Assembly: GCF_030546645.1 (NCBI RefSeq)
Contig: NZ_JAUOTO010000006.1
Location: forward strand, 62,001 to 126,000
From: Flavitalea plasmicola
GTDB taxonomy: Bacteria > Bacteroidota > Bacteroidia > Chitinophagales > Chitinophagaceae
Direction: 5' to 3'
Length of the DNA stretch: 64,000 nucleotides
Every line of letters starts with the position of its first letter. Position 1 is the first letter of the stretch. Under the pieces are notes generated by a model. It made no database searches. It was not told where the DNA came from and saw nothing but the letters and a program-made list of their open reading frames with translations. Below, in pieces: positions 1-64,000 of the stretch. The position numbers and the translations under genes are program-made.

Positions 1-2934
1 CTCCTGACTGATTAGTTGCAAAGTGTCTGCCGGAGCACCGTTATTCGCGCCTGTTGCCCGCTTGCCCTGGTATTGGAAGGGGCCAATATAGGTAGTGACT
101 GTTTGTGCGCTACCGGCGCTGTCGACTGTGGTCTTTTTTATCTTATTGCCTGCCGCATCATAGATGTAAGTGATCGTCCCCTTTGTGCCTGTTGCGCTTC
201 GCACCTTGACTTGCCAGGGGAGATTAAGATGATTGTAGATAATCCCATCGGTCGTCTGGCTGCCAATGTCCTTGTTGAGGTCCCTGGTCATGTTGCCGTT
301 GATGTCATATACATAGTCGATGGCCGTATTGGTTTTTCCTGTATTATAGGGACTGAGCGACGAAGTGCGGAAGTCGCCCATCGTGGTCTGTGCGTCGTTC
401 CGGCCGTCGATGACGTTCCTCAGTTTGTTGCTGTTGGCATAATACGTGTAGCTCAGGGAATCTATCGGATGGCTACCCCCCAGTTGCCATCCAGACTGCA
501 GCATTGCTTTTATGTTGCCGTTTTCATCGTAGGCGGTGTTGGGGTCGGTGCCGTTGCCCATGATGGTACTGAAGTCGATGCCCGCCGTTTTGTCCCAGGC
601 GCTGCCGCTGTACTGGTTAAAGTCGCCATACATCAAACGGCTGGCCGCATCATAGCCAAAGCCATATGCCCGCTGTTGCCCGTCTCCCTTGCTGCGCCAT
701 TTTGTACCCGCAATATTGCCATTAAGCTGATTAGATCCAAACCCCCAGTCGTAGCTCAGCTCCATCCCAAACCAGCGATTGTTGCCGCCGTGACTATTGT
801 CGTTGTTCGAGTAGTCCTTATTGATCCCCTTTAGCCAGCCACGGATATTGTAGGTGTAGTCCTGTGTCTCCAGGAAACTGCCATCCGTGGGTCGTTGCCC
901 CAGGTGCTTTTGTTTCAGCCGTCCCATCTGGTCGTAGTCGTTTCGGGCGATCAGCCTTTTGGTAGAGTCGGTCTCGTTGATGATTTTGTACACTTCCAGC
1001 AGCCTTCCCGCGTGGTCGTAATTGAGGTTGGTCTTGATACGCGTGTTGTTGTTGGTTAGGGCGGCCGGGTTTTGATGATGATAGAAACTTGAAATTATTT
1101 GTCCCGTAAAATTATAGCGGTTGGTAACCTTATCTGTTGCACCCCTGTAATTGTCAGTCTGGGTCTGGATAACCCGGGCGCGATCATCGTAAAAATTTGC
1201 GGTAGCCAGCCATTGCCCTTGGGTGAGATCATTAGGGTCTTCGATCACCCGGACTTTTGTGGCCGTCACCAGGCCGATGGTCTGGACGGCTGCCTGATCG
1301 CTCGTGGAAGGAAGCAGCTCTGCGTGCTGGTTGGTGCCAGCGTCTAAAAAGGAATTATAGAAGGGAGTAAAATGCTTGTCCGGAGTATAGCTGTAGTCAT
1401 CATAAAAAGTCATCGTCAGGGCAATGAAATTTGCGTTTGTGGGCAAGGGATTATCCAGGACTGGCAGCGTGTTGCTAAAAGCATTGCCGGTGGTGGTGCC
1501 CGTGACGATCTCAGCCGTAAAGTCCACGGTAGTCGGCGTTTCAAAGCCATTATCCAGGGTGATGGAGTTCAGCGCCCGCCAATCACCAGTGGCTGCGGGA
1601 TCCACCAGATTGACGTCTTGGGCGAGGGAAAAAGGGGTCGTTCCATTGACGGTCACCGTACCGCTGGTGCCAGTGCCTGTATGGGTAGTGACGTACTGCT
1701 GCAACTGGCTTGGGTTCCCGCTATAAGTGATCATGCCGGTGGTTGTGACGCGGTTCAATGCATCGTACATTGTCGTCATCCATTGATTCCTTGCCCTCAT
1801 ATTGCCATCCTGGCTGAAGACCTGGCGGTCTCTTTGATCATAGATCATATATACCCAGGCTGCACCGGGAACTTTTTTTGCGGTCATTCGCTGGCGCTGG
1901 TCGTATTCATACCGGTAACAAAGCTCGCTGATCGTCGTTGTATCCGCGCTCAGGTTCCAGCTATTGCCGTAGGCGATGGTCACGGCCTTGGGAGAGAGCA
2001 CAAACCGTAATTGATTCAGGTCATCATATACATAATAAGTGCTGAGCCAGCTGTTGTACCCGGTGTAGTCTGTCGGCACAGTGTTCACCTGTACCTTCCT
2101 CAGCACTACCAGCCCTTGCTTATCCTTATACTCCACCACGGCATGCCCTTGCTCATCGACTGATACATTCTTGTATAACTGTCCGGTGGGATAATATCCG
2201 GAAGAGGTGGGGATATTCCTGGTGATATCGTTGCTTGCGTGGGTCAATGTATCGTTGGTGATATTCCAGATCACTACGCTGTCCGCAGCAGTATTGACCA
2301 GGTATTGCTGTGACACACCTTTGTCACTTCCAGCCCAGCTGTTGCCAGGCGCCATACTTTTCAATGGCCTGTTGAGTGGGGACGACTCGTACTGGGCTTG
2401 GGAATAAAACACTTGCTCCCCTGTATAGGCCGGCTGCTCCGAAGGATAGACATTCTGGTAAAACCCTTTTTGCGCGTTGAACGGGTCCTGTTTGAAGCCG
2501 CCATCGCTGCTGTTGGCGTCTGTCTGTACATAAGGAAGGTATTTATAACTCTCCCGGCCAAAGGCATCGTAGATGACAGGCGTCACAACATCACCGGGAC
2601 TGCCTCCCGGCGTTGCCTGTCTGTTGACAGTCTGCACCGGCCGGCCCAATCCATCAAAATAGGCGGTCGTTTCTTTTACGTCGAAGTAAGCGGCGGCGGC
2701 AAAGGATGCAGTATCCGTAATCCTTCCCATGGCAACCCTTTCCTTTACATAATTGATTTTGGGAGACTGCCCGCCGATCATATAGCCCGCGGGGGTAGTA
2801 GCTACCGTTCCGGAAGGTGCGGGTACCTGTGTGGCCGTGGTAGGCTTATTGGAAGGAGGCGCCTGCGCCTCAGCAGTAAATGATATTCCTGTCAGCCAGA
2901 TGATGATCCCTAATTTAGAATATTGCTTACACAT
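1..2934 (-). CDS. DUF6443/RHS-repeat secreted protein, C-terminus beyond window
   Basis: The frame is open for 978 codons from the ATG at 2934 to the window edge, so the C-terminal part is missing. It begins with a signal peptide ending in AEAQ. A region near residues 50-150 has the look of the DUF6443 domain that heads Bacteroidota RHS proteins (YFDGLGRPVQTV, then VTPVIYDAFGRESYKYLPY). Many YD-type repeats follow, for example YEYDQRQRMTAKK, MYDALNRVTTTG, NYDHAGRLLEVYK, YDQMGRLKQKHLG and YDINGNMTRDLNKD. RHS/YD repeats form a shell that in other bacteria encloses a C-terminal toxin or effector. That end is not visible here, so toxin activity is unknown. It is the last visible gene of a leftward four-gene operon, 23 bp after the tail-fibre-like gene. 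Confidence 0.85.
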   Translation of the reverse strand, partial: MCKQYSKLGIIIWLTGISFTAEAQAPPSNKPTTATQVPAPSGTVATTPAGYMIGGQSPKINYVKERVAMGRITDTASFAAAAYFDVKETTAYFDGLGRPVQTVNRQATPGGSPGDVVTPVIYDAFGRESYKYLPYVQTDANSSDGGFKQDPFNAQKGFYQNVYPSEQPAYTGEQVFYSQAQYESSPLNRPLKSMAPGNSWAGSDKGVSQQYLVNTAADSVVIWNITNDTLTHASNDITRNIPTSSGYYPTGQLYKNVSVDEQGHAVVEYKDKQGLVVLRKVQVNTVPTDYTGYNSWLSTYYVYDDLNQLRFVLSPKAVTIAYGNSWNLSADTTTISELCYRYEYDQRQRMTAKKVPGAAWVYMIYDQRDRQVFSQDGNMRARNQWMTTMYDALNRVTTTGMITYSGNPSQLQQYVTTHTGTGTSGTVTVNGTTPFSLAQDVNLVDPAATGDWRALNSITLDNGFETPTTVDFTAEIVTGTTTGNAFSNTLPVLDNPLPTNANFIALTMTFYDDYSYTPDKHFTPFYNSFLDAGTNQHAELLPSTSDQAAVQTIGLVTATKVRVIEDPNDLTQGQWLATANFYDDRARVIQTQTDNYRGATDKVTNRYNFTGQIISSFYHHQNPAALTNNNTRIKTNLNYDHAGRLLEVYKIINETDSTKRLIARNDYDQMGRLKQKHLGQRPTDGSFLETQDYTYNIRGWLKGINKDYSNNDNSHGGNNRWFGMELSYDWGFGSNQLNGNIAGTKWRSKGDGQQRAYGFGYDAASRLMYGDFNQYSGSAWDKTAGIDFSTIMGNGTDPNTAYDENGNIKAMLQSGWQLGGSHPIDSLSYTYYANSNKLRNVIDGRNDAQTTMGDFRTSSLSPYNTGKTNTAIDYVYDINGNMTRDLNKDIGSQTTDGIIYNHLNLPWQVKVRSATGTKGTITYIYDAAGNKIKKTTVDSAGSAQTVTTYIGPFQYQGKRATGANNGAPADTLQLISQE

Positions 2935-2957
2935 ACGTCAAAGTAGTTGGTAATAGC

Positions 2958-4574
2958 CTATTTTTTAGACCGGATGAGTTTTTCAAGGGCATCGATCCGC
3001 TGCTGTAAGGTCTGCGCTTGTTGCTGTTGCCTTTCCAGCTGCTTGTTGGCTTCGATCAAATAAAGGGTTAGCTCTTCTACTTTTTTCAACAAGGCCGCTT
3101 GCTGGGCAGCAACATCGATGCCATCCCGTTGCGCTTCCGCTGCGGGGATGATGTCCGGCAGGTGCTTATGCATGCGGAGATACTGTTCCAGTTCGGCCAG
3201 GCCTGGGAGGGCATATCCCTTCTCAAACACGTAGTCCGGCCAGGTACCCGCTGTCTTCACCTTCACTTTCGTAAAGATAGCCGTGCCGTTGACCGCCAAT
3301 TTGTAGCCTTGCGTATTGCTGGTGCCGATGCCGATGTTATCTGTAGAATCGTATAACGTCCCTGTGCCGCTGACATATTTCCAGCGACCGGATAAGTTTG
3401 TCCGGTAACGCAGATTGCCGAAGGAGTCGGTGACCAGCGTTCTTTCTAGGGTGCTGTCACTGGTCAGCCCTGCCAGCCGGACAGTGCCTGTGGTGTGCAG
3501 TTGGGCAGATGGGGTTTTGGTGCCGATGCCTACGTTTCCGGCGGGGGTGATCCTCATGTGCTCGATGTTCTTTGTCCGCATTGCCAGCGCGTTGCTATCC
3601 ACCGTTCCCACGAAAAAAGTGTCTGCATTGGTGGCGATATTGCCGGTGGTCGACCAGAAATCATTCAGCGACTCCACCTGCGCAGTGATGGAGGAAGTCG
3701 CGGCGTTGCCCGAGCCGTCGATTGCACGCGCTTTCAAGGTGTAGGTGCCGGGATTGGAAGCTACCCATACCATGCTGTAAGGTGCGCTGGAGTCGTCGCC
3801 TATCTTCACTGAATCCCGGTAGAATTCCACATGACTGATGGTGCCGCCGGTTTCCGATGCATCGGCGGAGATGGTGATATTGGCGTCCTCCGGCAGTGTG
3901 ATGTTAGGCGAAGGGCTGGTGAGGCTCACCACAGGGGTGGGAATCGCGGTATAGCCACGGGTGATCTGCAGGCCGCTGATGCCGGCTACATTAGTAGTAG
4001 ACACCGTATTGACATAGACCTTGATCTGGCCGCTGGAATTAGGGGCAATATTATGGAAGACAGCTCCATTGGCAGTGTTATAGCGAAGATTCACATCAGC
4101 ATAGCCGTAAACGGTCGCTCCCGCGACAGTATAACGCGTCGGGTCCATGCTAAAATACTGGTCACCCCAGCTGCCTGTCATCGACACGGTATATACACTG
4201 TCTACATTCAGTCCACTGATGATCAATTGGGGAATGGCAGCATTGTAGCTTGCCAGCGAGGCATCATATTGGAACCAGTGATTGGCCATGACGCCAGCAG
4301 GGAAAAAGGTGCCGTTTGTCATGCCCCCTCCATTATACGCTGCCACATTATTGTACCCGGCCCAGTTAGCAGTGGATACAGAGCTGATGGTTATGCTGGT
4401 AGCAGCGTCAGTCGCTGAACGAACCGCGATGGAAGGATCCCCCGACACGTTGGTCCATCCGGAGATGGAGACGGCCGCTGCGGTGAAATTGAAGCTGGAG
4501 GTCTGGGCTTGCAGGTATTTCCCGCAGATGCTGACCAGGAGGAAGATCGCAATTATTTTTTTGATGTATTGCAT
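2958..4574 (-). CDS. Secreted Ig-like/tail-fibre-like protein with C-terminal coiled coil
   Basis: The ATG at 4574 gives 538 residues and a clear signal peptide (MQYIKKIIAIFLLVSICGKYLQAQ); an upstream in-frame extension lacks one and would overlap the preceding gene. After a beta-rich N-terminal half there is an Ig-like domain around residues 205-295 (VEFYRDSVKIGDDSSAPYS, then GTYTLKARAIDGSGN). The last ~150 residues contain NVGIGT and GYKLAVNGTAIFTKVKV, then HLPDI and a coiled coil (KKVEELTLYLIEANKQLE). This C-terminal module is widespread in Bacteroidota and resembles phage tail-fibre ends, so trimerisation is likely. The gene sits between two RHS-repeat genes, which suggests a structural or display partner. 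Its actual role is unknown. Confidence 0.82.
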   Translation of the reverse strand: MQYIKKIIAIFLLVSICGKYLQAQTSSFNFTAAAVSISGWTNVSGDPSIAVRSATDAATSITISSVSTANWAGYNNVAAYNGGGMTNGTFFPAGVMANHWFQYDASLASYNAAIPQLIISGLNVDSVYTVSMTGSWGDQYFSMDPTRYTVAGATVYGYADVNLRYNTANGAVFHNIAPNSSGQIKVYVNTVSTTNVAGISGLQITRGYTAIPTPVVSLTSPSPNITLPEDANITISADASETGGTISHVEFYRDSVKIGDDSSAPYSMVWVASNPGTYTLKARAIDGSGNAATSSITAQVESLNDFWSTTGNIATNADTFFVGTVDSNALAMRTKNIEHMRITPAGNVGIGTKTPSAQLHTTGTVRLAGLTSDSTLERTLVTDSFGNLRYRTNLSGRWKYVSGTGTLYDSTDNIGIGTSNTQGYKLAVNGTAIFTKVKVKTAGTWPDYVFEKGYALPGLAELEQYLRMHKHLPDIIPAAEAQRDGIDVAAQQAALLKKVEELTLYLIEANKQLERQQQQAQTLQQRIDALEKLIRSKK

Positions 4575-4599
4575 ATAGATGGGATGATGGAGTGAATGG

Positions 4600-7500
4600 T
4601 TAAGGGTTGGTTTGGGTGATGCCATTGATGGTGATGGTCCAGCTTTTTGACAACAACAATTGCACGGCCGTATAGCTGTAGTTGCTTCTGGTCCCTCCGC
4701 CTGCGTCCAGGATGATGGTACCATTGGTTACGCTCTGCCCTGCGCCGGTAGCTACCTGGATCAAAATATTATCAATGACATTGGTGTCCAGCGGTATCAG
4801 GGGGCTATTACTGTCGTCCAGATGATTTTGCGTGGTCGCTATGATCTTAAGGAAATTTAGATGCCTGAGCCCGGAAAGGTCCTCATGACTCCAGTGATCC
4901 TCGTTGATTTGCAGAAATTCCAGTTCGGCGAAATAAGTGTTCCAGTCGCTTTTCAGGCGGCTAAGCTTAAAAGTAGTATCCCTATAGCCTGTCCTGTAGT
5001 AGGACAATGCGGTCGAGATCTTTTTGAGCCCGGGGTTGTATTGCATAAAGTCCTGCGCATAAGACATATTCACATTTGGATGAAGCTGATCTCCATTGAC
5101 AAGATTGAAATACGTCACAGAGTGGATACTTGACCAGTTGCTGATAGCTGCAACGGTATTCATGGTGCTATCCGCGTAACAACTACTCCCAAAGATGGTC
5201 AGACTTTGAGGCACATTGCCGCGCAGGTTCTTCAGGGCGAGCATACTGGATGCAGGATTCGTAGCATTGTCAAGATGGCAAGTACTGGCACTATCACTGT
5301 GATAGAATGTCACTGTCTTCAATGTCGAATTCGGATATGTATGAATATAATAAGGAATACTCGCCGCGTATTCACCGCTGGCAATGACGGAAGTAGTGGT
5401 ATTAGGAGGGAGCGTAGGAGCCACATCGGTGGCGTTACCGGGCAATCGCATGCCTGTTCCGTCACCAAAGTCAACATAAGCCCCGTTGGGATTGCGTACC
5501 CCGTCAAACTTGTTACTTGCGATATCTACCTTATAATAGCGGCAGCCCGTCACGCCTGCCGGCAAGGTCATACCGCTGTTCAAGGTCATATTGAAATGCA
5601 AAGGATCGCCGCCTGCGGAGAGTGTGCCGATCCTGGCATTGGCAGTGTCGGCGTTCCACAGTGTTACAAAGCGGGAGGGGGTGGATGCTGTGTCCAGCAA
5701 CTTGCCATGGACATTGAAGACCCCTACCGGGTAGCCAATGGTGTTGGTTCCTGAAAGGGTCTGCATGGTGACGATGTAGCAATTACTGCCACATCCGGAA
5801 GACGCCTGGTATTGGTACTCGAAAGTCTTGATAATATTCTGATCCTGGTCGCGGATGCGATTTAGCCTGCCAAATCCATCGTACTCATAATATTTGGTTT
5901 TGCCTCGCGGGTCCGTCTCGCTGGTAATACCAACAAGGGGTTTATAGGTATAGGTGCTTATCAGTGCTTTTGCTCCCGAAAGTCCCGTTCGTATTTTATT
6001 TATTTCAGTACGCATCTGCTGATCTGTCGTCGCAGGGTTGTCCAGTATTGCCTGGTTGATGAAACCTCCGACTGTCGTACTATTGCTGCCTGTTATTTTG
6101 GCTACAGGGTACTGGTTGTTGTACCCCCAGAGATACGTGCTGACAATGCCGGACTGATCCTTGACTTCCAGGAGATTCCCTTTGCTGTCATATTTAGTGG
6201 CTTCTATATTTGTACTGCTATAGTGCGCGTCTTTGCCGGTCCCGTTAAACATGGTGAAAGAACTCAATGGGGAACTTATTTCCAGTTTGTATTGTTTGTC
6301 CATCAAATACATGGTATCGGAGTTAAAGATCACCTGCTTATAAGTATTAAGCACGCTGCCGGTAATATTCGTATCCAGGTAAGCAATGGTCTCCACCGGG
6401 TAGTTCAGCATATTTCGCCGGGTCATGGAGTCGTATATTGGTGATGAAATATCGAAGGGATACCGGTAAACATTTTTCTTATCTATCCCCTTGCTGGTAC
6501 GGAAAGTTGTTGTAGAAGGCAGTTTATATTGATTGTAGGAATAGCTGGAATATTGTTGAACAGCATTATTGGTCAACTGATCAAATGCTGTATCCGTGGA
6601 ACTAGATATTTTGCATGTGCTGAAATATTGGTTGACGAACATGTATAAGTCATCGGCATGTATGTTGTTATCCGGAGAGGTTACATAATTCTTGCGACCG
6701 TAAACGCCATGGCTAACTGCCGAAGGAGTAAAAAAGGTGTAAGTATTTACCACTTTTTTCAGCATTTTTCCAGCCTGGTCGTACGTAGCTGATTCAACAA
6801 GTTTACCCCGTTCATAACCTCTATTCCCTTTCTGACCGACTGCAATATAACCATCGCCGAAACCGCCGGGTACGTCATCGGGATGGGTATCAAAATTGGT
6901 GTACTTATTGGTGACAAAATCCAAAATATTCCCGTTTTTATCTTTTGTTATTTCCGTCACCTCGGAATATCCCAGCGGGCTGCCTTCCGTCATCGCAACA
7001 GGACCCTGGGGAGCTCCGAATCTCATCGGGCCCCTGGTAATACCACCAGGAAAGACTACAAAATTCGGTCGGTTACCTAATATCCCGCTGGATAATGCGG
7101 GATTATAAGAAGGTTTAGCATAGTCCTTGCTATAGATATACTCGTGGATAATATCTATGGCTGAATCTGAGCTTTTATGATAGATTTTTTTTATTCTCAG
7201 GCCGGGCCCCTGCTCTTTAGCGATAGAATTCGACCTAAGGCGTTTGCCGGTGATATAGTAGGTCACATTATCGGCTGTATTCAAAGGAATATTGAGAAAA
7301 TCTTGTAAAGCAGGGATATCATAATGACCGGGAGGCAAAGTCACAGTCCTTACAATGTCCATGCCTGAGATCGTGGCATACATAGGCGCCGTTAGTTCAA
7401 AAAACTGTACAACCTCACCGTTGCCGTTGGGATCTCCAAACTTGTATAGGATCCAGTGCGTATCAAATGCATCCCATTTCCATGTTACGGGAAAATAGAA

Positions 7501-8976
7501 CGCGCCTGAATCCAGCGAATAGTCATAAAAAAAGGAATAATCATTAGGCTCATATTCAAACAACACACTGCCGCCGGTGGGATATTTAATTTCGGTAAGT
7601 ATACCTGCGCCGACAGTATTCGGATTGGGCTCTCTGTTCGGAGTATAATAGAATGGCATGTTGGGCTCTGGCCAGATATCCTTGGGAATACTGGTCGAGT
7701 CCTGGTTATTATTATAATACCCCCAAAGGTCCACTTGGGCCGACTGATAGGGCGGCAACTTTACTTCATTATAAACAAATTGATGCGATGGAAGGCTTCC
7801 GCTAACACCTTTTTCAGTTAATGACAATAGCGTCAGTCTTTTATTCCTTGCGGTGTCGTATGTAAATGCGAAGCTTTTTTCCCGCGCTGCAGCAGCTTTA
7901 TTGTAAACCACAACAGAGTCTAGCCGCTTCCAATTGCCCAGATCAATACTTCCGTTTTTCAATTCATTGGTAGTGGACGTATAGAAATCCAGTCGGGTGG
8001 ATGTGCTTTCTATGCTTTGTAAGTAAGCATGAAAGGTAGCCGTTCTGGATATCCGTGCCCCAATCCCGTCCCAGGGATCATAATCGCCGTTGGAAAGGGG
8101 AGATATTTGATATGCGTAATTTTGAGTATTCCCGGAAGGCGTTCTGTTTTGCACTTTGGAAGTATACGTATAATTCACCGTCTCCCCATTGGGGTAAATG
8201 ATCTGTGCAAGGTACCAGGCGGTTGCATAGCCGCTGCCCACAAGTTGATTATTCACTACATTGCAGGATGTTTCGATCAACTCTCTTGCATATCCAAACC
8301 TGTATCTGGTGCCATCGTTTTTCGTAACAGTAAACCCTACAAATGGATGAATTGTGCCGCCTTCCAGTACATCTAATATTCTGGGGTAGTCATAGGCATT
8401 AATTCTTTCAATCTCAATTTTAATGCTGGGGTCGTCCATCACATGAAAATTTCCGGTATTGTCGATCATAAATTTTCCACTGAGTCCGTCAGCATTGACA
8501 TAAAACTCATCAGGGCACCCATCAGCCAGGGTACAGAGATCATTCCAGCACCCCATACCTACACCACCCTGGCTAAAGCTATAAGGGAGATTTATACTGG
8601 TAGCACTGGAGTATGAATAATAATACCCGACAGCGTCTGTTTCATCAGGTATAAAATTCATGATCCTTGTCACAACACCTCCTGCATTTAATGTCCAGTT
8701 ATTTCCCACCCATCCGGGATGCGCATCAGGTTGTATGCCGCCTGTATTATAACTCAGCGATATAAGAGGCATTTTTTTATCATTGCCGGTATTGACAGGA
8801 ATATTGACCGATGCTTTTCCCGTATGCATACTGACTGGCAAATTACCCACCAATCCCAGGCTGGTCGCTTCAGGGCTGGGGAATTGAACCATTAGAGCAT
8901 TTGAATTATTCTGGGCATAGAGCTTCATCCCTAAAAGCATAAACCCAATTAGGAAGAGTGTTTTGTTTCTTATCAT
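4600..8976 (-). CDS. Large secreted RHS/YD-repeat protein with leucine-repeat-like C-terminus
   Basis: This 1458-residue protein starts with a signal peptide (MIRNKTLFLIGFMLLGMKLYAQ). The first ~300 residues resemble the N-terminal region of Bacteroidota wall-associated RHS proteins (PVSMHTGKASVNIPV, LSYNTGGIQPD, GWVGNNWTLNAGGVVTR). YD repeats follow, for example YDSKGNLLEVKDQSGIVSTY and YYEYDGFGRLNRIRDQDQ, the latter near residue 1095. The final ~250 residues are different: short LRR-like strands (LKNLRGNVPQSLTIFG, then LSGLRHLNFLKIIATT) give the look of leucine-rich repeats. The stop lies 25 bp before the next gene of the operon. No toxin motif is visible. An RHS scaffold joined to LRR-like binding repeats suggests surface recognition or adhesion, but this is inference. 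Confidence 0.82.
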   Translation of the reverse strand: MIRNKTLFLIGFMLLGMKLYAQNNSNALMVQFPSPEATSLGLVGNLPVSMHTGKASVNIPVNTGNDKKMPLISLSYNTGGIQPDAHPGWVGNNWTLNAGGVVTRIMNFIPDETDAVGYYYSYSSATSINLPYSFSQGGVGMGCWNDLCTLADGCPDEFYVNADGLSGKFMIDNTGNFHVMDDPSIKIEIERINAYDYPRILDVLEGGTIHPFVGFTVTKNDGTRYRFGYARELIETSCNVVNNQLVGSGYATAWYLAQIIYPNGETVNYTYTSKVQNRTPSGNTQNYAYQISPLSNGDYDPWDGIGARISRTATFHAYLQSIESTSTRLDFYTSTTNELKNGSIDLGNWKRLDSVVVYNKAAAAREKSFAFTYDTARNKRLTLLSLTEKGVSGSLPSHQFVYNEVKLPPYQSAQVDLWGYYNNNQDSTSIPKDIWPEPNMPFYYTPNREPNPNTVGAGILTEIKYPTGGSVLFEYEPNDYSFFYDYSLDSGAFYFPVTWKWDAFDTHWILYKFGDPNGNGEVVQFFELTAPMYATISGMDIVRTVTLPPGHYDIPALQDFLNIPLNTADNVTYYITGKRLRSNSIAKEQGPGLRIKKIYHKSSDSAIDIIHEYIYSKDYAKPSYNPALSSGILGNRPNFVVFPGGITRGPMRFGAPQGPVAMTEGSPLGYSEVTEITKDKNGNILDFVTNKYTNFDTHPDDVPGGFGDGYIAVGQKGNRGYERGKLVESATYDQAGKMLKKVVNTYTFFTPSAVSHGVYGRKNYVTSPDNNIHADDLYMFVNQYFSTCKISSSTDTAFDQLTNNAVQQYSSYSYNQYKLPSTTTFRTSKGIDKKNVYRYPFDISSPIYDSMTRRNMLNYPVETIAYLDTNITGSVLNTYKQVIFNSDTMYLMDKQYKLEISSPLSSFTMFNGTGKDAHYSSTNIEATKYDSKGNLLEVKDQSGIVSTYLWGYNNQYPVAKITGSNSTTVGGFINQAILDNPATTDQQMRTEINKIRTGLSGAKALISTYTYKPLVGITSETDPRGKTKYYEYDGFGRLNRIRDQDQNIIKTFEYQYQASSGCGSNCYIVTMQTLSGTNTIGYPVGVFNVHGKLLDTASTPSRFVTLWNADTANARIGTLSAGGDPLHFNMTLNSGMTLPAGVTGCRYYKVDIASNKFDGVRNPNGAYVDFGDGTGMRLPGNATDVAPTLPPNTTTSVIASGEYAASIPYYIHTYPNSTLKTVTFYHSDSASTCHLDNATNPASSMLALKNLRGNVPQSLTIFGSSCYADSTMNTVAAISNWSSIHSVTYFNLVNGDQLHPNVNMSYAQDFMQYNPGLKKISTALSYYRTGYRDTTFKLSRLKSDWNTYFAELEFLQINEDHWSHEDLSGLRHLNFLKIIATTQNHLDDSNSPLIPLDTNVIDNILIQVATGAGQSVTNGTIILDAGGGTRSNYSYTAVQLLLSKSWTITINGITQTNP

Positions 8977-8994
8977 TGATGTTTACAATATATT

Positions 8995-10455
8995 TTATAA
9001 AACATAAGCTAATCTAAACACCACTGCCTGTGTCCTCGGCACCTGCTGATAGCTGAGAAAATCCCAAAGCAGCTGCACCTTTGTCTTCTTAAATACCCTG
9101 CTCTTCATCGATATGGCCTTGCTGATCCCAATGAGGCCGCTTTTTTTCCAATCATCCCACTGATGCAACTGCTGGTAGGCGGCAAATGGTTTGTTGTAGT
9201 TATACTCAAATCCGCCTGTTGCCGAAAGGCTCCCCTTCAGCTTGATCTCCACATATGATCTGAGGCCCACCCCCTGGCTGGAAAAAGCAATATGCTGGAT
9301 CCCATTGCCCCAGCCCAGCTTGTAGCTGGCGCCCAATCCGACAATACTGCGGTCGCTGAGCTTGTAGCCCGCCGACAGCCCGAAGTCCGATACCGTTGGG
9401 AAATAGTAATTATTCCGTGTGGTCTGAAAATTTGTTCCATACTCCAATCGCTTCCAGAAAGTCTTTGTCTTTTGATGATTGGGCTGGAAGTCCGGTACAT
9501 CCACGTCACTGCTGCCGCCACCCAGTTTTGTCAATTTATCTTTATAGGTGCTTAGTTGGGATTGTGCGGATTGGATATTGGATTGGATAGAGGCAAGCCC
9601 CCCGGCCCCTGCTGCCGATACTTGCTGTTGTATAAGCCCTGCTATCTGGTCGCGGGTCTGCAATCCAGCCAGACTGGCCGGATTGCTATAATTTCCGGGC
9701 AAATTGAATAACCCTGCCAGTTGGGAATTCTGTTTCATGAAGGTCTGAAAGGACGGCAGCTTGTTCAGCAGGGCCAGCGCCTGCTTTGTTAACTTGTCAG
9801 GGTCGTTCAGCATTTCCTTATACTGGCGTACCTGCTGGGAATAATAATAAACATCCTGGTTCATGCCCTGGTAGTCCTTGCCCAGTAGACCAGAGAGATT
9901 GCTATGTTGTTGAACGTATTGGGAGATCTGCTGCTTCCGCTGACGAACAAATTCTTTGATCTGGTCAGCGTCCTGCATTTTAGCCTCCAGTATCTGTAGT
10001 TGCTTAAGAGAGCCAGCAGCGCTATTATTTTTCAGGAATTTCAGCATTCCCTGCAGTGAATCCGCATAAGCCTGATATTCCCCACTGATATGCAAGCTCC
10101 TGCCCCCTGTATCACTGACCAGCTTTCGGGACAGTACATCATACTGATCGATCGACCCTGCAAATAATGCCTTTGCGGCTACGGAATCTTTTTTACATAA
10201 TTTCTCATACATGCGCCGTTCACGCTTGCGCATGTGTTCCAGGTATTTTTTTGATTGACGTGTAAGTTGATCGTCCATGCCGGCGATCTTGTGCTCCATC
10301 CGGCTGAAGAATCGGGAAGGAAAATTTGTGATAGCAGTTGCCCTGTCAGGATTATCCTGCGCACGACAGCAATAAGATATACTCATGAGCAGCAATAGGA
10401 TTGCGCTCCGGGGTCCTTGCATGAGAAGCCGGTTTAGGGATGTTACGCAGGGCAT
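8995..10455 (-). CDS. Hypothetical exported protein: coiled coil plus predicted C-terminal barrel
   Basis: I do not recognise a named family. An N-terminal hydrophobic stretch (SAILLLLMSISYCCRAQ) is a signal peptide. The start at 10455 is used here; a second ATG at 10422 would also keep the signal. Residues ~40-330 are charged, Gln/Lys-rich and helical, with long coiled-coil-like stretches (LTRQSKKYLEHMRKRERRMYEK). The last ~150 residues alternate aromatic and polar residues in short strands (FGLSAGYKLSDRSIVGLGASY, then VFRLAYVL ending in a hydrophobic residue), as in outer-membrane beta-barrels. It is first in the leftward operon, 18 bp ahead of the RHS/LRR gene. It could anchor or export the RHS proteins, but nothing in the sequence proves that. 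Confidence 0.7.
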   Translation of the reverse strand: MPCVTSLNRLLMQGPRSAILLLLMSISYCCRAQDNPDRATAITNFPSRFFSRMEHKIAGMDDQLTRQSKKYLEHMRKRERRMYEKLCKKDSVAAKALFAGSIDQYDVLSRKLVSDTGGRSLHISGEYQAYADSLQGMLKFLKNNSAAGSLKQLQILEAKMQDADQIKEFVRQRKQQISQYVQQHSNLSGLLGKDYQGMNQDVYYYSQQVRQYKEMLNDPDKLTKQALALLNKLPSFQTFMKQNSQLAGLFNLPGNYSNPASLAGLQTRDQIAGLIQQQVSAAGAGGLASIQSNIQSAQSQLSTYKDKLTKLGGGSSDVDVPDFQPNHQKTKTFWKRLEYGTNFQTTRNNYYFPTVSDFGLSAGYKLSDRSIVGLGASYKLGWGNGIQHIAFSSQGVGLRSYVEIKLKGSLSATGGFEYNYNKPFAAYQQLHQWDDWKKSGLIGISKAISMKSRVFKKTKVQLLWDFLSYQQVPRTQAVVFRLAYVL

Positions 10456-10512
10456 TACCCATACGTCTAAGGGGTTACTATTGACTAACTAACCAGAGGA
10501 GGTTGAAATAGG

Positions 10513-10559
10513 AGGACGAGCGAGTAAAGAAAAATACGTAGGACGAAGTAAAGAAAAAT
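10513..10559. repeat. Imperfect direct repeat upstream of the RHS operon
   Basis: AGGACGA plus AGTAAAGAAAAAT occurs at 10513-10535 (3 nt between the halves) and again at 10540-10559 (no spacer). The pair lies just upstream of the operon's first gene and could be a binding site or a slippage product. The rest of the gene-free stretch 10456-10764 holds an AT-rich inverted repeat TTAATTC/GAATTAA near 10564-10586 and a terminator. Confidence 0.6.
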
Positions 10560-10648
10560 TTTTTTAATTCGCCAACAAATGAATTAAAATATTTTTTAAT
10601 GCACCATTACTGCTGTGTCGTTCCGCATTATAAAGTGTCTAATAAAAA

Positions 10649-10667
10649 GCTCCCTGCTTTAGGGAGC
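10649..10667 (-). terminator. Rho-independent terminator, leftward
   Basis: The stem GCTCCCT/AGGGAGC with a 5-nt loop is followed on the minus strand by TTTTTATT. It lies about 100 bp downstream of the small HTH gene ending at 10765 and most probably ends its transcript. Confidence 0.7.
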
Positions 10668-10764
10668 GATTTTCCTTGTTTGTTGTGAACGTTGTGCTAC
10701 TAACCTGACGCCGACCTGAATATTATAATCAAAGGGTTATAAGATCACGGGCTTTTCTTCACGA

Positions 10765-10998
10765 TTATCGCTGCTTCAATATTTTCCACGAAAAGGCGAC
10801 TTCTTTTCGGATAACAAGCAAGTCCAGAAGGCTAATGTTTACTTTCCCTTCTTCTATACGTTTTAATTTCTCAACTGGCATACCTAATCTCTTTTCCAGT
10901 TCTTTGTCCGTAAGATTGTCCCGTTTGCGGAAGTTCCTCACTTCGAGCCCTATCTTTTTCAAAAGGGGGATCACATCCTGATCCATTTCGTTAATCAT
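10765..10998 (-). CDS. Small XRE-like helix-turn-helix protein
   Basis: The 77-residue product from the ATG at 10998 reads as one compact helical domain. LKKIGLEVRNFRKRDNLTDKELEKRLGMPVEKLKRIEEGKVNIS-type spacing matches the Cro/C1 (XRE) fold: helix 2-turn-helix 3 at DKELEKRLGMPVEKLKRIEEG, then LLDLLVIRKE. The frame remains open upstream to a TTG at 11163, but that extension is made of the repeated sequence described at 11087-11515 and is therefore doubtful as protein. It is likely a small transcription regulator. The target is unknown; the repeats directly upstream are candidates for its own control region. Confidence 0.6.
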   Translation of the reverse strand: MINEMDQDVIPLLKKIGLEVRNFRKRDNLTDKELEKRLGMPVEKLKRIEEGKVNISLLDLLVIRKEVAFSWKILKQR

Positions 10999-11086
10999 TA
11001 CAAGGTGAATAGAATTGTTTCCAAGAAAAAAGGCCGGATCGAGGACCTTTTGAATATAGACCTGATATAGAAATACCTGGCCTTCA

Positions 11087-11170
11087 TTTAAACCTTTTCC
11101 TGTAGGGCGCTTGTGTAAAAACACTGGCCCGTCAGAACTGTGTGTCCTTGCTATTCCAACCAAACTTTAA
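11087..11170. repeat. Threefold intergenic repeat, copy 1
   Basis: The core runs from TTTAAACCTT to TATTCCAACCAAACTTTAA and includes CAGAACTGTG and a small hairpin GTGT-aaaa-ACAC at 11113-11124. Similarity to copy 3 extends leftward to about 11015. This copy is open in the minus frame that joins the HTH gene. Confidence 0.75.
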
Positions 11171-11261
11171 TGTCGCTAACACGACACTAAACAAAGTTTA
11201 CTTTATCTTGATGATTGCATTGTTGTCAAAGAAACAGACCATGGAAATGGTGCTGTTTATT

Positions 11262-11346
11262 TTTAAACCTTATCCTTCGGGACGCACGTGTTGAAACACC
11301 GGTCCCTTCAGAACTGTGTCCTTGGTATTCCAACCAAACTTTAAAA
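11262..11346. repeat. Threefold intergenic repeat, copy 2
   Basis: Same order of blocks as copy 1, starting 175 bp further on, with hairpin GTGT-tgaa-ACAC at 11288-11299. A TAA interrupts the minus-strand frame that stays open in copy 1. Confidence 0.75.
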
Positions 11347-11433
11347 AGAGTTGCGCCTTCTAACAGGCAATAATTTTCAGGTTGTTTCGAAGAGCCTTTG
11401 AAAATAGACCAGGTATAGAGATACCCCGCCTTT

Positions 11434-11515
11434 TTTAAACCTTATCCTTTAAAGCGCATGTGTAAATACACCGGCCTTTTCAGAACTGTTGCTATTCCAA
11501 CCAAACTTTAAAAAA
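11434..11515. repeat. Threefold intergenic repeat, copy 3
   Basis: Same order of blocks, 172 bp after copy 2, with hairpin GTGT-aaat-ACAC at 11460-11471. The minus-frame translation still resembles copy 1 (PVYLH against PVFLH) but has a TAA at the same place as copy 2. Between 11516 and 11622 nothing further is recognised. Confidence 0.75.
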
Positions 11516-11622
11516 TTGAGGTGAAGCTCGTCTAGAGCGCACATCAGACCTCCAGAATGCGTTCTTAGAAAAACCGATCGGTCGTTAAAGGGAACGCTAA
11601 AATAAACAAAAATTTACAATAT

Positions 11623-11738
11623 AATAAGTGTTTTAATGACTTTAAATAAGTAAAACAATGATCATAATAAGTGTTTTGTGCATTATTGATCTTGCTTTTA
11701 CGGATCAATGCTTTATTTGCAAATGCCTCAAAATAAGT
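11623..11738. promoter_or_regulatory. Phased AATAAGT array, possible operator
   Basis: AATAAGT occurs at 11623, 11645, 11666 and 11732, that is at spacings of 22, 21 and 66 bp, near whole numbers of helical turns. Copies 1 and 3 lie in a longer identical 14-mer ATAATAAGTGTTTT. The array straddles the start of the HTH-like gene at 11708, as expected for an autoregulatory operator. Confidence 0.4.
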
Positions 11739-11992
11739 ACTTGGTTGCCAAAACACTACTACTTTCAGGAGAGGTGAAATCCCTTTCTGATTTGCTGGCC
11801 ATTATCGATAAAACACCCTTTTCCCGGGAAGCTAAGACTACGCCGGAGAGGTTCAATAGAATGCTGGACAACCCGGCTCTGTTCCGTCTCGGCGATATCT
11901 ACAATATGGCCCAGATAATCGGTGTTGACGATAGACTGCTCCTGAACCTTATTCACAATGAATACATCAAACAGCGGAAAAAGAAAGGCTGA
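11708..11992 (+). CDS. Small HTH-like protein
   Basis: This is a 94-residue product (89 if the second ATG at 11723 is used; that form begins MPQNKYLVAKTLLLSGEV). The layout ALTLLL-type helix, SLSDLLAIIDKTPFS, ERFNRMLDNP and LFRLGDIYNMAQIIGVDDRLLLNLI resembles the all-helical XRE-like small proteins common in Bacteroidota, in which the C-terminal part matches the last helices of a Cro/C1 domain. DNA binding is inferred from this pattern only. It is transcribed alone, divergently from the HTH gene ending at 10765, with the repeat cluster and an AATAAGT array in between. Confidence 0.55.
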   Translation: MLYLQMPQNKYLVAKTLLLSGEVKSLSDLLAIIDKTPFSREAKTTPERFNRMLDNPALFRLGDIYNMAQIIGVDDRLLLNLIHNEYIKQRKKKG

Positions 11993-12116
11993 TACAGGTT
12001 GCAGGATGAACATCTCTTTTCTGCCAGGATCCAGCCGTTGTTTTTCTTCAGGAGCTAAAGTAGATCAAAAAGCCATTCGTATTTTTTTGTAAACGATTGT
12101 TTAGCTACGCGAAGAA

Positions 12117-12716
12117 TTACAGCTTATGTAGATTGGCTAAGTCTTTTAACTCCAGAAGATTTTTCGTTTTCGTCTTTTCCAGTATACTCTTTTTTTGCAC
12201 GCGAACCGTAGAAGCCTTTGTTTTCAATGTTCCCGCGATTCTTGCAGGCGCCCAACCTTTCAATAAATACTGAAGGACCTGTTTTTCTTTAAATGTCAGC
12301 CCTGAGAAAGGTGTGACCTCCGGGTCTGTAGACTCGCGTTGATTGACTTCGGTACCTTTTAGAAAGGCAAGTAGCTTTTGGATGGTTTCGGTTTCCTGTT
12401 CTGCCTTGGAAATATATTGCACGCCATATCGTTGCCATAAAAATTCGTCATAAAGACGTGCCGGTTGACTGGAATAGACCAGCACCTTTAAGGTAAGGAA
12501 TTCCTCAAAGATCCCTGGTAGTAACGTTAGCGCATTCCCATCTCCCAGGGTAATATCCATGATAAGATGGGTATAGTCCACGGAATTCAAGGCCTGCATC
12601 AATTCCCTGCAGGTTTGTACTTCATCCAGATGAGGGATGCCTTCCCTGCTACAAATAGCCTTGATGCTCCAGCGGAGGAGCGCATGATCTTCGGCCATCA
12701 AAATTCTTCTTTCCAT
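12117..12716 (-). CDS. NarL/FixJ-type response regulator
   Basis: The ATG at 12716 gives a 199-residue protein starting MERRILMAEDH. The receiver domain (1-120) shows the acidic pair around E9-D10, the phosphoacceptor D54 in LIMDITLGDG, and the conserved lysine K104 in YISKAE. The C-terminal domain (about 138-190) is a LuxR-type helix-turn-helix (LTFKEKQVLQYLLKGWAPARIA, then TLKTKASTVRVQKKSILEK). The gene lies 53 bp after the histidine kinase on the same strand, so the two form a cognate pair. Targets cannot be read from the sequence; the neighbouring mauE-like and susCD genes are candidates by position only. Confidence 0.88.
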   Translation of the reverse strand: MERRILMAEDHALLRWSIKAICSREGIPHLDEVQTCRELMQALNSVDYTHLIMDITLGDGNALTLLPGIFEEFLTLKVLVYSSQPARLYDEFLWQRYGVQYISKAEQETETIQKLLAFLKGTEVNQRESTDPEVTPFSGLTFKEKQVLQYLLKGWAPARIAGTLKTKASTVRVQKKSILEKTKTKNLLELKDLANLHKL

Positions 12717-12769
12717 ATGTGCTATGCTGCACAATCAACAAGCCTCAACCCCAATTTAAAAAGATCGTT

Positions 12770-14089
12770 CTATTCAACGGGAAATGCTACTGTAAAAAGA
12801 GTCTCTCGATTCTTTTGCCTCTTGGCCGTAATATTGCCCCCCAGTGCCTCTACCAACTGCTTGGTGATCGGCAAGCCGAGGCCCAGTCTTTTATTGCTAT
12901 CTTTGGTCTTCTTCGATCCATATGGAAGAAATAGCTGCTCTATCGCCTCTGTAGGTAGTCCTTCTCCTTCATTGGCAACAGACAATTCCCATGGGCCGTT
13001 CTTCCAATGTACAGCTATCGTGATTGTCTTACCACTGCCTGTATTATTAATGGCGTTCGTCAGCAAATTGAGCACAATGCGGGTTACTTTTACCTTATCC
13101 GACAAGATGAACCCGGGCAGCTCGTCGTCCAGCACCAGGGCGATGCGAATTCCTTTTTCATCCGCCATGTATTTATATAGATCAACTATTTTTTCTAATT
13201 CGGACGTCAGATCGATTTGCTCGTAATGATTGGTTTCAATCCTGCCTCTTTCATATCGGGAAAATTCCAGGAAGTTATTTAATATGTACGAAAAGAACCC
13301 CGAGGCATTCGCCAATTCATTGATTAGGGTCATGTCCCTGCTGACCGTCTTATTATCACCCGAGAGATATTTTAAATAGGAGATCATCGATGCTACGGAG
13401 TGATACGATACTGTTAGGTCGTGGCTCATATGCTGCGCGAACAAGGCACTCTTTTTTTGAATGCTTTCCACGGTATAAATTTTCAGGCCATACAAGACGA
13501 ATACCAGCACAATAAGGCCTACCATCGTGCCATCAAATACCATCCGGGCCATTGCGTCAGAAATTAACGGGTGCACGCCCCTCGCATCAGTTACATACTT
13601 GGCATTGATCTCTAAGAAAATCGTTCGAAACAGCACGATACTCATGCAGATGACCCGAATGGCCGTTTCCTGAAATAAGAAAACGATCAGTGACAACAGG
13701 AAAATATACATCAGTACTGCATCCATGGTTTGTCCTGGCAGGTTGCGGAACGATACTGAGGTTATCACATGAAGGGATACGTAGAACAGCACATTGGCGG
13801 GCAGGTATTTTCTCGATAGGTTGAATACAACCACTACACAGAAGGCAGCCAGCGAACACCCGGCTATCATTTCATCTCTGGCGTTCTGCGAAGAGAAAAA
13901 GTGCGTTAGGAATCCGACCGAAATACACACTGATACAAGGAGAGACAGCAGATTGACCTGGAAGGCTACGGTGCACAAAGTCTCCAACAAGCTGCCTCGC
14001 TGTTGAAGGGAAACTATTATTCCTTTCTTTATCCGATGCGACAGATCCTCACTCATTCCTCTTGTTTTGGTTCGTGAAAATAATGGCAC
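12770..14089 (-). CDS. Membrane sensor histidine kinase
   Basis: In this 439-residue protein residues ~40-205 contain about six hydrophobic segments without a large periplasmic domain, so it probably senses within the membrane. The HisKA motif is AQHMSHDL with the phospho-accepting H223. The ATPase domain shows the N-box NLLTNAINNT (N345), a G1 box VANEGEGLP (374-379, with NEGEG in place of the usual DNGxG), and the G2 box GLGLP (403-407). An internal ATG at 14056 is an alternative start. It is transcribed with the response regulator downstream. The variant G1 box is worth noting, although the rest of the catalytic domain looks intact. Confidence 0.88.
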   Translation of the reverse strand: MPLFSRTKTRGMSEDLSHRIKKGIIVSLQQRGSLLETLCTVAFQVNLLSLLVSVCISVGFLTHFFSSQNARDEMIAGCSLAAFCVVVVFNLSRKYLPANVLFYVSLHVITSVSFRNLPGQTMDAVLMYIFLLSLIVFLFQETAIRVICMSIVLFRTIFLEINAKYVTDARGVHPLISDAMARMVFDGTMVGLIVLVFVLYGLKIYTVESIQKKSALFAQHMSHDLTVSYHSVASMISYLKYLSGDNKTVSRDMTLINELANASGFFSYILNNFLEFSRYERGRIETNHYEQIDLTSELEKIVDLYKYMADEKGIRIALVLDDELPGFILSDKVKVTRIVLNLLTNAINNTGSGKTITIAVHWKNGPWELSVANEGEGLPTEAIEQLFLPYGSKKTKDSNKRLGLGLPITKQLVEALGGNITAKRQKNRETLFTVAFPVE

Positions 14090-14204
14090 GGGCAGTCTCG
14101 GTGTAACGTTGCATCAATGGCCGCAGCTCGAAAGTAGTGATTCCATATAACACCAGCAAGGGCAATGTACACGGCATAAACGTTCGTTTATGAAAATAAT
14201 GCGG

Positions 14205-14297
14205 TATTTTTTTGACGTAAACTTGTGTACTAATAGGATAAGGTTTAATGGTTATGGTACTGAGTTAGTGCATCCCTGCTTGCAGGGATTTTTTTTC
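14205..14297 (+). ncRNA. Possible small RNA ending in a strong terminator
   Basis: A strong rightward terminator (14272-14297) lies where no rightward gene precedes it: both neighbours run leftward. Just upstream is a promoter-like TAAACTTG (compare Bacteroidota TAnnTTTG) near 14217. A short transcript of about 70 nt is therefore possible. It contains GGATAAGGTTTA, which is also present in the repeats near 11.27 and 11.45 kb on the minus strand. No conserved RNA family is recognised. Confidence 0.3.
14272..14297 (+). terminator. Rho-independent terminator, rightward
   Basis: A perfect 8-bp stem ATCCCTGC/GCAGGGAT with a 2-nt loop is followed by eight or nine T. No protein gene on this strand ends nearby. 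Confidence 0.75.
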
Positions 14298-14360
14298 CTT
14301 GGGTGTGCCCACCCGAGAAGGTTAGTTTTAATTCCCTACGGATATTTTATGTTGTTGGTG

Positions 14361-14777
14361 CTATTGCTCTTGGAAAGAGAGTCTGCTGCCCAATATAGAA
14401 ACAGCGAGGAAGAGCACATTCAGAACAAGGTGTTGCTTCCAGCTTAGGAGTTCGACCACGCCCCCGCAGGAACAGGGGATGTATGAAAAAGTATGTAACA
14501 ATATGATCGAGGTGTAGGAAGTGAACATCAGCATGACCAGCGTGGCCAGTACAAAGCCCCACTTTCGAGAGGATGGAATGACTAACATCATGATGGTCGT
14601 TATCTCCGCAGTAAGTATCCCGTACGCGAGCGGCAGCGTCCAGGCCTTCGGCAGCGGTTGATTATTGAGCGCTTGTATAAAATGCCGGAAAGCTAAGAGC
14701 TTACTCAGGCTGGCGTAGGTGAATAGCAAAATGATAAGGCCGCCGGCAATTTCCAGTATGATTTGTTTTTTTCTCAC
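14361..14777 (-). CDS. MauE/DoxX-like redox-associated membrane protein
   Basis: From the GTG at 14777 the product is 138 residues starting VRKKQIILEIAGG; a TTG at 14798 would add seven residues. Four transmembrane helices are visible, and before the last one is IPCSCGGVVELLSWKQH, the conserved Cys-x-Cys-Gly-Gly region of MauE-like proteins. This family is linked to disulfide or thiol chemistry in the cell envelope (MauE is needed for methylamine dehydrogenase maturation). Here it neighbours TonB-dependent transporters and small cysteine-containing exported peptides, which fits a role in their oxidation, by inference. Its start codon is separated by one base from the divergent susC start at 14779, so each promoter must lie inside the other gene. 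Confidence 0.72.
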   Translation of the reverse strand: MRKKQIILEIAGGLIILLFTYASLSKLLAFRHFIQALNNQPLPKAWTLPLAYGILTAEITTIMMLVIPSSRKWGFVLATLVMLMFTSYTSIILLHTFSYIPCSCGGVVELLSWKQHLVLNVLFLAVSILGSRLSFQEQ

Positions 14778-14778
14778 T

Positions 14779-17700
14779 ATGAATATTATAAGATACAAAA
14801 CAATAACGCGGTTCGGGCTGTCACTTATGACAATCGGGCTACTGATAGTTCGGTGTCCAGCTTATGGCCAGTTGAGCAGTCGCCTGACGTTCACCATGCA
14901 TGATGTTATGTTGGATACGGTACTGCAGGATATCCAGCGTCGGACGGGTTACCTGTATTTTGTGGACATGGAGTGTGTGCGGGTGGCCGGCAGGCTGAGC
15001 TTTTCAGTACGCAATGCGACGGTGGCCGAGGCGATGGACAGCTGCCTGGGGGAGCTGCCGGTCTACTTCCGGCTGATCCGCCGGACGATCAATGTCTACC
15101 CTGGCAGCGTGGTATGGGGGCAGGTGGTCGATGAGCGCGGCGAGCCGGTCGCAGGGGCCACGATCATGGCCGCCGATGGCGATCCCGTGTCGGCGACGGT
15201 CACCGGCGAGACAGGCAGGTTCCGGCTGCGGTTGCTGGGGCGGGACAGGCCGCTGGTCGTAAGCTGCGTCGGTTACGGGTCACGGCAGTACCGCGTCTCC
15301 GGCGCCCGGGAGTTGCAGGTCCTGCTATCGCGGCAGACGGGGGAGCTGCAGGGCGTGGTGGTCTCCAACGGCTTTGAAGAGGTGCCCGCCGAGCGGGCCA
15401 CAGGCTCCTTTGCGCGGGTGGGCCGGGAGCTCATCGGGCGGCGGCCGGCCGCCAATATCCTGGACAGGATGGACGGGGTCACCAGCAGCCTGCTGATAAA
15501 TAAGAACGTGCAGGCAGGCACCAACCAGTCGGCCGTCACGATCCGGGGCCGCGGCACGATCTTCAGCAATCCCGATCCGCTGGTCATCGTCGATAACTTT
15601 CCTTACAGCGGCGACATTAACAACATCAACCCGGAGGATATCGAGTCCGTCACGATACTGAAAGATGCGGCGGCAGCTTCTGTCTGGGGTACCCGCGCTG
15701 CCAATGGGGTCATCGTCCTGAAGACCAAACAGGGCGCTTATAAGGGGGTTCCCAGGCTGAGCTTCACCAGCAGTCTCACCGTGGGCCGGAAGCCCGATCT
15801 GTATTACAGGCCGGTCCTGTCTTCATCCGATTATATTGGAGTAGAGACCTTCCTGTTCGGCCAGGGATGGTACGACAACACCATCCTCAGTCAAAACCAC
15901 TATGCGCTCTCGCCGGTGGTGGAGATCCTGCTGCGGCAGCGGGAAGGACAGCTGTCCGGCAGCGATACGGCTGCCCTGCTTGGCCAGCTTCGGGGCCAGG
16001 ATACCCGCCGGGACCTGGGGCGTTACTGGTACCGGCAAAGCGTGAACCAGCAGTATTGGCTGGGACTCAGTGGCGGCACGGCGAACAATCGCTATGCGCT
16101 GTCAGCCGGCCTGGACCAGGACGAGGCGGGGCTTAGGCGCAATGCCTACCGGCGCGTCACCGTCACAGGCAGCCAGGCCTACCTGGTGGTGCCCCATAAG
16201 CTGGAGTTGAACACAAGCGTTGCCTTTGCCGCCGGCAGCACTTACCTGAACAATACAGGCGGCATCTATGCGGTGTATCCCTATCTGCGACTGGCGGATG
16301 CTGGCGGCAAGGCCCTGGCCGTGCCCTATCAGCTGCGGACAGACTATGCCGATACGGTGGGCGGCGGGCGTTTGCTCGATTGGCATTACCGTCCGCTGGA
16401 TGAGCTGCGGAGTGCTAATAATGTGATCCGCCTCACGGATTGGCGGCTCAACGCAGGATTGCATTATACAATGGGCAAAGGATGGCTGCTGCGCGCCTTG
16501 TATCAGTACGGGCAGGGATCCTCCGATCAGCAGGAACTGCAAAGCCTGCAGACCTATTACACCCGCAACCTGATCAACCAGTTTACCCAACCCGGGCCAT
16601 CCGGGCAGTTCAACTACCCGGTCCCGGTAGGCGGCATCCTGGACGAGACCCTCGGCAGTTACCAGTCCCACAACGGGCGCCTCCAGGTGGAGTACCATCC
16701 CACGATGGGGGCCGACCATGACCTGCATTTGCTGGCCGGTTCGGAGCTGCAGGATGTGGAGAGCCGGATAAAGATCAACCGCACCTATGGCTACAACCCC
16801 GCCTCGCAGACGGGCTTGCCGGTCAGCAGCTATAAGACGCTGTATCCGCAATACGCTTCCGGGTCGCCGGCCTCTATCCCTTACTCCGACAACAACGTCT
16901 CGGCTTCGGATCATTACTGGTCCTATTACTGTAATGGGGGCTACCAGTACCGGCAGCGCTATACGGTGACCGCCAGTGCCCGGCTCGATCAATCCAACCT
17001 CTTCGGGGTAGACATCAATCACAAGACTGTGCCGCTCTGGTCGGCAGGCCTGGCCTGGGAGGCCTCGCGCGAGGATTTTTATCGCATCGGCTGGCTACCG
17101 CTCCTGCGGTTGCGGGTCACCGATGGATACAACGGCAATGTGTACAAGGCGGTGTCGGGGTATACTACGACCAATGTCTTCCCTTTAAGCACGGCCGGGA
17201 TTACTCATGGCTTTTTAAACACCTACAGCGCTCCTTATGCCGCTATCACCAACCCGCCCAATCCCCACCTGCGCTGGGAGCAGGTCCATGTCATCAATGC
17301 AGGGCTGGACTTTGCCGGCAAGGACAGCCTCGTGCAGGGCAGCCTGGAATACTATACCAAGACCGGCCAATACCTGATCGGCCCGGCCAGCCTGGACCCC
17401 ACCTCCGGCAATGTGCAATACACCGCCAATGTCGCTCACATGGTCACCCGTGGCATCGACCTCTCCTTGCGTATCCAACTGCGCATGGGACCTTTGGGAT
17501 GGAACAGTGTGGCCCTCTTCAACTATGTGCGTGACAAGGTGACGCGCTATCTGGTCCAGCCCCCGACCATCCAGACCTTTTTGAACACCCAGTCCATCAA
17601 CCCGCTCGTCGGCCGTCCGCTTTACTCCCTGTACGCCTTGGGTTGGGCGGGACTCGATCCGCAGTCCGGCAGCCCCAGGGGCTGGCTCAACGGTCATCCC

Positions 17701-18252
17701 AGCCAGGACTATACTTCTCTCATCGGCGCTGCCGACTTCCACACGCTGCTTTACCAAGGGCCTGTCAACCCGCCCTTCTTCGGCAGCTGGCGCAATGACT
17801 TCACCTGGAGGCAATGGGGCCTGTCGGTGAACATCGTGTACAAGTTCGGCCATTACTTTGCCCGCCCTTCGATCCAGTATGCGCCTTTGTTCTACGGCAC
17901 GTCCCAGGGCCATCCGGACTATGTACGCCGCTGGCAGTATCCGGGTGATGAGCTGCATACGGATGTGCCGTCGATGATCTATCCCGCCAATCCTACGAGA
18001 GATGACTTTTACAGCCGCACCACGGTGCTCGTAGAAAAAGGTGACCTCATCCGGCTGCAGGATGTCCAGCTCTACTATGACCTCACCCGGAAGACACTGC
18101 CGAAGCTGCCGATACGAACGCTGCGGGTGTATGGCTATGCCAATAATATCGGCCTGCTCTGGACGGCCAACCGCCGGGGTATCGATCCGGATGCGCTCAC
18201 CGGAATGCCCGATCCGCGCACCATCGCCGTAGGTATTAAAATGGAATTATAA
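14779..18252 (+). CDS. SusC/RagA TonB-linked outer-membrane protein, copy 1
   Basis: The 1157-residue protein from the ATG at 14779 has a signal peptide (to about residue 31, PAYGQ). An STN domain follows (about 34-100: LDTVLQDIQRRTGYLYFVD), then a carboxypeptidase-regulatory-like domain (about 116-195: GQVVDERGEPVAGATI), the TonB-dependent plug (TIRGRGTIFSNPDPLVIVDN, then IESVTILKDAAAASVWGTRAANGVI), and a long beta-barrel. STN-containing SusC proteins import ligands and may also signal through FecR/sigma pairs. SusD follows after 12 bp. From residue ~55 onward it is almost identical to the copy at 21289; only the signal peptide and the first STN residues differ. Base composition is clearly GC-richer than the flanking 10-14 and 26-28 kb regions. 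No FecR or sigma gene precedes this copy. Confidence 0.93.
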   Translation: MNIIRYKTITRFGLSLMTIGLLIVRCPAYGQLSSRLTFTMHDVMLDTVLQDIQRRTGYLYFVDMECVRVAGRLSFSVRNATVAEAMDSCLGELPVYFRLIRRTINVYPGSVVWGQVVDERGEPVAGATIMAADGDPVSATVTGETGRFRLRLLGRDRPLVVSCVGYGSRQYRVSGARELQVLLSRQTGELQGVVVSNGFEEVPAERATGSFARVGRELIGRRPAANILDRMDGVTSSLLINKNVQAGTNQSAVTIRGRGTIFSNPDPLVIVDNFPYSGDINNINPEDIESVTILKDAAAASVWGTRAANGVIVLKTKQGAYKGVPRLSFTSSLTVGRKPDLYYRPVLSSSDYIGVETFLFGQGWYDNTILSQNHYALSPVVEILLRQREGQLSGSDTAALLGQLRGQDTRRDLGRYWYRQSVNQQYWLGLSGGTANNRYALSAGLDQDEAGLRRNAYRRVTVTGSQAYLVVPHKLELNTSVAFAAGSTYLNNTGGIYAVYPYLRLADAGGKALAVPYQLRTDYADTVGGGRLLDWHYRPLDELRSANNVIRLTDWRLNAGLHYTMGKGWLLRALYQYGQGSSDQQELQSLQTYYTRNLINQFTQPGPSGQFNYPVPVGGILDETLGSYQSHNGRLQVEYHPTMGADHDLHLLAGSELQDVESRIKINRTYGYNPASQTGLPVSSYKTLYPQYASGSPASIPYSDNNVSASDHYWSYYCNGGYQYRQRYTVTASARLDQSNLFGVDINHKTVPLWSAGLAWEASREDFYRIGWLPLLRLRVTDGYNGNVYKAVSGYTTTNVFPLSTAGITHGFLNTYSAPYAAITNPPNPHLRWEQVHVINAGLDFAGKDSLVQGSLEYYTKTGQYLIGPASLDPTSGNVQYTANVAHMVTRGIDLSLRIQLRMGPLGWNSVALFNYVRDKVTRYLVQPPTIQTFLNTQSINPLVGRPLYSLYALGWAGLDPQSGSPRGWLNGHPSQDYTSLIGAADFHTLLYQGPVNPPFFGSWRNDFTWRQWGLSVNIVYKFGHYFARPSIQYAPLFYGTSQGHPDYVRRWQYPGDELHTDVPSMIYPANPTRDDFYSRTTVLVEKGDLIRLQDVQLYYDLTRKTLPKLPIRTLRVYGYANNIGLLWTANRRGIDPDALTGMPDPRTIAVGIKMEL

Positions 18253-19454
18253 AAACAAGTCCGTATGAAGATCTGTTCCTCTTGGGTATTCCTGGTCTTG
18301 CTCACAGTGTTCAGTCTGTGCGGCTGCAATAAATCTTTCCTCGACAAATTGCCCAGTACGGCCCTGGTCGTGCCTTCCACGCTTGCCGACTACCAGCAGC
18401 TCCTGGACAATACGCTGGTAATGACCGGAACGCCCCTTTTAGGAGAGGTGTCTGCCGATAACTTCTACCTGCCCTATAACACCTGGCAGGCGCTCGACAG
18501 CCGGGAACGCAATGCCTATGTCTGGGCCGCCGATCTCTATGGGGGGCAGGGGCAGGTCGATGACTGGGATATTCCTTATCAGCAGGTCTTTTACGCCAAC
18601 GTTGTTTTGGAAGGACTGGCCGCGATCCCCGTGACGCCCGCCAATCGACAGCAGTGGGAGAGTGAACAAGGCAGCGCCCTGTTCCTGCGGGCTTATGCTT
18701 TTTACAACGTTGCACAGCTCTTTGCCCCTCCCTACGACAGCGCTACGGCCGCTGCCGACCCAGGCATACCCTTGCGCCTGCACGCCAACGTCACCGATCC
18801 TTCCATCCGGGCTTCCGTAGCCGCCACCTATGAGCAGATCACCCGAGACCTCCGGCTGGCCCGCACCCTGCTGCCCGCCGCGATCCCAACGCTGAACCTC
18901 AACCGGCCTTCCCAGCCAGCTGCCCTTGCTTTGCTCGCGCGCGTTTACCTCAGCCTGCGCGCCTACGACCTGGCCGGCCACTATGCAGACAGCGCCCTGC
19001 AATGCTACGACTCCCTGATCGACTACAATACCCTGGACCCGCAAGGCCGCTTCCCCTTCAGCAAGCTCAATGCGGAGACGATCTATCAAAGCAATATCGT
19101 GGGCTATACCCAATGCCTGGCCGCCATTGCCTATCCTAATACGATCATCGACTCCACGCTATATGGTGCTTACAGCCCACAGGATCTTCGTCGTGCCCTG
19201 TTCTACCAGCTCAACGCCAACGGCCTGCCGAATATGAAACCCGGTTATGCAGAACTCGTCTGGCCCTTCACTGGACTGGCCACCGATGAGCTCTTCCTTA
19301 CAAGGGCAGAATGTGCCGCAAGAGCAGGTCGGGTTAGCGATGCCCTGGGCGACCTCAATACCTTGCTGCAGCACCGCTATGCCTCCGGTACTTTTACCCC
19401 CGTCACCGCCGCCTCGCCGCAACAGGCCCTCGACACCATCCTGGACGAACGCAG
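14941..19454 (+). repeat. 4.5-kb susC-susD duplication, left copy
   Basis: Aligns at a constant offset of 6474 bp with 21415-25928, with no insertions or deletions. By eye the only internal differences are three bases near 15297-15310. Divergence rises abruptly outside these limits. Confidence 0.9.
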
Positions 19455-19647
19455 AAAAGAGCTCCCCCTCCGGGGGCTCCGGTGGACGGATCTCCGGCGA
19501 CTTAACAAGGAAGGACGCAGCATCACTATCACACGACAGCTCAATGGCGTGCTGTACCAACTGCAACCCAATAGTAATCTCTACACCCTGCCCATACCAC
19601 CGGATATCATCAACTTTAATCCAAATATGATGCAGAATGCAAGGTGA
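18265..19647 (+). CDS. SusD/RagB outer-membrane lipoprotein, copy 1
   Basis: This 460-residue protein has a lipoprotein signal with lipobox LCGC (C21), followed by NKSFLDKLPSTALVVPSTLADYQQLLDN, the usual SusD N-terminus. TPR-like helices follow (ALFLRAYAFYNVAQLFAPPYDSA, ALALLARVYLSLRAYDLAGHYADSAL), and the conserved end ILDERRKELPLRGLRWTDLRRLNKEG. SusD proteins are surface lids that bind ligand over the SusC barrel. The gene is translationally close to susC (12 bp). The first ~395 residues equal the second copy; the last ~65 residues differ at several places (for example ITITRQL against ITLFRQL). Confidence 0.93.
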   Translation: MKICSSWVFLVLLTVFSLCGCNKSFLDKLPSTALVVPSTLADYQQLLDNTLVMTGTPLLGEVSADNFYLPYNTWQALDSRERNAYVWAADLYGGQGQVDDWDIPYQQVFYANVVLEGLAAIPVTPANRQQWESEQGSALFLRAYAFYNVAQLFAPPYDSATAAADPGIPLRLHANVTDPSIRASVAATYEQITRDLRLARTLLPAAIPTLNLNRPSQPAALALLARVYLSLRAYDLAGHYADSALQCYDSLIDYNTLDPQGRFPFSKLNAETIYQSNIVGYTQCLAAIAYPNTIIDSTLYGAYSPQDLRRALFYQLNANGLPNMKPGYAELVWPFTGLATDELFLTRAECAARAGRVSDALGDLNTLLQHRYASGTFTPVTAASPQQALDTILDERRKELPLRGLRWTDLRRLNKEGRSITITRQLNGVLYQLQPNSNLYTLPIPPDIINFNPNMMQNAR

Positions 19648-19677
19648 CCATTAGTGACAATGATCTATCGATCATTT

Positions 19678-19938
19678 TCAGGAGGACCGGACATGGAGGG
19701 GAGTATAGATGCCCGACTGGCAAGGCTGATAGGGGCTAGTTCCCCCAATATACGTGCAAGTACCAGAGCCATTTGCACAAATGTAGTCTCTGCCAAGGAC
19801 ACCAGCGGGCGAATACATTGTGCCATTCAGGTAATATTGAGGTTCACTGATACATGACTGTTTTGTCGTGGATGCGAATGCTGTGAAAACTCCGATTACA
19901 ATAGCAATCGCCGGAATGACAAGCTTTGCTTTGTTCAT
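19678..19938 (-). CDS. Small exported cysteine-containing peptide (DUF6520-like), copy 1
   Basis: The ATG at 19938 gives 86 residues: a short basic N-terminus MNKAK, a hydrophobic signal segment (LVIPAIAIVIGVFTAFAS), and a mature part of about 60 residues with four cysteines (in KQSC, DYIC, GTC and QPCQSG). It is a tandem paralogue of the gene at 19974; the conserved pieces are PQYY.NG, YSPAGVLG.DYIC.NG and YQPCQSGIYTPL. The layout matches small Bacteroidota proteins grouped as DUF6520; I am moderately sure of that assignment. The leader upstream (TTCACAAAACCTTTAAACTC) is duplicated too. Position between two SusCD pairs and near a MauE-like protein suggests an envelope or secreted peptide with disulfides. 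Confidence 0.65.
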   Translation of the reverse strand: MNKAKLVIPAIAIVIGVFTAFASTTKQSCISEPQYYLNGTMYSPAGVLGRDYICANGSGTCTYIGGTSPYQPCQSGIYTPLHVRSS

Positions 19939-19973
19939 AAGAAAGAGTTTAAAGGTTTTGTGAACGCTCTGCT

Positions 19974-20255
19974 TCAAGGATTAGGGGGGCATTTTTGGGA
20001 CGAGTTGGCATGAAGAGGCGTATAGATACCTGATTGGCATGGTTGATAGGTGTTACCCGCTGTGTAATAAGTACAGGTACTAGTACCATTAAGGCAGATA
20101 TAATCTTTTCCCAGCACTCCTGCCGGAGAATAGAGGGACCCATTGAAGTAGTATTGGGGAACACCCGTACAAGCCTGCTTTGTTGTAGAACCAAACGCTG
20201 TTAAGACACCAATTACTATAGCAATAACTGGAATGACAAATTTTGCTTTGTTCAT
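19974..20255 (-). CDS. Small exported cysteine-containing peptide (DUF6520-like), copy 2
   Basis: This 93-residue product from the ATG at 20255 begins MNKAKFVIPVIAIVIGVLTAFGS, a cleavable-type signal, then a mature part with five cysteines. The first four align with those of the neighbouring paralogue; the fifth is in a C-terminal tail SSQKCPPNP absent from it. The two genes are in tandem with 35 bp between, and their 5' leaders are near-identical, so they arose by a local duplication that included the leader. Function is unknown. A role as substrate, signal or accessory of the neighbouring SusCD transporters is possible, by neighbourhood only. Confidence 0.65.
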   Translation of the reverse strand: MNKAKFVIPVIAIVIGVLTAFGSTTKQACTGVPQYYFNGSLYSPAGVLGKDYICLNGTSTCTYYTAGNTYQPCQSGIYTPLHANSSQKCPPNP

Positions 20256-20483
20256 AAGAAAGAGTTTAAAGGTTTTGTGAACGGTATACTTCTAAGGTAC
20301 GACGATTTTATGCGGTTTTTACGCAGGGCAATCAGCGTTTTGCTGATCCGGAATGCTGGTTTTAAACATCCATATAGCCGGTTTGTCCCTGAAAAGCTCC
20401 CATTTGCGGAGTTTTTTGATCCGGTCCCGGGAGAGGCAGTAATTTTCTTAAGTAAATGTTTATCCTTATTAGACCCCCTTGCT

Positions 20484-21260
20484 ATGAAAAAGGCTTCTTT
20501 TTACTTTTTGATTGCCGGACTACTGGCCGTCACGGCGGATGAAGTTCTCTATTTCCGACGTCTCCGCCAGCACTATCGTGATAGGGTGAAGGCTTCTCCC
20601 ACCATGGTATTCGTCTCGGCTTTGCGTGGCCAGCAAAAGACAGTGACCCTTCCGGACGGTAGTACGGTATGGCTCAATGCCGCATCTACGCTGGCGTACC
20701 CCGTTGATATGACGGATGGCGACCGCACGGTCGAATTGTTCGGGGAGGCTTTTTTTGACGTGGTAGCCCAGCCATCGCATCCATTCCAGGTTCGGGCAAA
20801 GGAAATGTTCATAGAAGTGCTCGGCACCCGGTTCAACGTCCGGAATTACCCGGAGGAAATAAGTTCACACGCAATGGTTGTTTCCGGGAACATCCGGGTC
20901 AGCTACCATGATCAGGCAGCCACGCTGCATTCGGGGGAGGCGGCAAACGTCGATCCGGCCGATTTGAGCGGCCGTGCTTTAAGCCTCAGAAGAGGGGTCG
21001 ACACGGCTTCGGCCGCTGATTGGACAAAGGGATTGCTGACCTTCACGAATGTTGATCTGCCCGGGTTGCTCCATGATTTGTCCAGGGCTTACAATGTAGA
21101 TATTCAATTGATAGGCCCGGTGTCAGACCATCGTTTCCAGGGAAAATTGTCGTTGCAAGAGCCCCTGGAGGAAGTCATAGCACGGCTGGTCGTCCCGTAT
21201 ATGCATGTAACGATCTCGCGCCCGGGCAAACAACAATTGATTATAACCGTGAATCGCTAG
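20484..21260 (+). CDS. FecR-type anti-sigma/periplasmic regulator, shortened N-terminus
   Basis: The ATG at 20484 gives 258 residues: MKKASFYFLIAGLLAVTA as a single membrane anchor, the FecR domain (about residues 45-145: QQKTVTLPDGSTVWLNAASTL, FGEAFFDV, FNVRNYPEE) and a C-terminal DUF4974-like domain (LTFTNVDLPGLLHDLSRAYNVDI). Typical FecR proteins of Bacteroidota are longer by about 80 cytoplasmic residues that hold the sigma factor. Those are missing: the in-frame sequence upstream to 20277 does not resemble them. No ECF sigma gene is adjacent. It precedes susC copy 2 by 28 bp and fits a TonB-dependent transduction set, but as drawn it may be unable to bind a sigma factor. Confidence 0.82.
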   Translation: MKKASFYFLIAGLLAVTADEVLYFRRLRQHYRDRVKASPTMVFVSALRGQQKTVTLPDGSTVWLNAASTLAYPVDMTDGDRTVELFGEAFFDVVAQPSHPFQVRAKEMFIEVLGTRFNVRNYPEEISSHAMVVSGNIRVSYHDQAATLHSGEAANVDPADLSGRALSLRRGVDTASAADWTKGLLTFTNVDLPGLLHDLSRAYNVDIQLIGPVSDHRFQGKLSLQEPLEEVIARLVVPYMHVTISRPGKQQLIITVNR

Positions 21261-21288
21261 AACCAAACTAACTATTAAATGGTGTCAG

Positions 21289-24200
21289 ATGAAAATCTCA
21301 CGGCTTTTCCTGCTGATCATCTTCGTATTTTTCAGTATAACGGGCTTCGCGCAACGCCTGACATTTTCCATGCATGATGTTACGTTGGATACGGTACTGC
21401 AGGATATCCAGCGCCGGACGGGTTACCTGTATTTTGTGGACATGGAGTGTGTGCGGGTGGCCGGCAGGCTGAGCTTTTCAGTACGCAATGCGACGGTGGC
21501 CGAGGCGATGGACAGCTGCCTGGGGGAGCTGCCGGTCTACTTCCGGCTGATCCGCCGGACGATCAATGTCTACCCTGGCAGCGTGGTATGGGGGCAGGTG
21601 GTCGATGAGCGCGGCGAGCCGGTCGCAGGGGCCACGATCATGGCCGCCGATGGCGATCCCGTGTCGGCGACGGTCACCGGCGAGACAGGCAGGTTCCGGC
21701 TGCGGTTGCTGGGGCGGGACAGGCCGCTGGTCGTAAGCTGCGTCGGTTACGGGTCACGGCAGTACCGCCCCTCCGGCGCCCGCGAGTTGCAGGTCCTGCT
21801 ATCGCGGCAGACGGGGGAGCTGCAGGGCGTGGTGGTCTCCAACGGCTTTGAAGAGGTGCCCGCCGAGCGGGCCACAGGCTCCTTTGCGCGGGTGGGCCGG
21901 GAGCTCATCGGGCGGCGGCCGGCCGCCAATATCCTGGACAGGATGGACGGGGTCACCAGCAGCCTGCTGATAAATAAGAACGTGCAGGCAGGCACCAACC
22001 AGTCGGCCGTCACGATCCGGGGCCGCGGCACGATCTTCAGCAATCCCGATCCGCTGGTCATCGTCGATAACTTTCCTTACAGCGGCGACATTAACAACAT
22101 CAACCCGGAGGATATCGAGTCCGTCACGATACTGAAAGATGCGGCGGCAGCTTCTGTCTGGGGTACCCGCGCTGCCAATGGGGTCATCGTCCTGAAGACC
22201 AAACAGGGCGCTTATAAGGGGGTTCCCAGGCTGAGCTTCACCAGCAGTCTCACCGTGGGCCGGAAGCCCGATCTGTATTACAGGCCGGTCCTGTCTTCAT
22301 CCGATTATATTGGAGTAGAGACCTTCCTGTTCGGCCAGGGATGGTACGACAACACCATCCTCAGTCAAAACCACTATGCGCTCTCGCCGGTGGTGGAGAT
22401 CCTGCTGCGGCAGCGGGAAGGACAGCTGTCCGGCAGCGATACGGCTGCCCTGCTTGGCCAGCTTCGGGGCCAGGATACCCGCCGGGACCTGGGGCGTTAC
22501 TGGTACCGGCAAAGCGTGAACCAGCAGTATTGGCTGGGACTCAGTGGCGGCACGGCGAACAATCGCTATGCGCTGTCAGCCGGCCTGGACCAGGACGAGG
22601 CGGGGCTTAGGCGCAATGCCTACCGGCGCGTCACCGTCACAGGCAGCCAGGCCTACCTGGTGGTGCCCCATAAGCTGGAGTTGAACACAAGCGTTGCCTT
22701 TGCCGCCGGCAGCACTTACCTGAACAATACAGGCGGCATCTATGCGGTGTATCCCTATCTGCGACTGGCGGATGCTGGCGGCAAGGCCCTGGCCGTGCCC
22801 TATCAGCTGCGGACAGACTATGCCGATACGGTGGGCGGCGGGCGTTTGCTCGATTGGCATTACCGTCCGCTGGATGAGCTGCGGAGTGCTAATAATGTGA
22901 TCCGCCTCACGGATTGGCGGCTCAACGCAGGATTGCATTATACAATGGGCAAAGGATGGCTGCTGCGCGCCTTGTATCAGTACGGGCAGGGATCCTCCGA
23001 TCAGCAGGAACTGCAAAGCCTGCAGACCTATTACACCCGCAACCTGATCAACCAGTTTACCCAACCCGGGCCATCCGGGCAGTTCAACTACCCGGTCCCG
23101 GTAGGCGGCATCCTGGACGAGACCCTCGGCAGTTACCAGTCCCACAACGGGCGCCTCCAGGTGGAGTACCATCCCACGATGGGGGCCGACCATGACCTGC
23201 ATTTGCTGGCCGGTTCGGAGCTGCAGGATGTGGAGAGCCGGATAAAGATCAACCGCACCTATGGCTACAACCCCGCCTCGCAGACGGGCTTGCCGGTCAG
23301 CAGCTATAAGACGCTGTATCCGCAATACGCTTCCGGGTCGCCGGCCTCTATCCCTTACTCCGACAACAACGTCTCGGCTTCGGATCATTACTGGTCCTAT
23401 TACTGTAATGGGGGCTACCAGTACCGGCAGCGCTATACGGTGACCGCCAGTGCCCGGCTCGATCAATCCAACCTCTTCGGGGTAGACATCAATCACAAGA
23501 CTGTGCCGCTCTGGTCGGCAGGCCTGGCCTGGGAGGCCTCGCGCGAGGATTTTTATCGCATCGGCTGGCTACCGCTCCTGCGGTTGCGGGTCACCGATGG
23601 ATACAACGGCAATGTGTACAAGGCGGTGTCGGGGTATACTACGACCAATGTCTTCCCTTTAAGCACGGCCGGGATTACTCATGGCTTTTTAAACACCTAC
23701 AGCGCTCCTTATGCCGCTATCACCAACCCGCCCAATCCCCACCTGCGCTGGGAGCAGGTCCATGTCATCAATGCAGGGCTGGACTTTGCCGGCAAGGACA
23801 GCCTCGTGCAGGGCAGCCTGGAATACTATACCAAGACCGGCCAATACCTGATCGGCCCGGCCAGCCTGGACCCCACCTCCGGCAATGTGCAATACACCGC
23901 CAATGTCGCTCACATGGTCACCCGTGGCATCGACCTCTCCTTGCGTATCCAACTGCGCATGGGACCTTTGGGATGGAACAGTGTGGCCCTCTTCAACTAT
24001 GTGCGTGACAAGGTGACGCGCTATCTGGTCCAGCCCCCGACCATCCAGACCTTTTTGAACACCCAGTCCATCAACCCGCTCGTCGGCCGTCCGCTTTACT
24101 CCCTGTACGCCTTGGGTTGGGCGGGACTCGATCCGCAGTCCGGCAGCCCCAGGGGCTGGCTCAACGGTCATCCCAGCCAGGACTATACTTCTCTCATCGG

Positions 24201-24726
24201 CGCTGCCGACTTCCACACGCTGCTTTACCAAGGGCCTGTCAACCCGCCCTTCTTCGGCAGCTGGCGCAATGACTTCACCTGGAGGCAATGGGGCCTGTCG
24301 GTGAACATCGTGTACAAGTTCGGCCATTACTTTGCCCGCCCTTCGATCCAGTATGCGCCTTTGTTCTACGGCACGTCCCAGGGCCATCCGGACTATGTAC
24401 GCCGCTGGCAGTATCCGGGTGATGAGCTGCATACGGATGTGCCGTCGATGATCTATCCCGCCAATCCTACGAGAGATGACTTTTACAGCCGCACCACGGT
24501 GCTCGTAGAAAAAGGTGACCTCATCCGGCTGCAGGATGTCCAGCTCTACTATGACCTCACCCGGAAGACACTGCCGAAGCTGCCGATACGAACGCTGCGG
24601 GTGTATGGCTATGCCAATAATATCGGCCTGCTCTGGACGGCCAACCGCCGGGGTATCGATCCGGATGCGCTCACCGGAATGCCCGATCCGCGCACCATCG
24701 CCGTAGGTATTAAAATGGAATTATAA
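21289..24726 (+). CDS. SusC/RagA TonB-linked outer-membrane protein, copy 2
   Basis: This 1145-residue protein has the signal peptide MKISRLFLLIIFVFFSITGFAQ, unrelated to that of copy 1. From the STN domain on (LTFSMHDVTLDTVLQDIQRR) it matches copy 1 through plug and barrel; the only clear residue change after residue ~50 is a Val-to-Pro in QYRPSGARELQ. It follows the FecR gene by 28 bp and precedes susD by 12 bp, the classical fecR-susC-susD order, so this may be the ancestral copy and the left one the derived copy. A separate signal peptide and promoter could let the two otherwise identical transporters be expressed under different conditions. Confidence 0.93.
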   Translation: MKISRLFLLIIFVFFSITGFAQRLTFSMHDVTLDTVLQDIQRRTGYLYFVDMECVRVAGRLSFSVRNATVAEAMDSCLGELPVYFRLIRRTINVYPGSVVWGQVVDERGEPVAGATIMAADGDPVSATVTGETGRFRLRLLGRDRPLVVSCVGYGSRQYRPSGARELQVLLSRQTGELQGVVVSNGFEEVPAERATGSFARVGRELIGRRPAANILDRMDGVTSSLLINKNVQAGTNQSAVTIRGRGTIFSNPDPLVIVDNFPYSGDINNINPEDIESVTILKDAAAASVWGTRAANGVIVLKTKQGAYKGVPRLSFTSSLTVGRKPDLYYRPVLSSSDYIGVETFLFGQGWYDNTILSQNHYALSPVVEILLRQREGQLSGSDTAALLGQLRGQDTRRDLGRYWYRQSVNQQYWLGLSGGTANNRYALSAGLDQDEAGLRRNAYRRVTVTGSQAYLVVPHKLELNTSVAFAAGSTYLNNTGGIYAVYPYLRLADAGGKALAVPYQLRTDYADTVGGGRLLDWHYRPLDELRSANNVIRLTDWRLNAGLHYTMGKGWLLRALYQYGQGSSDQQELQSLQTYYTRNLINQFTQPGPSGQFNYPVPVGGILDETLGSYQSHNGRLQVEYHPTMGADHDLHLLAGSELQDVESRIKINRTYGYNPASQTGLPVSSYKTLYPQYASGSPASIPYSDNNVSASDHYWSYYCNGGYQYRQRYTVTASARLDQSNLFGVDINHKTVPLWSAGLAWEASREDFYRIGWLPLLRLRVTDGYNGNVYKAVSGYTTTNVFPLSTAGITHGFLNTYSAPYAAITNPPNPHLRWEQVHVINAGLDFAGKDSLVQGSLEYYTKTGQYLIGPASLDPTSGNVQYTANVAHMVTRGIDLSLRIQLRMGPLGWNSVALFNYVRDKVTRYLVQPPTIQTFLNTQSINPLVGRPLYSLYALGWAGLDPQSGSPRGWLNGHPSQDYTSLIGAADFHTLLYQGPVNPPFFGSWRNDFTWRQWGLSVNIVYKFGHYFARPSIQYAPLFYGTSQGHPDYVRRWQYPGDELHTDVPSMIYPANPTRDDFYSRTTVLVEKGDLIRLQDVQLYYDLTRKTLPKLPIRTLRVYGYANNIGLLWTANRRGIDPDALTGMPDPRTIAVGIKMEL

Positions 24727-25928
24727 AAACAAGTCCGTATGAAGATCTGTTCCTCTTGGGTATTCCTGGTCTTGCTCACAGTGTTCAGTCTGTGCGGCTG
24801 CAATAAATCTTTCCTCGACAAATTGCCCAGTACGGCCCTGGTCGTGCCTTCCACGCTTGCCGACTACCAGCAGCTCCTGGACAATACGCTGGTAATGACC
24901 GGAACGCCCCTTTTAGGAGAGGTGTCTGCCGATAACTTCTACCTGCCCTATAACACCTGGCAGGCGCTCGACAGCCGGGAACGCAATGCCTATGTCTGGG
25001 CCGCCGATCTCTATGGGGGGCAGGGGCAGGTCGATGACTGGGATATTCCTTATCAGCAGGTCTTTTACGCCAACGTTGTTTTGGAAGGACTGGCCGCGAT
25101 CCCCGTGACGCCCGCCAATCGACAGCAGTGGGAGAGTGAACAAGGCAGCGCCCTGTTCCTGCGGGCTTATGCTTTTTACAACGTTGCACAGCTCTTTGCC
25201 CCTCCCTACGACAGCGCTACGGCCGCTGCCGACCCAGGCATACCCTTGCGCCTGCACGCCAACGTCACCGATCCTTCCATCCGGGCTTCCGTAGCCGCCA
25301 CCTATGAGCAGATCACCCGAGACCTCCGGCTGGCCCGCACCCTGCTGCCCGCCGCGATCCCAACGCTGAACCTCAACCGGCCTTCCCAGCCAGCTGCCCT
25401 TGCTTTGCTCGCGCGCGTTTACCTCAGCCTGCGCGCCTACGACCTGGCCGGCCACTATGCAGACAGCGCCCTGCAATGCTACGACTCCCTGATCGACTAC
25501 AATACCCTGGACCCGCAAGGCCGCTTCCCCTTCAGCAAGCTCAATGCGGAGACGATCTATCAAAGCAATATCGTGGGCTATACCCAATGCCTGGCCGCCA
25601 TTGCCTATCCTAATACGATCATCGACTCCACGCTATATGGTGCTTACAGCCCACAGGATCTTCGTCGTGCCCTGTTCTACCAGCTCAACGCCAACGGCCT
25701 GCCGAATATGAAACCCGGTTATGCAGAACTCGTCTGGCCCTTCACTGGACTGGCCACCGATGAGCTCTTCCTTACAAGGGCAGAATGTGCCGCAAGAGCA
25801 GGTCGGGTTAGCGATGCCCTGGGCGACCTCAATACCTTGCTGCAGCACCGCTATGCCTCCGGTACTTTTACCCCCGTCACCGCCGCCTCGCCGCAACAGG
25901 CCCTCGACACCATCCTGGACGAACGCAG
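21415..25928 (+). repeat. 4.5-kb susC-susD duplication, right copy
   Basis: Right partner of 14941-19454 at an offset of 6474 bp. Even the silent positions appear conserved over more than 4 kb, whereas both ends diverge within a few dozen bases. Confidence 0.9.
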
Positions 25929-26124
25929 GAAAGAGCTCCCCTTCCGGGGGCTCCGATGGACGGATCTCCGGCGACTTAACAAGGAAGGACGCAGCATCAC
26001 GCTCTTCCGACAGCTCAATGGCGTCCTGTATCAGCTACAACCCAATAGTCCGCTTTACACCCTGCCCATACCTCCTGACGTAATCAACTTTAATCCAAAT
26101 ATGAAACAAAATCAGAGAGAATGA
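24739..26124 (+). CDS. SusD/RagB outer-membrane lipoprotein, copy 2
   Basis: This 461-residue lipoprotein has the same lipobox (LCGC, C21) and the same first ~395 residues as the copy at 18265. The C-terminal ~65 residues differ (LPFRGLRW, ITLFRQL, PNSPLYTL, PDVINFNPNMKQNQRE). LPFRGLRW is closer to the usual SusD sequence than LPLRGLRW of copy 1, which again hints that this is the older copy. It pairs with susC copy 2 for uptake of an unidentified ligand. No glycoside hydrolase lies in the same operon, so the substrate cannot be inferred. Confidence 0.93.
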   Translation: MKICSSWVFLVLLTVFSLCGCNKSFLDKLPSTALVVPSTLADYQQLLDNTLVMTGTPLLGEVSADNFYLPYNTWQALDSRERNAYVWAADLYGGQGQVDDWDIPYQQVFYANVVLEGLAAIPVTPANRQQWESEQGSALFLRAYAFYNVAQLFAPPYDSATAAADPGIPLRLHANVTDPSIRASVAATYEQITRDLRLARTLLPAAIPTLNLNRPSQPAALALLARVYLSLRAYDLAGHYADSALQCYDSLIDYNTLDPQGRFPFSKLNAETIYQSNIVGYTQCLAAIAYPNTIIDSTLYGAYSPQDLRRALFYQLNANGLPNMKPGYAELVWPFTGLATDELFLTRAECAARAGRVSDALGDLNTLLQHRYASGTFTPVTAASPQQALDTILDERRKELPFRGLRWTDLRRLNKEGRSITLFRQLNGVLYQLQPNSPLYTLPIPPDVINFNPNMKQNQRE

Positions 26125-26198
26125 ATAACATTACATCTGACAGCACCTATTAAGAAACGCTATACCCGTATTCTGTGAATGAAATTGCCGGAATAAGA

Positions 26199-26432
26199 TC
26201 AAGAATATACGTGACAATATTCCCACCAGATTAAATTAAGGTCGATCTTGGTCTTTCTGTTCCAGGTTCCTTCCGAATAAAGTTTTCTAAGTTGAAAGCA
26301 ATCAGACCAGACTTCTTCGAAGATAATCAGATCATGCACCCGAATGTACAACCTTTCATTTCTGATCCTTAAATATTTAAAAAAGCAAAAGGGTTCGCGC
26401 GTTACAGCAGCACAGTATCCATTCGAAGCCAT
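26199..26432 (-). CDS. Small hypothetical protein
   Basis: An ATG at 26432 opens 77 residues with many aromatic residues and a balanced composition (EPFCFFKYLRIRNERLYIRV, then LIIFEEVWSDCFQLRKLY). No family is recognised. A TACATTTAG promoter-like element lies about 24 nt upstream on the minus strand. It may be an orphan gene in the AT-rich stretch 26.1-28.6 kb, or chance. Confidence 0.35.
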   Translation of the reverse strand: MASNGYCAAVTREPFCFFKYLRIRNERLYIRVHDLIIFEEVWSDCFQLRKLYSEGTWNRKTKIDLNLIWWEYCHVYS

Positions 26433-26694
26433 CGTCTGACGTTTTTCCTAAATGTATATTGGAAAAATAAGCAGTACAACAAAATGCTGGACTGATCTCT
26501 CCTTTTAAAGCATTTACCTATGAATAGCTTCGTAGAATCGCTAAAGCAGGTTTCCCGATTGCACCTCCAATTAGACCCTTAGACGGGCTTATTTACTCCG
26601 CATTTCGGATTTTCAAAGTCCCCATTATTCGTTGATTTACGGAAATGTCCTTTTTTGCTAAACATTACTAAACCGTTAACTCCACCTTCGACCA

Positions 26695-26916
26695 ATGGCA
26701 TACACATTACAAAAAATCGACAACATAAAAACGCTGATAAAAGATTCAACAGGGAAAACATCAGCGGTTGCGCTTCACCTAAGGAAGAGCATTTGGAACA
26801 TATTCACCCCGGATTACAAAAAGCTGATTGTGCGTTGCGATGAGGGAAAAAAAGCCATCCTTCCGAAGTTCCAGGCTTCATTAGGCCGAACAAGTGCTAA
26901 CCAGCAATTACAGTAA
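26695..26916 (+). CDS. Small hypothetical protein
   Basis: A 73-residue frame from the ATG at 26695 (MAYTLQKIDNIKTLIKDSTG), basic, probably helical, no signal peptide, no recognised family. Between the second susD (26124) and the MutS-like gene (26973) only this and the minus-strand frame at 26199 look like possible genes. The remaining sequence shows nothing else. Confidence 0.35.
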   Translation: MAYTLQKIDNIKTLIKDSTGKTSAVALHLRKSIWNIFTPDYKKLIVRCDEGKKAILPKFQASLGRTSANQQLQ

Positions 26917-26972
26917 ATCGCCTATCCTGCATCTCCCAAGAATGGTATTGTTTCCAAGACCTTTTGTGGGTT

Positions 26973-27272
26973 TCATACACCTTCCTTCGAAGCATTTGGG
27001 TCTTCCAACAGATCGCTGATGGCAACTTTGTATCCGGCTTTCACCAGTTTATGGAGATAGGCGTCCAGCGTACGACAGGAAAATGCTGCCGAAACTTCTC
27101 CGTTATTCTTTACGGTAAGGGCAATACCCAGCACCTGCGAAGTGATAATCGCATCATCATCGAAGGTTTCGTAAGATTCGCCCACACGGCACAGTAGAAC
27201 TGCATCCGGATAGTTTTGTTTGATAGCTCGGCGCTGTAATATCAACCGCGTATCGGCATTGCTTTTATCCAT
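26973..27272 (-). CDS. Stand-alone MutS domain I-like protein
   Basis: The ATG at 27272 gives only 99 residues, all of which resemble the mismatch-recognition domain I of MutS: the stretch YPDAVLLCRVGESYETFDDDA, then VLGIALTVKNNG, and LDAYLHKLVKAGYKVAISDLLEDP. The Phe-x-Glu mismatch-wedge motif (GDFYETF in MutS) is here GESYETF, so the Phe is replaced by Ser or shifted. There is no connector, clamp or ATPase domain and no room for one: a different gene follows. Such single-domain proteins occur in Bacteroidota. It may be a DNA-binding accessory factor or an inhibitor of mismatch repair, or a remnant. Function is not established. Confidence 0.65.
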   Translation of the reverse strand: MDKSNADTRLILQRRAIKQNYPDAVLLCRVGESYETFDDDAIITSQVLGIALTVKNNGEVSAAFSCRTLDAYLHKLVKAGYKVAISDLLEDPNASKEGV

Positions 27273-27527
27273 GGAATGACAAATTTGGGCAATACAAAAC
27301 AGTTTCCGTTTGATTCCTGGGGAAACTTCGATTGGAGGGAAAAGCAAGGAGGACTGACGAAACTAAAGATAGTATTTTTTACACTATTAGAATGATTTTG
27401 GAGTGCGGTTCAGACTCCTGGCGCCGATAAATCAGGTCACCGGATTATTACACGTTATACCCTATTTCGGTGGTGGTCCTTCTTTAAATGGAATGATTAT
27501 TGTTTTTAGTGATTTTTAACTTCATAG

Positions 27528-27812
27528 ATGGAAGGCCCATTGGAAAATCTCACCGCCTCAGACCTTCGGCGACTCCTGATTCTGGAGATTCATAAATTCA
27601 TAAAATGCATCGATGATGGCTCTTTTGAAGAATTGAAATTGCTAAAAGCGCATTCCACAGAAATGCTAAACTTAATCTCATTTAAAGAACTGCAAGAAAA
27701 GAGATTGATCGAGTGGGGAAAAAATTACACACAACGCCCCATACCCAATCCCGGAAATAATTCCATTGCATTTAATATGGATGAAAGTTTCGCAAAACCA
27801 AATGACAAATAG
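27528..27812 (+). CDS. Small hypothetical protein
   Basis: A 94-residue acidic, helical protein (LTASDLRRLLILEIHKFIKCIDDGSFEELKLLKAHSTEMLNL), without signal peptide or recognised family. A strong rightward terminator 48 bp after the stop supports it as a real transcription unit. It stands alone between leftward genes. Confidence 0.5.
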   Translation: MEGPLENLTASDLRRLLILEIHKFIKCIDDGSFEELKLLKAHSTEMLNLISFKELQEKRLIEWGKNYTQRPIPNPGNNSIAFNMDESFAKPNDK

Positions 27813-27859
27813 ATTTAAATTGTATTTTCAGGTTTTAAAAGAAATTGAAGTTATTATGG

Positions 27860-27895
27860 GGGGCAGGATTTATTAATCCGTGCCCCTTTTTATTT
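27860..27895 (+). terminator. Rho-independent terminator, rightward
   Basis: The stem GGGGCA-GGATT pairs with AATCC-(g)-TGCCCC across a TATT loop, then TTTTTATTT follows. It ends the small gene at 27528. Confidence 0.8.
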
Positions 27896-28026
27896 CCGTT
27901 TGAGAAGCGATAGGGTATAAATTGTCTGATATCCTGCAGCCAGCATTTCTTACATACAACTTGATGTCGCAATTTACGACCTCAAGTTTTCCGCCCGCTC
28001 ACCGGATTCCCTTGACAAGGCCATTC

Positions 28027-28359
28027 CTAAAAGATCTTACTTTTTGTCTTCCCCATTTTTAGCTTCAATATAAACGTAGCGATCACATCGTACTTGACGC
28101 CAATGAGAGAAGCAAAGCGCATCATCTCGTTGACAGTAAATTCTCCCGGGTCCTCCACTTTCTTTCTGAATGCATAAAAGGAGATTTCCAGTTCAATAGA
28201 CATTTGTGTCTCGCTGATGATGGCAAAGATTTGATTAAAGCCACTGATCTTGTCGGATTCTAATTCATTCTTGATGGAATTGAGCCTGATCCTGCGCTTA
28301 GCTTCCTTGGCTATTTGCTTTGCGTTATCCTTAGGCCTGGTTTTGAAGGGTTTACTCAC
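28027..28359 (-). CDS. Small basic protein, possibly HTH-like
   Basis: A GTG start at 28359 gives 110 residues. A lysine/arginine-rich N-terminus (SKPFKTRPKDNAKQIAKEAKRRIRL) precedes a helical part that reads like a divergent XRE domain (SIELEISFYAFRKKVEDPGEFTVNEMMRFASLIGV). DNA binding is likely from charge and pattern but not proven. It is monocistronic. The intergenic DNA to the right, 28360-28631, is AT-rich with no further feature recognised. Confidence 0.5.
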   Translation of the reverse strand: MSKPFKTRPKDNAKQIAKEAKRRIRLNSIKNELESDKISGFNQIFAIISETQMSIELEISFYAFRKKVEDPGEFTVNEMMRFASLIGVKYDVIATFILKLKMGKTKSKIF

Positions 28360-28631
28360 TCGTCGGATATTTTCCCCAAAAATCTAACAGAAAACATTGA
28401 TTTCCTTCTTTCAATGAGATTACATTAAATCACATTAGCATAAAAAATTTTGTGGTCTAAAAAGGCCGCAGTTTCCCGATTTATCCGTATCTTTCCCTCG
28501 TTCCTGCAATCATTTATTAAGTTTTCAATGGTTCAATTTGTTTTTCAAGTTTTTTCACGATACACCTTAATAACAAATGCTGGGCACGTACGGAACAACT
28601 AAACTTTCTTAACCATTAATTAGAATTACAA

Positions 28632-29045
28632 ATGAATTCGGATTTGGAGGGTTTTTATAAAAAGATGACGAAAGCCCAGGCATCCCTTATCAAAAAAATG
28701 TTCAAGCACCATCCTTCGGCCATTGTGGAAGAATTTGTGTACGATCAGTTGATCAGCACGGGCACGCTTTTCCTCGAAAACGGTTCACCCGGTCGCGAAG
28801 CGTTCCACATCTGCAACAAATGCTGGAAAAAAGTGCGCATAGGGACAAAGGACCTGCGTGCTTGCCTGGGTGCCGGCGAGGGTCGTCCGTGTTACTTCGT
28901 TATCGTCGTTTCCACCTCCGGGTTCACAAAGCAGGTGGTAAAATTCGCACAGGCCACCAGCAAACCTGTTTTGCTCTGCGACCTGGATCAGCTGATAATG
29001 GCTTACCTGTCCCGAAATATTTCCCACAAACGATCTTCCCGGTAG
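28632..29045 (+). CDS. Protein with Mrr-like C-terminal segment
   Basis: This is a 137-residue product. The C-terminal half, FVIVVSTSGFTKQVVKFAQATSKPVLLCDLDQLI, resembles the last part of Mrr/restriction-endonuclease-like folds, where the equivalent strand-helix (TTSGFTKEA..FA) and LIDGEQL elements follow the active site. The catalytic D-(E/Q)xK residues expected ahead of it are not evident. Instead there is a cysteine pair CNKC near residue 62 and a short basic N-terminal region. It may be a degenerate nuclease core, a zinc-bound derivative, or unrelated. The ATG at 28632 has no competing start. No methyltransferase or specificity gene is near, so a restriction role is not supported. Confidence 0.5.
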   Translation: MNSDLEGFYKKMTKAQASLIKKMFKHHPSAIVEEFVYDQLISTGTLFLENGSPGREAFHICNKCWKKVRIGTKDLRACLGAGEGRPCYFVIVVSTSGFTKQVVKFAQATSKPVLLCDLDQLIMAYLSRNISHKRSSR

Positions 29046-29063
29046 GATTTGCAATTTCTCCCC

Positions 29064-29072
29064 TAATTTTAC
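29064..29072 (+). promoter_or_regulatory. -7 element TAATTTTAC, very short leader
   Basis: It lies exactly 12 nt before the yhcH-like ATG. Compare the elements at 41903 and 56146, which have the same spacing. Confidence 0.4.
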
Positions 29073-29075
29073 CCT

Positions 29076-29537
29076 ATGATCACCTCCACGAACAACCAGC
29101 TTTTCTGGTACAAGGCCATCAATCCGAACTTTGCCAAAGCCATCGACTTTGCCCTGAATACCGATCTTTCCTCCCTGCCCGTGGGCAGACACGACATCGA
29201 CGGCGACAACGTCTTCGCCATCATCAATGAATACACGACCAAACCCTTCGAGGAATGTGACCCCGAAAGCCACCGCGACTACGCCGACATCCAGATCATG
29301 GTCACGGGCACGGAAAAGTTCGGCTATATCCCCCTCAATGGTCAACAACCTTCCATCGCCTACAATGAAGAAAAGGACGTAGCCCTCTACTCCATCCCTG
29401 AAGAAGACCTGAGCTATATCCGCCTGAGCCCCGGTCAGTTCATCATCTTCTTTCCTACGGATATTCACCAGCCCGAAGTATATAACAAAGCCCCGGAGCT
29501 GGTGAAAAAGCTCGTGCTCAAGATCAGCGTCACCTGA
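29076..29537 (+). CDS. YhcH/YjgK/YiaL (DUF386) family protein
   Basis: The 153-residue length is typical for the family. Characteristic stretches are GRHDIDGDNVFAIINEY, ESHRDYADIQIMVTGTEKFGY and SPGQFIIFFPTDIHQPEV with the metal-ligand-like His/Glu set of this cupin fold. Members are implicated in sialic acid or other sugar metabolism as anomerase-like enzymes; the precise substrate here is unknown. It is likely cotranscribed with the Gre-like gene 20 bp downstream. Confidence 0.85.
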   Translation: MITSTNNQLFWYKAINPNFAKAIDFALNTDLSSLPVGRHDIDGDNVFAIINEYTTKPFEECDPESHRDYADIQIMVTGTEKFGYIPLNGQQPSIAYNEEKDVALYSIPEEDLSYIRLSPGQFIIFFPTDIHQPEVYNKAPELVKKLVLKISVT

Positions 29538-29557
29538 TAAAGCCAACGCCCTTCCAT

Positions 29558-30115
29558 ATGGACAATACCCAAAAACTGGCCTTCAAGTCCCAACTCAAGC
29601 AGTTCGGTCTCGACCTCATCGCCCAACGCATCGCCGCCGCCCGCCAGGCCGCCGACCAGGCACAGGAGGCCGCTAACCAGGAGGAAAAAAGCTCCGCAGG
29701 CGACAAATACGAGACGGGCCGCGCCATGGGCCAGCTCCAGAAAGAAATGCACGCCCGCCAGCAGGCAGAACATGAACGCGAACATGCCGCCCTGCTCCGC
29801 GTCCGCGCCGACGCCCTCTGCACCCACCCCGTCCCCGGCGCCTTTATCCAATGCCAGGATATGTCCTCAGAACGAACCGGAGGTTCGTTGTCCGAAGGAC
29901 AATTATTAGAGGTTTCCGGGAAACGGGTTGATTTTTTCGGATACCCGTTTCCCGGAATTTTCATCTGCGCCGGCCTGGGCAAACATTCCGTCGCCGGCCA
30001 GACCATTCTCTTCCTCTCCCCCGCAGCGCCCCTCGCCAAATCCCTCCTTGACAAAAAGACGGGCGACGAATTCTCCTTCAACGGTCGCACCCTCCGCATA
30101 GAAGATCTTTTCTAA
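29558..30115 (+). CDS. GreA/GreB-like protein with palindromic in-frame insertion
   Basis: The 185-residue protein has a helical, Ala/Glu-rich N-terminal half with SSAGDKYETGRAMGQLQKEM, and a C-terminal beta domain ending SPAAPLAKSLLDKKTGDEFSFNGRTLRIEDL. This matches the Gre-factor-like family of Bacteroidota (some databases call it 3-oxoacyl-ACP synthase by mistake). Between FIQCQ and PGIFICAGLGK, about residues 101-131, there is an extra ~31-residue segment that I do not expect in the family, encoded by DNA made almost wholly of three consecutive hairpins (29871-29955). It keeps the frame. A role in transcription elongation is inferred from the C-terminal domain only. Confidence 0.75.
   Translation: MDNTQKLAFKSQLKQFGLDLIAQRIAAARQAADQAQEAANQEEKSSAGDKYETGRAMGQLQKEMHARQQAEHEREHAALLRVRADALCTHPVPGAFIQCQDMSSERTGGSLSEGQLLEVSGKRVDFFGYPFPGIFICAGLGKHSVAGQTILFLSPAAPLAKSLLDKKTGDEFSFNGRTLRIEDLF
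29871..29955 (+). repeat. Palindromic element copy A, inside a coding region
   Basis: Hairpin 1 is AACGAACC/GGTTCGTT with loop GGA (29871-29889). Hairpin 2 is GTCC-GAA-GGAC (29890-29900). After 15 nt, hairpin 3 has perfect 13-bp arms at 29916-29928 and 29943-29955 around a loop containing TTTTTTCGGA. Copies B (61930) and C (54717) share the first 30-nt design. Confidence 0.85.
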
Positions 30116-30254
30116 GCAGGCCATGCCCATCGAAATCACCATATAAAAACTTATCTTTCAAAAAAATAATCGACAGCAGATTACAAACCCATTCCCCGCA
30201 TCTCTATATAATATTATGTCCTACTTTCCATTATTCAAATCAAGCCGACCATTC

Positions 30255-32189
30255 ATGAGAAAGACTTTCCTGACGATTTTCACCGCCTGCGGCCTGCTTG
30301 CCGCATTTGCCCAGCCGACGGCCAACGGAATATCCATCATCCCCGCCCCCGTCAGCCTGACACCAGGCCAGGGTAGCTTTACGCTGCCCAAAACCATCGC
30401 CATCGAATCAGGCGTTCAGCAGAGCCAGGCCATCACGGATCTGCAAACGCACCTCACCGCCGCCACAGGCTACAAAGTCGTACTCGCCAAATCCGGGATG
30501 CCGGCTACCATCCATCTGACCCTTAACAAGTCTGTCAATACCACATTGGGCGATGAAGGATACGACCTCTCCGTCGCCGCCACCGGCATCACCATCAAGG
30601 CCAACAAGCCGGCCGGCCTCTTCTACGGCGTACAGACCCTCCTGCAGCTGCTCCCGAAAGAGATCGAAAGCCGCACCGTCGTCAAAGGCGTCGCCTGGCA
30701 GGTCCCCTTCGTGACGATCCGCGACTACCCCCGCTTCGGCTGGCGCGGCCTCATGCTGGACGTCTCCCGCCATTTCTTTACCAAACAGGAGGTGAAAGAC
30801 TTCATCGACGAAATGGTGAAATATAAATACAATCTCCTCCACTGGCACCTTACGGACGACCAGGGCTGGCGCATCGAGATCAAGGCCCTCCCCAAGCTGA
30901 CGGAAGTAGGCGCCTGGAACGCCAAACGCGAAGGCCGCTTCGGCACCTTCTCCGCACCCGCCGCCGACGAACCCCGCAACTACGGCGGCTTCTACACCCA
31001 GGATGATATAAAGGAGATGGTCCAATACGCCGCGGCCCGCTTCGTGGACATCCTCCCGGAAGTAGACATCCCCGGCCACTCCCTGGCAGCCATCGCGGCC
31101 TACCCGGAGCTCTCCTGCACGGAAGGCGCTGACAAATACCGCGTCAACTCCGGCGACAAGTTCATGAACTGGTACCCCGGCGGCTTTTCCGCGATCATCG
31201 ACAACACCCTCTGCCCGGCCAATGAAAAAGTATATCCCTTCCTCGATAAAGTGTTTACGGAAGTAGCCGCCCTTTTCCCCTTCGGCTATATCCACGTGGG
31301 CGGCGACGAATGCGCCAAGAACTTCTGGGAAAAAAGCGATGCCATCCGGCAGCTGATGCAGAAAGAGAACCTGAAAAATATGCAGGAGGTCCAAAGCTAT
31401 TTCGAGAAAAGAGTAGAAAAGATCGTTGAGTCCAAAGGCAAAAAGGTCATCGGCTGGGACGAGATCCTGGAAGGCGGCCTGGCTCCCAACGCGGCCGTCA
31501 TGAGCTGGCGTGGGATCAAAGGCGGTATCGAGGCCGCAAAACAGGGCCACCAGGTAGTCATGTCCCCCACCACCTTCGTATACCTGGATTACATGCAGGG
31601 CGACGCCATCATCGAACCGCCGGTATACGCTACCCTCCGCCTCAACACGGCCTACTCCTTCGAACCCGTCCCCGACGGCGTCGACCCCTCCCTCATCAAA
31701 GGCGGACAAGCCAACCTCTGGACAGAGCAGGTGTACAATACCCGCCACCTTCAATACATGATATGGCCCCGCAGCCTGGCCGTAGCCGAATGCCTGTGGT
31801 CGCCCAAAGAAAAAAAGAGCTGGACGGACTTCGTCCGCAGGACGGAAGCCACCTTCCAGCGTATGGACATCCAGCAGATAAAGTATGCACGCTCCCTGTA
31901 TGATGTAGCTTTCACGGCAAAAAAAGACCCCAGCGCCAGCGACTCCCTCTCCATCGGGCTGTCCACGGAGGTACCGGGCCTGGATATTTACTACAGCTTC
32001 GATAACTCGAACCCCGATAGCTTCTATCCCAAATACGCCCACCCCCTGACAGTGCCGAAGGACGCAGACATGCTGAAAGTGATCACCTACAGGGATGGCC
32101 GCCCCATCGGGCGCCAGCTCGACATGCCCATCAATGAACTAAAACGCCGCGCCGGTCTGAAAGACAAGCCGGTCCCTCCCGCTGAATAA
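30255..32189 (+). CDS. Family GH20 beta-N-acetylhexosaminidase
   Basis: The ATG at 30255 starts a signal peptide (MRKTFLTIFTACGLLAAFAQ); an upstream ATG at 30216 adds 13 residues without need. The product is 644 residues. An N-terminal GH20b-type domain (IIPAPVSLTPGQGSFTLP) precedes the catalytic barrel (FGWRGLMLDVSRHFFTKQEVKDFID, LLHWHLTDDQGWRIEIK, DILPEVDIPGHSLAA). The catalytic Asp-Glu pair is D351-E352 in HVGGDECAK. VIGWDEILEGG and MSWRG complete the site. It releases terminal GlcNAc or GalNAc from chitin-derived or glycoprotein oligosaccharides, probably in the periplasm. A C-terminal part after residue ~540 looks like a small beta domain. Confidence 0.95.
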   Translation: MRKTFLTIFTACGLLAAFAQPTANGISIIPAPVSLTPGQGSFTLPKTIAIESGVQQSQAITDLQTHLTAATGYKVVLAKSGMPATIHLTLNKSVNTTLGDEGYDLSVAATGITIKANKPAGLFYGVQTLLQLLPKEIESRTVVKGVAWQVPFVTIRDYPRFGWRGLMLDVSRHFFTKQEVKDFIDEMVKYKYNLLHWHLTDDQGWRIEIKALPKLTEVGAWNAKREGRFGTFSAPAADEPRNYGGFYTQDDIKEMVQYAAARFVDILPEVDIPGHSLAAIAAYPELSCTEGADKYRVNSGDKFMNWYPGGFSAIIDNTLCPANEKVYPFLDKVFTEVAALFPFGYIHVGGDECAKNFWEKSDAIRQLMQKENLKNMQEVQSYFEKRVEKIVESKGKKVIGWDEILEGGLAPNAAVMSWRGIKGGIEAAKQGHQVVMSPTTFVYLDYMQGDAIIEPPVYATLRLNTAYSFEPVPDGVDPSLIKGGQANLWTEQVYNTRHLQYMIWPRSLAVAECLWSPKEKKSWTDFVRRTEATFQRMDIQQIKYARSLYDVAFTAKKDPSASDSLSIGLSTEVPGLDIYYSFDNSNPDSFYPKYAHPLTVPKDADMLKVITYRDGRPIGRQLDMPINELKRRAGLKDKPVPPAE

Positions 32190-32197
32190 TACACGAT

Positions 32198-32905
32198 ATG
32201 CAAGACGTCCTGGGACAGGCCATCGCGGATTATTATCATATGACCTCCAGCGCTAAGCTCTGGGTGCATAGTCACCATGGACCCAGAGAGCTCATGCCCG
32301 TGGAAACCTATTTCCGCAACGCAGACAACATGCCGGAACTGGAATGGATCGCCCTCCAGCATTGCCGGGGTCGCGTCATGGACATCGGCGCCGGCGCCGG
32401 CAGCCACACCCTCTTCCTCCAGCAGACAGGCCTGCACGCCACAGCCCTCGAGATCTCCCCCAAAGCCGCGACGGTCATCGAAGCCAGGGGCGTGAAGCAC
32501 ATCCGCTGCCAGGACTTCTTTGCTATCGACGCCCGTAAAAAATATGACACCCTCCTCCTGCTGATGAATGGCATCGGCCTGGCTGGCACCATCGAAGGCC
32601 TCCACGCCTTCCTGAAAAAAGCACGCACCCTCCTCCGCCCGGGCGGCCGCCTGGTCTTCGACTCCTGCGACGTCGCTTACCTGTACAACGGCCAGCCCCC
32701 AAAAGGATCGCCCTATTATGGAGAAGTGCTGTATCAATACGAATACCGTCGCATGCGCAGCGACTGGTTCCACTGGCTCTTCATCGACCGCCACACCATG
32801 GGTCGCATTGCCGCAAAAGAAGGATGGAATGTTAAGTTATTATATAAGGACAAATTCGACCACTATCTGGTGGAATGTACCCCGGTTTCCGCCCCGGCAT
32901 CCTGA
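32198..32905 (+). CDS. Class I SAM-dependent methyltransferase
   Basis: A 235-residue protein starting 8 bp after the hexosaminidase stop. The SAM-binding motif I is VMDIGAGAGSHTLFLQ (residues ~61-76), followed by LEISPKAATVIEARG (motif II) and LLRPGGRLVFDSCDV. The fold is clear; the substrate is not. It runs into a convergent neighbour with only 2 bp between stops. Confidence 0.88.
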   Translation: MQDVLGQAIADYYHMTSSAKLWVHSHHGPRELMPVETYFRNADNMPELEWIALQHCRGRVMDIGAGAGSHTLFLQQTGLHATALEISPKAATVIEARGVKHIRCQDFFAIDARKKYDTLLLLMNGIGLAGTIEGLHAFLKKARTLLRPGGRLVFDSCDVAYLYNGQPPKGSPYYGEVLYQYEYRRMRSDWFHWLFIDRHTMGRIAAKEGWNVKLLYKDKFDHYLVECTPVSAPAS

Positions 32906-32907
32906 TC

Positions 32908-34065
32908 TCACTTCCTGATCCAATACCAGGGGATCTTCCATTTCCCCTGGCCAACATCAATATTGACAGAATCTCCGGTATTGATCCCGTTGTACAGGAC
33001 CTCTGACACCTCTTCGCTATTCCCTTCCCCAAACCGGCCCCAGGCGGAAAGTTCCAGGTAATGCAACTTGCTGTCGGTGGAAACTCGTTTGCTCAATACC
33101 CTTACCCGCCAATGCGCCGGCACGCTGCGGTCATAATAACAGTTCGTGATGAAAATAAGCCCAAAACTATAAGCACAGGATATTGCAAGAATGCAAATGA
33201 AGGACAATACTTTCTCCTTTTCAATGGCCTTCCTGCACGCAATGATGCAGATCGCCGCAGTTATCAGGCCCCCCGTTCCTACCAGCACCCACCCCCTTGC
33301 AGCAAATTGATAGACCATATAATCCCGCAGAATAGCCACCAGTACCCCGACAACAGGAAGCACCAGCAGCAATATCAATGATGGATAAACGCTGTCCTTC
33401 CTGCTAGCCAGCCTGATCAACCCTTTCGAATACCAGATCGCGTACACCGCCACCCAGGGCGCTGCCAGCAGCACGATCATCAGCCACTCGCGCGGCTCCG
33501 GATAGACCATCTCCCACAACAACAGCGCGATGGCGTTCACAGTCCCGGCCGAAGCGATGCTCTTCGCTCTTTTCAGGCTCATCCAACGGGCATCCTCCGT
33601 GTCCCCGAATGCCTCGTTTGCCAGGATTGCCTTTCTTTCCCGCCAAGGCTCCATCCCACCCAAATTGTCGAACCTCGCTCTCACCCATTGCACCAGTTCC
33701 CGCTGCCGCTCCAGGTTGGATGGCATTTGCAGGCTTCTTCCCCCGGTCTTGTGCACAAGCAACAATCGATTGCCCACGATAATGCGATAGCCTTCTATAT
33801 CCCGCAGTCCTATGGACCGTGTCCGGAAAATACCCCGCACCAAGATCGAATGATCGTCGATCGTCACCCGGGCCCGGACGATAGAAAGCACAAGCAACAG
33901 GGAGAACACGATAAAGAACACGGCCAGGAACCAATACAATCCCACTTGTCCGGATGTCGCCGTACTTTGCCGCGCCATGGATACAAAATCCAACACCAGC
34001 GCCAACGCCAGGCATGAAAACACAAAGGCGAGGATCTTTAAGCCTTTACCAACACGATATACCAT
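32908..34065 (-). CDS. Multi-span membrane protein of unknown function
   Basis: The 385-residue protein has two N-terminal membrane helices, then a PH-like stretch (about 65-130: ARVTIDDHSILVRGIFRTRSIGLRDIEGYRII) as in bacterial PH-domain membrane proteins, then four or five further helices (about 170-310), and a soluble C-terminal part (RVRVLSKRVSTDSKLHYLELSAWGRFG). No enzyme motif is visible. It follows the GH5 gene on the same strand with 7 bp between them, so they may be cotranscribed. Confidence 0.75.
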   Translation of the reverse strand: MVYRVGKGLKILAFVFSCLALALVLDFVSMARQSTATSGQVGLYWFLAVFFIVFSLLLVLSIVRARVTIDDHSILVRGIFRTRSIGLRDIEGYRIIVGNRLLLVHKTGGRSLQMPSNLERQRELVQWVRARFDNLGGMEPWRERKAILANEAFGDTEDARWMSLKRAKSIASAGTVNAIALLLWEMVYPEPREWLMIVLLAAPWVAVYAIWYSKGLIRLASRKDSVYPSLILLLVLPVVGVLVAILRDYMVYQFAARGWVLVGTGGLITAAICIIACRKAIEKEKVLSFICILAISCAYSFGLIFITNCYYDRSVPAHWRVRVLSKRVSTDSKLHYLELSAWGRFGEGNSEEVSEVLYNGINTGDSVNIDVGQGKWKIPWYWIRK

Positions 34066-34072
34066 AAATAAC

Positions 34073-35215
34073 TCAATACTTTTTCATCAGCTCCAACAAT
34101 TCCCTATCCAGCTTATGCCCATGCCAATCCTCATAAGCTACATCCTCCCTGCCTGAATCCAATATCCCAAAATCACCGATGAAATTCCACGTGGCAAACC
34201 CGATCTGGTGCGCGGAAAGGATCTCCAGCACATCGCTGAACCAGGCGATAAACACCCCATGCGGCGTTTTTTTCCAACAGCCCGCCTCTCCGCAGTGAAC
34301 CCCCACGCCCTTTTGCATCAGCTCGATCCAGGGCCGGTAATACGCTTCCAGCATTGGCCGGCTCAGGTACTGATTTCCCACCTGGCCCGGCCACAGGGGC
34401 TCCGGCAAATGCTCGGGGTCCTTATTCGCCCAGGGCGCCTTATAATGGGAGATGGCATGCGGATAATAACCCCTGCAGCTTTGCGCAATATCCAGCTCCA
34501 TCAGCTCGGGTATCACGCTATTCCCGCCGCTATTGCCGTCCGCGATCACCAGGTGGTCCGGGTTCTCCTTACGGATTGCCTCCAGCGCTGCCTTCGCCAC
34601 TTTCCGGTAGACCTCCCCGGGAACAGGCCCCGACGGCGAATGCTGATCATTCATATCCTTCCGCATGCTGGGCTCATTCAACAGGTCGAAGCTGATCTGC
34701 TTCCTGGAAACATTTTTATATGCCTTCGCCCACATGTTCCAGTGCCAGCAAAAAGCGTCCTGCGCCGCCTGGTCCGTCCATAAATTATACGGCTCATGAA
34801 ACCCCGCATTGATGCAATACCCGGGCGCCCTGTGCAGGTTCAGGCAAACATGCATGCCATACTTATGTCCCATGGCCACCAACGCCTGGATCTCCTCCAC
34901 CTTCTGCTGGTCCACCTGGTAAACCTCCTCCGGCCTAATGTTCCTTCCCCGGTCAAACTTGAGATAATGCGGATAAGCGATCGGTATCCGGATAAAATCA
35001 AACCCCCAGTCACGCATCCACGAAAAGTGCTCCTCCGTCGTGGGCCGCCGGGACGGCGTGGGATCAGGAATATAAAAATCAAGTAAGTTGAACCCTTTCC
35101 ATTTCGGTAGCTTGTTAACAGGAGCAATAGCCGCGGCTGCCAGCGCCGCCTTGTCGGCCAGTGACCACCCCACTGTGATAAGTCCCGTTTGCTGTAGAAA
35201 AGACCTGCGATCCAT
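34073..35215 (-). CDS. Family GH5-like glycanase (cellulase fold), Tat-type signal
   Basis: The 380-residue protein has an N-terminus MDRRSFLQQTG with a twin-arginine motif followed by an alanine-rich hydrophobic stretch, which suggests Tat export. The barrel carries the GH5 acid/base glutamate E181 in FDLLNEPS and a likely nucleophile E310 in VHCGEAGCW. WGFDFIRIPIAYPHY and HVCLNLHRAPGY are the expected early strands. Members cleave beta-1,4-glucans or mannans. The exact substrate cannot be told. It is divergent from the HTH gene at 35354. Confidence 0.88.
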   Translation of the reverse strand: MDRRSFLQQTGLITVGWSLADKAALAAAAIAPVNKLPKWKGFNLLDFYIPDPTPSRRPTTEEHFSWMRDWGFDFIRIPIAYPHYLKFDRGRNIRPEEVYQVDQQKVEEIQALVAMGHKYGMHVCLNLHRAPGYCINAGFHEPYNLWTDQAAQDAFCWHWNMWAKAYKNVSRKQISFDLLNEPSMRKDMNDQHSPSGPVPGEVYRKVAKAALEAIRKENPDHLVIADGNSGGNSVIPELMELDIAQSCRGYYPHAISHYKAPWANKDPEHLPEPLWPGQVGNQYLSRPMLEAYYRPWIELMQKGVGVHCGEAGCWKKTPHGVFIAWFSDVLEILSAHQIGFATWNFIGDFGILDSGREDVAYEDWHGHKLDRELLELMKKY

Positions 35216-35353
35216 GGCAATCGATTTTTCGTTCCGCTAATCTACCTCAATTTGTCAGCACCCGATAAGTTAACTAACCGTTAAAATATCAATCTCTTAT
35301 GGCATGGAAATTGTCTTAATGCCATTATATCTTTTCACCTTAATCTACAGTAT

Positions 35354-35638
35354 ATGGAAAGGATAAAAAGAATGCGCATGGTGTTTTGTAAATACCTGAG
35401 CGCCATTGCAAAAGAAAAGAACGTCACCATCGAGGACATCGTCCGGAAAACAAATAAATCCTATACCGAAGTGAAAAAGATCATGGAAGGTTTCATGTCC
35501 CCTTCCTTCGATGACCTGCTCATTATTGCCGATTTTCTCGGCATCCACGTGACGCTGAATGCGGAGATACCGCTGGGACATAAAAAGATCATGAAGTCCA
35601 TTCCCATCATCACTGGCTCCAATAATGTTACCAATTGA
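35354..35638 (+). CDS. Small XRE-family helix-turn-helix protein
   Basis: The 94-residue protein from the ATG at 35354 has an evident HTH: FCKYLSAIAKEKNVTIEDIVRKTNKSYTEVKKIMEGFMSPSFDDLLIIADFLGI, where TIEDIVRKTNKSYTEVKKIM is the helix-turn-helix and SFDDLLIIADFLG the conserved fourth helix. It is a likely small regulator, 138 bp from the divergent GH5 gene. Its target is unknown. Confidence 0.75.
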   Translation: MERIKRMRMVFCKYLSAIAKEKNVTIEDIVRKTNKSYTEVKKIMEGFMSPSFDDLLIIADFLGIHVTLNAEIPLGHKKIMKSIPIITGSNNVTN

Positions 35639-35677
35639 TCCGTTCCTTGCGCCATTAACCATAAACCCATCCTAACA

Positions 35678-36229
35678 TTGACAAATACATTCATAGAGAC
35701 AGATCGCCTGTTGCTGCGCCGTTGGCGAAAGGCTGACCACGAAGCCTTTATCCGCATGAACCAGGACGTGCTGGTCAGAAAATACTTTCCGTGCCTGCTC
35801 AGCAGGGAAGAATCCCTGGCGCATATCGCTACCATGGATAAACGCATCGTCGAAAATGGCTACGGTCTGTTCGCCGCCGAGCTGAAAGCAACAGGCGATT
35901 TTATTGGTTTCATTGGCATGACCTCTCCAGGCTTCATAAGTGACTTTACCCCCTGCACCGAGATAGGGTGGCGGCTCGACACGCCCTTCTGGAAACAAGG
36001 CCTGGCGACAGAAGGCGCCAAAGCCTGCCTGGACACCGCCTTCCAAAAGTGGGGACTGGAAGAGATTTATTCCTGGACCTCCATGCACAACCTGGCCTCC
36101 GAAAAAGTAATGATCCGCATCGGCATGACCCGCCAGGGTACCTTCTTCCATCCTTCCATTCCCGCCGACAACTGGCTGTGCGAGCACGTCCTTTACAAGA
36201 TCAGCAATCCTACATCCACCAAAAAATAG
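35678..36229 (+). CDS. GNAT-family N-acetyltransferase (RimJ/RimL type)
   Basis: The 183-residue protein starts at a TTG at 35678 (TNTFIETDRLLLRRWRKADHEAF), the family's usual beginning; no in-frame ATG fits better. Motifs include GFIGMTSP, TEIGWRLDTPFWKQGLATEGAKACLDTAF (acetyl-CoA binding region) and SEKVMIRIGMTRQGTF. Proteins of this group acetylate N-terminal amino groups of ribosomal proteins or small molecules; here the substrate is open. Confidence 0.88.
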   Translation: MTNTFIETDRLLLRRWRKADHEAFIRMNQDVLVRKYFPCLLSREESLAHIATMDKRIVENGYGLFAAELKATGDFIGFIGMTSPGFISDFTPCTEIGWRLDTPFWKQGLATEGAKACLDTAFQKWGLEEIYSWTSMHNLASEKVMIRIGMTRQGTFFHPSIPADNWLCEHVLYKISNPTSTKK

Positions 36230-36340
36230 TTTCCACCTATTTCCCGCCTTTATCCCCATCCGTGTTTTTCCTAACCGATTAGTTCGACGGAATCCATAAT
36301 TTACGCCACTTAACGAGGTAATAATTAACGAAGGCTATAG

Positions 36341-37807
36341 ATGTCGACACCGGACATATCCTATTTATTCGAATCCGCTCCCGCCGTGCAGATCGTCCGT
36401 ATGCGCAATGCGCACTGGGTGATCCCATTCCTTTTCAAGGCATTCAAGACGGAGAACAGGCTCTCCCTTCCGGAACCCGGCCTCATCAGCCTCCTGGCCG
36501 AAGAGCTCCGCAATCACTCCGAAGGGACCGAAGACCTCGAAGAAGCCCGCATCGAATTCGGAGAGGATGAAGAAAGCCGCGCCCGCAAATACCTGCTCAA
36601 CTGGGTACAGCGCCGCCTCCTCCAGGACTTCCCCGACGCCGAAGCCGTCACCCAATACCAGCTCAGCGCCCATACGGAAAAGCTCTTTCAATGGCTCCAG
36701 TCCCTGGAGAAAAGACAGTTCGTGGGCACCGAAAGCCGCTTCCGCTTCCTGTTCCAGACCCTCCGCGAAATGGTGGAATACACGGAAGACAATGCCGCCA
36801 AAAGACTGGAAGAGCTGAAGAACCGCAAGGCGGAAATAGACAAGGAGATCAAAAAGATCGAAATGGGTTTCAAACCCGAGATCTATACCAACGCCCAGCT
36901 GCGCGAAAGACTGGAATGGTTCACCCGCCTGAGCCATGAATTGCTGAGCGACTTCCGGGAAGTAGAAGACAACTTCAAATATATCCATCGGCACATCGTC
37001 GAGCAGCACACCCGCGCGGAGATCCATAAAGGCGCCATCGTAGGCTATGCCTTCGAAGCCTATGACGCCCTCCGCAAAAGCGACCAGGGTAAAAGCTTTT
37101 ACGCCTTCTGGGATTTCCTCGTCTCCCGGGCAGGTCAGGAAGAATGGCGCCAGCTGACAGACCAGCTCGTCCAGCTCCTCCGGGACAGGGAGATCGCCGG
37201 CGACACGGACTTCGTCCAGGATATCAAATCCCTCCTGCTGCAGCAAGGCCGCAGCGTCTACGATTCCAACGATAGAATGGCCGAAAAGCTCAGCCGCATC
37301 ATCACGGAAAAAGAGATCGCCCGCCACCGCCGCCTCCGCCAGCAGATCAGCGGCATCAAAGAGCTGGTCTTCCAGTTCATGGATGACAATCCCCCTACCT
37401 GCGGAATACAGCTGCACGAGCCCGTCCCCATCAAAATGAATATGGAGCGCCGCCTCAACCTCACGGAAAAACAGGCGGCGGGCGCCGTAAAGCAACCGTC
37501 CAATGCCAGGGAAAAAGTGGAAGACCTGCTCCGGTTCAACCGGCTCCTCAACACCAGCCACATCGACCGAAAAAAACTCTGGCAGAACGTGGAGGATGCC
37601 CTCCGCAAAAGGACCACGGCCACGCTTTCGGAGATCATCGGCTCCGCCGGCCTCCAGCACGGCGTGGCCGAAGTAGTAAGCTACTTCAGCTTCCTCCGCG
37701 AAAAAGCCAGCCGCGTTCAATCCATGCAGGAGATCACCGAGCTCATCCCCCTGGACGAAGAGAAGACCAAATTTATTGAAGTACCCTACCTGCTGTTCAG
37801 CAGGTAA
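36341..37807 (+). CDS. jetA: Wadjet/Mks-type protein JetA (DUF3375 family)
   Basis: The 488-residue protein has the standard DUF3375 opening (SYLFESAPAVQIVRMRNAHWVIPFLFKAF, LLAEELRNHSEG, YLLNWVQRRLL) and a long coiled coil (KRLEELKNRKAEIDKEIKKIEMG), then YTNAQLRERLEWFTRLSHELLSDFREVEDNF. JetA is the kleisin-like subunit of the Wadjet SMC complex (MksF-like in the Mks naming). It is the first gene of a three-gene operon: jetB follows after 15 bp and jetC overlaps jetB. No start other than the ATG at 36341 is competitive. Confidence 0.85.
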   Translation: MSTPDISYLFESAPAVQIVRMRNAHWVIPFLFKAFKTENRLSLPEPGLISLLAEELRNHSEGTEDLEEARIEFGEDEESRARKYLLNWVQRRLLQDFPDAEAVTQYQLSAHTEKLFQWLQSLEKRQFVGTESRFRFLFQTLREMVEYTEDNAAKRLEELKNRKAEIDKEIKKIEMGFKPEIYTNAQLRERLEWFTRLSHELLSDFREVEDNFKYIHRHIVEQHTRAEIHKGAIVGYAFEAYDALRKSDQGKSFYAFWDFLVSRAGQEEWRQLTDQLVQLLRDREIAGDTDFVQDIKSLLLQQGRSVYDSNDRMAEKLSRIITEKEIARHRRLRQQISGIKELVFQFMDDNPPTCGIQLHEPVPIKMNMERRLNLTEKQAAGAVKQPSNAREKVEDLLRFNRLLNTSHIDRKKLWQNVEDALRKRTTATLSEIIGSAGLQHGVAEVVSYFSFLREKASRVQSMQEITELIPLDEEKTKFIEVPYLLFSR

Positions 37808-37822
37808 CCAAAAGCGTTTAAA

Positions 37823-38413
37823 ATGGCCGTCGCAAAACAAAACATCTTACCATACACCCCCGTCCTCATCAAATTATTGAAAGGACCGGTGGAATATCTC
37901 GAAAAGTCCGCATGGGAACAGCTTATGCAATACCAGGTGGAGCTCACCCGCTTCCTCCAGCAGCTGGGCCTGGTCCTCGTCCTGGAAAAAGACGACGGCT
38001 ATGCCTACCTGGAACAGCTGCGCCTGGACGAAGAGGACAACGTAGCCGGTTGGATCCGCCGTATCCAGCTGGGATATGACGAAAGCATCCTGCTGGTCCT
38101 GCTCCGGGACATGATGGCCGAGTTCGAAGTAGGGGAGGCCGGCGCCCGCGAGTTGATCAAAAAAAGACGGGAGATCAAGGAATATGCAGAGCTCTTCTTC
38201 AAGGAAAACCCCAGCCGCGTAAAATTCATCCGCGACCTGGACAGGCTCATAGACAAGGTCGAAGAGCTGGACTTCATCGAAAAAGTTGAGCCCGCCGATC
38301 TCTCCGACGAAGAAAAATTCCGTATCAAAAAGATCATAAAGGCAAAAGTAGACCACGAGATCCTTGAAAACTTTAAAAACCAATTGACGCAATATGCAGC
38401 TGGGCGTATTTAG
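37823..38413 (+). CDS. jetB: Wadjet/Mks-type protein JetB (DUF4194 family)
   Basis: The 196-residue, acidic, helical protein has the winged-helix features of DUF4194 (QLGLVLVLEKDDGYAYLEQL, then ILLVLLRDMMAEFEV; RREIKEYAELFF). It is the KITE-type subunit (MksE-like) that binds the kleisin JetA. Its last 20 bases overlap the start of jetC, which is usual for stoichiometric complex members. Confidence 0.85.
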   Translation: MAVAKQNILPYTPVLIKLLKGPVEYLEKSAWEQLMQYQVELTRFLQQLGLVLVLEKDDGYAYLEQLRLDEEDNVAGWIRRIQLGYDESILLVLLRDMMAEFEVGEAGARELIKKRREIKEYAELFFKENPSRVKFIRDLDRLIDKVEELDFIEKVEPADLSDEEKFRIKKIIKAKVDHEILENFKNQLTQYAAGRI

Positions 38414-41400
38414 TACCGACGAGGCCAAATCAGGCTTCCGATTGCAATACATGGAGATCTTCAACTGGGGCACCTTTGACGAGCATGTATGGAAGATCTC
38501 CCCTCAGGGTGAGACCTCTCTCCTCACTGGCGCCAACGGCAGCGGCAAGACCACTTTCGTGGATGCCCTCCTCACGCTCATCGTCCCGGAAAAGAAACAC
38601 CGCTTCTACAACCAGTCTTCCGGCAGTGAAAAGAAAGGCGATCGCACCGAAGAATCCTATGTCCTCGGAGGCTATGGCAACATCAACACCAGCGATGGCC
38701 AGTCCAGCAAAACCCTCTACCTCCGGGAAAATAAAGAACAGGCCTACAGCATCCTGCTGGCGCATTTTTCCAACGAGGCCGAACAATATGTCACCCTCTT
38801 CCAGGTCCGCTGGTTCAGCGGTTCGGAAATGAAACGCGTCTTTGCCGTAGCGCACAAACCCCTTCACATCGAGGACGATTTCCGGCCCTTCGACCTGAAC
38901 GGCGCCTGGCGCCGCCGCATCGACCAGCAATACAATAAAGGCAGCCGCAAACAGGTGGAATGGTTCGACGCCGCCAGCCGGTACGCCCAACGCCTGGTGG
39001 AAGTGCTCGGCATGCAAAGCATGCAGGCGCTCAGCCTCTTCAATCAGACCATGGGCATCAAGGTCCTGGGCGAGCTCAACGAGTTCATCCGCACCAATAT
39101 GCTGGAACCGAAGAATATGGAGCAGGAATTCCAGGAGCTGAAGAAACATCTCTCCACCCTCTCCGACGCCCAGCGCAACATCGAAAAATCAGAAGAGCAG
39201 ATCCGCATCCTCCAGCCCCTGGAAAAACACTACAAAGCCTTCCGCGAAAGCTCCGATCAGCTGCGGCAGATCCGGCAGGAGCTGGAAACCATCAGGGTCT
39301 GGAACAGCTATACAAAATATCATCTCCTGGACGAAGCCATCCGCGGCAGCGAAAAAGAGAGCCAGCAGCTGCGGGAAGAGCTGGAAAGCCTCCGGCAAAA
39401 GATCGCCGGTCTCCAGGAAGAAGAAAGGCAGACACGCAATCAGCTGGAGCAAAACAAGGCCGGCCAGCGCCTGCAGCAGCTGGAAAAAGACCTGGAAGCC
39501 CTGGGAAAAGAATATAAGGAGGCCGAGTCCTCCCTTCGCCAGTTTACAGAATGGGGTACTGCATTGCATCTGCCCGAATCCACGCCCGCGGACGAGCCGT
39601 CCTACCTTCGTATAAAGAAAGAGGCGGAACGCGCCGATAAAAGATTGGCCGGCGACATCCGCAACAACAATGAAGACCTGTTCGCCGCCCAGGACCAGCT
39701 GAAAAAGTCCGGAGAGGATAAGGCCCGCATCGAAGGCGAGCTCAACATCCTCCTGGAGAACAGGAATAATATTCCGGGTCATCTCATCCACCTCCGCAGG
39801 GAGATCTGCCAGGCCCTGAAGCTGGAAGAACATGAGCTCCCTTTTGCAGGCGAGCTGATGCAGGTCGCCGCCGCGGAAGCCGACTGGCAGCCCGCATTGG
39901 AAAAACTGTTGAACCCCTTGTCCCTGCGGCTGCTCATCCCCGATAAACAATATAAGAAGGTCAATAAGTTCGTCAACAACACCAACCTCCGGGCACGGCT
40001 CGTATACAATCACGTAAAAGACGTCGCCCTGCGGCAGTTTGCAGACGAAGGCACCGTTTGGCATAAGCTGGAGTTCCACCCGGAGCATCCCCTCAGCGCC
40101 TGGGTAAGCCAGCAGGTCATCCAGCTCTACAATTACAGCTGCGTCGAAAGCGAAAAAGCCCTGGAACGCTATGAGAAAGCCATCACGCTGAACGGCCTCA
40201 TCAAGAATCGCGACAGGCACGAAAAGGACGACAGGCCGGAACGCAATGACCCCGGCCGCTATGTAATGGGATGGAACAACGAAAAAAAGAAAGCCGCGCT
40301 GCAGCACCGGCGCGCACAGCTGGTCTCCATCATGGAACAGGCCGGAGAGGCGCATCAACGCGCGGAGAACAAAGGACGCCGCCTGCAGGAACAGGTCTTT
40401 GCCGTCAAACGGATCCTGGAACATCCCGGCTTTAAGAACATCAACACCGCCCGCATCCAGCGGGATATGTATGGCATAGAGGAACAAATGGCGCAGCTGA
40501 AAAAAGGCAGCGATCAGCTCAAGGCATTGACCAAACAACTGGAAAGCATCCGCACCGCCATCACCGGCAGCGAAGCGGAAAAAGATGCCCTGGTCGGGCG
40601 GCTCCACCTGGGCGGTAGCGCCCTGGACCAAATGGAGAAAGAACGATTGGCCAGCAAACCCCTCCTCGATCTGCTGACAGACAATGATAAAGATCTTCTC
40701 TTACAGTTCCAGCAACACCATGCCGGAGCATTGACGGACTGCACGCTGGCCAACATCGACACCAAATGCCGGCAGCTGACGGCAGAGGCGGAAGGAAGCG
40801 CCCGCCAGCTGGAAGACAGCGTTCAGCGCGAAGGCCGCGAACTGGACCGCGCCATGATGCGCATAAAAAATCCCGCGCCCGAGATCATGCAGCGCTTCAC
40901 CGATTGGATCGGCGATACCCAACAGCTGCCCACGGAACGGGAATACGCGGAAGAGTACCTGGAATGGCTGAACAAGCTGCAGACGGAAAATCTTCCCCGC
41001 TTCAAAAAAGATTTCGAACGCCTCCTGCATGACACCGCCGTGATAAAAATGGGCGTCCTGAATGAAGAGCTGGAAAGTTGGGAAAGAAAAATAAAGAACA
41101 GCATCTTCACCCTCAATGGCTCTTTGTCGGGGATTAATTTCAACCGGCTCCCGGACACCTATATCCAACTGGGCATCCGCCCCGTCACCGACACGGCCAT
41201 TAAAGAGTTCCGGCACAGACTCCTGAATGCCCTGCCCCAGGCCGCCGACTGGCAACAGAACAGCTTCGAGGAAAAAGCCCTTCACTTCAAACAAAATGTA
41301 CAAACGCTCATCAGCAGCCTGGAAGAAAATGAATCCCACCGCGCCAGGGTGCTGGACGTCCGCAACTGGTTCGAATTCTGGGCCGATGAAAAATTCAGGG

Positions 41401-41789
41401 AGACGCACGAGCTGAAGAAAACCTATCGGCAAATGGGCCAGCTGTCAGGCGGAGAAAAAGCCCAGCTCACCTACACCATCCTTTGCAGCGCCATCGCCTA
41501 CCAGTTCGGCATCACCCGCGAAGGACGCAATGCAAAAAGCCTCCGCTTCATCGCCGTAGACGAAAGCTTTAGCAACCAGGACGAGGAAAAAGCCACCTAT
41601 CTCATGGAACTTTGCAAACAGCTGCACCTGCAGCTGCTGGTGGTCACTCCCAGCGATAAGATCCAGATCGTAGAGGACTTTATCGCCCACGTCCATCTGG
41701 TGCAGCGGGTGAATAACAGGCATAGCATTCTTTTTAATATGACGAAAAAAGAGCTGAAGGAAAAGAAGGCATTGGCCCTGAACGAATAA
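38394..41789 (+). CDS. jetC: Wadjet/Mks-type SMC ATPase JetC
   Basis: The 1131-residue SMC/MukB-like ATPase has Walker A GANGSGKT (46-53), long coiled coils (about 290-480 and 640-800) around a hinge-like middle (LLNPLSLRLLIPDKQYKKVNKFV), the signature LSGGEK (about 1017-1022) and Walker B FIAVDES with D1056-E1057. It loads on DNA and extrudes loops; in complete Wadjet systems this leads to cutting of small plasmids by JetD. The expected jetD (DUF3322/DUF2220, toprim nuclease) does not follow: the next gene encodes an outer-membrane-type protein. This could be a condensin-like (MksBEF) complex without nuclease, or jetD lies elsewhere. Confidence 0.88.
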   Translation: MQLGVFSTDEAKSGFRLQYMEIFNWGTFDEHVWKISPQGETSLLTGANGSGKTTFVDALLTLIVPEKKHRFYNQSSGSEKKGDRTEESYVLGGYGNINTSDGQSSKTLYLRENKEQAYSILLAHFSNEAEQYVTLFQVRWFSGSEMKRVFAVAHKPLHIEDDFRPFDLNGAWRRRIDQQYNKGSRKQVEWFDAASRYAQRLVEVLGMQSMQALSLFNQTMGIKVLGELNEFIRTNMLEPKNMEQEFQELKKHLSTLSDAQRNIEKSEEQIRILQPLEKHYKAFRESSDQLRQIRQELETIRVWNSYTKYHLLDEAIRGSEKESQQLREELESLRQKIAGLQEEERQTRNQLEQNKAGQRLQQLEKDLEALGKEYKEAESSLRQFTEWGTALHLPESTPADEPSYLRIKKEAERADKRLAGDIRNNNEDLFAAQDQLKKSGEDKARIEGELNILLENRNNIPGHLIHLRREICQALKLEEHELPFAGELMQVAAAEADWQPALEKLLNPLSLRLLIPDKQYKKVNKFVNNTNLRARLVYNHVKDVALRQFADEGTVWHKLEFHPEHPLSAWVSQQVIQLYNYSCVESEKALERYEKAITLNGLIKNRDRHEKDDRPERNDPGRYVMGWNNEKKKAALQHRRAQLVSIMEQAGEAHQRAENKGRRLQEQVFAVKRILEHPGFKNINTARIQRDMYGIEEQMAQLKKGSDQLKALTKQLESIRTAITGSEAEKDALVGRLHLGGSALDQMEKERLASKPLLDLLTDNDKDLLLQFQQHHAGALTDCTLANIDTKCRQLTAEAEGSARQLEDSVQREGRELDRAMMRIKNPAPEIMQRFTDWIGDTQQLPTEREYAEEYLEWLNKLQTENLPRFKKDFERLLHDTAVIKMGVLNEELESWERKIKNSIFTLNGSLSGINFNRLPDTYIQLGIRPVTDTAIKEFRHRLLNALPQAADWQQNSFEEKALHFKQNVQTLISSLEENESHRARVLDVRNWFEFWADEKFRETHELKKTYRQMGQLSGGEKAQLTYTILCSAIAYQFGITREGRNAKSLRFIAVDESFSNQDEEKATYLMELCKQLHLQLLVVTPSDKIQIVEDFIAHVHLVQRVNNRHSILFNMTKKELKEKKALALNE

Positions 41790-41802
41790 CAGCGCCTAAC
41801 CC

Positions 41803-41851
41803 AACGCTAACACCTCAAAGCTCACCGCTCGTAGCTCGTAGCTCACAGCCC
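41803..41851. repeat. Heptanucleotide tandem repeat, NNNGCTC type
   Basis: Seven consecutive 7-nt units follow jetC. The best are AAAGCTC, ACCGCTC and two GTAGCTC; the outer ones (AACGCTA, ACACCTC, ACAGCCC) are degenerate. The array is intergenic, where a jetD gene would start. Confidence 0.65.
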
Positions 41852-41902
41852 ACGACACCCGGCCGCTTTTGTTAAAAACTATGCGCAGCGGCTGAATTTG
41901 AC

Positions 41903-41911
41903 TAATTTTAG
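41903..41911 (+). promoter_or_regulatory. -7 element TAATTTTAG, very short leader
   Basis: It lies 12 nt before the ATG of the outer-membrane-type gene at 41915. Spacing equals that at 29064 and 56146. Confidence 0.4.
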
Positions 41912-41914
41912 TGG

Positions 41915-42625
41915 ATGAAGGTGATCCCCTGCATCCTCATCCTTTTACTGACAGCGACAGGACCTCTTTTTTCCCAGGGCCCCGCCGACTCCACTTTCTC
42001 ATTGCTATTCAACGGCGGCCTCAGCTTCACCCATGCCAACGATCCGCACATCAATCGCTGGCTGGCCAAATACGGCTATCCCACGGAACCCCACGTCCCG
42101 TCCAGTCTCCATTTCGAGATCGGCGCCATGCCCGCAGGCTCCCGGCTGATGTATGTCATCCGGGTATCCACCATCAATTCCGGTAAGAACCTCACGTCCT
42201 TCAACCTCCTCGCCGGCCTGTATGGCGCGCTGGTAAAGCAACATAACTTTCTCCTGCTGGCAGGCGCCGGCATCGGCTTCCACAGGGATATCATCGCGCT
42301 GAATGGAGGCATGCCCCCTGAATACCAACAGCTGGCGGACCACTACCACAAACCCTTGGGTCTTCGAAGAGGCGGCCTCATCTTCGAGCCGGCCCTCCGC
42401 GCTTTCTGGTTCCCCGTCGCCATCCATAACGTACAGCTGGGCCTCTTCGCCAGCGCAGGCGCCGACATCGATTTCAACTCCCGGTGGCGCCTGGGATATT
42501 TCGACAACAGCCAGGGCCGGTCCAGCCATTTCAAAAGGTTGATAAAACCCGCCGACCAGCGACGGGTCAGCGAATATGGCCTGGCCTACAATGCCGGCCT
42601 GACCTTACGCGTTCATCTGCTTTAG
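41915..42625 (+). CDS. Predicted outer-membrane beta-barrel protein
   Basis: The 236-residue protein has the signal peptide MKVIPCILILLLTATGPLFSQ and alternating strands through the rest (LLFNGGLSFTHAN, FNLLAGLYGALVKQHNFLLLAGAGIGF, YNAGLTLRVHLL), ending in a hydrophobic strand typical of barrels. No family is recognised. It lies 125 bp after jetC and has its own promoter-like element, so it is probably not part of the Jet operon. Confidence 0.75.
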   Translation: MKVIPCILILLLTATGPLFSQGPADSTFSLLFNGGLSFTHANDPHINRWLAKYGYPTEPHVPSSLHFEIGAMPAGSRLMYVIRVSTINSGKNLTSFNLLAGLYGALVKQHNFLLLAGAGIGFHRDIIALNGGMPPEYQQLADHYHKPLGLRRGGLIFEPALRAFWFPVAIHNVQLGLFASAGADIDFNSRWRLGYFDNSQGRSSHFKRLIKPADQRRVSEYGLAYNAGLTLRVHLL

Positions 42626-42792
42626 AACTCCCCAAATTTCCCAAATCCGGAAAAACCTTCCGGCTGGTAGAAATCTTCCCATTACAATTTTTACGTATAA
42701 TCTTGACTAATAGCTAAGTGTAAATTGGTACTTCTTTAGATACTGATGGAGCAGACCTAATCCGAATCCGTCAACCCTTCAATCTGATCCCG

Positions 42793-44880
42793 ATGAAACA
42801 TCTTTACCCGGCTTTTCAGCTCCGGTATTATTCATCACTCGTTTTACTAGTGGCCCTCGTTGCCGCAAATAGCAATACCGCTGACGCTCAAAGCTGTCCG
42901 CTGAATACCAATCAGTCCATCAGCACTTATCCCAACACCTTCTACCCGGCGAATCAAACTTACGTCAACGCTGGCAGCACTTCCATCAGCCTGGGTTCGG
43001 TGACGTATGGCGTCACCCCCATCAGCTCCGGCGACGTCCTGCTGGTCATCCAGATGCAGGGGTCGCAGATCAACTCCGCCAATACGTCCAGCTATGGCGA
43101 CGGATCCGGGTCCGGTCGCGGTTATCTGAACAACAGCGCCCTGCTGGCGGGCCGCATGGAATTTGTCGTGGCCGCCAACAGCGTACCCCTCACCGGCGGT
43201 ACACTCAACCTGGTCTCCGCCATTGGCAGCAGCTTTCAGAATACGGCTTTCGGCACCGACGGACAATATACGTACCAGGTGATCCGGGTACCATTATATT
43301 ATGACGTAACCCTCGCCGCCAATATCGCCGCTCCCCGCTGGAACGGTACCAGCGGCGGCGTCATCGCGCTCTATGCCACCCATAATATCAACATGGCGGG
43401 CTTCACCATCGACGCATCCGGCCTCGGTTTCAGGGGCGGCGGCGGACGCGCGTTCAGCGGCTCCGGCACAGGCTCCAACGCGGACTTCATCACGCCGGCA
43501 ACCAGCAATGCCAATGGCGGTAAAGGAGAAGGCATCGCCGGCACCCCCAAATACCTGAATAACAACAATACTTTTTTGGATGTCTCTTCCTTTGAAGGTT
43601 ATCCCAATGGCAGCTACGGCAAAGGCGCTCCCGGTAATGCCGGCGGCGGCGGTACCGATGGCAACCCCGCCAGCAACAATGATGAGAACACGGGCGGCGG
43701 AGGCGGCGGCAACGCAGGCCTCGGCGGCAACGGAGGTAATGCCTGGAACTCCGGCGTCACCTCGGGCGGTAAACCCGGAGCAACTTTCGGCCAGGGCTCC
43801 CCTTCCCGCCTGATAATGGGCGGCGGCGGTGGGGCCGGCACGACCAACAATGGCACGGGCAGCCCCGGCAGCGGCTTCGCCAGCAGCGGCTCGGCCGGCG
43901 GCGGCATCGTCATCCTTTCAGCCAACGCGATCACAGGCTCGGGGACCATCAAAGCCAACGGCGGGTCAGCCAACATATCAGTGAAGAATGATGGCTCCGG
44001 CGGCGGCGGCGCAGGTGGCTCTATCCTCATCTATAGCAAGACGGGTTCCCTGACGGCACTCACGGTCACCGCTAAAGGCGGCAACGGCGGCAGCAATCAA
44101 ATGACCGGCGGCGCTTCCCATGGACCCGGCGGCGGCGGCGGTGGCGGCGTCATTTATTCCAATATGACCCTCGGCGGCAGCAGCTCCGTAGCCGGCGGCA
44201 GCGCGGGAACGACCAATGGCAACACCATCAACTATGGCGCGACAGCCGGCGGGGTCGGCACGCTTTCCCAGACCATCACCCAATCCCAGACGCCCGTTTT
44301 CCCCATTTCCTGTGTAGTATTGTCCGTGGAATTCCTGGACATCGCCGCTGTACAGAACAATGACGTCAACACCATCACCTGGCAGGTAAGCCACGAGATC
44401 AATACGCTGGAATATGTCGTGGAAAAAAGCACGGACGGCAGGAGCTTCCGGGACATTGGACATGTAGCTTATCAGCCCGGCGCCTCTTCCGGCAAGCAAT
44501 ATACGTTCAATGACAACGAAGGCATCACCGGCGCGGGCGCAGTCTACTATCGTATTCGTCAGACAGAAGCCTCCGGCGAAAATCAATACAGCAAGGTCGT
44601 CTCCCTTCAAATGAACGGAAAGACCAGCACCCTGACGGTCTTCCCCAACCCCGCCAGGTCATCCGCCACCGTAACTTTCGTCGCAGCTTCCAATGCCGAC
44701 GTCAGCCTGCGCCTGTTCGACCTGAAGGGCAGCCAGGTCTGGCAAAAACAAACCCGGGTGAGCGCAGGCGCTAACGCGATCCTCCTCGACCAGCTGGGAA
44801 CAATACCCAATGGCATCTACCTGCTGCAATGGTTCGACGGGCTGAAGCCGCAACAACTGAAGCTGCTGGTGAATCACTAA
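42793..44880 (+). CDS. Glycine-rich secreted protein with T9SS sorting domain
   Basis: The 695-residue protein has a signal peptide (to about NSNTADAQ). Residues ~150-490 are very rich in Gly, Ser and Asn with GGGGG runs (GGGGGGNAGLGGNGGN, GGGGGAGTTNNGTGSPG). Then comes a small FN3/carbohydrate-binding-like part (VEFLDIAAVQNNDVNTITWQVSHEINTLEYVVEKSTDG), and a T9SS type A C-terminal domain (TVFPNPARSSATVTF, then GIYLLQWFDG, LKLLVNH). It is thus exported and probably cell-surface bound. The glycine-rich portion suggests an extended or adhesive structure. It is followed by a strong terminator. Confidence 0.85.
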   Translation: MKHLYPAFQLRYYSSLVLLVALVAANSNTADAQSCPLNTNQSISTYPNTFYPANQTYVNAGSTSISLGSVTYGVTPISSGDVLLVIQMQGSQINSANTSSYGDGSGSGRGYLNNSALLAGRMEFVVAANSVPLTGGTLNLVSAIGSSFQNTAFGTDGQYTYQVIRVPLYYDVTLAANIAAPRWNGTSGGVIALYATHNINMAGFTIDASGLGFRGGGGRAFSGSGTGSNADFITPATSNANGGKGEGIAGTPKYLNNNNTFLDVSSFEGYPNGSYGKGAPGNAGGGGTDGNPASNNDENTGGGGGGNAGLGGNGGNAWNSGVTSGGKPGATFGQGSPSRLIMGGGGGAGTTNNGTGSPGSGFASSGSAGGGIVILSANAITGSGTIKANGGSANISVKNDGSGGGGAGGSILIYSKTGSLTALTVTAKGGNGGSNQMTGGASHGPGGGGGGGVIYSNMTLGGSSSVAGGSAGTTNGNTINYGATAGGVGTLSQTITQSQTPVFPISCVVLSVEFLDIAAVQNNDVNTITWQVSHEINTLEYVVEKSTDGRSFRDIGHVAYQPGASSGKQYTFNDNEGITGAGAVYYRIRQTEASGENQYSKVVSLQMNGKTSTLTVFPNPARSSATVTFVAASNADVSLRLFDLKGSQVWQKQTRVSAGANAILLDQLGTIPNGIYLLQWFDGLKPQQLKLLVNH

Positions 44881-44900
44881 GGGCACATACCACAGGACGC

Positions 44901-44928
44901 AAAGGGCGGATCATACGATCCGCCCTTT
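44901..44928 (+). terminator. Rho-independent terminator, rightward
   Basis: Perfect 12-bp arms AAAGGGCGGATC/GATCCGCCCTTT with loop ATAC are followed by TCTTAT. It ends the glycine-rich T9SS gene. Confidence 0.85.
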
Positions 44929-45061
44929 CTTATATGGAACACTGCGTGTGCGAATCCGGACAGTTTATTATAGCCAGCAAACCTCAATTGATTGATTCGT
45001 AGTTCGTAAACAACCCGGCACCCTTCTGGCTGTCATTCAGCTATACTCCAAAACACAACGC

Positions 45062-47449
45062 ATGTTCAGAAGCTATTTCAAGACTGCCCTGCGCAACCTG
45101 CAAAAGAACAAAACTTTGTCCTTTATCAACATCGCCGGTCTGTCAATAGGCATGACCGTAGCCCTGCTGATAGGGCTTTGGATCTGGGATGAGTTCTCTT
45201 TTGACAAATACCATCAGAACTACGCCCGCATTGCGAGGGTTATGCAGCAGGAGACCTATAATGGCTATGTAAGCACGGGAGAAGCCATCCCCCTGCCACT
45301 GGAGGCCGAAATAAGAAAGAATTATGGCCGGGATTTCCGGCACATCGTGATGACTGCCTGGACCAGTAACCATGTGCTGATCACGGCCGACAAAGAGGTC
45401 ACCTTTTCCGGCAATTTTATAAGCTCGGAAGGCCCTGAAATGCTAACGCTCCATATGATCAGGGGTACCCGCAACGGCCTCAAAGGCCCTTCTTCCATAC
45501 TGATCTCCCGGTCAGTTGCCACCGCCTTGTTTGGCGAGGCCGATCCCATGGGCCAGCTCATCAAGCTGGATAACAACGCCGCTTTTACGGTGGCGGGGGT
45601 ATACGAAGATCTTCCCCTCAACACCACTTTTCACAATCTCGCCTTTATGGCCCCCTGGGATTACTTCGTTAGTTCGACAGGCTGGGTCAAAAAAGCCGCC
45701 ACCGATTGGAATGATGATTCTTTCCAGATGTTCGCGCAGATAGCCGGTAATGAGGACATGGCCAGGGTCTCGGAAAAAATAAAGGATTGTAAGCTCCATA
45801 ACGTGGACCGTGAAAAGGCCAGGTTCCGGCCCACGATCATCCTGCAACCCATGAGCAAATGGCATTTATATTCGGATTTCAGGAATGGGATCAACACGGG
45901 TGGCGCGATCCAGTATGTCTGGCTATTCGGCATCATCGGGATGTTCGTGCTCCTGCTGGCGTGTATCAATTTCATGAACCTCAGCACAGCGCGCAGTGAA
46001 AAAAGAGCGAAGGAAGTAGGCATACGGAAGTCCCTGGGCTCCCTCAGAGCACAATTGATCAGCCAGTTCTTTTGCGAGTCCATGCTGATGGCGATACTGG
46101 CATTCGCCTTTTCGCTGCTATTGGCAGCGCTGGTAGTGCCGTTCTTCAATGAAATTGCGGACAAAAAGATGACCATCCTTTGGGGCAGCCCCGCCTTCTG
46201 GCTGGCCTGTGCTGGGTTCACTTTATTTACAGGATCGATCGCGGGCAGCTATCCGGCCTTATACCTGTCCTCTTTCAAGGCGGTGAAAGTATTAAAAGGA
46301 ACTTTCAAGGCCGGCTGGCTCGCTACCAGTCCACGCAAAGCCCTGGTCGTTCTCCAATTCACCGTCTCCGTCGTCCTGATCATCGGAACGATCATCGTTT
46401 TCAAACAGGTGCAATTTGCACGGAACAGGCCGGTAGGGTACAGCCGGGACGGGTTGATCGTTATCGAAGAGTCGAATGATGAACTGCACGATCGGTTCAA
46501 TGCAGTACGCACCGGCCTGCTGTCCACCGGCGCCGTCACAGAAGCCGCAGAATCATCCAGCCCCACCACAGGGGTGGAAAATGGGCGCAGCGGCCTGATA
46601 TGGAAAGGCAAAGACCCGGCAATGACGGATCATTTCGGGAACATCCGCGTGACAACGGGATATGGAACCACCGTCGGCTGGCAGTTCGTCGCGGGAAGGG
46701 ATTTCTCCAGCCAGTATCTCACCGATTCATTCGCCCTGGTATTGAATGAAGCCGCCGTAAGATACATGCATCTGCAAAACCCCATAGGGGAGACCATCCG
46801 CGGCATCGGGAAAAAAGATTTCCATGTCATCGGCGTAGTAAAAGACATGGTGATGGAGTCCCCGTTCCAGCAGGTAAAGCCGACGATCTTTTACATCTCA
46901 GAAAGCGGATTCGCATACGTCAACATCCGGATCAATCCGAACGTCAGCACCCGCGAGGCGCTGCAAAAGATCGCAGCAGTCTGTAAAACTTATTCCCCGT
47001 CCGTCCCCTTCTCCTACAAATTTGCAGACGAAGAATATGCCCGGAAATTCAGGACCGAAGAGCGCATTGGCCAACTGGCCGGCATCTTTGCATCACTGGC
47101 CGTCTTCATCAGCTGCCTCGGCTTGTTTGGCATGGCCACCTTCATGGCAGAGCAACGCATTAAGGAGATCGGCGTCCGCAAGGTCCTGGGAGCAACCGTA
47201 TTCAATCTGTGGGGTCTCCTGAGCAAAGACTTCATCACCCTGGTCGGCATCTCCCTTTTGATAGCGATCCCCATCGCCTATTATTGCATGGACAAGTGGC
47301 TGCAGCACTATGCTTACCGTTCCGGTATGCCCTGGTGGGTTTTCGCGTCCGCCGGCGCTGGGGCACTGCTGATCACCCTCCTGACTGTAAGCTACCAAAG
47401 CATTAAGGCGGCATTGACCAATCCCGTAAACAGCCTGCGATCGGAATAA
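45062..47449 (+). CDS. ABC transporter permease, FtsX/MacB type
   Basis: The 795-residue protein begins MFRSYFKTALRNLQKNKTLSFINIAGLSIGMTVALLIGLWI, the usual start of large Bacteroidota permeases. Two MacB-like periplasmic domains each precede or follow membrane segments; FtsX domains are at about 285-400 (LLACINFMNLSTARSEKRAKEVGIRKSLG) and 670-790 (ISCLGLFGMATFMAEQRIKEIGVRKVLGA). Such proteins usually work with an ABC ATPase in mechanotransmission or export of antimicrobial compounds or lipoproteins. No ATPase gene is adjacent. It lies alone between a terminator and a convergent T9SS gene. Confidence 0.92.
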   Translation: MFRSYFKTALRNLQKNKTLSFINIAGLSIGMTVALLIGLWIWDEFSFDKYHQNYARIARVMQQETYNGYVSTGEAIPLPLEAEIRKNYGRDFRHIVMTAWTSNHVLITADKEVTFSGNFISSEGPEMLTLHMIRGTRNGLKGPSSILISRSVATALFGEADPMGQLIKLDNNAAFTVAGVYEDLPLNTTFHNLAFMAPWDYFVSSTGWVKKAATDWNDDSFQMFAQIAGNEDMARVSEKIKDCKLHNVDREKARFRPTIILQPMSKWHLYSDFRNGINTGGAIQYVWLFGIIGMFVLLLACINFMNLSTARSEKRAKEVGIRKSLGSLRAQLISQFFCESMLMAILAFAFSLLLAALVVPFFNEIADKKMTILWGSPAFWLACAGFTLFTGSIAGSYPALYLSSFKAVKVLKGTFKAGWLATSPRKALVVLQFTVSVVLIIGTIIVFKQVQFARNRPVGYSRDGLIVIEESNDELHDRFNAVRTGLLSTGAVTEAAESSSPTTGVENGRSGLIWKGKDPAMTDHFGNIRVTTGYGTTVGWQFVAGRDFSSQYLTDSFALVLNEAAVRYMHLQNPIGETIRGIGKKDFHVIGVVKDMVMESPFQQVKPTIFYISESGFAYVNIRINPNVSTREALQKIAAVCKTYSPSVPFSYKFADEEYARKFRTEERIGQLAGIFASLAVFISCLGLFGMATFMAEQRIKEIGVRKVLGATVFNLWGLLSKDFITLVGISLLIAIPIAYYCMDKWLQHYAYRSGMPWWVFASAGAGALLITLLTVSYQSIKAALTNPVNSLRSE

Positions 47450-47540
47450 TTTTTCAATTACTTACTGTATTGAGTAGTTTATTGACATGATTGTCTATCA
47501 TGTTACAGCATATTTCCACGGGATCTCCTGAAAAAAAACA

Positions 47541-47560
47541 GCCCCCATAGAAATGGGGGC
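47541..47560 (-). terminator. Rho-independent terminator, leftward
   Basis: The stem GCCCCCAT/ATGGGGGC with a 4-nt loop is followed on the minus strand by TG and a run of eight T. It ends the T9SS gene at 47623. Confidence 0.85.
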
Positions 47561-47622
47561 CCGCGTAACTATTAACTACTATTAACACATTATGTAACCA
47601 CAAATCCTATAAAAAACGAGAC

Positions 47623-48972
47623 CTATTGTCGATTAATTAAAAGTTTGCTGCTCTCATGCGTGCCATCCGCGGCAGACACATACAGCACATACAGACCCGA
47701 TGCCACCTGCTGCAGGGGAAAGGTCACGATTGTACCTGCACCGCCCGCCACGCTCTTTTCCTGTAACACAGCACCTGTCTGGCTTACAAGACGGACATTG
47801 ACAGTCGCCGTGCTCGTGCCGCCCAGCGTAACATTCACGTAATCCTTCGCCGGGTTGGGGAAAAAGCTGATATGGCTTACCGCCGTTCCCTGTATGGCCT
47901 TTACTTCACTGTAAACGGCGCTCCCATCCAGGTCCACCATCTTCAGCCGGTAGTAGCTCGTCCCGGAAAGAAGGCTCATATCCGTGAAACCATAGCCGGA
48001 AACCGATGCGCTATTCCCCTTGGCGTTCACCGAGCCGATCTTGCTCCAGCTGCTACCATCCGCGCTGCGTTCGATCTCAAATCGGCTGGCGTTCTGTTCC
48101 ATCGCCGTTTCCCACGTCAGCTGGGCAGTGCCGTCCCCATTGCTCCGGGCAGTAAATCCCGTGAGGGTCACAGGCAATGTATTGCCCGGCAGTGTACCTC
48201 CGTTTGCAAGGGTGGCGGGTCCGTAAAGCGCCGGGCTGGAACAGGCGTGCTGCCCGGGGCCGCCGCAATTCATCGTGCTGCTGGAGGTGGAATATGCCTT
48301 GGGAGTCGCTGCATTGACGCTATTGGCGGGCGACGCACTATAGCTCGACCAGTTGTAATAAGCATTATTGGTATTGCCCACCACCACCGTAGAGGCGCCA
48401 TAAAGGCTCAGCGAAGGGCCGCTGACAGTGAAAGCCGCTGTGCTGGCCAGGCTGCCGTCACCAATGACGATCTTGCTGCCGCTCGACAACCTCATCAGCG
48501 TGCTGGCGCCCCCCGTGGAATACATGGTGGCATTATCAAGCAGGTTCACCTTGCTGTTTACCAGGTCCACCTGGTAGCTGGTGTTGAAATAAGATCCGTT
48601 GTTGAAAGTGAAAGTGGCCCCATCCAGGGACAAAGGCGCATTGACGATCACTTTGCCGTCGTTGCCATAGATCTGAAAAGCAATATTTTTAAAGAGGGTG
48701 GTGACGACGCTACCCGCATACTGGATGTTCAGGGTCTTGTCCGTCATGGAAAGATTTCCGCCTTCGAAAGTACAGTTCTGACAAGTGACGGACTGATCGA
48801 TGGTCAGCGTCACGCCGGAAGAGATGACAATGGAACAATTGGCGCATGTATTGGGCAGCACAGCCGACCAGCTCTTGTTGGAGGTGATCAGGTAGCTCGT
48901 TTGCCCCAGGACGGAGCCTGTAGTGAGGAAAGAAAGGGCAAGAAGGGCGATCAGGTAATATTTTGTTTTCAT
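47623..48972 (-). CDS. Secreted protein with T9SS type A sorting domain
   Basis: The 449-residue protein has the signal peptide MKTKYYLIALLALSFLTTGSVLGQ. Residues 30-240 form a repetitive beta-rich region like a parallel helix (SIVISSGVTLTIDQSVTCQNCTFEGG, LDGATFTFNNGSYFNTSY) with paired cysteines. Then comes a linker domain (VTLTGFTARSNGDGTAQLTWETAMEQNASRFEIERSADG) seen in many T9SS cargo proteins, and a C-terminal sorting signal (SFFPNPAKDYVNVTLGG, GLYVLYV, SKLLINRQ). It is probably a surface or extracellular protein of unknown function. It has its own terminator. Confidence 0.85.
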   Translation of the reverse strand: MKTKYYLIALLALSFLTTGSVLGQTSYLITSNKSWSAVLPNTCANCSIVISSGVTLTIDQSVTCQNCTFEGGNLSMTDKTLNIQYAGSVVTTLFKNIAFQIYGNDGKVIVNAPLSLDGATFTFNNGSYFNTSYQVDLVNSKVNLLDNATMYSTGGASTLMRLSSGSKIVIGDGSLASTAAFTVSGPSLSLYGASTVVVGNTNNAYYNWSSYSASPANSVNAATPKAYSTSSSTMNCGGPGQHACSSPALYGPATLANGGTLPGNTLPVTLTGFTARSNGDGTAQLTWETAMEQNASRFEIERSADGSSWSKIGSVNAKGNSASVSGYGFTDMSLLSGTSYYRLKMVDLDGSAVYSEVKAIQGTAVSHISFFPNPAKDYVNVTLGGTSTATVNVRLVSQTGAVLQEKSVAGGAGTIVTFPLQQVASGLYVLYVSAADGTHESSKLLINRQ

Positions 48973-49120
48973 ACGAGTACTTTTAAGACAGGTAAAGTAT
49001 TACCAAGGCAATGCCATTCTTATAAGTACTTGTATATCAAACTAAAACACATATTCCCCATCCCGGGAACTTTCCAGTATCAGGAATAAATTCCAAAAAA
49101 GGGCATTTTTCCCCGTTCAG

Positions 49121-51745
49121 TCAGGTCGTCCCGTTGCGGCTCACCATTTCACTGATCAGTTCAGCGACCAGGGAGGTCCAGCCGGTCTGGTGGCTGGCCC
49201 CCAGGCCATGGTTGGTATCGCCATGGAAATATTCATAGAACAGCAGCAGGTGCTGGTTGCCCGGCCGCTGGTAGAACCAATTGTATTTGCCATGCAGGGG
49301 CCGCTTGCCGGCTGCATCCGCATGGAAAAGACTCACCACCCGCCGGGTCAGCTCGTCGGCCACCTGCTCCAGGTTCAGCTGTTTTCCCGATCCCACCGGG
49401 TACTCCACCAGCAGGTTGTCGCCGTAAAACTTCCCGTATCTCCGGATAGACTGAATAATGAGGTAATTAATAGGTATCCACACCGGTCCTCTCCAGTTCG
49501 AGTTGCCGCCAAAAAAATCCGAGGTGCTGTCACCCGGATCATATTTGATATGATAGTCGATGCCCCCGATATTGATCGTGTAGGGATGCTGCTCATGATG
49601 CTTGGACAGCGCCCTGATCCCCCCGGAAGAAAGGAACTCGGCCTCATTCAGCAGTCGCGCCAACAGGTGCACCAATCGCTTTTGCGGCACCAGCGAGAGC
49701 AGGATCTGCTCGCCGTCACTATGCTCCTCGTTGGGCCAGTAGCGCTTGTTCTTCAGCCGGTAGCTTTCAAACCAGTTGATCCGCTTTTTAAAGTCCACCA
49801 GCTTCGCCAGCGTCTTCTTTTCGATGATCGATACGGCGAATAAGGTGGTTAAGCCCACGATGGATTGTATCCGCAGCTGCGTCGGATGACCCGCGATAGA
49901 CAGCGTGTCGTAAAAGAACTTATCCTCCTCATTCCACATGCCCTGCTCGTTCAACGCCTCCGCGATCAGCACAAACTGCTCGAAGAACTTGGTCGCCGTG
50001 TCCTCGAAAGACTCATCCTTCATCGCGATCTCCAGCGCCATGTCCATCATGTTCAGGGCATACATGCCCATCCAGCTGGTGCCATCCGCCTGCTCCAGCT
50101 GCATATCCCCACCCAGGTGGTGACTGCGGTCGAAGACCCCGATATTATCCAGCCCCAAAAAGCCGCCTTCGAACATATTATTGCCGTTGGCATCTTTTCG
50201 GTTGATCCACCACGTAAAATTGATGAGCAGCTTCTGGAAGATGCGCTTCAAAAACCCGATATCTCCCTTTCCCGTCCGCTCTTTTTCTATCCGGTAAACT
50301 TCCAGCGCCGCCCAGGCCTGCACCGGCGGATTCACATCGCTGAAATTCCATTCATAGGCCGGGATCTGGCCGTCCGGCTTCATATACCACTCCCGCATGA
50401 TCAGCAGGAGCTGGTGCTTGGCAAATACGGGATCCACGAGTGCCATGGAAATGCTTTGAAAAGCCAGGTCCCAGGCGGCATACCACGGATATTCCCATTT
50501 GTCCGGCATGGCGATGATATCCTGGTTCTTCAGGTGCTTCCATTCATGGTTGCGGCCATGCAGCTTGCCGGCATTCACCGGCGTGATCCCATCGCTCGAC
50601 GTCAACCACCGCTCCACATCATAGTGATAATATTGTTTGCTCCAGAGCAGTCCCGCCAGCGCCTGCCGCTGGACATTCGCCATCTCCGGTGTGATCCTGG
50701 GCGGAAGGATGGATGCGTAAAAAGCGTCCGCCTCTTCCTTACGGGCTGCAAATATGCCCGTCGTCCCGCTGGAAAAAGGACTTTCAATGATCTTATTGCT
50801 GAGACGCAGCGTAATGGTGCGCGAGCCCCCGGCCTCGATCTCATAATGATACACGGGCGCAAATTTGGTTCCTGACCGTTTCTGTTGCAGCGCCTCCAGG
50901 TCCTTCTTATGAATGATGGCTTCATGGAACGCATCCTTCACAAAGGGCGTCTTATTCGGCGTCCCCGACATTTTTTCCGTATTGGTCTCGTTCTCCGTGA
51001 ACAGGCAGTACTGCGGCTGCTGAAAATACAGATAGTAAGGTCCCAGCCGGCTATGCGAGGCCTTGACCGAATTCCTGTCCCTTGCCGTGATCACAGGCTT
51101 TTTTTCCAGCCCGTCATAATTCCAGCGGTTATAGAACCACAAGGTCGGCAACACCGTGATCTCTGCCGCTTTCGGCCCCCTGTTGTGTAAATGGATGCGG
51201 ATGAAAATGTCCCTGGCATTCTGCTTGGCATACGTGATGTTGACATCGAAATACTCGTCCTTGTCAAAAACACCCGTGTCCAGGAGCTCATATTCCGGCT
51301 CCTCTTTCGAGCGCTTCCGGTTCTCCTCCAGCAGCTGCTTATAAGGGAATTCCTGTTGTGGATATTTATACAGGTAATCCATGTAATAATGCGTAGGCGT
51401 ATTATCGAGATAATAATACAGCTCTTTCACATCTTCCCCGTGATTACCTTCCTTATTGCCCAGGCCGAACAGCCGCTCCTTCAGGACCGGGTCCTTCCCA
51501 TTCCACAAAGCCACCGCAAAACAGAGATTTTGAAAAAAGTCGGAGATCCCCGCCAATCCATCTTCTCCCCAATAGTAGGTGCGGAAATGCGACTGGTCAT
51601 AAGGGAAATAATGCCAGGCATCGCCATAGGCGCTGTAATCCTCTCTCACCGTTCCCCATTGTCTTTCGCTCAAATAAGGTCCCCATTGCTCCAAAGGTAT
51701 TTTTTTGGCGGCGTTAACCGCCAGTCGTTGATGTTCTGCCGTCAT
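49121..51745 (-). CDS. GH63/MGH1-like glucosidase
   Basis: From the ATG at 51745 the protein has 874 residues (a GTG at 51760 adds five). The start MTAEHQRLAVNAAKKIPLEQWGPYLSERQWGTVREDYS, then YFPYDQSHFRTYYWGEDGLAGISD, is characteristic of bacterial glucosidases related to GH63 mannosyl-oligosaccharide glucosidase. An (alpha/alpha)6 barrel follows (WDLAFQSISMALVDPVFAKHQLLLIMREWYMKPDGQIPAYEWNF; NSNWRGPVWIPINYLI; HQTGWTSLVAEL near the end). No signal peptide, so cytoplasmic. It probably removes glucose from alpha-linked oligosaccharides. A 43-nt nested hairpin lies 30 nt upstream. Confidence 0.88.
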   Translation of the reverse strand: MTAEHQRLAVNAAKKIPLEQWGPYLSERQWGTVREDYSAYGDAWHYFPYDQSHFRTYYWGEDGLAGISDFFQNLCFAVALWNGKDPVLKERLFGLGNKEGNHGEDVKELYYYLDNTPTHYYMDYLYKYPQQEFPYKQLLEENRKRSKEEPEYELLDTGVFDKDEYFDVNITYAKQNARDIFIRIHLHNRGPKAAEITVLPTLWFYNRWNYDGLEKKPVITARDRNSVKASHSRLGPYYLYFQQPQYCLFTENETNTEKMSGTPNKTPFVKDAFHEAIIHKKDLEALQQKRSGTKFAPVYHYEIEAGGSRTITLRLSNKIIESPFSSGTTGIFAARKEEADAFYASILPPRITPEMANVQRQALAGLLWSKQYYHYDVERWLTSSDGITPVNAGKLHGRNHEWKHLKNQDIIAMPDKWEYPWYAAWDLAFQSISMALVDPVFAKHQLLLIMREWYMKPDGQIPAYEWNFSDVNPPVQAWAALEVYRIEKERTGKGDIGFLKRIFQKLLINFTWWINRKDANGNNMFEGGFLGLDNIGVFDRSHHLGGDMQLEQADGTSWMGMYALNMMDMALEIAMKDESFEDTATKFFEQFVLIAEALNEQGMWNEEDKFFYDTLSIAGHPTQLRIQSIVGLTTLFAVSIIEKKTLAKLVDFKKRINWFESYRLKNKRYWPNEEHSDGEQILLSLVPQKRLVHLLARLLNEAEFLSSGGIRALSKHHEQHPYTINIGGIDYHIKYDPGDSTSDFFGGNSNWRGPVWIPINYLIIQSIRRYGKFYGDNLLVEYPVGSGKQLNLEQVADELTRRVVSLFHADAAGKRPLHGKYNWFYQRPGNQHLLLFYEYFHGDTNHGLGASHQTGWTSLVAELISEMVSRNGTT

Positions 51746-51775
51746 GTTAAAAGGGTTCACTCGTGGTTACTAAAA

Positions 51776-51818
51776 TTGCCGCACAGTGGACTTTTCCAAT
51801 GGAGTCCATTTGCGGCAA
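51776..51818. promoter_or_regulatory. Nested stem-loop between divergent glucosidase and helicase genes
   Basis: Outer arms TTGCCGCA (51776-51783) and TGCGGCAA (51811-51818) enclose inner arms TGGACT (51787-51792) and AGTCCA (51803-51808). No T-run follows on either strand, so it is not a standard terminator. It could be a leader structure of the glucosidase mRNA or a regulator site. Confidence 0.5.
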
Positions 51819-51966
51819 GCATCTGGCCACGGCAATCGTCATTCAGCCGTCAAGTTACTAAGTTCGTGCCGGAAATATTAAATGTTTGCCCGGCATTCTC
51901 CCTTTCGCTAACTTTACTTGTGGTAATGCTGCTTCCCTAGAAACAGGCTGCTCCACACTTTTATTA

Positions 51967-51975
51967 TATTTTTGC
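51967..51975 (+). promoter_or_regulatory. -7 element TATTTTTGC of the helicase gene
   Basis: It matches the Bacteroidota TAnnTTTGC consensus and lies 27 nt before the TTG start. No clear -33 TTG is seen. Confidence 0.45.
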
Positions 51976-51993
51976 CCATTTTAACTCTATAAT

Positions 51994-53316
51994 TTGACTT
52001 TTAAAGAATTCGGACTGAATGAGAGCCTGCTGGAAGGCATCGATGCCTCTGGATACGAAAATGCCACTCCGGTACAGGAGCAGGTGATCCCGCTGATCCT
52101 CGCTGGTAAGGACATCATTGCTTCCGCCCAGACCGGCACCGGCAAGACCGCCGCTTTTTTGCTTCCCATCATCAATAAGTTGCTCGCCTCCCGCATAGAC
52201 GACCAGGTCAATGCCCTCGTCATCGTTCCCACCCGGGAACTGGCCGTACAGATCGCACAAAACCTGGAAGGGCTGGCCTACTTTACGGAGATCAGCTCCA
52301 TCGCCGTCTACGGCGGCGGAGACGGCAGCAACTTCACCAATGAAAAACAGGCGCTTTCCCGTGGCGCCGACATCGTCATCTGTACCCCCGGACGCATGAT
52401 CGCCCACCTGAACATGGGCTATGTCAGGCTGCAGGGCCTCCAATACCTTGTACTGGACGAAGCCGACAGAATGCTGGACATGGGCTTCTACGATGACATC
52501 ATGAAGATCATCTCCTTTCTGCCCCCTAAAAGACAAAACCTGCTCTTCTCGGCCACCATGCCCGTCAAGATCCGCGATCTGGCCAAAAAGATCCTCCATG
52601 AGCCCGAGGAGATCAATATCGCCATCTCTAAGCCTCCCGCGAAAATTGTACAGCGGGCCTTCATCGTATACGATGCGCAGAAGATCCCCCTGGTAAAGGA
52701 TCTGCTGAAATCCACCAACTTCAAAAGCATCCTCATCTTCTGCTCCAAGAAGCATAATGTGAAACAGCTGACCATGGACCTGAAGCGGGCCCGCTTCAAT
52801 GTGAAAGAGATCCACTCCGACCTGGAACAGGCGGAACGGGAAGAAGTATTGCTGGAATTCCGCAGCAGGCGCCTGCAGATCCTCGTCGCAACGGATATCC
52901 TTAGCCGTGGTATCGACATCGATAACATCGACCTGGTGGTCAACTACGACGTGCCCAACGACGGCGAAGATTACGTCCATCGCATCGGCCGTACCGCCCG
53001 TGCCGAAACGGACGGCGTTGCCTATACTTTCGTCAGCGAAAAAGAGCAGAATAAATTCAATACGATCGAGCAGCTCCTGGGATCACCCGTTCCGAAGGCC
53101 GAAGTGCCCGAACAGTTTGGACCTACCCCCGAATATAATCCCCGAAAGTCCCGTCGCACAGGCGGCGGCGGTGGTGGCGGCCATAGGCAGGGTGGTGGTG
53201 GCAAAAGCAATGGAAAACGCTTCCAGCCCCAGCATCAACGCAGGAACAACAATGGCCAGAACAGCGCGGGAAGACAGGGAGGTGGCGGCGGAAGAAGCTC
53301 CGGGCAAGCCGGCTGA
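51994..53316 (+). CDS. DEAD-box ATP-dependent RNA helicase
   Basis: The 440-residue protein starts with TTG at 51994 (TFKEFGLNESLLEGIDASGYENATPVQEQVIP), the family's beginning; there is no ATG in frame before residue ~130. Motifs in order: Q motif ATPVQEQ, I AQTGTGKT, Ia PTRELA, II DEAD, III SAT, IV ILIFCSKK, V ATDILSRGIDI, VI HRIGRTAR. The C-terminal 70 residues are a Gly/Arg/Asn-rich RNA-binding tail with GGGGGGGHRQGGGG. It probably acts in ribosome assembly or cold-induced RNA remodelling, as for RhlE-like proteins. It converges on the chromate transporter gene with 11 bp between the stops. Confidence 0.94.
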   Translation: MTFKEFGLNESLLEGIDASGYENATPVQEQVIPLILAGKDIIASAQTGTGKTAAFLLPIINKLLASRIDDQVNALVIVPTRELAVQIAQNLEGLAYFTEISSIAVYGGGDGSNFTNEKQALSRGADIVICTPGRMIAHLNMGYVRLQGLQYLVLDEADRMLDMGFYDDIMKIISFLPPKRQNLLFSATMPVKIRDLAKKILHEPEEINIAISKPPAKIVQRAFIVYDAQKIPLVKDLLKSTNFKSILIFCSKKHNVKQLTMDLKRARFNVKEIHSDLEQAEREEVLLEFRSRRLQILVATDILSRGIDIDNIDLVVNYDVPNDGEDYVHRIGRTARAETDGVAYTFVSEKEQNKFNTIEQLLGSPVPKAEVPEQFGPTPEYNPRKSRRTGGGGGGGHRQGGGGKSNGKRFQPQHQRRNNNGQNSAGRQGGGGGRSSGQAG

Positions 53317-53327
53317 TATTTCTTATC

Positions 53328-54587
53328 TCAGAAGAAAGTCCAGCCCCATCCCAGCAACAGGCAAACCAGCACGATCAGTGGCGAAGGCAGCCGGCTGTTA
53401 TTCAGCAGCAGGAATGTCCCTACTATCACCCCCAGGTTGAGAAAAAGGTCCGTCCAGCTCTCGGAAGACATATCCTTCATCATATAGCAGGCCGAAGCGA
53501 TCATGATTCCCACTACCACTGAATTAATACCCTCCAGCGCACGATATACCACTGCGTATTTTTTCAGGTTATGCCAGATGGGAAAAAAGAAAAGCACCAG
53601 CAGCGCGCTGGGCAGGAAGATGCCGGTCGTCGCTATAAAACATCCCAGCACCTGCATCCCGGTCCCCTTATCCTTCATGGCCATCCCTCCCATAAAAGAG
53701 GTCACGGAAAACACCGGCCCCGGAATCGCCCGGGCCATGCCCGCCCCGGAATAAAAGTCTTCCCGGTTGATACGAATGATATTAGGATTCCGGTGAATGA
53801 GGTTTTGTGATTCCGGGCGAACTACGAATTGTTCGTACATCATGGGAATCAATACGTTACCTCCCCCGAAAACCAGACTGCCAAAGCGATACGTGTTCTC
53901 GAAAAGATTCAGTGGCCGCCGGTTCGGCCAATTGTTCTTCCGGGCTAATTCACTGCCTGCGCCGGCAAGGAGGAAAATAATGGCAAACAGCCAGATATTC
54001 CCCCACTTGATCTTCTTCGGCATCAGCTCTTTTTGCGGGATCCGCCGGTCGCTGAGATTGGTGACAAATCCGCCCAATACCAGGAGGATAGGAAAGATCC
54101 ACGGCGTCTTGAAAAGGATAAAAGTAGCCACCGCGCTCACCAGCAGGATGACGCGGGTGATCGTATTGTGTATGGATATGCGGAACGCTTTGTACGCACC
54201 ATAGGAGATGAACCCCACCGTCATCGGCGCTACAAATCGGAAAAGCGCGGCCGTCTTCAACGTCCGCTCATTGACATAGGCGATAAAAAAGGAAAAAGCC
54301 CCCATCAGGATACAGGCCGGCAATGTCCAGATGATCAGTGTCAGCATCGCCAGGACAACGCCCCCTCTCTTATAACCGATAAGCGTCAGCGTCTGGGTGG
54401 AGCTGGCGCCAGGCAGCAGCTGGCAAAAAGCGCTGTAATCCATCAGTTCCGCCTCGGTGACGTCCCTGCGTTTGCCGACAAACGTCTTCATCATCATCCC
54501 CATATGTCCTTGTGGACCGCCAAAAGCAGAAATACTGTGCAGGAACACCGCCTTGAGGAATGCAATATGTCGGAATAAAACTATCAC
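53328..54587 (-). CDS. Chromate transporter (CHR family)
   Basis: The 419-residue protein starts at GTG 54587 ([32 protein letters not shown]). Two homologous halves carry the CHR signatures: the first half [31 protein letters not shown]; the second [17 protein letters not shown] and [22 protein letters not shown]. Ten to twelve membrane helices are visible. It exports chromate, or imports sulfate-like anions in some homologues. The gene is divergent from the M20 amidohydrolase, with element C between them. Confidence 0.9.
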
Positions 54588-54716
54588 GGTGTTGTCCGGG
54601 TGCGCGTAGTAAACTTTTAATAAGTGTACAATTTATGGCTTGTTGAAAACATGAACAAAATCAATCGATGAACCATCCATTTAAATCCGCTAATTAGTAA
54701 CTTGATCTAAATTACT

Positions 54717-54746
54717 GACCTTCGGTCAACCGACCCGTGGTCGGTT
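54717..54746 (-). repeat. Double-hairpin element copy C
   Basis: Read on the minus strand: AACCGACC/GGTCGGTT with loop ACG, directly followed by GACC-GAA-GGTC. It has the same 30-nt size and arrangement as 29871-29900 and 61930-61959, with different paired bases. It lies 25 bp upstream of the amidohydrolase ATG. No third hairpin of the A/B kind is seen beside it. Confidence 0.8.
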
Positions 54747-54771
54747 CTGCATAAACCAAACCAATCAACAC

Positions 54772-56073
54772 ATGAGAAAATTCCTGCTTTCCCTCGCCGG
54801 CATTTTATTGCCCGCAATGTACATCCTCGCACAAAAAAAAGACATGACTTTGCTCATCAGCGCCGCTGCCGATAAGATCGAGCCAAAGACCATTGCATGG
54901 AGAAGGGATTTTCACGAACATCCCGAGCTGGGCAATCGCGAGGTCAGAACAGCAAAGATCATTGCCGACCATCTCCGCTCCCTGGGACTGGAAGTAAAGG
55001 AAGGCGTGGGCAAGACCGGCGTGGTCGGTATCCTTCGCGGAGCAAAGCCTGGTCCCGTCATCGGTCTGCGTGCGGATATGGATGGACTTCCCCTGGTCGA
55101 AAGAACCTCCCTGCCATTTGCTTCAAAAGTAAGGACCACCTACAATGGCCAGGAGGTAGGCGTCATGCATGCCTGCGGACATGATTCGCACATCGCCATC
55201 CTCATGAGCGTCGCCGAAGTTTTGGCGGGCATGAAACAGGAGCTGAAAGGGACGGTGAAGTTTGTGTTCCAGCCGGCAGAGGAAGGTCCTCCCACAGGCG
55301 AAGAGGGTGGGGCGCCCCTGATGATCAAAGAAGGAGTGCTGGACAATCCAAAAGTAGAGGTGATGTTCGGCCTTCATATTAATTCGGCTACGGAGTCAGG
55401 TAAGATAAAATATCGCAGCGCCGGCGCCATGGCTGCTTCCGATTGGTTCACCCTTAAAGTAAAAGGCAAGGGCACGCACGGATCACAACCCTGGGGAGGC
55501 ATCGATCCCGTCGTCGTTTCCGCGCAGATCATCACAGGACTGCAGACCATCATCAGCCGGCAAACGGAACTGACGAAAGATCCCGCCGTCATCAGTGTTT
55601 GCGTCATCAAAGGGGGCATTCGCTCGAATATCATACCCGAGGAAGTAGAGATGTTAGGCACGATCCGAACGTTGGATACGGCCATGCAGCGCGATATCCA
55701 CGAGAAGATGCAAAGGACAGTCACCAAGATCGCTGAAAGCGCTGGAGCCACTGCCGAGCTTAGTATAGAGAATAAGACCCTTATCACTTATAACAACCCC
55801 GGGCTGGTGAAGAAAATGCTTCCCTCACTGCAAAAAGCAGCAGGAGAGGACAATGTCACCTGGATCGATGCCATGACAGGGTCGGAGGATTTTTCTTTCT
55901 TCGGCGATAAAGTGCCGTCCTTCTTTTTCTTCCTGGGGGGAATGAAGAAAGGCCAGGATCCCCACACCGCCTTTCCCCATCATACGCCCGACTTCTACAT
56001 CGATGAAGCCGGTTTCAAGACAGGCGTAAAAGCCTTCTGCCAGTTGGTAGTGGACTACGCGGGTTCGAACTGA
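54772..56073 (+). CDS. M20-family metal-dependent amidohydrolase, exported
   Basis: The 433-residue protein has the signal peptide MRKFLLSLAGILLPAMYILAQ. The metal-binding residues of the M20/HipO-type amidohydrolases are present: RADMDGLPL (about 100-108), HACGHDSH with C135, H137 and H140, and FQPAEEGPP with E170-E171; a further His is in VEVMFGLHINS and one near the end (TAFPHHTPDFY). Members hydrolyse N-acyl amino acids or indole-acetyl/benzoyl amides. The signal peptide places it in the periplasm. Regulation may involve the hairpin element 25 bp upstream of the start. Confidence 0.92.
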   Translation: MRKFLLSLAGILLPAMYILAQKKDMTLLISAAADKIEPKTIAWRRDFHEHPELGNREVRTAKIIADHLRSLGLEVKEGVGKTGVVGILRGAKPGPVIGLRADMDGLPLVERTSLPFASKVRTTYNGQEVGVMHACGHDSHIAILMSVAEVLAGMKQELKGTVKFVFQPAEEGPPTGEEGGAPLMIKEGVLDNPKVEVMFGLHINSATESGKIKYRSAGAMAASDWFTLKVKGKGTHGSQPWGGIDPVVVSAQIITGLQTIISRQTELTKDPAVISVCVIKGGIRSNIIPEEVEMLGTIRTLDTAMQRDIHEKMQRTVTKIAESAGATAELSIENKTLITYNNPGLVKKMLPSLQKAAGEDNVTWIDAMTGSEDFSFFGDKVPSFFFFLGGMKKGQDPHTAFPHHTPDFYIDEAGFKTGVKAFCQLVVDYAGSN

Positions 56074-56145
56074 TCCTCTTTCCCCGACACCTGTTGTCCG
56101 CCTCTAACGGTCGCTTTGCCACGAGATCTATTGTCCTTTCCTCCT

Positions 56146-56154
56146 TAACTTTAC
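56146..56154 (+). promoter_or_regulatory. -7 element TAACTTTAC, very short leader
   Basis: It lies 12 nt before the YjbR-type gene's ATG at 56158, the same spacing as at 29064 and 41903. Confidence 0.45.
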
Positions 56155-56157
56155 GGA

Positions 56158-56508
56158 ATGGACATCGAATCATTGAGAGAATATTGCCTGAAGAAAAAGG
56201 AAGCCGAAGAAACCTTTCCTTTCGGCGACACCACGTTGGTATTTAAGGTGAGGGGAAAGATGTTCCTGCTGGTGTCCCTCGATAATCCCGTCCTGCAGTT
56301 CAATGTAAAATGCGATCCCGAGAAAGCCATCGAATGGAGAGAACAGTTCCATGCCGTCCAGCCCGGCTATCACATGAATAAGAAAATGTGGAATACAGTC
56401 ATGGTCGATGGCAGCATACCTGCCCGCACCCTGCGGGAAATGATCGATGACTCTTATATGCTGGTGGTAAGATCCTTGCCGAAGAAATCACAGGAAGGAC
56501 TTTTATAG
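56158..56508 (+). CDS. MmcQ/YjbR family protein
   Basis: The 116-residue protein has the YjbR fold signature: MDIESLREYCLKKKEAEETFPFGDTTLVFKVRGKMFLLVSLD, then NVKCDPEKAIEWREQF, VQPGYHMNKKMWNTVMVDGSI, and DDSYMLVVRSLPKK. These are small cytoplasmic proteins sometimes described as DNA-binding (CyaY-like fold); their function is poorly defined. It converges on nadD, with 10 bp between the stops. Confidence 0.9.
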   Translation: MDIESLREYCLKKKEAEETFPFGDTTLVFKVRGKMFLLVSLDNPVLQFNVKCDPEKAIEWREQFHAVQPGYHMNKKMWNTVMVDGSIPARTLREMIDDSYMLVVRSLPKKSQEGLL

Positions 56509-56518
56509 ACTCCCTTGC

Positions 56519-57100
56519 CTATCTATAATATCCATTTCTTTCAATTTCCTCCCTTACCGCATCCGGCACCAGGTAGCGTATTGACTTTCCTTCCTTGATG
56601 TTTTTTCGTATGTGCGTAGCCGAGATCGGCAGGAGAGGAGCATCCAGGACGGTAACTTTCCTGGCCTCCGGAAAAGAGAGCAGCGTCTCGTGCCCGGGAC
56701 GCTTATATACATAAACGGGAAAATTCTGTAATAGCCAGCTGTAATTCTTCCACTTTGGAAGGTTCTGGAAGCTGTCACTCCCCATGATGATAGAGAATTG
56801 ATAAGCGGGAGCAGGATATTTTTCCTGGAGATAGGCAAGGGTATCCACTGTGTAAGATGGCTTGGGTAATTTAAACTCGATATCAGTGGCCTTAAGCCGG
56901 TTTTCCCCTTCAATGGCCGCCTGTACCAGGAAGAGCCGGTGGTATTCATTCAGTAGGGTAGCGGATGGTTTCAAAGGGTTTTGCGGAGAGACCACAAACC
57001 AGATCTGGTCAAGGTCAGTATTCTCCAGCAAATAGTTCGCAATGATCAGGTGCCCATGGTGAATGGGGTTAAAAGATCCGAAGTAAAGCCCTATCTGCAT
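56519..57100 (-). CDS. nadD: Nicotinate-nucleotide adenylyltransferase
   Basis: The 193-residue protein shows the nucleotidyltransferase motif GSFNPIHHGHL (residues 8-18), WFVVSPQNPLK, MGSDSFQNLPKWKNYSWLL and ISATHIR near the end, all diagnostic of NadD. It makes deamido-NAD from nicotinate mononucleotide and ATP in the NAD pathway; nadA, for the same pathway, is about 3.7 kb away. Its ATG shares one base with the stop of the upstream FeoA-like gene, so the two are translationally coupled. Confidence 0.95.
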   Translation of the reverse strand: MQIGLYFGSFNPIHHGHLIIANYLLENTDLDQIWFVVSPQNPLKPSATLLNEYHRLFLVQAAIEGENRLKATDIEFKLPKPSYTVDTLAYLQEKYPAPAYQFSIIMGSDSFQNLPKWKNYSWLLQNFPVYVYKRPGHETLLSFPEARKVTVLDAPLLPISATHIRKNIKEGKSIRYLVPDAVREEIERNGYYR

Positions 57101-57330
57101 TAGTACGCCTCCTCCTCCATAAATATATTATCCGCCTCGTCCAGGCGAAGACTTAGGTTATATCCTGCCACTGTGATTGAGATAGGATCACCCAGGGGGG
57201 CGACCTGTTCCACCCGGATCAGTTCCCCGGGTACACAACCCATTTCCATTAGCTTAAGGAATAGTTCATTCTTTTCAAAAGAGTGGATTCTCGCTACGGT
57301 TCCGGGTTCTAACTCTGATAATCGCTTCAT
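57100..57330 (-). CDS. FeoA-like small protein
   Basis: The 76-residue single SH3-like FeoA domain (KRLSELEPGTVARIHSF, LKLMEMGCVPGELIRVEQVAPLGDPISITVAGYNLSLRLDEADNIFM). In ferrous iron uptake FeoA assists FeoB, but no feoB gene is adjacent here. It is coupled to nadD by a one-base overlap (TAATG). A TACCTTTAC -7-like element lies at 57355-57363 on the minus strand. Confidence 0.88.
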   Translation of the reverse strand: MKRLSELEPGTVARIHSFEKNELFLKLMEMGCVPGELIRVEQVAPLGDPISITVAGYNLSLRLDEADNIFMEEEAY

Positions 57331-57354
57331 TTATTAGTATTTTCTCAATCCTTT

Positions 57355-57363
57355 GTAAAGGTA
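57355..57363 (-). promoter_or_regulatory. -7 element TACCTTTAC for the feoA-nadD operon
   Basis: It is close to the Bacteroidota TAnnTTTG element, about 25 nt upstream of the FeoA-like ATG. Confidence 0.4.
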
Positions 57364-57478
57364 CGTTTTATCGCTTGTGGACGAAATCCTTCCTGGACAA
57401 CGGCAACCCATTGACTTTTATTAATTTTACCCTGAAGTATTTCAAATCATCCTTCAAAAAATTCATTCCTTCACGGAA

Positions 57479-57925
57479 ATGCCATCAAATATGTCCCTTT
57501 CTTCTCCTGTTCAATTTCATTTCCTGGAAGGAGCCCATCTCCTTACCCAACGTACTCATTTAAAGTCGTTTATCTCCAGCCTGTTCAAAAGGGAAAAGAA
57601 AAGGCTGGCTGGGATCCACTACATATTTTGTTCTGATGATTATCTATTGGAAATTAATCGGCAACACTTAAAGCACGATTATTATACAGACATCATCACC
57701 TTTGACCTCTCTGATCCCGGTAAACCTACAAACGCAGAAATCTATATTAGTGTTGACAGGGTGAGGGACAATGCACGGCAGTTTAAGACTTCTTTAAGGA
57801 ATGAATTACATCGGGTTATCTTTCATGGAGCCCTCCACTTATGCGGATACAAAGATAAAAAGCCAAAGGACCAGGCAATTATGAGGAAAATGGAGGAAAA
57901 ATATCTGGCCTTATACTTTAAGTAA
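57479..57925 (+). CDS. ybeY: Endoribonuclease/rRNA maturation factor YbeY
   Basis: The 148-residue protein (a second ATG at 57491 is also possible) has the UPF0054 signature: LLEINRQHLKHDYYTDIITFDLSD, AEIYISVDRVRDNA, and ELHRVIFHGALHLCGYKDKK. The metal site has the two conserved histidines in HGALHL; the third position, His in many bacteria (GYDH), is Asp-Lys here, as is usual in Bacteroidota. YbeY matures rRNA 3' ends and takes part in ribosome quality control. A TAATTTTAC element lies at 57422-57430. ParB-type palindrome 1 begins 8 bp after the stop. Confidence 0.92.
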   Translation: MPSNMSLSSPVQFHFLEGAHLLTQRTHLKSFISSLFKREKKRLAGIHYIFCSDDYLLEINRQHLKHDYYTDIITFDLSDPGKPTNAEIYISVDRVRDNARQFKTSLRNELHRVIFHGALHLCGYKDKKPKDQAIMRKMEEKYLALYFK

Positions 57926-57933
57926 AGGAGGAA

Positions 57934-57949
57934 CGTTCCACGTGGAAAC
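57934..57949. promoter_or_regulatory. parS-like ParB site 1
   Basis: GTTCCACGTGGAAAC is a one-mismatch form of the palindrome GTTCCACGTGGAAC. It is embedded in wider arms GGAGGA (57927-57932) and TCCTCC (57951-57956), so transcripts can also form a hairpin after ybeY. Confidence 0.7.
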
Positions 57950-57981
57950 ATCCTCCATTCACAATAATTATCAAAGAATGT

Positions 57982-57997
57982 AGTTCCACGTGGAACT
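57982..57997. promoter_or_regulatory. parS-like ParB site 2
   Basis: AGTTCCACGTGGAACT is a perfect 16-bp palindrome matching the core of known bacterial parS sites (TGTTCCACGTGGAACA type). It lies 48 bp from site 1. The rest of 57926-58256 holds no gene and nothing else recognised. Confidence 0.8.
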
Positions 57998-58256
57998 ATT
58001 CATCGCAGTTTTCAAAGGATCTCCCACCGTTCCATAAACTATCACCCTCTCTCCATCCTGGTACTTAAGCACCCCACACCCGGATAGACGCCCATGCCCC
58101 CTTGAACAATTCGCTCCACAGCCCGCCAAAAGGATTTTACTTCATTCATCCTCCATCCTCTTCGCGATCCATATCCCATAAACCTTCCCCATTCTTACTA
58201 GCATTTCCCCCCTTCTACATCCTAAACCTACCCCTTCCTCAATCCCCTATATAAAG

Positions 58257-58265
58257 TACCTTTGC
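58257..58265 (+). promoter_or_regulatory. -7 element TACCTTTGC before mnmG
   Basis: An exact TAnnTTTGC match 14 nt before the mnmG ATG, which predicts a very short or absent leader. Confidence 0.5.
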
Positions 58266-58270
58266 ATCTT

Positions 58271-60133
58271 ATGTTCCCTTCATATGATATTATTGTAGTC
58301 GGCGCTGGCCATGCCGGATGTGAAGCCGCCGCCGCTGCCGCCAACCTGGGCTCAAAGGTTCTCCTCATCACCATGAACATGCAGACCATTGCGCAAATGA
58401 GCTGCAATCCTGCCATGGGTGGCATTGCAAAAGGCCAGATTGTTCGGGAGATCGACGCCTTGGGCGGCTATTCGGGTATCGTCACAGATAAGAGTATGAT
58501 CCAGTTCAGGATGCTCAATCGCTCGAAAGGACCCGCCATGTGGAGCCCAAGAGCACAAAACGATCGCATGCTATTTGCCGCCACCTGGCGGGAAATGCTG
58601 GAGAATACCCCCAATGTTGATTTCTACCAGGACATGGTCAATGGCATCCTTGTTAAAAACAACCAGGTTCATGGGGTCATCACGGGTCTCGGACATAAAA
58701 TAGAAGCAAAGGCTGTGGTGGTAACCAGCGGAACTTTCCTCAACGGAGTGATCCATATAGGCGAAAAGAGATTTGGGGGTGGGAGAGTGGCGGAAAAAGC
58801 ATCCACCGGTATAACAGAACAGCTGGTATCCCTGGGATTGGAAAGCGACCGGCTCAAAACAGGGACTCCCCCCAGAATAGATGGAAGAAGCCTGGACTAT
58901 ACAAAGATGGAAGAACAAAAGGGAGATGAAGAGATCGTAGGCTTCTCTTACCTCGATGTTCCAAAACCCGCCCGGCAAAGAAGCTGCTGGATCACCTACA
59001 CCAGCCCCGCCGTACATGATATTCTCAAAACAGGTTTCGACAGAAGTCCCATGTATACAGGTCGCATCGAAGGGGTAGGTCCCAGATACTGTCCAAGTAT
59101 TGAGGATAAGATCAACCGGTTCGCAGAAAGGGAAAGGCACCAGCTCTTCATCGAACCCGAAGGCTGGAATACCGTAGAGATCTACGTCAATGGCTTCAGC
59201 ACCTCCCTTCCCGAAGAAGTACAATACCAGGCATTGAAAGAAGTGCAGGGTTTTGAGAGCGTCCGGATCTTCCGGCCGGGATATGCCATCGAATATGACT
59301 ACTTCCCACCCACCCAGCTGACCCATTCGCTGGAAACAAAATTATTGCAGAACCTGTTCTTTGCCGGTCAGATCAACGGAACCACCGGCTATGAAGAAGC
59401 CGCCTGCCAGGGTCTTATGGCTGGCATCAATGCCCATCAGAAAGTACGTGCCCTGGAACCTTTCATCCTGAAAAGGAGCGAAGGGTATATCGGCGTGCTT
59501 ATCGACGATCTCATCAGCAAGGGCACGGAAGAACCTTACCGCATGTTCACTTCGAGGGCCGAGTTTCGCACCCTCCTTCGCCAGGATAATGCCGACCTCC
59601 GCCTGACTGAAATGAGCTACAGGTTGGGACTCGCATCACAGGAAAGGATGGATAAAACAATCGCCAAAAGATCCGGCGTAGAAAAAATAAAAGAGATCCT
59701 GAAAGAATACTCCCTGGATCCGGTGGAATCGGAACAATTCCTGCAGGCAAAAAATTCAGCCGTCCTTACCCAAAAACAAAAAGCCATCCAAGTATTGCTG
59801 CGTCCCAATATCGATCTGCCCTCCATGATCCGCTCTATCCCCCGGCTCCAAAATGCCTTCGATGATTTCAATGCCGAGACGATCGAGCAAGCGGAGATCC
59901 AGGTAAAATATGACGTGTACATTGAAAAAGAAAAAGAGCTGGTACAAAAGATGGCCCAGCTGGAAGACCTGCTGATCCCGGACAATTTCAATTACGATCG
60001 CATCTCTTCACTCTCCAATGAGGCCCTGCAGAAATTCAAACGCGTCCGTCCCCGCACGCTCGGCCAGGCTAGCCGCATCAGCGGCGTCAATCCCAGTGAC
60101 GTGCAGATCCTGATGGTCTATATGGGAAGATAA
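58271..60133 (+). CDS. mnmG: tRNA uridine-5-carboxymethylaminomethyl modification enzyme
   Basis: The ATG at 58271 gives 620 residues (a TTG nine bases upstream is less likely). The FAD-binding motif is VVGAGHAGCEAA (near residues 9-20), then MSCNPAMGGIAKGQIVREIDALGG, GTFLNGVIHIGEKRFGGGR, KTGTPPRIDGRSLDY and RYCPSIEDKINRF, with YEEAACQGLMAGINA and RAEFRTLLRQDNADLRLTE. MnmG works with MnmE at the wobble uridine of several tRNAs. In many bacteria this gene (gidA) lies close to oriC and parAB, which agrees with the parS-like sites just upstream. A terminator follows. Confidence 0.97.
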   Translation: MFPSYDIIVVGAGHAGCEAAAAAANLGSKVLLITMNMQTIAQMSCNPAMGGIAKGQIVREIDALGGYSGIVTDKSMIQFRMLNRSKGPAMWSPRAQNDRMLFAATWREMLENTPNVDFYQDMVNGILVKNNQVHGVITGLGHKIEAKAVVVTSGTFLNGVIHIGEKRFGGGRVAEKASTGITEQLVSLGLESDRLKTGTPPRIDGRSLDYTKMEEQKGDEEIVGFSYLDVPKPARQRSCWITYTSPAVHDILKTGFDRSPMYTGRIEGVGPRYCPSIEDKINRFAERERHQLFIEPEGWNTVEIYVNGFSTSLPEEVQYQALKEVQGFESVRIFRPGYAIEYDYFPPTQLTHSLETKLLQNLFFAGQINGTTGYEEAACQGLMAGINAHQKVRALEPFILKRSEGYIGVLIDDLISKGTEEPYRMFTSRAEFRTLLRQDNADLRLTEMSYRLGLASQERMDKTIAKRSGVEKIKEILKEYSLDPVESEQFLQAKNSAVLTQKQKAIQVLLRPNIDLPSMIRSIPRLQNAFDDFNAETIEQAEIQVKYDVYIEKEKELVQKMAQLEDLLIPDNFNYDRISSLSNEALQKFKRVRPRTLGQASRISGVNPSDVQILMVYMGR

Positions 60134-60158
60134 TTTAATACGAACCACCCGAAATAGA

Positions 60159-60185
60159 AATAGGCTCCCAAAGAGCCTATTTTTT
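60159..60185 (+). terminator. Rho-independent terminator, rightward
   Basis: The stem AATAGGCTC/GAGCCTATT with a 5-nt loop runs into a stretch of six T. It ends mnmG. Confidence 0.85.
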
Positions 60186-60242
60186 GTTATATCACATTGA
60201 ATATCAATTATTTAACTAATAATCCCACCTGCTCAACCAATA

Positions 60243-61253
60243 TCACAATCCATATTGCGCGCTGATTTCCAACATTCTATCGATTGGCTTGCGCGCAGCC
60301 TTCATCAGCGTTTCATCCATGATCAGCTCCGGCTTCTCATACTTCAAACACAAATACAGCTTTTCCAGCGTATTGAGTTTCATGTGAGGGCAATCATTGC
60401 AAGCACAGCTATTGTTCGGGGGCGCAGGTATAAAGGTCTTCTGGGGAGAGGCAAGCTCCATCTGGTGCAATATACCGGCCTCTGTAGCCACTATGTATTC
60501 CTGGGCGTCATCCCGCTGCGTATATTTCAACAAGCCCGTGGTTGAGCCTATGAAGTCCGCTATGCGCAGGATCGGCTCTTCACATTCGGGATGTGCGATC
60601 AGCTTCGCCTTGGGATGCCGGATCTTGAGTTTCGTGATCTTCTCCAGGCTGAATATCTCATGTACCATACAGGCGCCATCCCAAAGCAACATGTCCCTGC
60701 CCGTCTTCTTGATCAGGTAAGCGCCCAGGTTGCGGTCCGGCGCGAAAATAATAGGCTGGTCCCTGGGTACGCTTTCCACGATCTTCTCCGCGTTCGACGA
60801 GGTGCAGATAATATCGCTCAGCGCCTTTACTTCCGCCGAACAGTTGATATAGGAAATGACGATATGATCCGGGTGCTTCTCTTTAAATGCCTTGAATAAA
60901 AACCCCGGCGCCGAGTCAGCCAGCGAACACCCCGCCTTCAGGTCCGGCAACACCACTTTTTTCTGCGGGTTGAGGATCTTCGCTGTTTCCGCCATGAAAT
61001 GCACACCCGCAAAAAGGATCAGGTCCGCCTTGGTTCCCGCCGCCTGCTGCGCCAGTCCCAGGCTATCCCCCAGGTAATCCGCCACATCCTGGATATCCGC
61101 CTCCTGGTAATAATGCGCAAGAATGATCGCATTTTTTTCCTTTTTCAGCACCTCGATCTCCTTGAAAAGATCCAGCTCCGGCGAAACATCGATATCCAAA
61201 AACCCTTTTTTCTCCAAATTCGCCACTGCGGTATCCATGTTAATATCTACCAT
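60243..61253 (-). CDS. nadA: Quinolinate synthase
   Basis: The 336-residue protein (a second ATG at 61238 removes five residues) contains [86 protein letters not shown] and [16 protein letters not shown], the complete quinolinate synthase set. Three cysteines (in [15 protein letters not shown] and NDCPHM) fit the [4Fe-4S] ligands. It condenses iminoaspartate with dihydroxyacetone phosphate in de novo NAD synthesis. No nadB or nadC is adjacent. Upstream lies the AT-rich, DnaA-box-containing region. Confidence 0.96.
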
Positions 61254-61312
61254 AGTATTTAATAATATTTATTTATTTATAAAAATAGCTATTACTATTA
61301 GGATGGTGAATT

Positions 61313-61321
61313 CGTGGATAA
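61313..61321 (-). promoter_or_regulatory. DnaA-box-like TTATCCACG
   Basis: One mismatch to TTATCCACA, on the minus strand, next to the AT-rich stretch. Confidence 0.5.
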
Positions 61322-61360
61322 GAATTTCTATTGGGTATTGGAATACAACGATATCCATAC

Positions 61361-61369
61361 TTATTCACA
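61361..61369 (+). promoter_or_regulatory. DnaA-box-like TTATTCACA
   Basis: One mismatch to TTATCCACA. Confidence 0.45.
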
Positions 61370-61591
61370 GCATTCCACAATTACTTAACAATGAATAACC
61401 CTGTTTGGATCGATGTTTCGGGTGCTTTTCCACCACAGTGGAATAAATAAGTGTCCGGAAAAGATTTTTGGAGCGCAGCTGTTAGCGAAGGTGGAATAAC
61501 TGTGCATTTGTACACCCGGATGCCTCCGGAACCTTCCCCGCTTAAAGTTATTACCTAACTTATCCCAAATTCGAAGGCCCCGGAACATGGG

Positions 61592-61600
61592 TTATCCACG
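61592..61600 (+). promoter_or_regulatory. DnaA-box-like TTATCCACG
   Basis: The same 9-mer as at 61313, on the opposite strand. Confidence 0.5.
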
Positions 61601-61857
61601 AAAAAGGGCGCTTATTCATATTCAGGTGTTAACTAGGGTTTCACGCCAGGCCGGGCATAGGCCGGGAGGATTGTTGATAAACGTTCCACACCTGCGAAAG
61701 CATTAGGCTTATAAAAAAAGCCCGACAATACCAAAACGGAGTATATATGAATTTGTTTTTTAAGCGCACTAAAATATTCTTCAGACACCCGGTGCCACCC
61801 CCTGAAAAACCCCTGCCCGATATTTTTGAAACCCAGCACAGCAGGCGGTTTCGCCTA

Positions 61858-61866
61858 TTTTCCACA
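61858..61866 (+). promoter_or_regulatory. DnaA-box-like TTTTCCACA
   Basis: One mismatch to TTATCCACA; it abuts the promoter of the folding-factor gene. Confidence 0.45.
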
Positions 61867-61867
61867 A

Positions 61868-61898
61868 TTTGTTCATAATATTTTTTACCCTATCTTCG
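61868..61898 (+). promoter_or_regulatory. Promoter of the folding-factor gene
   Basis: TTTG at 61868-61871 and TATCTTCG at 61891-61898 are 19 bp apart, which fits the Bacteroidota -33/-7 arrangement with one mismatch. It predicts a leader of roughly 120 nt carrying the hairpins of element B. Confidence 0.45.
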
Positions 61899-61929
61899 CC
61901 ATCCGTTCAAAAAAACGAACGGTTAGCAA

Positions 61930-62016
61930 AGCGGACCACCGGTCCGCTGGCCGAAGGCCCATCATAAGCCGTGCACAGGGTATGGGTTAATTTTCGGAGT
62001 AAGCTATACCCTGTGC
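61930..62016 (+). repeat. Palindromic element copy B, in the leader of the folding-factor gene
   Basis: AGCGGACC/GGTCCGCT with loop ACC (61930-61948) is directly followed by GGCC-GAA-GGCC (to 61959). After 13 nt, perfect 11-bp arms GCACAGGGTAT (61973-61983) and ATACCCTGTGC (62006-62016) enclose a loop with TTAATTTTCGGA, close to that of copy A. Just before it, CCGTTC/GAACGG form another small stem. Confidence 0.85.
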
Positions 62017-62026
62017 TATAAATACT

Positions 62027-64000
62027 ATGTCTATTATTCAGCAAATCCGGGAAAAAGCCGCCTGGTTAGTTTTTGGTCTGATTGCTTTGAGCCTTATTGG
62101 CTTTCTTCTGATGGATGCCTTCGTGGGAAGAAGCCGTCTTTTCGGCAACCGCTCTACTACAGTAGGCACTGTCAATGGAGAGAAGATAGAATATAATGAC
62201 TTCCAGAGATTGGTATCCCTGCAGGAAGAGCAATATAAAAGGAGCGGCTATCCTATGAATGAAGGAATGCAGCAGAATATCCGGGAAGGGGTATGGAGGC
62301 AAATGATAGAAGATGCCCTCCTCACCGGTGATGAAAATACGCTGGGGCTGGAAGTGACTGACAAGGAGATCAATGATATGCTGGTCGGTGCCAATGCCAT
62401 TCAGGATATAAAAAGAGCATTCACGGATCCGAAGACGGGAGTATTCGACGCCCAGGCCGCGGCAGCCAGGATCAACCAGATGCGCCAGCTTTGGAAAGCA
62501 GGACCGAAGAAGAACGCAGATAATAGAGAATACGAAGCCGCCCGCAGTTTTTTTGAAGAGTCTGTTCCCCAGATCGCAAAGATGCGGCTGCGTGAAAAAT
62601 ATACTTCCCTGTTGGCCAACAGCGCATTTGTCCCTAAATGGATGCTGGAAAAAGGAAATGCCGACAACAGCCAGCTCGCTTCCATTTCATATGTCAACAC
62701 GCCTTATTTCACCATTCCCGATAGTGCTGTAAAAGTGTCGGAAAGTGAAATAGCGGACTACGTAAACGAGCATAAGGATCAGTTCCACCAGGAAGAAGGC
62801 CGGAGCATCGCCTATGTGGTATTCGACGCATCACCCAATGCCGCTGACAGCGCCGCGCTTCGCCAGCAGCTGACGGACATGAAAGCCGATTTCGCTAAAT
62901 CCGATAAGCCCGAAGCCTTCCTCGCCCGCATGGGTTCCGAACAGCAATATTTCGACGGCTATAAAGGCAAGTCCCAGATCATGGTACCCAATAAGGACTC
63001 CATCTTCGCACTGGCCAAAGGACAGGTCTACGGTCCCTACCTGGACGCCGGCAGCTATGTACTGGCGAAAAAGATAGATGAGAAGTTAATGCCGGACTCC
63101 GTGAAGGCCCGCCACGTCCTGGTGGCAACCGCAGACCGCAATGGACAGACCTTGCTGCCTGACAGCGTGGCCAAGGCAAGGATCGACAGCGTTAAAAATC
63201 TCCTCGAACATGGCATCAGTTGGGATACCGTTGCGCTTAAATATTCCGACGATGGCGGCGGTCCCGATGGCGGATCCAAAGCAAAAGGCGGCGACCTGGG
63301 CTACTTTGCCAACGGACAGATGGTAAAGGAATTCAACGATTTTTCTTTTGAAGGGAAAAAGGGAGATGCGAAGATCGTCAAGACCCAATTCGGCTATCAT
63401 TATGTGCAGATCGTCGATCAGAAGAATATCGAGCCGGCATATAAGATAGCTTACCTCTCCAAAAGGATCGAGGCCAGCAACGAGACAGACCAGCGCGTTT
63501 CCGGCATGGCATCTCAGTTCGCCGGGGAGAATCATGACCCCAAAGCCTTTGACCAGGCCATCCAGAAAAATAATTATCAGAAGCTCCTGGCGCCCGATAT
63601 TCAGCCTTCCGAATTCTCTATCCCCGGAGTGGGGGCCAGCCGTTCCCTGGTACGCTGGATCTATGAAGGCAAACTGGGAGATGTCTCTGAACCCTTCCCC
63701 GTCGGAGATAAATATATAGTGGCCGAGATCACGGAGATCAATGCCGAAGGATTGATGTCGGCAGCCAAGGCCCGTGGCCAGGTAGAGCCCATCCTGCGGA
63801 ATAAGAAAAAAGCCGAGATCATTATGAAGAAGCTGGGGACCCCCGCTTCCCTGGAAGCCGCCGCCGCCTCCGCTGGTGCCGGACAATCAGTCCAAAGGGC
63901 CGACAGCGTATTGTTCTCTTCACCCATGATCCCCAATGCCGGTCAGGAACCCAAGGTAATTGGCTCAGCCTTCAACAAGGCGCTGGCAGGCAAGCCCGCT
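62027..64000 (+). CDS. PpiD/SurA-like peptidyl-prolyl isomerase, C-terminus beyond window
   Basis: Open for 658 codons from the ATG at 62027 to the window edge. An N-terminal membrane anchor (WLVFGLIALSLIGFLLM, residues ~13-30) is followed by a SurA_N-type chaperone region (VGTVNGEKIEYNDFQRL, IREGVWRQMIEDALL, LGLEVTDKEINDML). A parvulin domain lies near residues 345-450 (VKARHVLVATADRNG, ISWDTVALKYSDDGG, KGGDLGYFANGQMVKEFNDFSF, VKTQFGYHYVQI). This is the layout of PpiD-like folding factors that help exported and outer-membrane proteins fold at the periplasmic face of the inner membrane. Its leader holds the palindromic element B. Confidence 0.92.
   Translation, partial: MSIIQQIREKAAWLVFGLIALSLIGFLLMDAFVGRSRLFGNRSTTVGTVNGEKIEYNDFQRLVSLQEEQYKRSGYPMNEGMQQNIREGVWRQMIEDALLTGDENTLGLEVTDKEINDMLVGANAIQDIKRAFTDPKTGVFDAQAAAARINQMRQLWKAGPKKNADNREYEAARSFFEESVPQIAKMRLREKYTSLLANSAFVPKWMLEKGNADNSQLASISYVNTPYFTIPDSAVKVSESEIADYVNEHKDQFHQEEGRSIAYVVFDASPNAADSAALRQQLTDMKADFAKSDKPEAFLARMGSEQQYFDGYKGKSQIMVPNKDSIFALAKGQVYGPYLDAGSYVLAKKIDEKLMPDSVKARHVLVATADRNGQTLLPDSVAKARIDSVKNLLEHGISWDTVALKYSDDGGGPDGGSKAKGGDLGYFANGQMVKEFNDFSFEGKKGDAKIVKTQFGYHYVQIVDQKNIEPAYKIAYLSKRIEASNETDQRVSGMASQFAGENHDPKAFDQAIQKNNYQKLLAPDIQPSEFSIPGVGASRSLVRWIYEGKLGDVSEPFPVGDKYIVAEITEINAEGLMSAAKARGQVEPILRNKKKAEIIMKKLGTPASLEAAAASAGAGQSVQRADSVLFSSPMIPNAGQEPKVIGSAFNKALAGKPA

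Follow-up and report, generated by a model that had tools for sequence, protein, structure and literature searches.

A three-hairpin palindrome of Puia genomes, best read as a REP-like mobile element of a new type

The window (the whole stretch of 64,000 nt analysed) contains three copies of a palindromic sequence, listed with their neighbour genes in Table 1. An earlier note had described them as double hairpins of 30 nt, and the places, strands, arms and loops that it gave were all verified in the sequence. The 30-mer stands as the 5′ core of the element but not as the whole, which is about 90 nt long and has three hairpins: HP1, HP2, the linker CATCATTAG and then a long, variable HP3. In the window, this holds for two copies, where linker and longer third hairpin follow the cores at 29871 and 61930. 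Likewise, three is the correct count for the window, where the covariance model (CM) matched only these copies, but not for the genome. One full copy sits within a GreA/GreB-like gene (PF01272, 20.3 bits, under the Pfam cut-off of 26.9) as an in-frame insertion of 90 nt. In the ortholog from genome G006, which is without the insert, the matches to residues 1–102 and 133–185 are adjacent, and a further 16 Puia genomes have relatives that align with one or both sides of the insert. A chromate-transporter gene follows the core copy on its strand after about 130 nt, and the second full copy ends 9 nt ahead of the ATG (62027) with which a SurA-like gene probably starts.

Table 1. Copies of the element in the window, with the genes that hold or adjoin them.
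Feature	Position	Strand	Remarks
GreA/GreB-like gene, 185 aa	29558..30115	+	holds the 29869–29958 copy in frame
Full three-hairpin copy	29869..29958	+	CM 96.8 bits
Parts of the 29869 copy	HP1 29871–29889; HP2 29890–29900; linker; HP3 ~29913–29958	+	
Chromate-transporter gene	53328..54587	-	Pfam
Core copy, no clear HP3	54717..54746; HP1 54728–54746; HP2 54717–54727	-	three-hairpin CM match 54658–54748, 40.1 bits
Full three-hairpin copy	61928..62017; HP1 61930–61948; HP2 61949–61959; HP3 ~61972–62017	+	CM 88.4 bits
SurA-like gene	62024..63085		Pfam

HP1 has 8 bp and is preceded by AG or AA, and HP2 has 4 bp with the loop GAA. In a long form of 137–151 nt, HP2 is expanded, extra hairpins are present and the internal loops are near-invariant. 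The 30-mers far exceed chance expectation, with 17 exact matches to the pattern ACCNNNGGTNNNNNGNCCGAAGGNC across this genome versus 0 for a reversed-pattern control. A covariance-model search of this Puia genome returned the further copies that the earlier note had made a check of its family, 72 at E≤0.01 and 84 at E≤10, a lower bound since 150 of 1963 candidates were scored. Relatives hold up to 149 copies per genome (at least 144 in G006). Rfam 15 gave no match in the window, and over eight element loci it gave no family and one unrelated sub-threshold match. Consistent with the earlier note, which knew of no named family with this layout, we found no description of the element in Rfam or in the literature searched, where the structures of TnpA_Y1 subclass 2.6 were considered from the main text and not from the supplement.

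Carriers make up 15 of 33 Puia genomes, and none was found among the sampled genomes outside the genus. Under stricter filters, model R1 matched two of 298 genomes of the order, both Puia, and model R2 matched the own genome alone among 395 genomes of the class. R1 also matched none of 15 genomes of other families and none of seven more distant genomes having relatives of the protein RAYT-A described below. Matches on viral contigs (one to the core pattern, 12 to the long-form pattern) were taken as chance because the 13 loci gave no match to either covariance model. The element has been found so far solely in one group of Puia, and the 15 carriers look like one clade.

Does the element move? 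Nine copies lie opposite element-free orthologous sites (loci L018, L073, L268, L218, L106:11377, L106:5209, L226, L106:9394 and L231), as judged from flanks of 70–90% identity in which the 10–30 nt beside the element were often unalignable. These sites indicate that the element moves, in agreement with the earlier suggestion of a mobile palindromic element. The body is near-constant while HP3 may be present, absent or exchanged; in L121/L111 and L304/L306, HP3 is swapped on bodies that differ by about 6–7 mismatches in 90 nt. An IS200-type gene (L208, NF033573) is not favoured as the mover: similar Y1 proteins of 140–170 aa occur in the element-free genomes G014 and G047 and were unseen in some carriers, the typing itself applying to L208 alone.

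The compensatory base changes reported for the window copies extend to the family. In the 14 of 17 pattern copies that have a clear third hairpin, 19 of 28 pairs carry changes on both sides; the covariation score of these same copies was 0.434, against 0.165 for shuffles (none of 500 reached 0.434) and at most 0.145 for a control with slid partners. One orthologous pair behaves in the same way: at the same locus, L033 and L052 have TTGCGC/GCGCAA and CCGGGC/GCCCGG, respectively, a compensatory pair in which true co-evolution can be told apart from effects of copy families. As to the proposed selection on a folded form, pairing is indeed kept, but selection is not the sole possible source of paired changes. 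Because an HP3 arm is target sequence in some copies, the stem may be renewed by insertion itself.

The evidence for such a target origin comes from abutting direct repeats. In 10 of 245 copies, the HP3 3′ arm is one half of an abutting direct repeat of 8–26 nt, where 0.2 copies were expected. Repeats of at least 8 nt occurred in these 10 copies versus 8 of 9757 mismatched pairings, and repeats of at least 10 nt in 8 of 245 versus 0 of 9757. The 245 copies, which remained from 255 distinct matches after ten antisense shadows of better matches were removed, are a non-random sample into which lower-scoring G006 copies were picked; with the shadows included, the comparison reads 10/255 versus 11/10165. 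The ten repeat-bearing copies include both units of a tandem pair (L221), the repeat of the second unit lying inside the first. At L073, an ECF sigma gene begins with the repeat, and the HP3 5′ arm is complementary to the repeat plus the next 3 nt. Where orthologs were available, at a single site, the 3′ arm is host DNA. The repeat is absent from 235 of the 245 copies and the 29869 copy came with both HP3 arms; thus, either target capture is not general or its traces soon disappear. When both HP3 arms of ten copies were compared with all other copies, no clear difference emerged, and the 5′ arm may be either inherited or new.

Gene context was classified from the 255 matches after 79 with short flanks and 15 at ends had been set aside; of the 161 that remained, 153 were not shadows. 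Genes were called with a purpose-written caller. By these calls, 147 of the 153 copies are intergenic and 6 lie inside called genes, one of the six being verified. A terminator role is not favoured, as no T run following HP3 is common to the copies inspected. Could the copies instead be kept in leaders and spacers as RNA elements, their transcribed fold controlling how the neighbouring mRNA is translated or processed or how stable it is, and their pairing reflecting RNA selection? In co-directional gaps, the sense orientation prevails (70 sense, 30 antisense, p=7.9e-5), all eight copies within one ribosomal-protein operon point with the genes, and the near-invariant internal loops of the long form also favour a functional RNA. 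In addition, the modelled strand has more G.U pairs than A.C mismatches (47 versus 16 in HP1, 80 versus 23 in HP3; alignments fitted to the model, 208 copies from 266 rows after removal of duplicates and of copies with under 20 Watson-Crick pairs). However, both biases would also fit single-stranded DNA of one strand, 39 of the 147 intergenic copies sit between divergent genes, 30 are antisense in co-directional gaps, and the element-free orthologous sites show that copies are locally dispensable. We therefore regard control of neighbouring mRNAs as unlikely. Still more improbable is an origin of the paired changes in inactive repeats whose arms copy one another (quasi-palindrome correction), with neither selection nor target capture: the HP3 stems are long, and this process would maintain pairing at orthologous sites (L033/L052, for example), but it leaves unexplained the abutting repeats with host sequence as well as the conserved linker, the GAA loop and the internal loops of the long form.

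Two adjacent genes that resemble those of REP-associated transposases (RAYT) are present in 15/15 carriers, and RAYT-A is found in 0/18 non-carriers. RAYT-A matches NF047646 over positions 6–146 of 146 (67.9 bits, cut-off 80), and its AlphaFold model, though low in confidence (mean pLDDT 56), has transposases of IS200/IS605 or REP type as its first 30 Foldseek matches. These points favour a classical REP system, with RAYT-A and RAYT-B as active transposases mobilising the element by single-strand cutting and joining. In all 15 carriers, however, the catalytic Tyr of RAYT-A is replaced (H in 12, S in 2, E in 1; HUH kept) and both HUH His of RAYT-B are gone; moreover, the consensus is without a GT[AG]G foot, and an element lies beside the RAYT locus in 1 of 13 loci examined and in none of the other 12. 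A classical system is thus distinctly unlikely. RAYT-like genes do occur in the same genomes, where the earlier note had advised looking for a transposase, but with the catalytic residues lost a role as mover is unsupported. As the carriers also look like one clade, the link between RAYT pair and element is only suggestive.

How does the element compare with known systems? Rickettsia palindromic elements commonly insert in frame in protein genes; the Puia element shares this mode at the GreA/GreB-like gene, but in-gene insertion is rare for it (6/153). IS200/IS605 elements recognise their target through base pairing, as the Puia element may do, and are not known to make a target duplication, unlike the Puia element with its abutting 8–26-nt repeats in 10/245 copies; at 90–151 nt, the latter also contains no transposase gene. 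Another point of likeness is that subterminal hairpins of IS200/IS605 elements are recognised as single strands (in part from PMC6006769). The main text of Quentin et al. (2018; PMC6006769) describes, for TnpA_Y1 subclass 2.6 of Bacteroidetes, genes flanked by atypical structures without GT[AG]G that have copies elsewhere in the genome, the proteins in its tree having HuH and Y. The Puia system resembles this subclass in its Bacteroidetes host, its RAYT-like protein with W-Q and xIHxNP context, its consensus without GT[AG]G and its copies away from the RAYT genes. By that main-text description, it is set apart by a pair without Tyr or HUH and by elements near 1/13 loci, and overlap is possible. 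GTAG and CGTC REPs, by the passages of PMC3733652 that describe them, are 20–40 nt long with a terminal tag; they share with the Puia element high copy number, complementary stem changes and a mostly intergenic location with some copies in genes, and differ from its three hairpins, 90–151 nt and untagged consensus. Among the traits of REP/RAYT systems, we found a high-copy, dispersed, mostly extragenic palindrome and a RAYT gene in the same genome (15/15, though below the NCBIfam cut-off). GT[AG]G at the 5′ foot of the hairpin is absent, the consensus linker standing ahead of HP3, and neither protein has the catalytic HUH plus Tyr.

Our best reading is a new type of mobile palindrome akin to REP elements. 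It is probably non-autonomous and spread within one Puia clade, with an exchangeable HP3 stem. One strand, DNA or RNA, would fold into HP1, HP2, the conserved linker and HP3. Insertion would put the element beside its target, which would be duplicated to become the HP3 3′ arm. The 5′ arm, complementary to the target, may have chosen it by pairing or may have been copied from it by template switching. HP3 stems that are variable yet paired would follow from such renewal combined with structural constraint. The co-inherited, catalytically degenerate RAYT-like pair might perhaps bind the hairpins while another enzyme cuts and joins. A stronger version, which we consider doubtful, makes the HP3 5′ arm a target-matching segment within a constant structured element, pairing with the target or rewritten to it, with the duplicated target as 3′ arm and the dead RAYT pair as a hairpin-binding scaffold. 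If true, this mobile element would differ from known REPs in having a guide that is templated by the target and can be renewed.

Where hairpins are dispersed, compensatory changes are not in themselves a sign of RNA selection. With a conserved RAYT pair that is without catalytic residues, the domestication of RAYTs as binding proteins becomes testable. Finally, the family bears on how REP-like elements spread, as copies still show the target repeat together with the hairpin arm built from it.

The three double hairpins in the window match their earlier description exactly. A strict pattern of the core, hairpins HP1 and HP2, retrieved 17 exact matches from the same genome (G000), compared with 0 for a reversed-pattern control. 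In most of these 17 copies a conserved linker with the consensus CATCATTAG follows the core on its 3′ side and leads into a third, longer hairpin, HP3, which brings the element to ~90 nt. We aligned as the short form the 14 pattern copies with a clear third hairpin and found 85.3% of cells paired and double changes at 19 of 28 pairs. The compensatory base changes proposed in the earlier note were borne out, because the covariation score of this alignment is 0.434, against 0.165 in shuffles (0/500 reached 0.434) and at most 0.145 with slid partners. Compensation is also visible at one locus: HP3 reads TTGCGC/GCGCAA in the G000 copy (L033) and CCGGGC/GCCCGG in its ortholog in the relative G016 (L052), with three double changes among six pairs. 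Thus, the coupled change is real, whether its source is selection or arm copying.

Among 255 distinct matches, 26 are shorter than 75 nt and 21 reach at least 125 nt, one of the 21 being an antisense shadow (an opposite-strand match overlying a better element match). In this long form the hairpin GTAACC..GGTTAC hardly varies, one stem covaries (GACC/GGTC, GAAC/GTTC, GAGC/GCTC, GCCC/GGGC) and the internal loops are near-invariant; an alignment of 16 long copies has double changes at 22 of its 38 pairs and a covariation score of 0.389, versus 0.152 shuffled. At one locus the relative G006 has the long form (L312) and G000 the short one (L025), and at another G000 has the long form with HP3 (L125) and G006 a 56-nt core without HP3 (L274). 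Because forms differ at the same loci, the core bears the HP2 insert and HP3 as separable modules.

Coordinates of element copies and genes discussed in the text
Feature	Location	Description
Element copy in GreA/GreB-like gene	29869-29958 of the window	flanking residues adjacent in G006 ortholog
RAYT-A, a RAYT relative	G000:C16:211981-212574, outside the window	~198 aa
Ribosomal-protein operon L106	G021:C278:8000-20000	S5, L6, S8, S14, L5, L22, S19, L2, L4, L15
Direct tandem of two element copies	L221:1413-1589 (G044:C519)	88 nt apart, HP3 nearly alike
Element copy near gene end	L109:1913-2109 (G000:C15)	HP1 built from upstream coding sequence end
Element copy near gene end	L133:1487-1564 (G000:C11)	HP1 built from upstream coding sequence end
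IS200/IS605-type transposase (NF033573)	L208:2030-2509 (G000:C14)	KQEEHH motif
Adjacent gene pair	14719-19647 of the window	1177 + 460 aa
Adjacent gene pair	21289-26124 of the window	1145 + 461 aa

The large proteins of the two window gene pairs, which we take by size and order to resemble the SusC/SusD type, share 1120 of 1126 aligned residues; the pairs are a recent duplication.

Is the element mobile? Given the adjacent flanking residues in the G006 ortholog, the copy in the GreA/GreB-like gene represents 90 nt inserted in frame. A copy in relative G021 (L073) sits between RAYT-A, the gene of a REP-associated transposase-like protein, and an ECF sigma gene; the spacers orthologous to this one, L193, L195 and L203, lack it. 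Seven more copies face element-free orthologous sites (L268, L218, L106:11377, L106:5209, L226, L106:9394, L231), with the caveat that 10–30 nt flanking the element are often unalignable. The operon at L106 holds eight matches to the short-form covariance model R1, all sense to the genes; in G000 (L105), several of the spacers orthologous to these contain no element.

Direct repeats 8 nt or longer were present in 10 of 245 copies, with one half adjoining the start of the element and the other in the HP3 3′ arm, running up to the element 3′ end; mismatched pairings gave 8 of 9757. At 10 nt or more the counts are 8/245 and 0/9757. These figures leave out ten antisense shadows, all 255 matches giving the same result, and two of the ten repeat-bearing copies are units of one tandem pair. 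Examples are repeats of 26 nt (L074), 19 (L121), 18 (L073), 17 (L275) and 16 (L112). The L073 repeat consists of host DNA from the start of the ECF sigma gene, and the HP3 5′ arm there has 13 nt complementary to it plus 3 nt beyond. Near-identical ~90-nt bodies also carry different HP3 (L121 versus L111, L304 versus L306). Against a target-derived arm as a general rule count the 235 of 245 copies in which no abutting repeat was found and the copy at 29869, which arrived with both HP3 arms. As to whether the 5′ arm is inherited, the two HP3 arms of ten copies did not clearly differ from each other when set against all other copies. In L109 and L133 the repeats lie outside HP3 instead. There, the HP1 source stretch AAGAGCCTGAGAACGGAGTGA, read as KSLRTE-stop, has an extra copy downstream of the element, and HP1 is a second kind of target-derived arm.

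In the genome searches that the earlier note proposed, R1 found further copies: at least 72 in G000 (E≤0.01), and at least 144 and 149 in relatives G006 and G049, from no more than 150 scored candidates in each genome. The element is carried by 15 of 33 Puia genomes (11/24 in a first set, 4/9 new ones) and was found in 0 of 15 genomes outside Puia; across the order R1 matched 2 of 298 genomes, both Puia, and the long-form model R2 matched 1 of 395 across the class, G000 itself. Classification by gene context placed 147 of 153 copies between genes and 6 within called genes. Co-directional gaps hold 70 sense and 30 antisense copies (p=7.9e-5). Gap types are similar with and without elements, antisense shadows included (co-directional 106/155 versus 69/93, divergent 41 versus 16, convergent 8 versus 8). 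On the modelled strand of 208 copies, G.U pairs outnumber A.C mismatches (HP1 47 versus 16, HP2 4 versus 2, HP3 80 versus 23), in alignments whose fitting to the model biases the counts in the same direction.

What moves the element? The REP-associated transposase that the earlier note suggested seeking in the same genomes has a counterpart: all 15 carriers, and no other genome of the set, have RAYT-A with at least 58% identity; the best identity in non-carriers is 35%, save pieces of ~46 residues at 46–47% in G043. In 15/15 carriers a second RAYT relative, RAYT-B, is encoded upstream of RAYT-A and on its strand. A UvrD-type gene adjoins RAYT-B in 14, no UvrD match being returned for the fifteenth, G018. 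RAYT-A scores 67.9 bits against NF047646, under the cut-off of 80, and its catalytic Tyr is replaced in all 15 carriers (H in 12, S in 2, E in 1) and kept in 8/8 relatives from outside them (alignment A8). RAYT-B lacks both HUH histidines in 15/15 and returned no Pfam match. In alignments of seven, both are conserved relative to the G000 copy (RAYT-A 64–89%, RAYT-B 68–90%). Since the carriers group together by UvrD identity (87–100%) and both the element and the RAYT pair are missing from the closest non-carrier, G047 (86%), their co-occurrence may be a single inheritance event. The IS200/IS605-type transposase at L208 is a candidate mover. A more distant Chitinophagaceae MAG, ES-bin-292, encodes two nearly identical RAYT-A relatives (L252, L253; 49% identity) that keep HUH; the Tyr is seen in one, and the other ends at a contig end. 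R1 found no element in this MAG.

Our literature search returned no account of this element, nor of a RAYT pair like this one in Puia. The closest published system found is that of the Bacteroidetes subclass 2.6 RAYTs described by Quentin et al. 2018 (PMC6006769): atypical structures that lack the GT[AG]G foot lie on both sides of these genes, and copies of them also occur elsewhere in the genome. Three defining features of the canonical REP/RAYT family were tested and found absent, so we do not place the element there, and file it as a new type of REP-like mobile palindrome outside that family.
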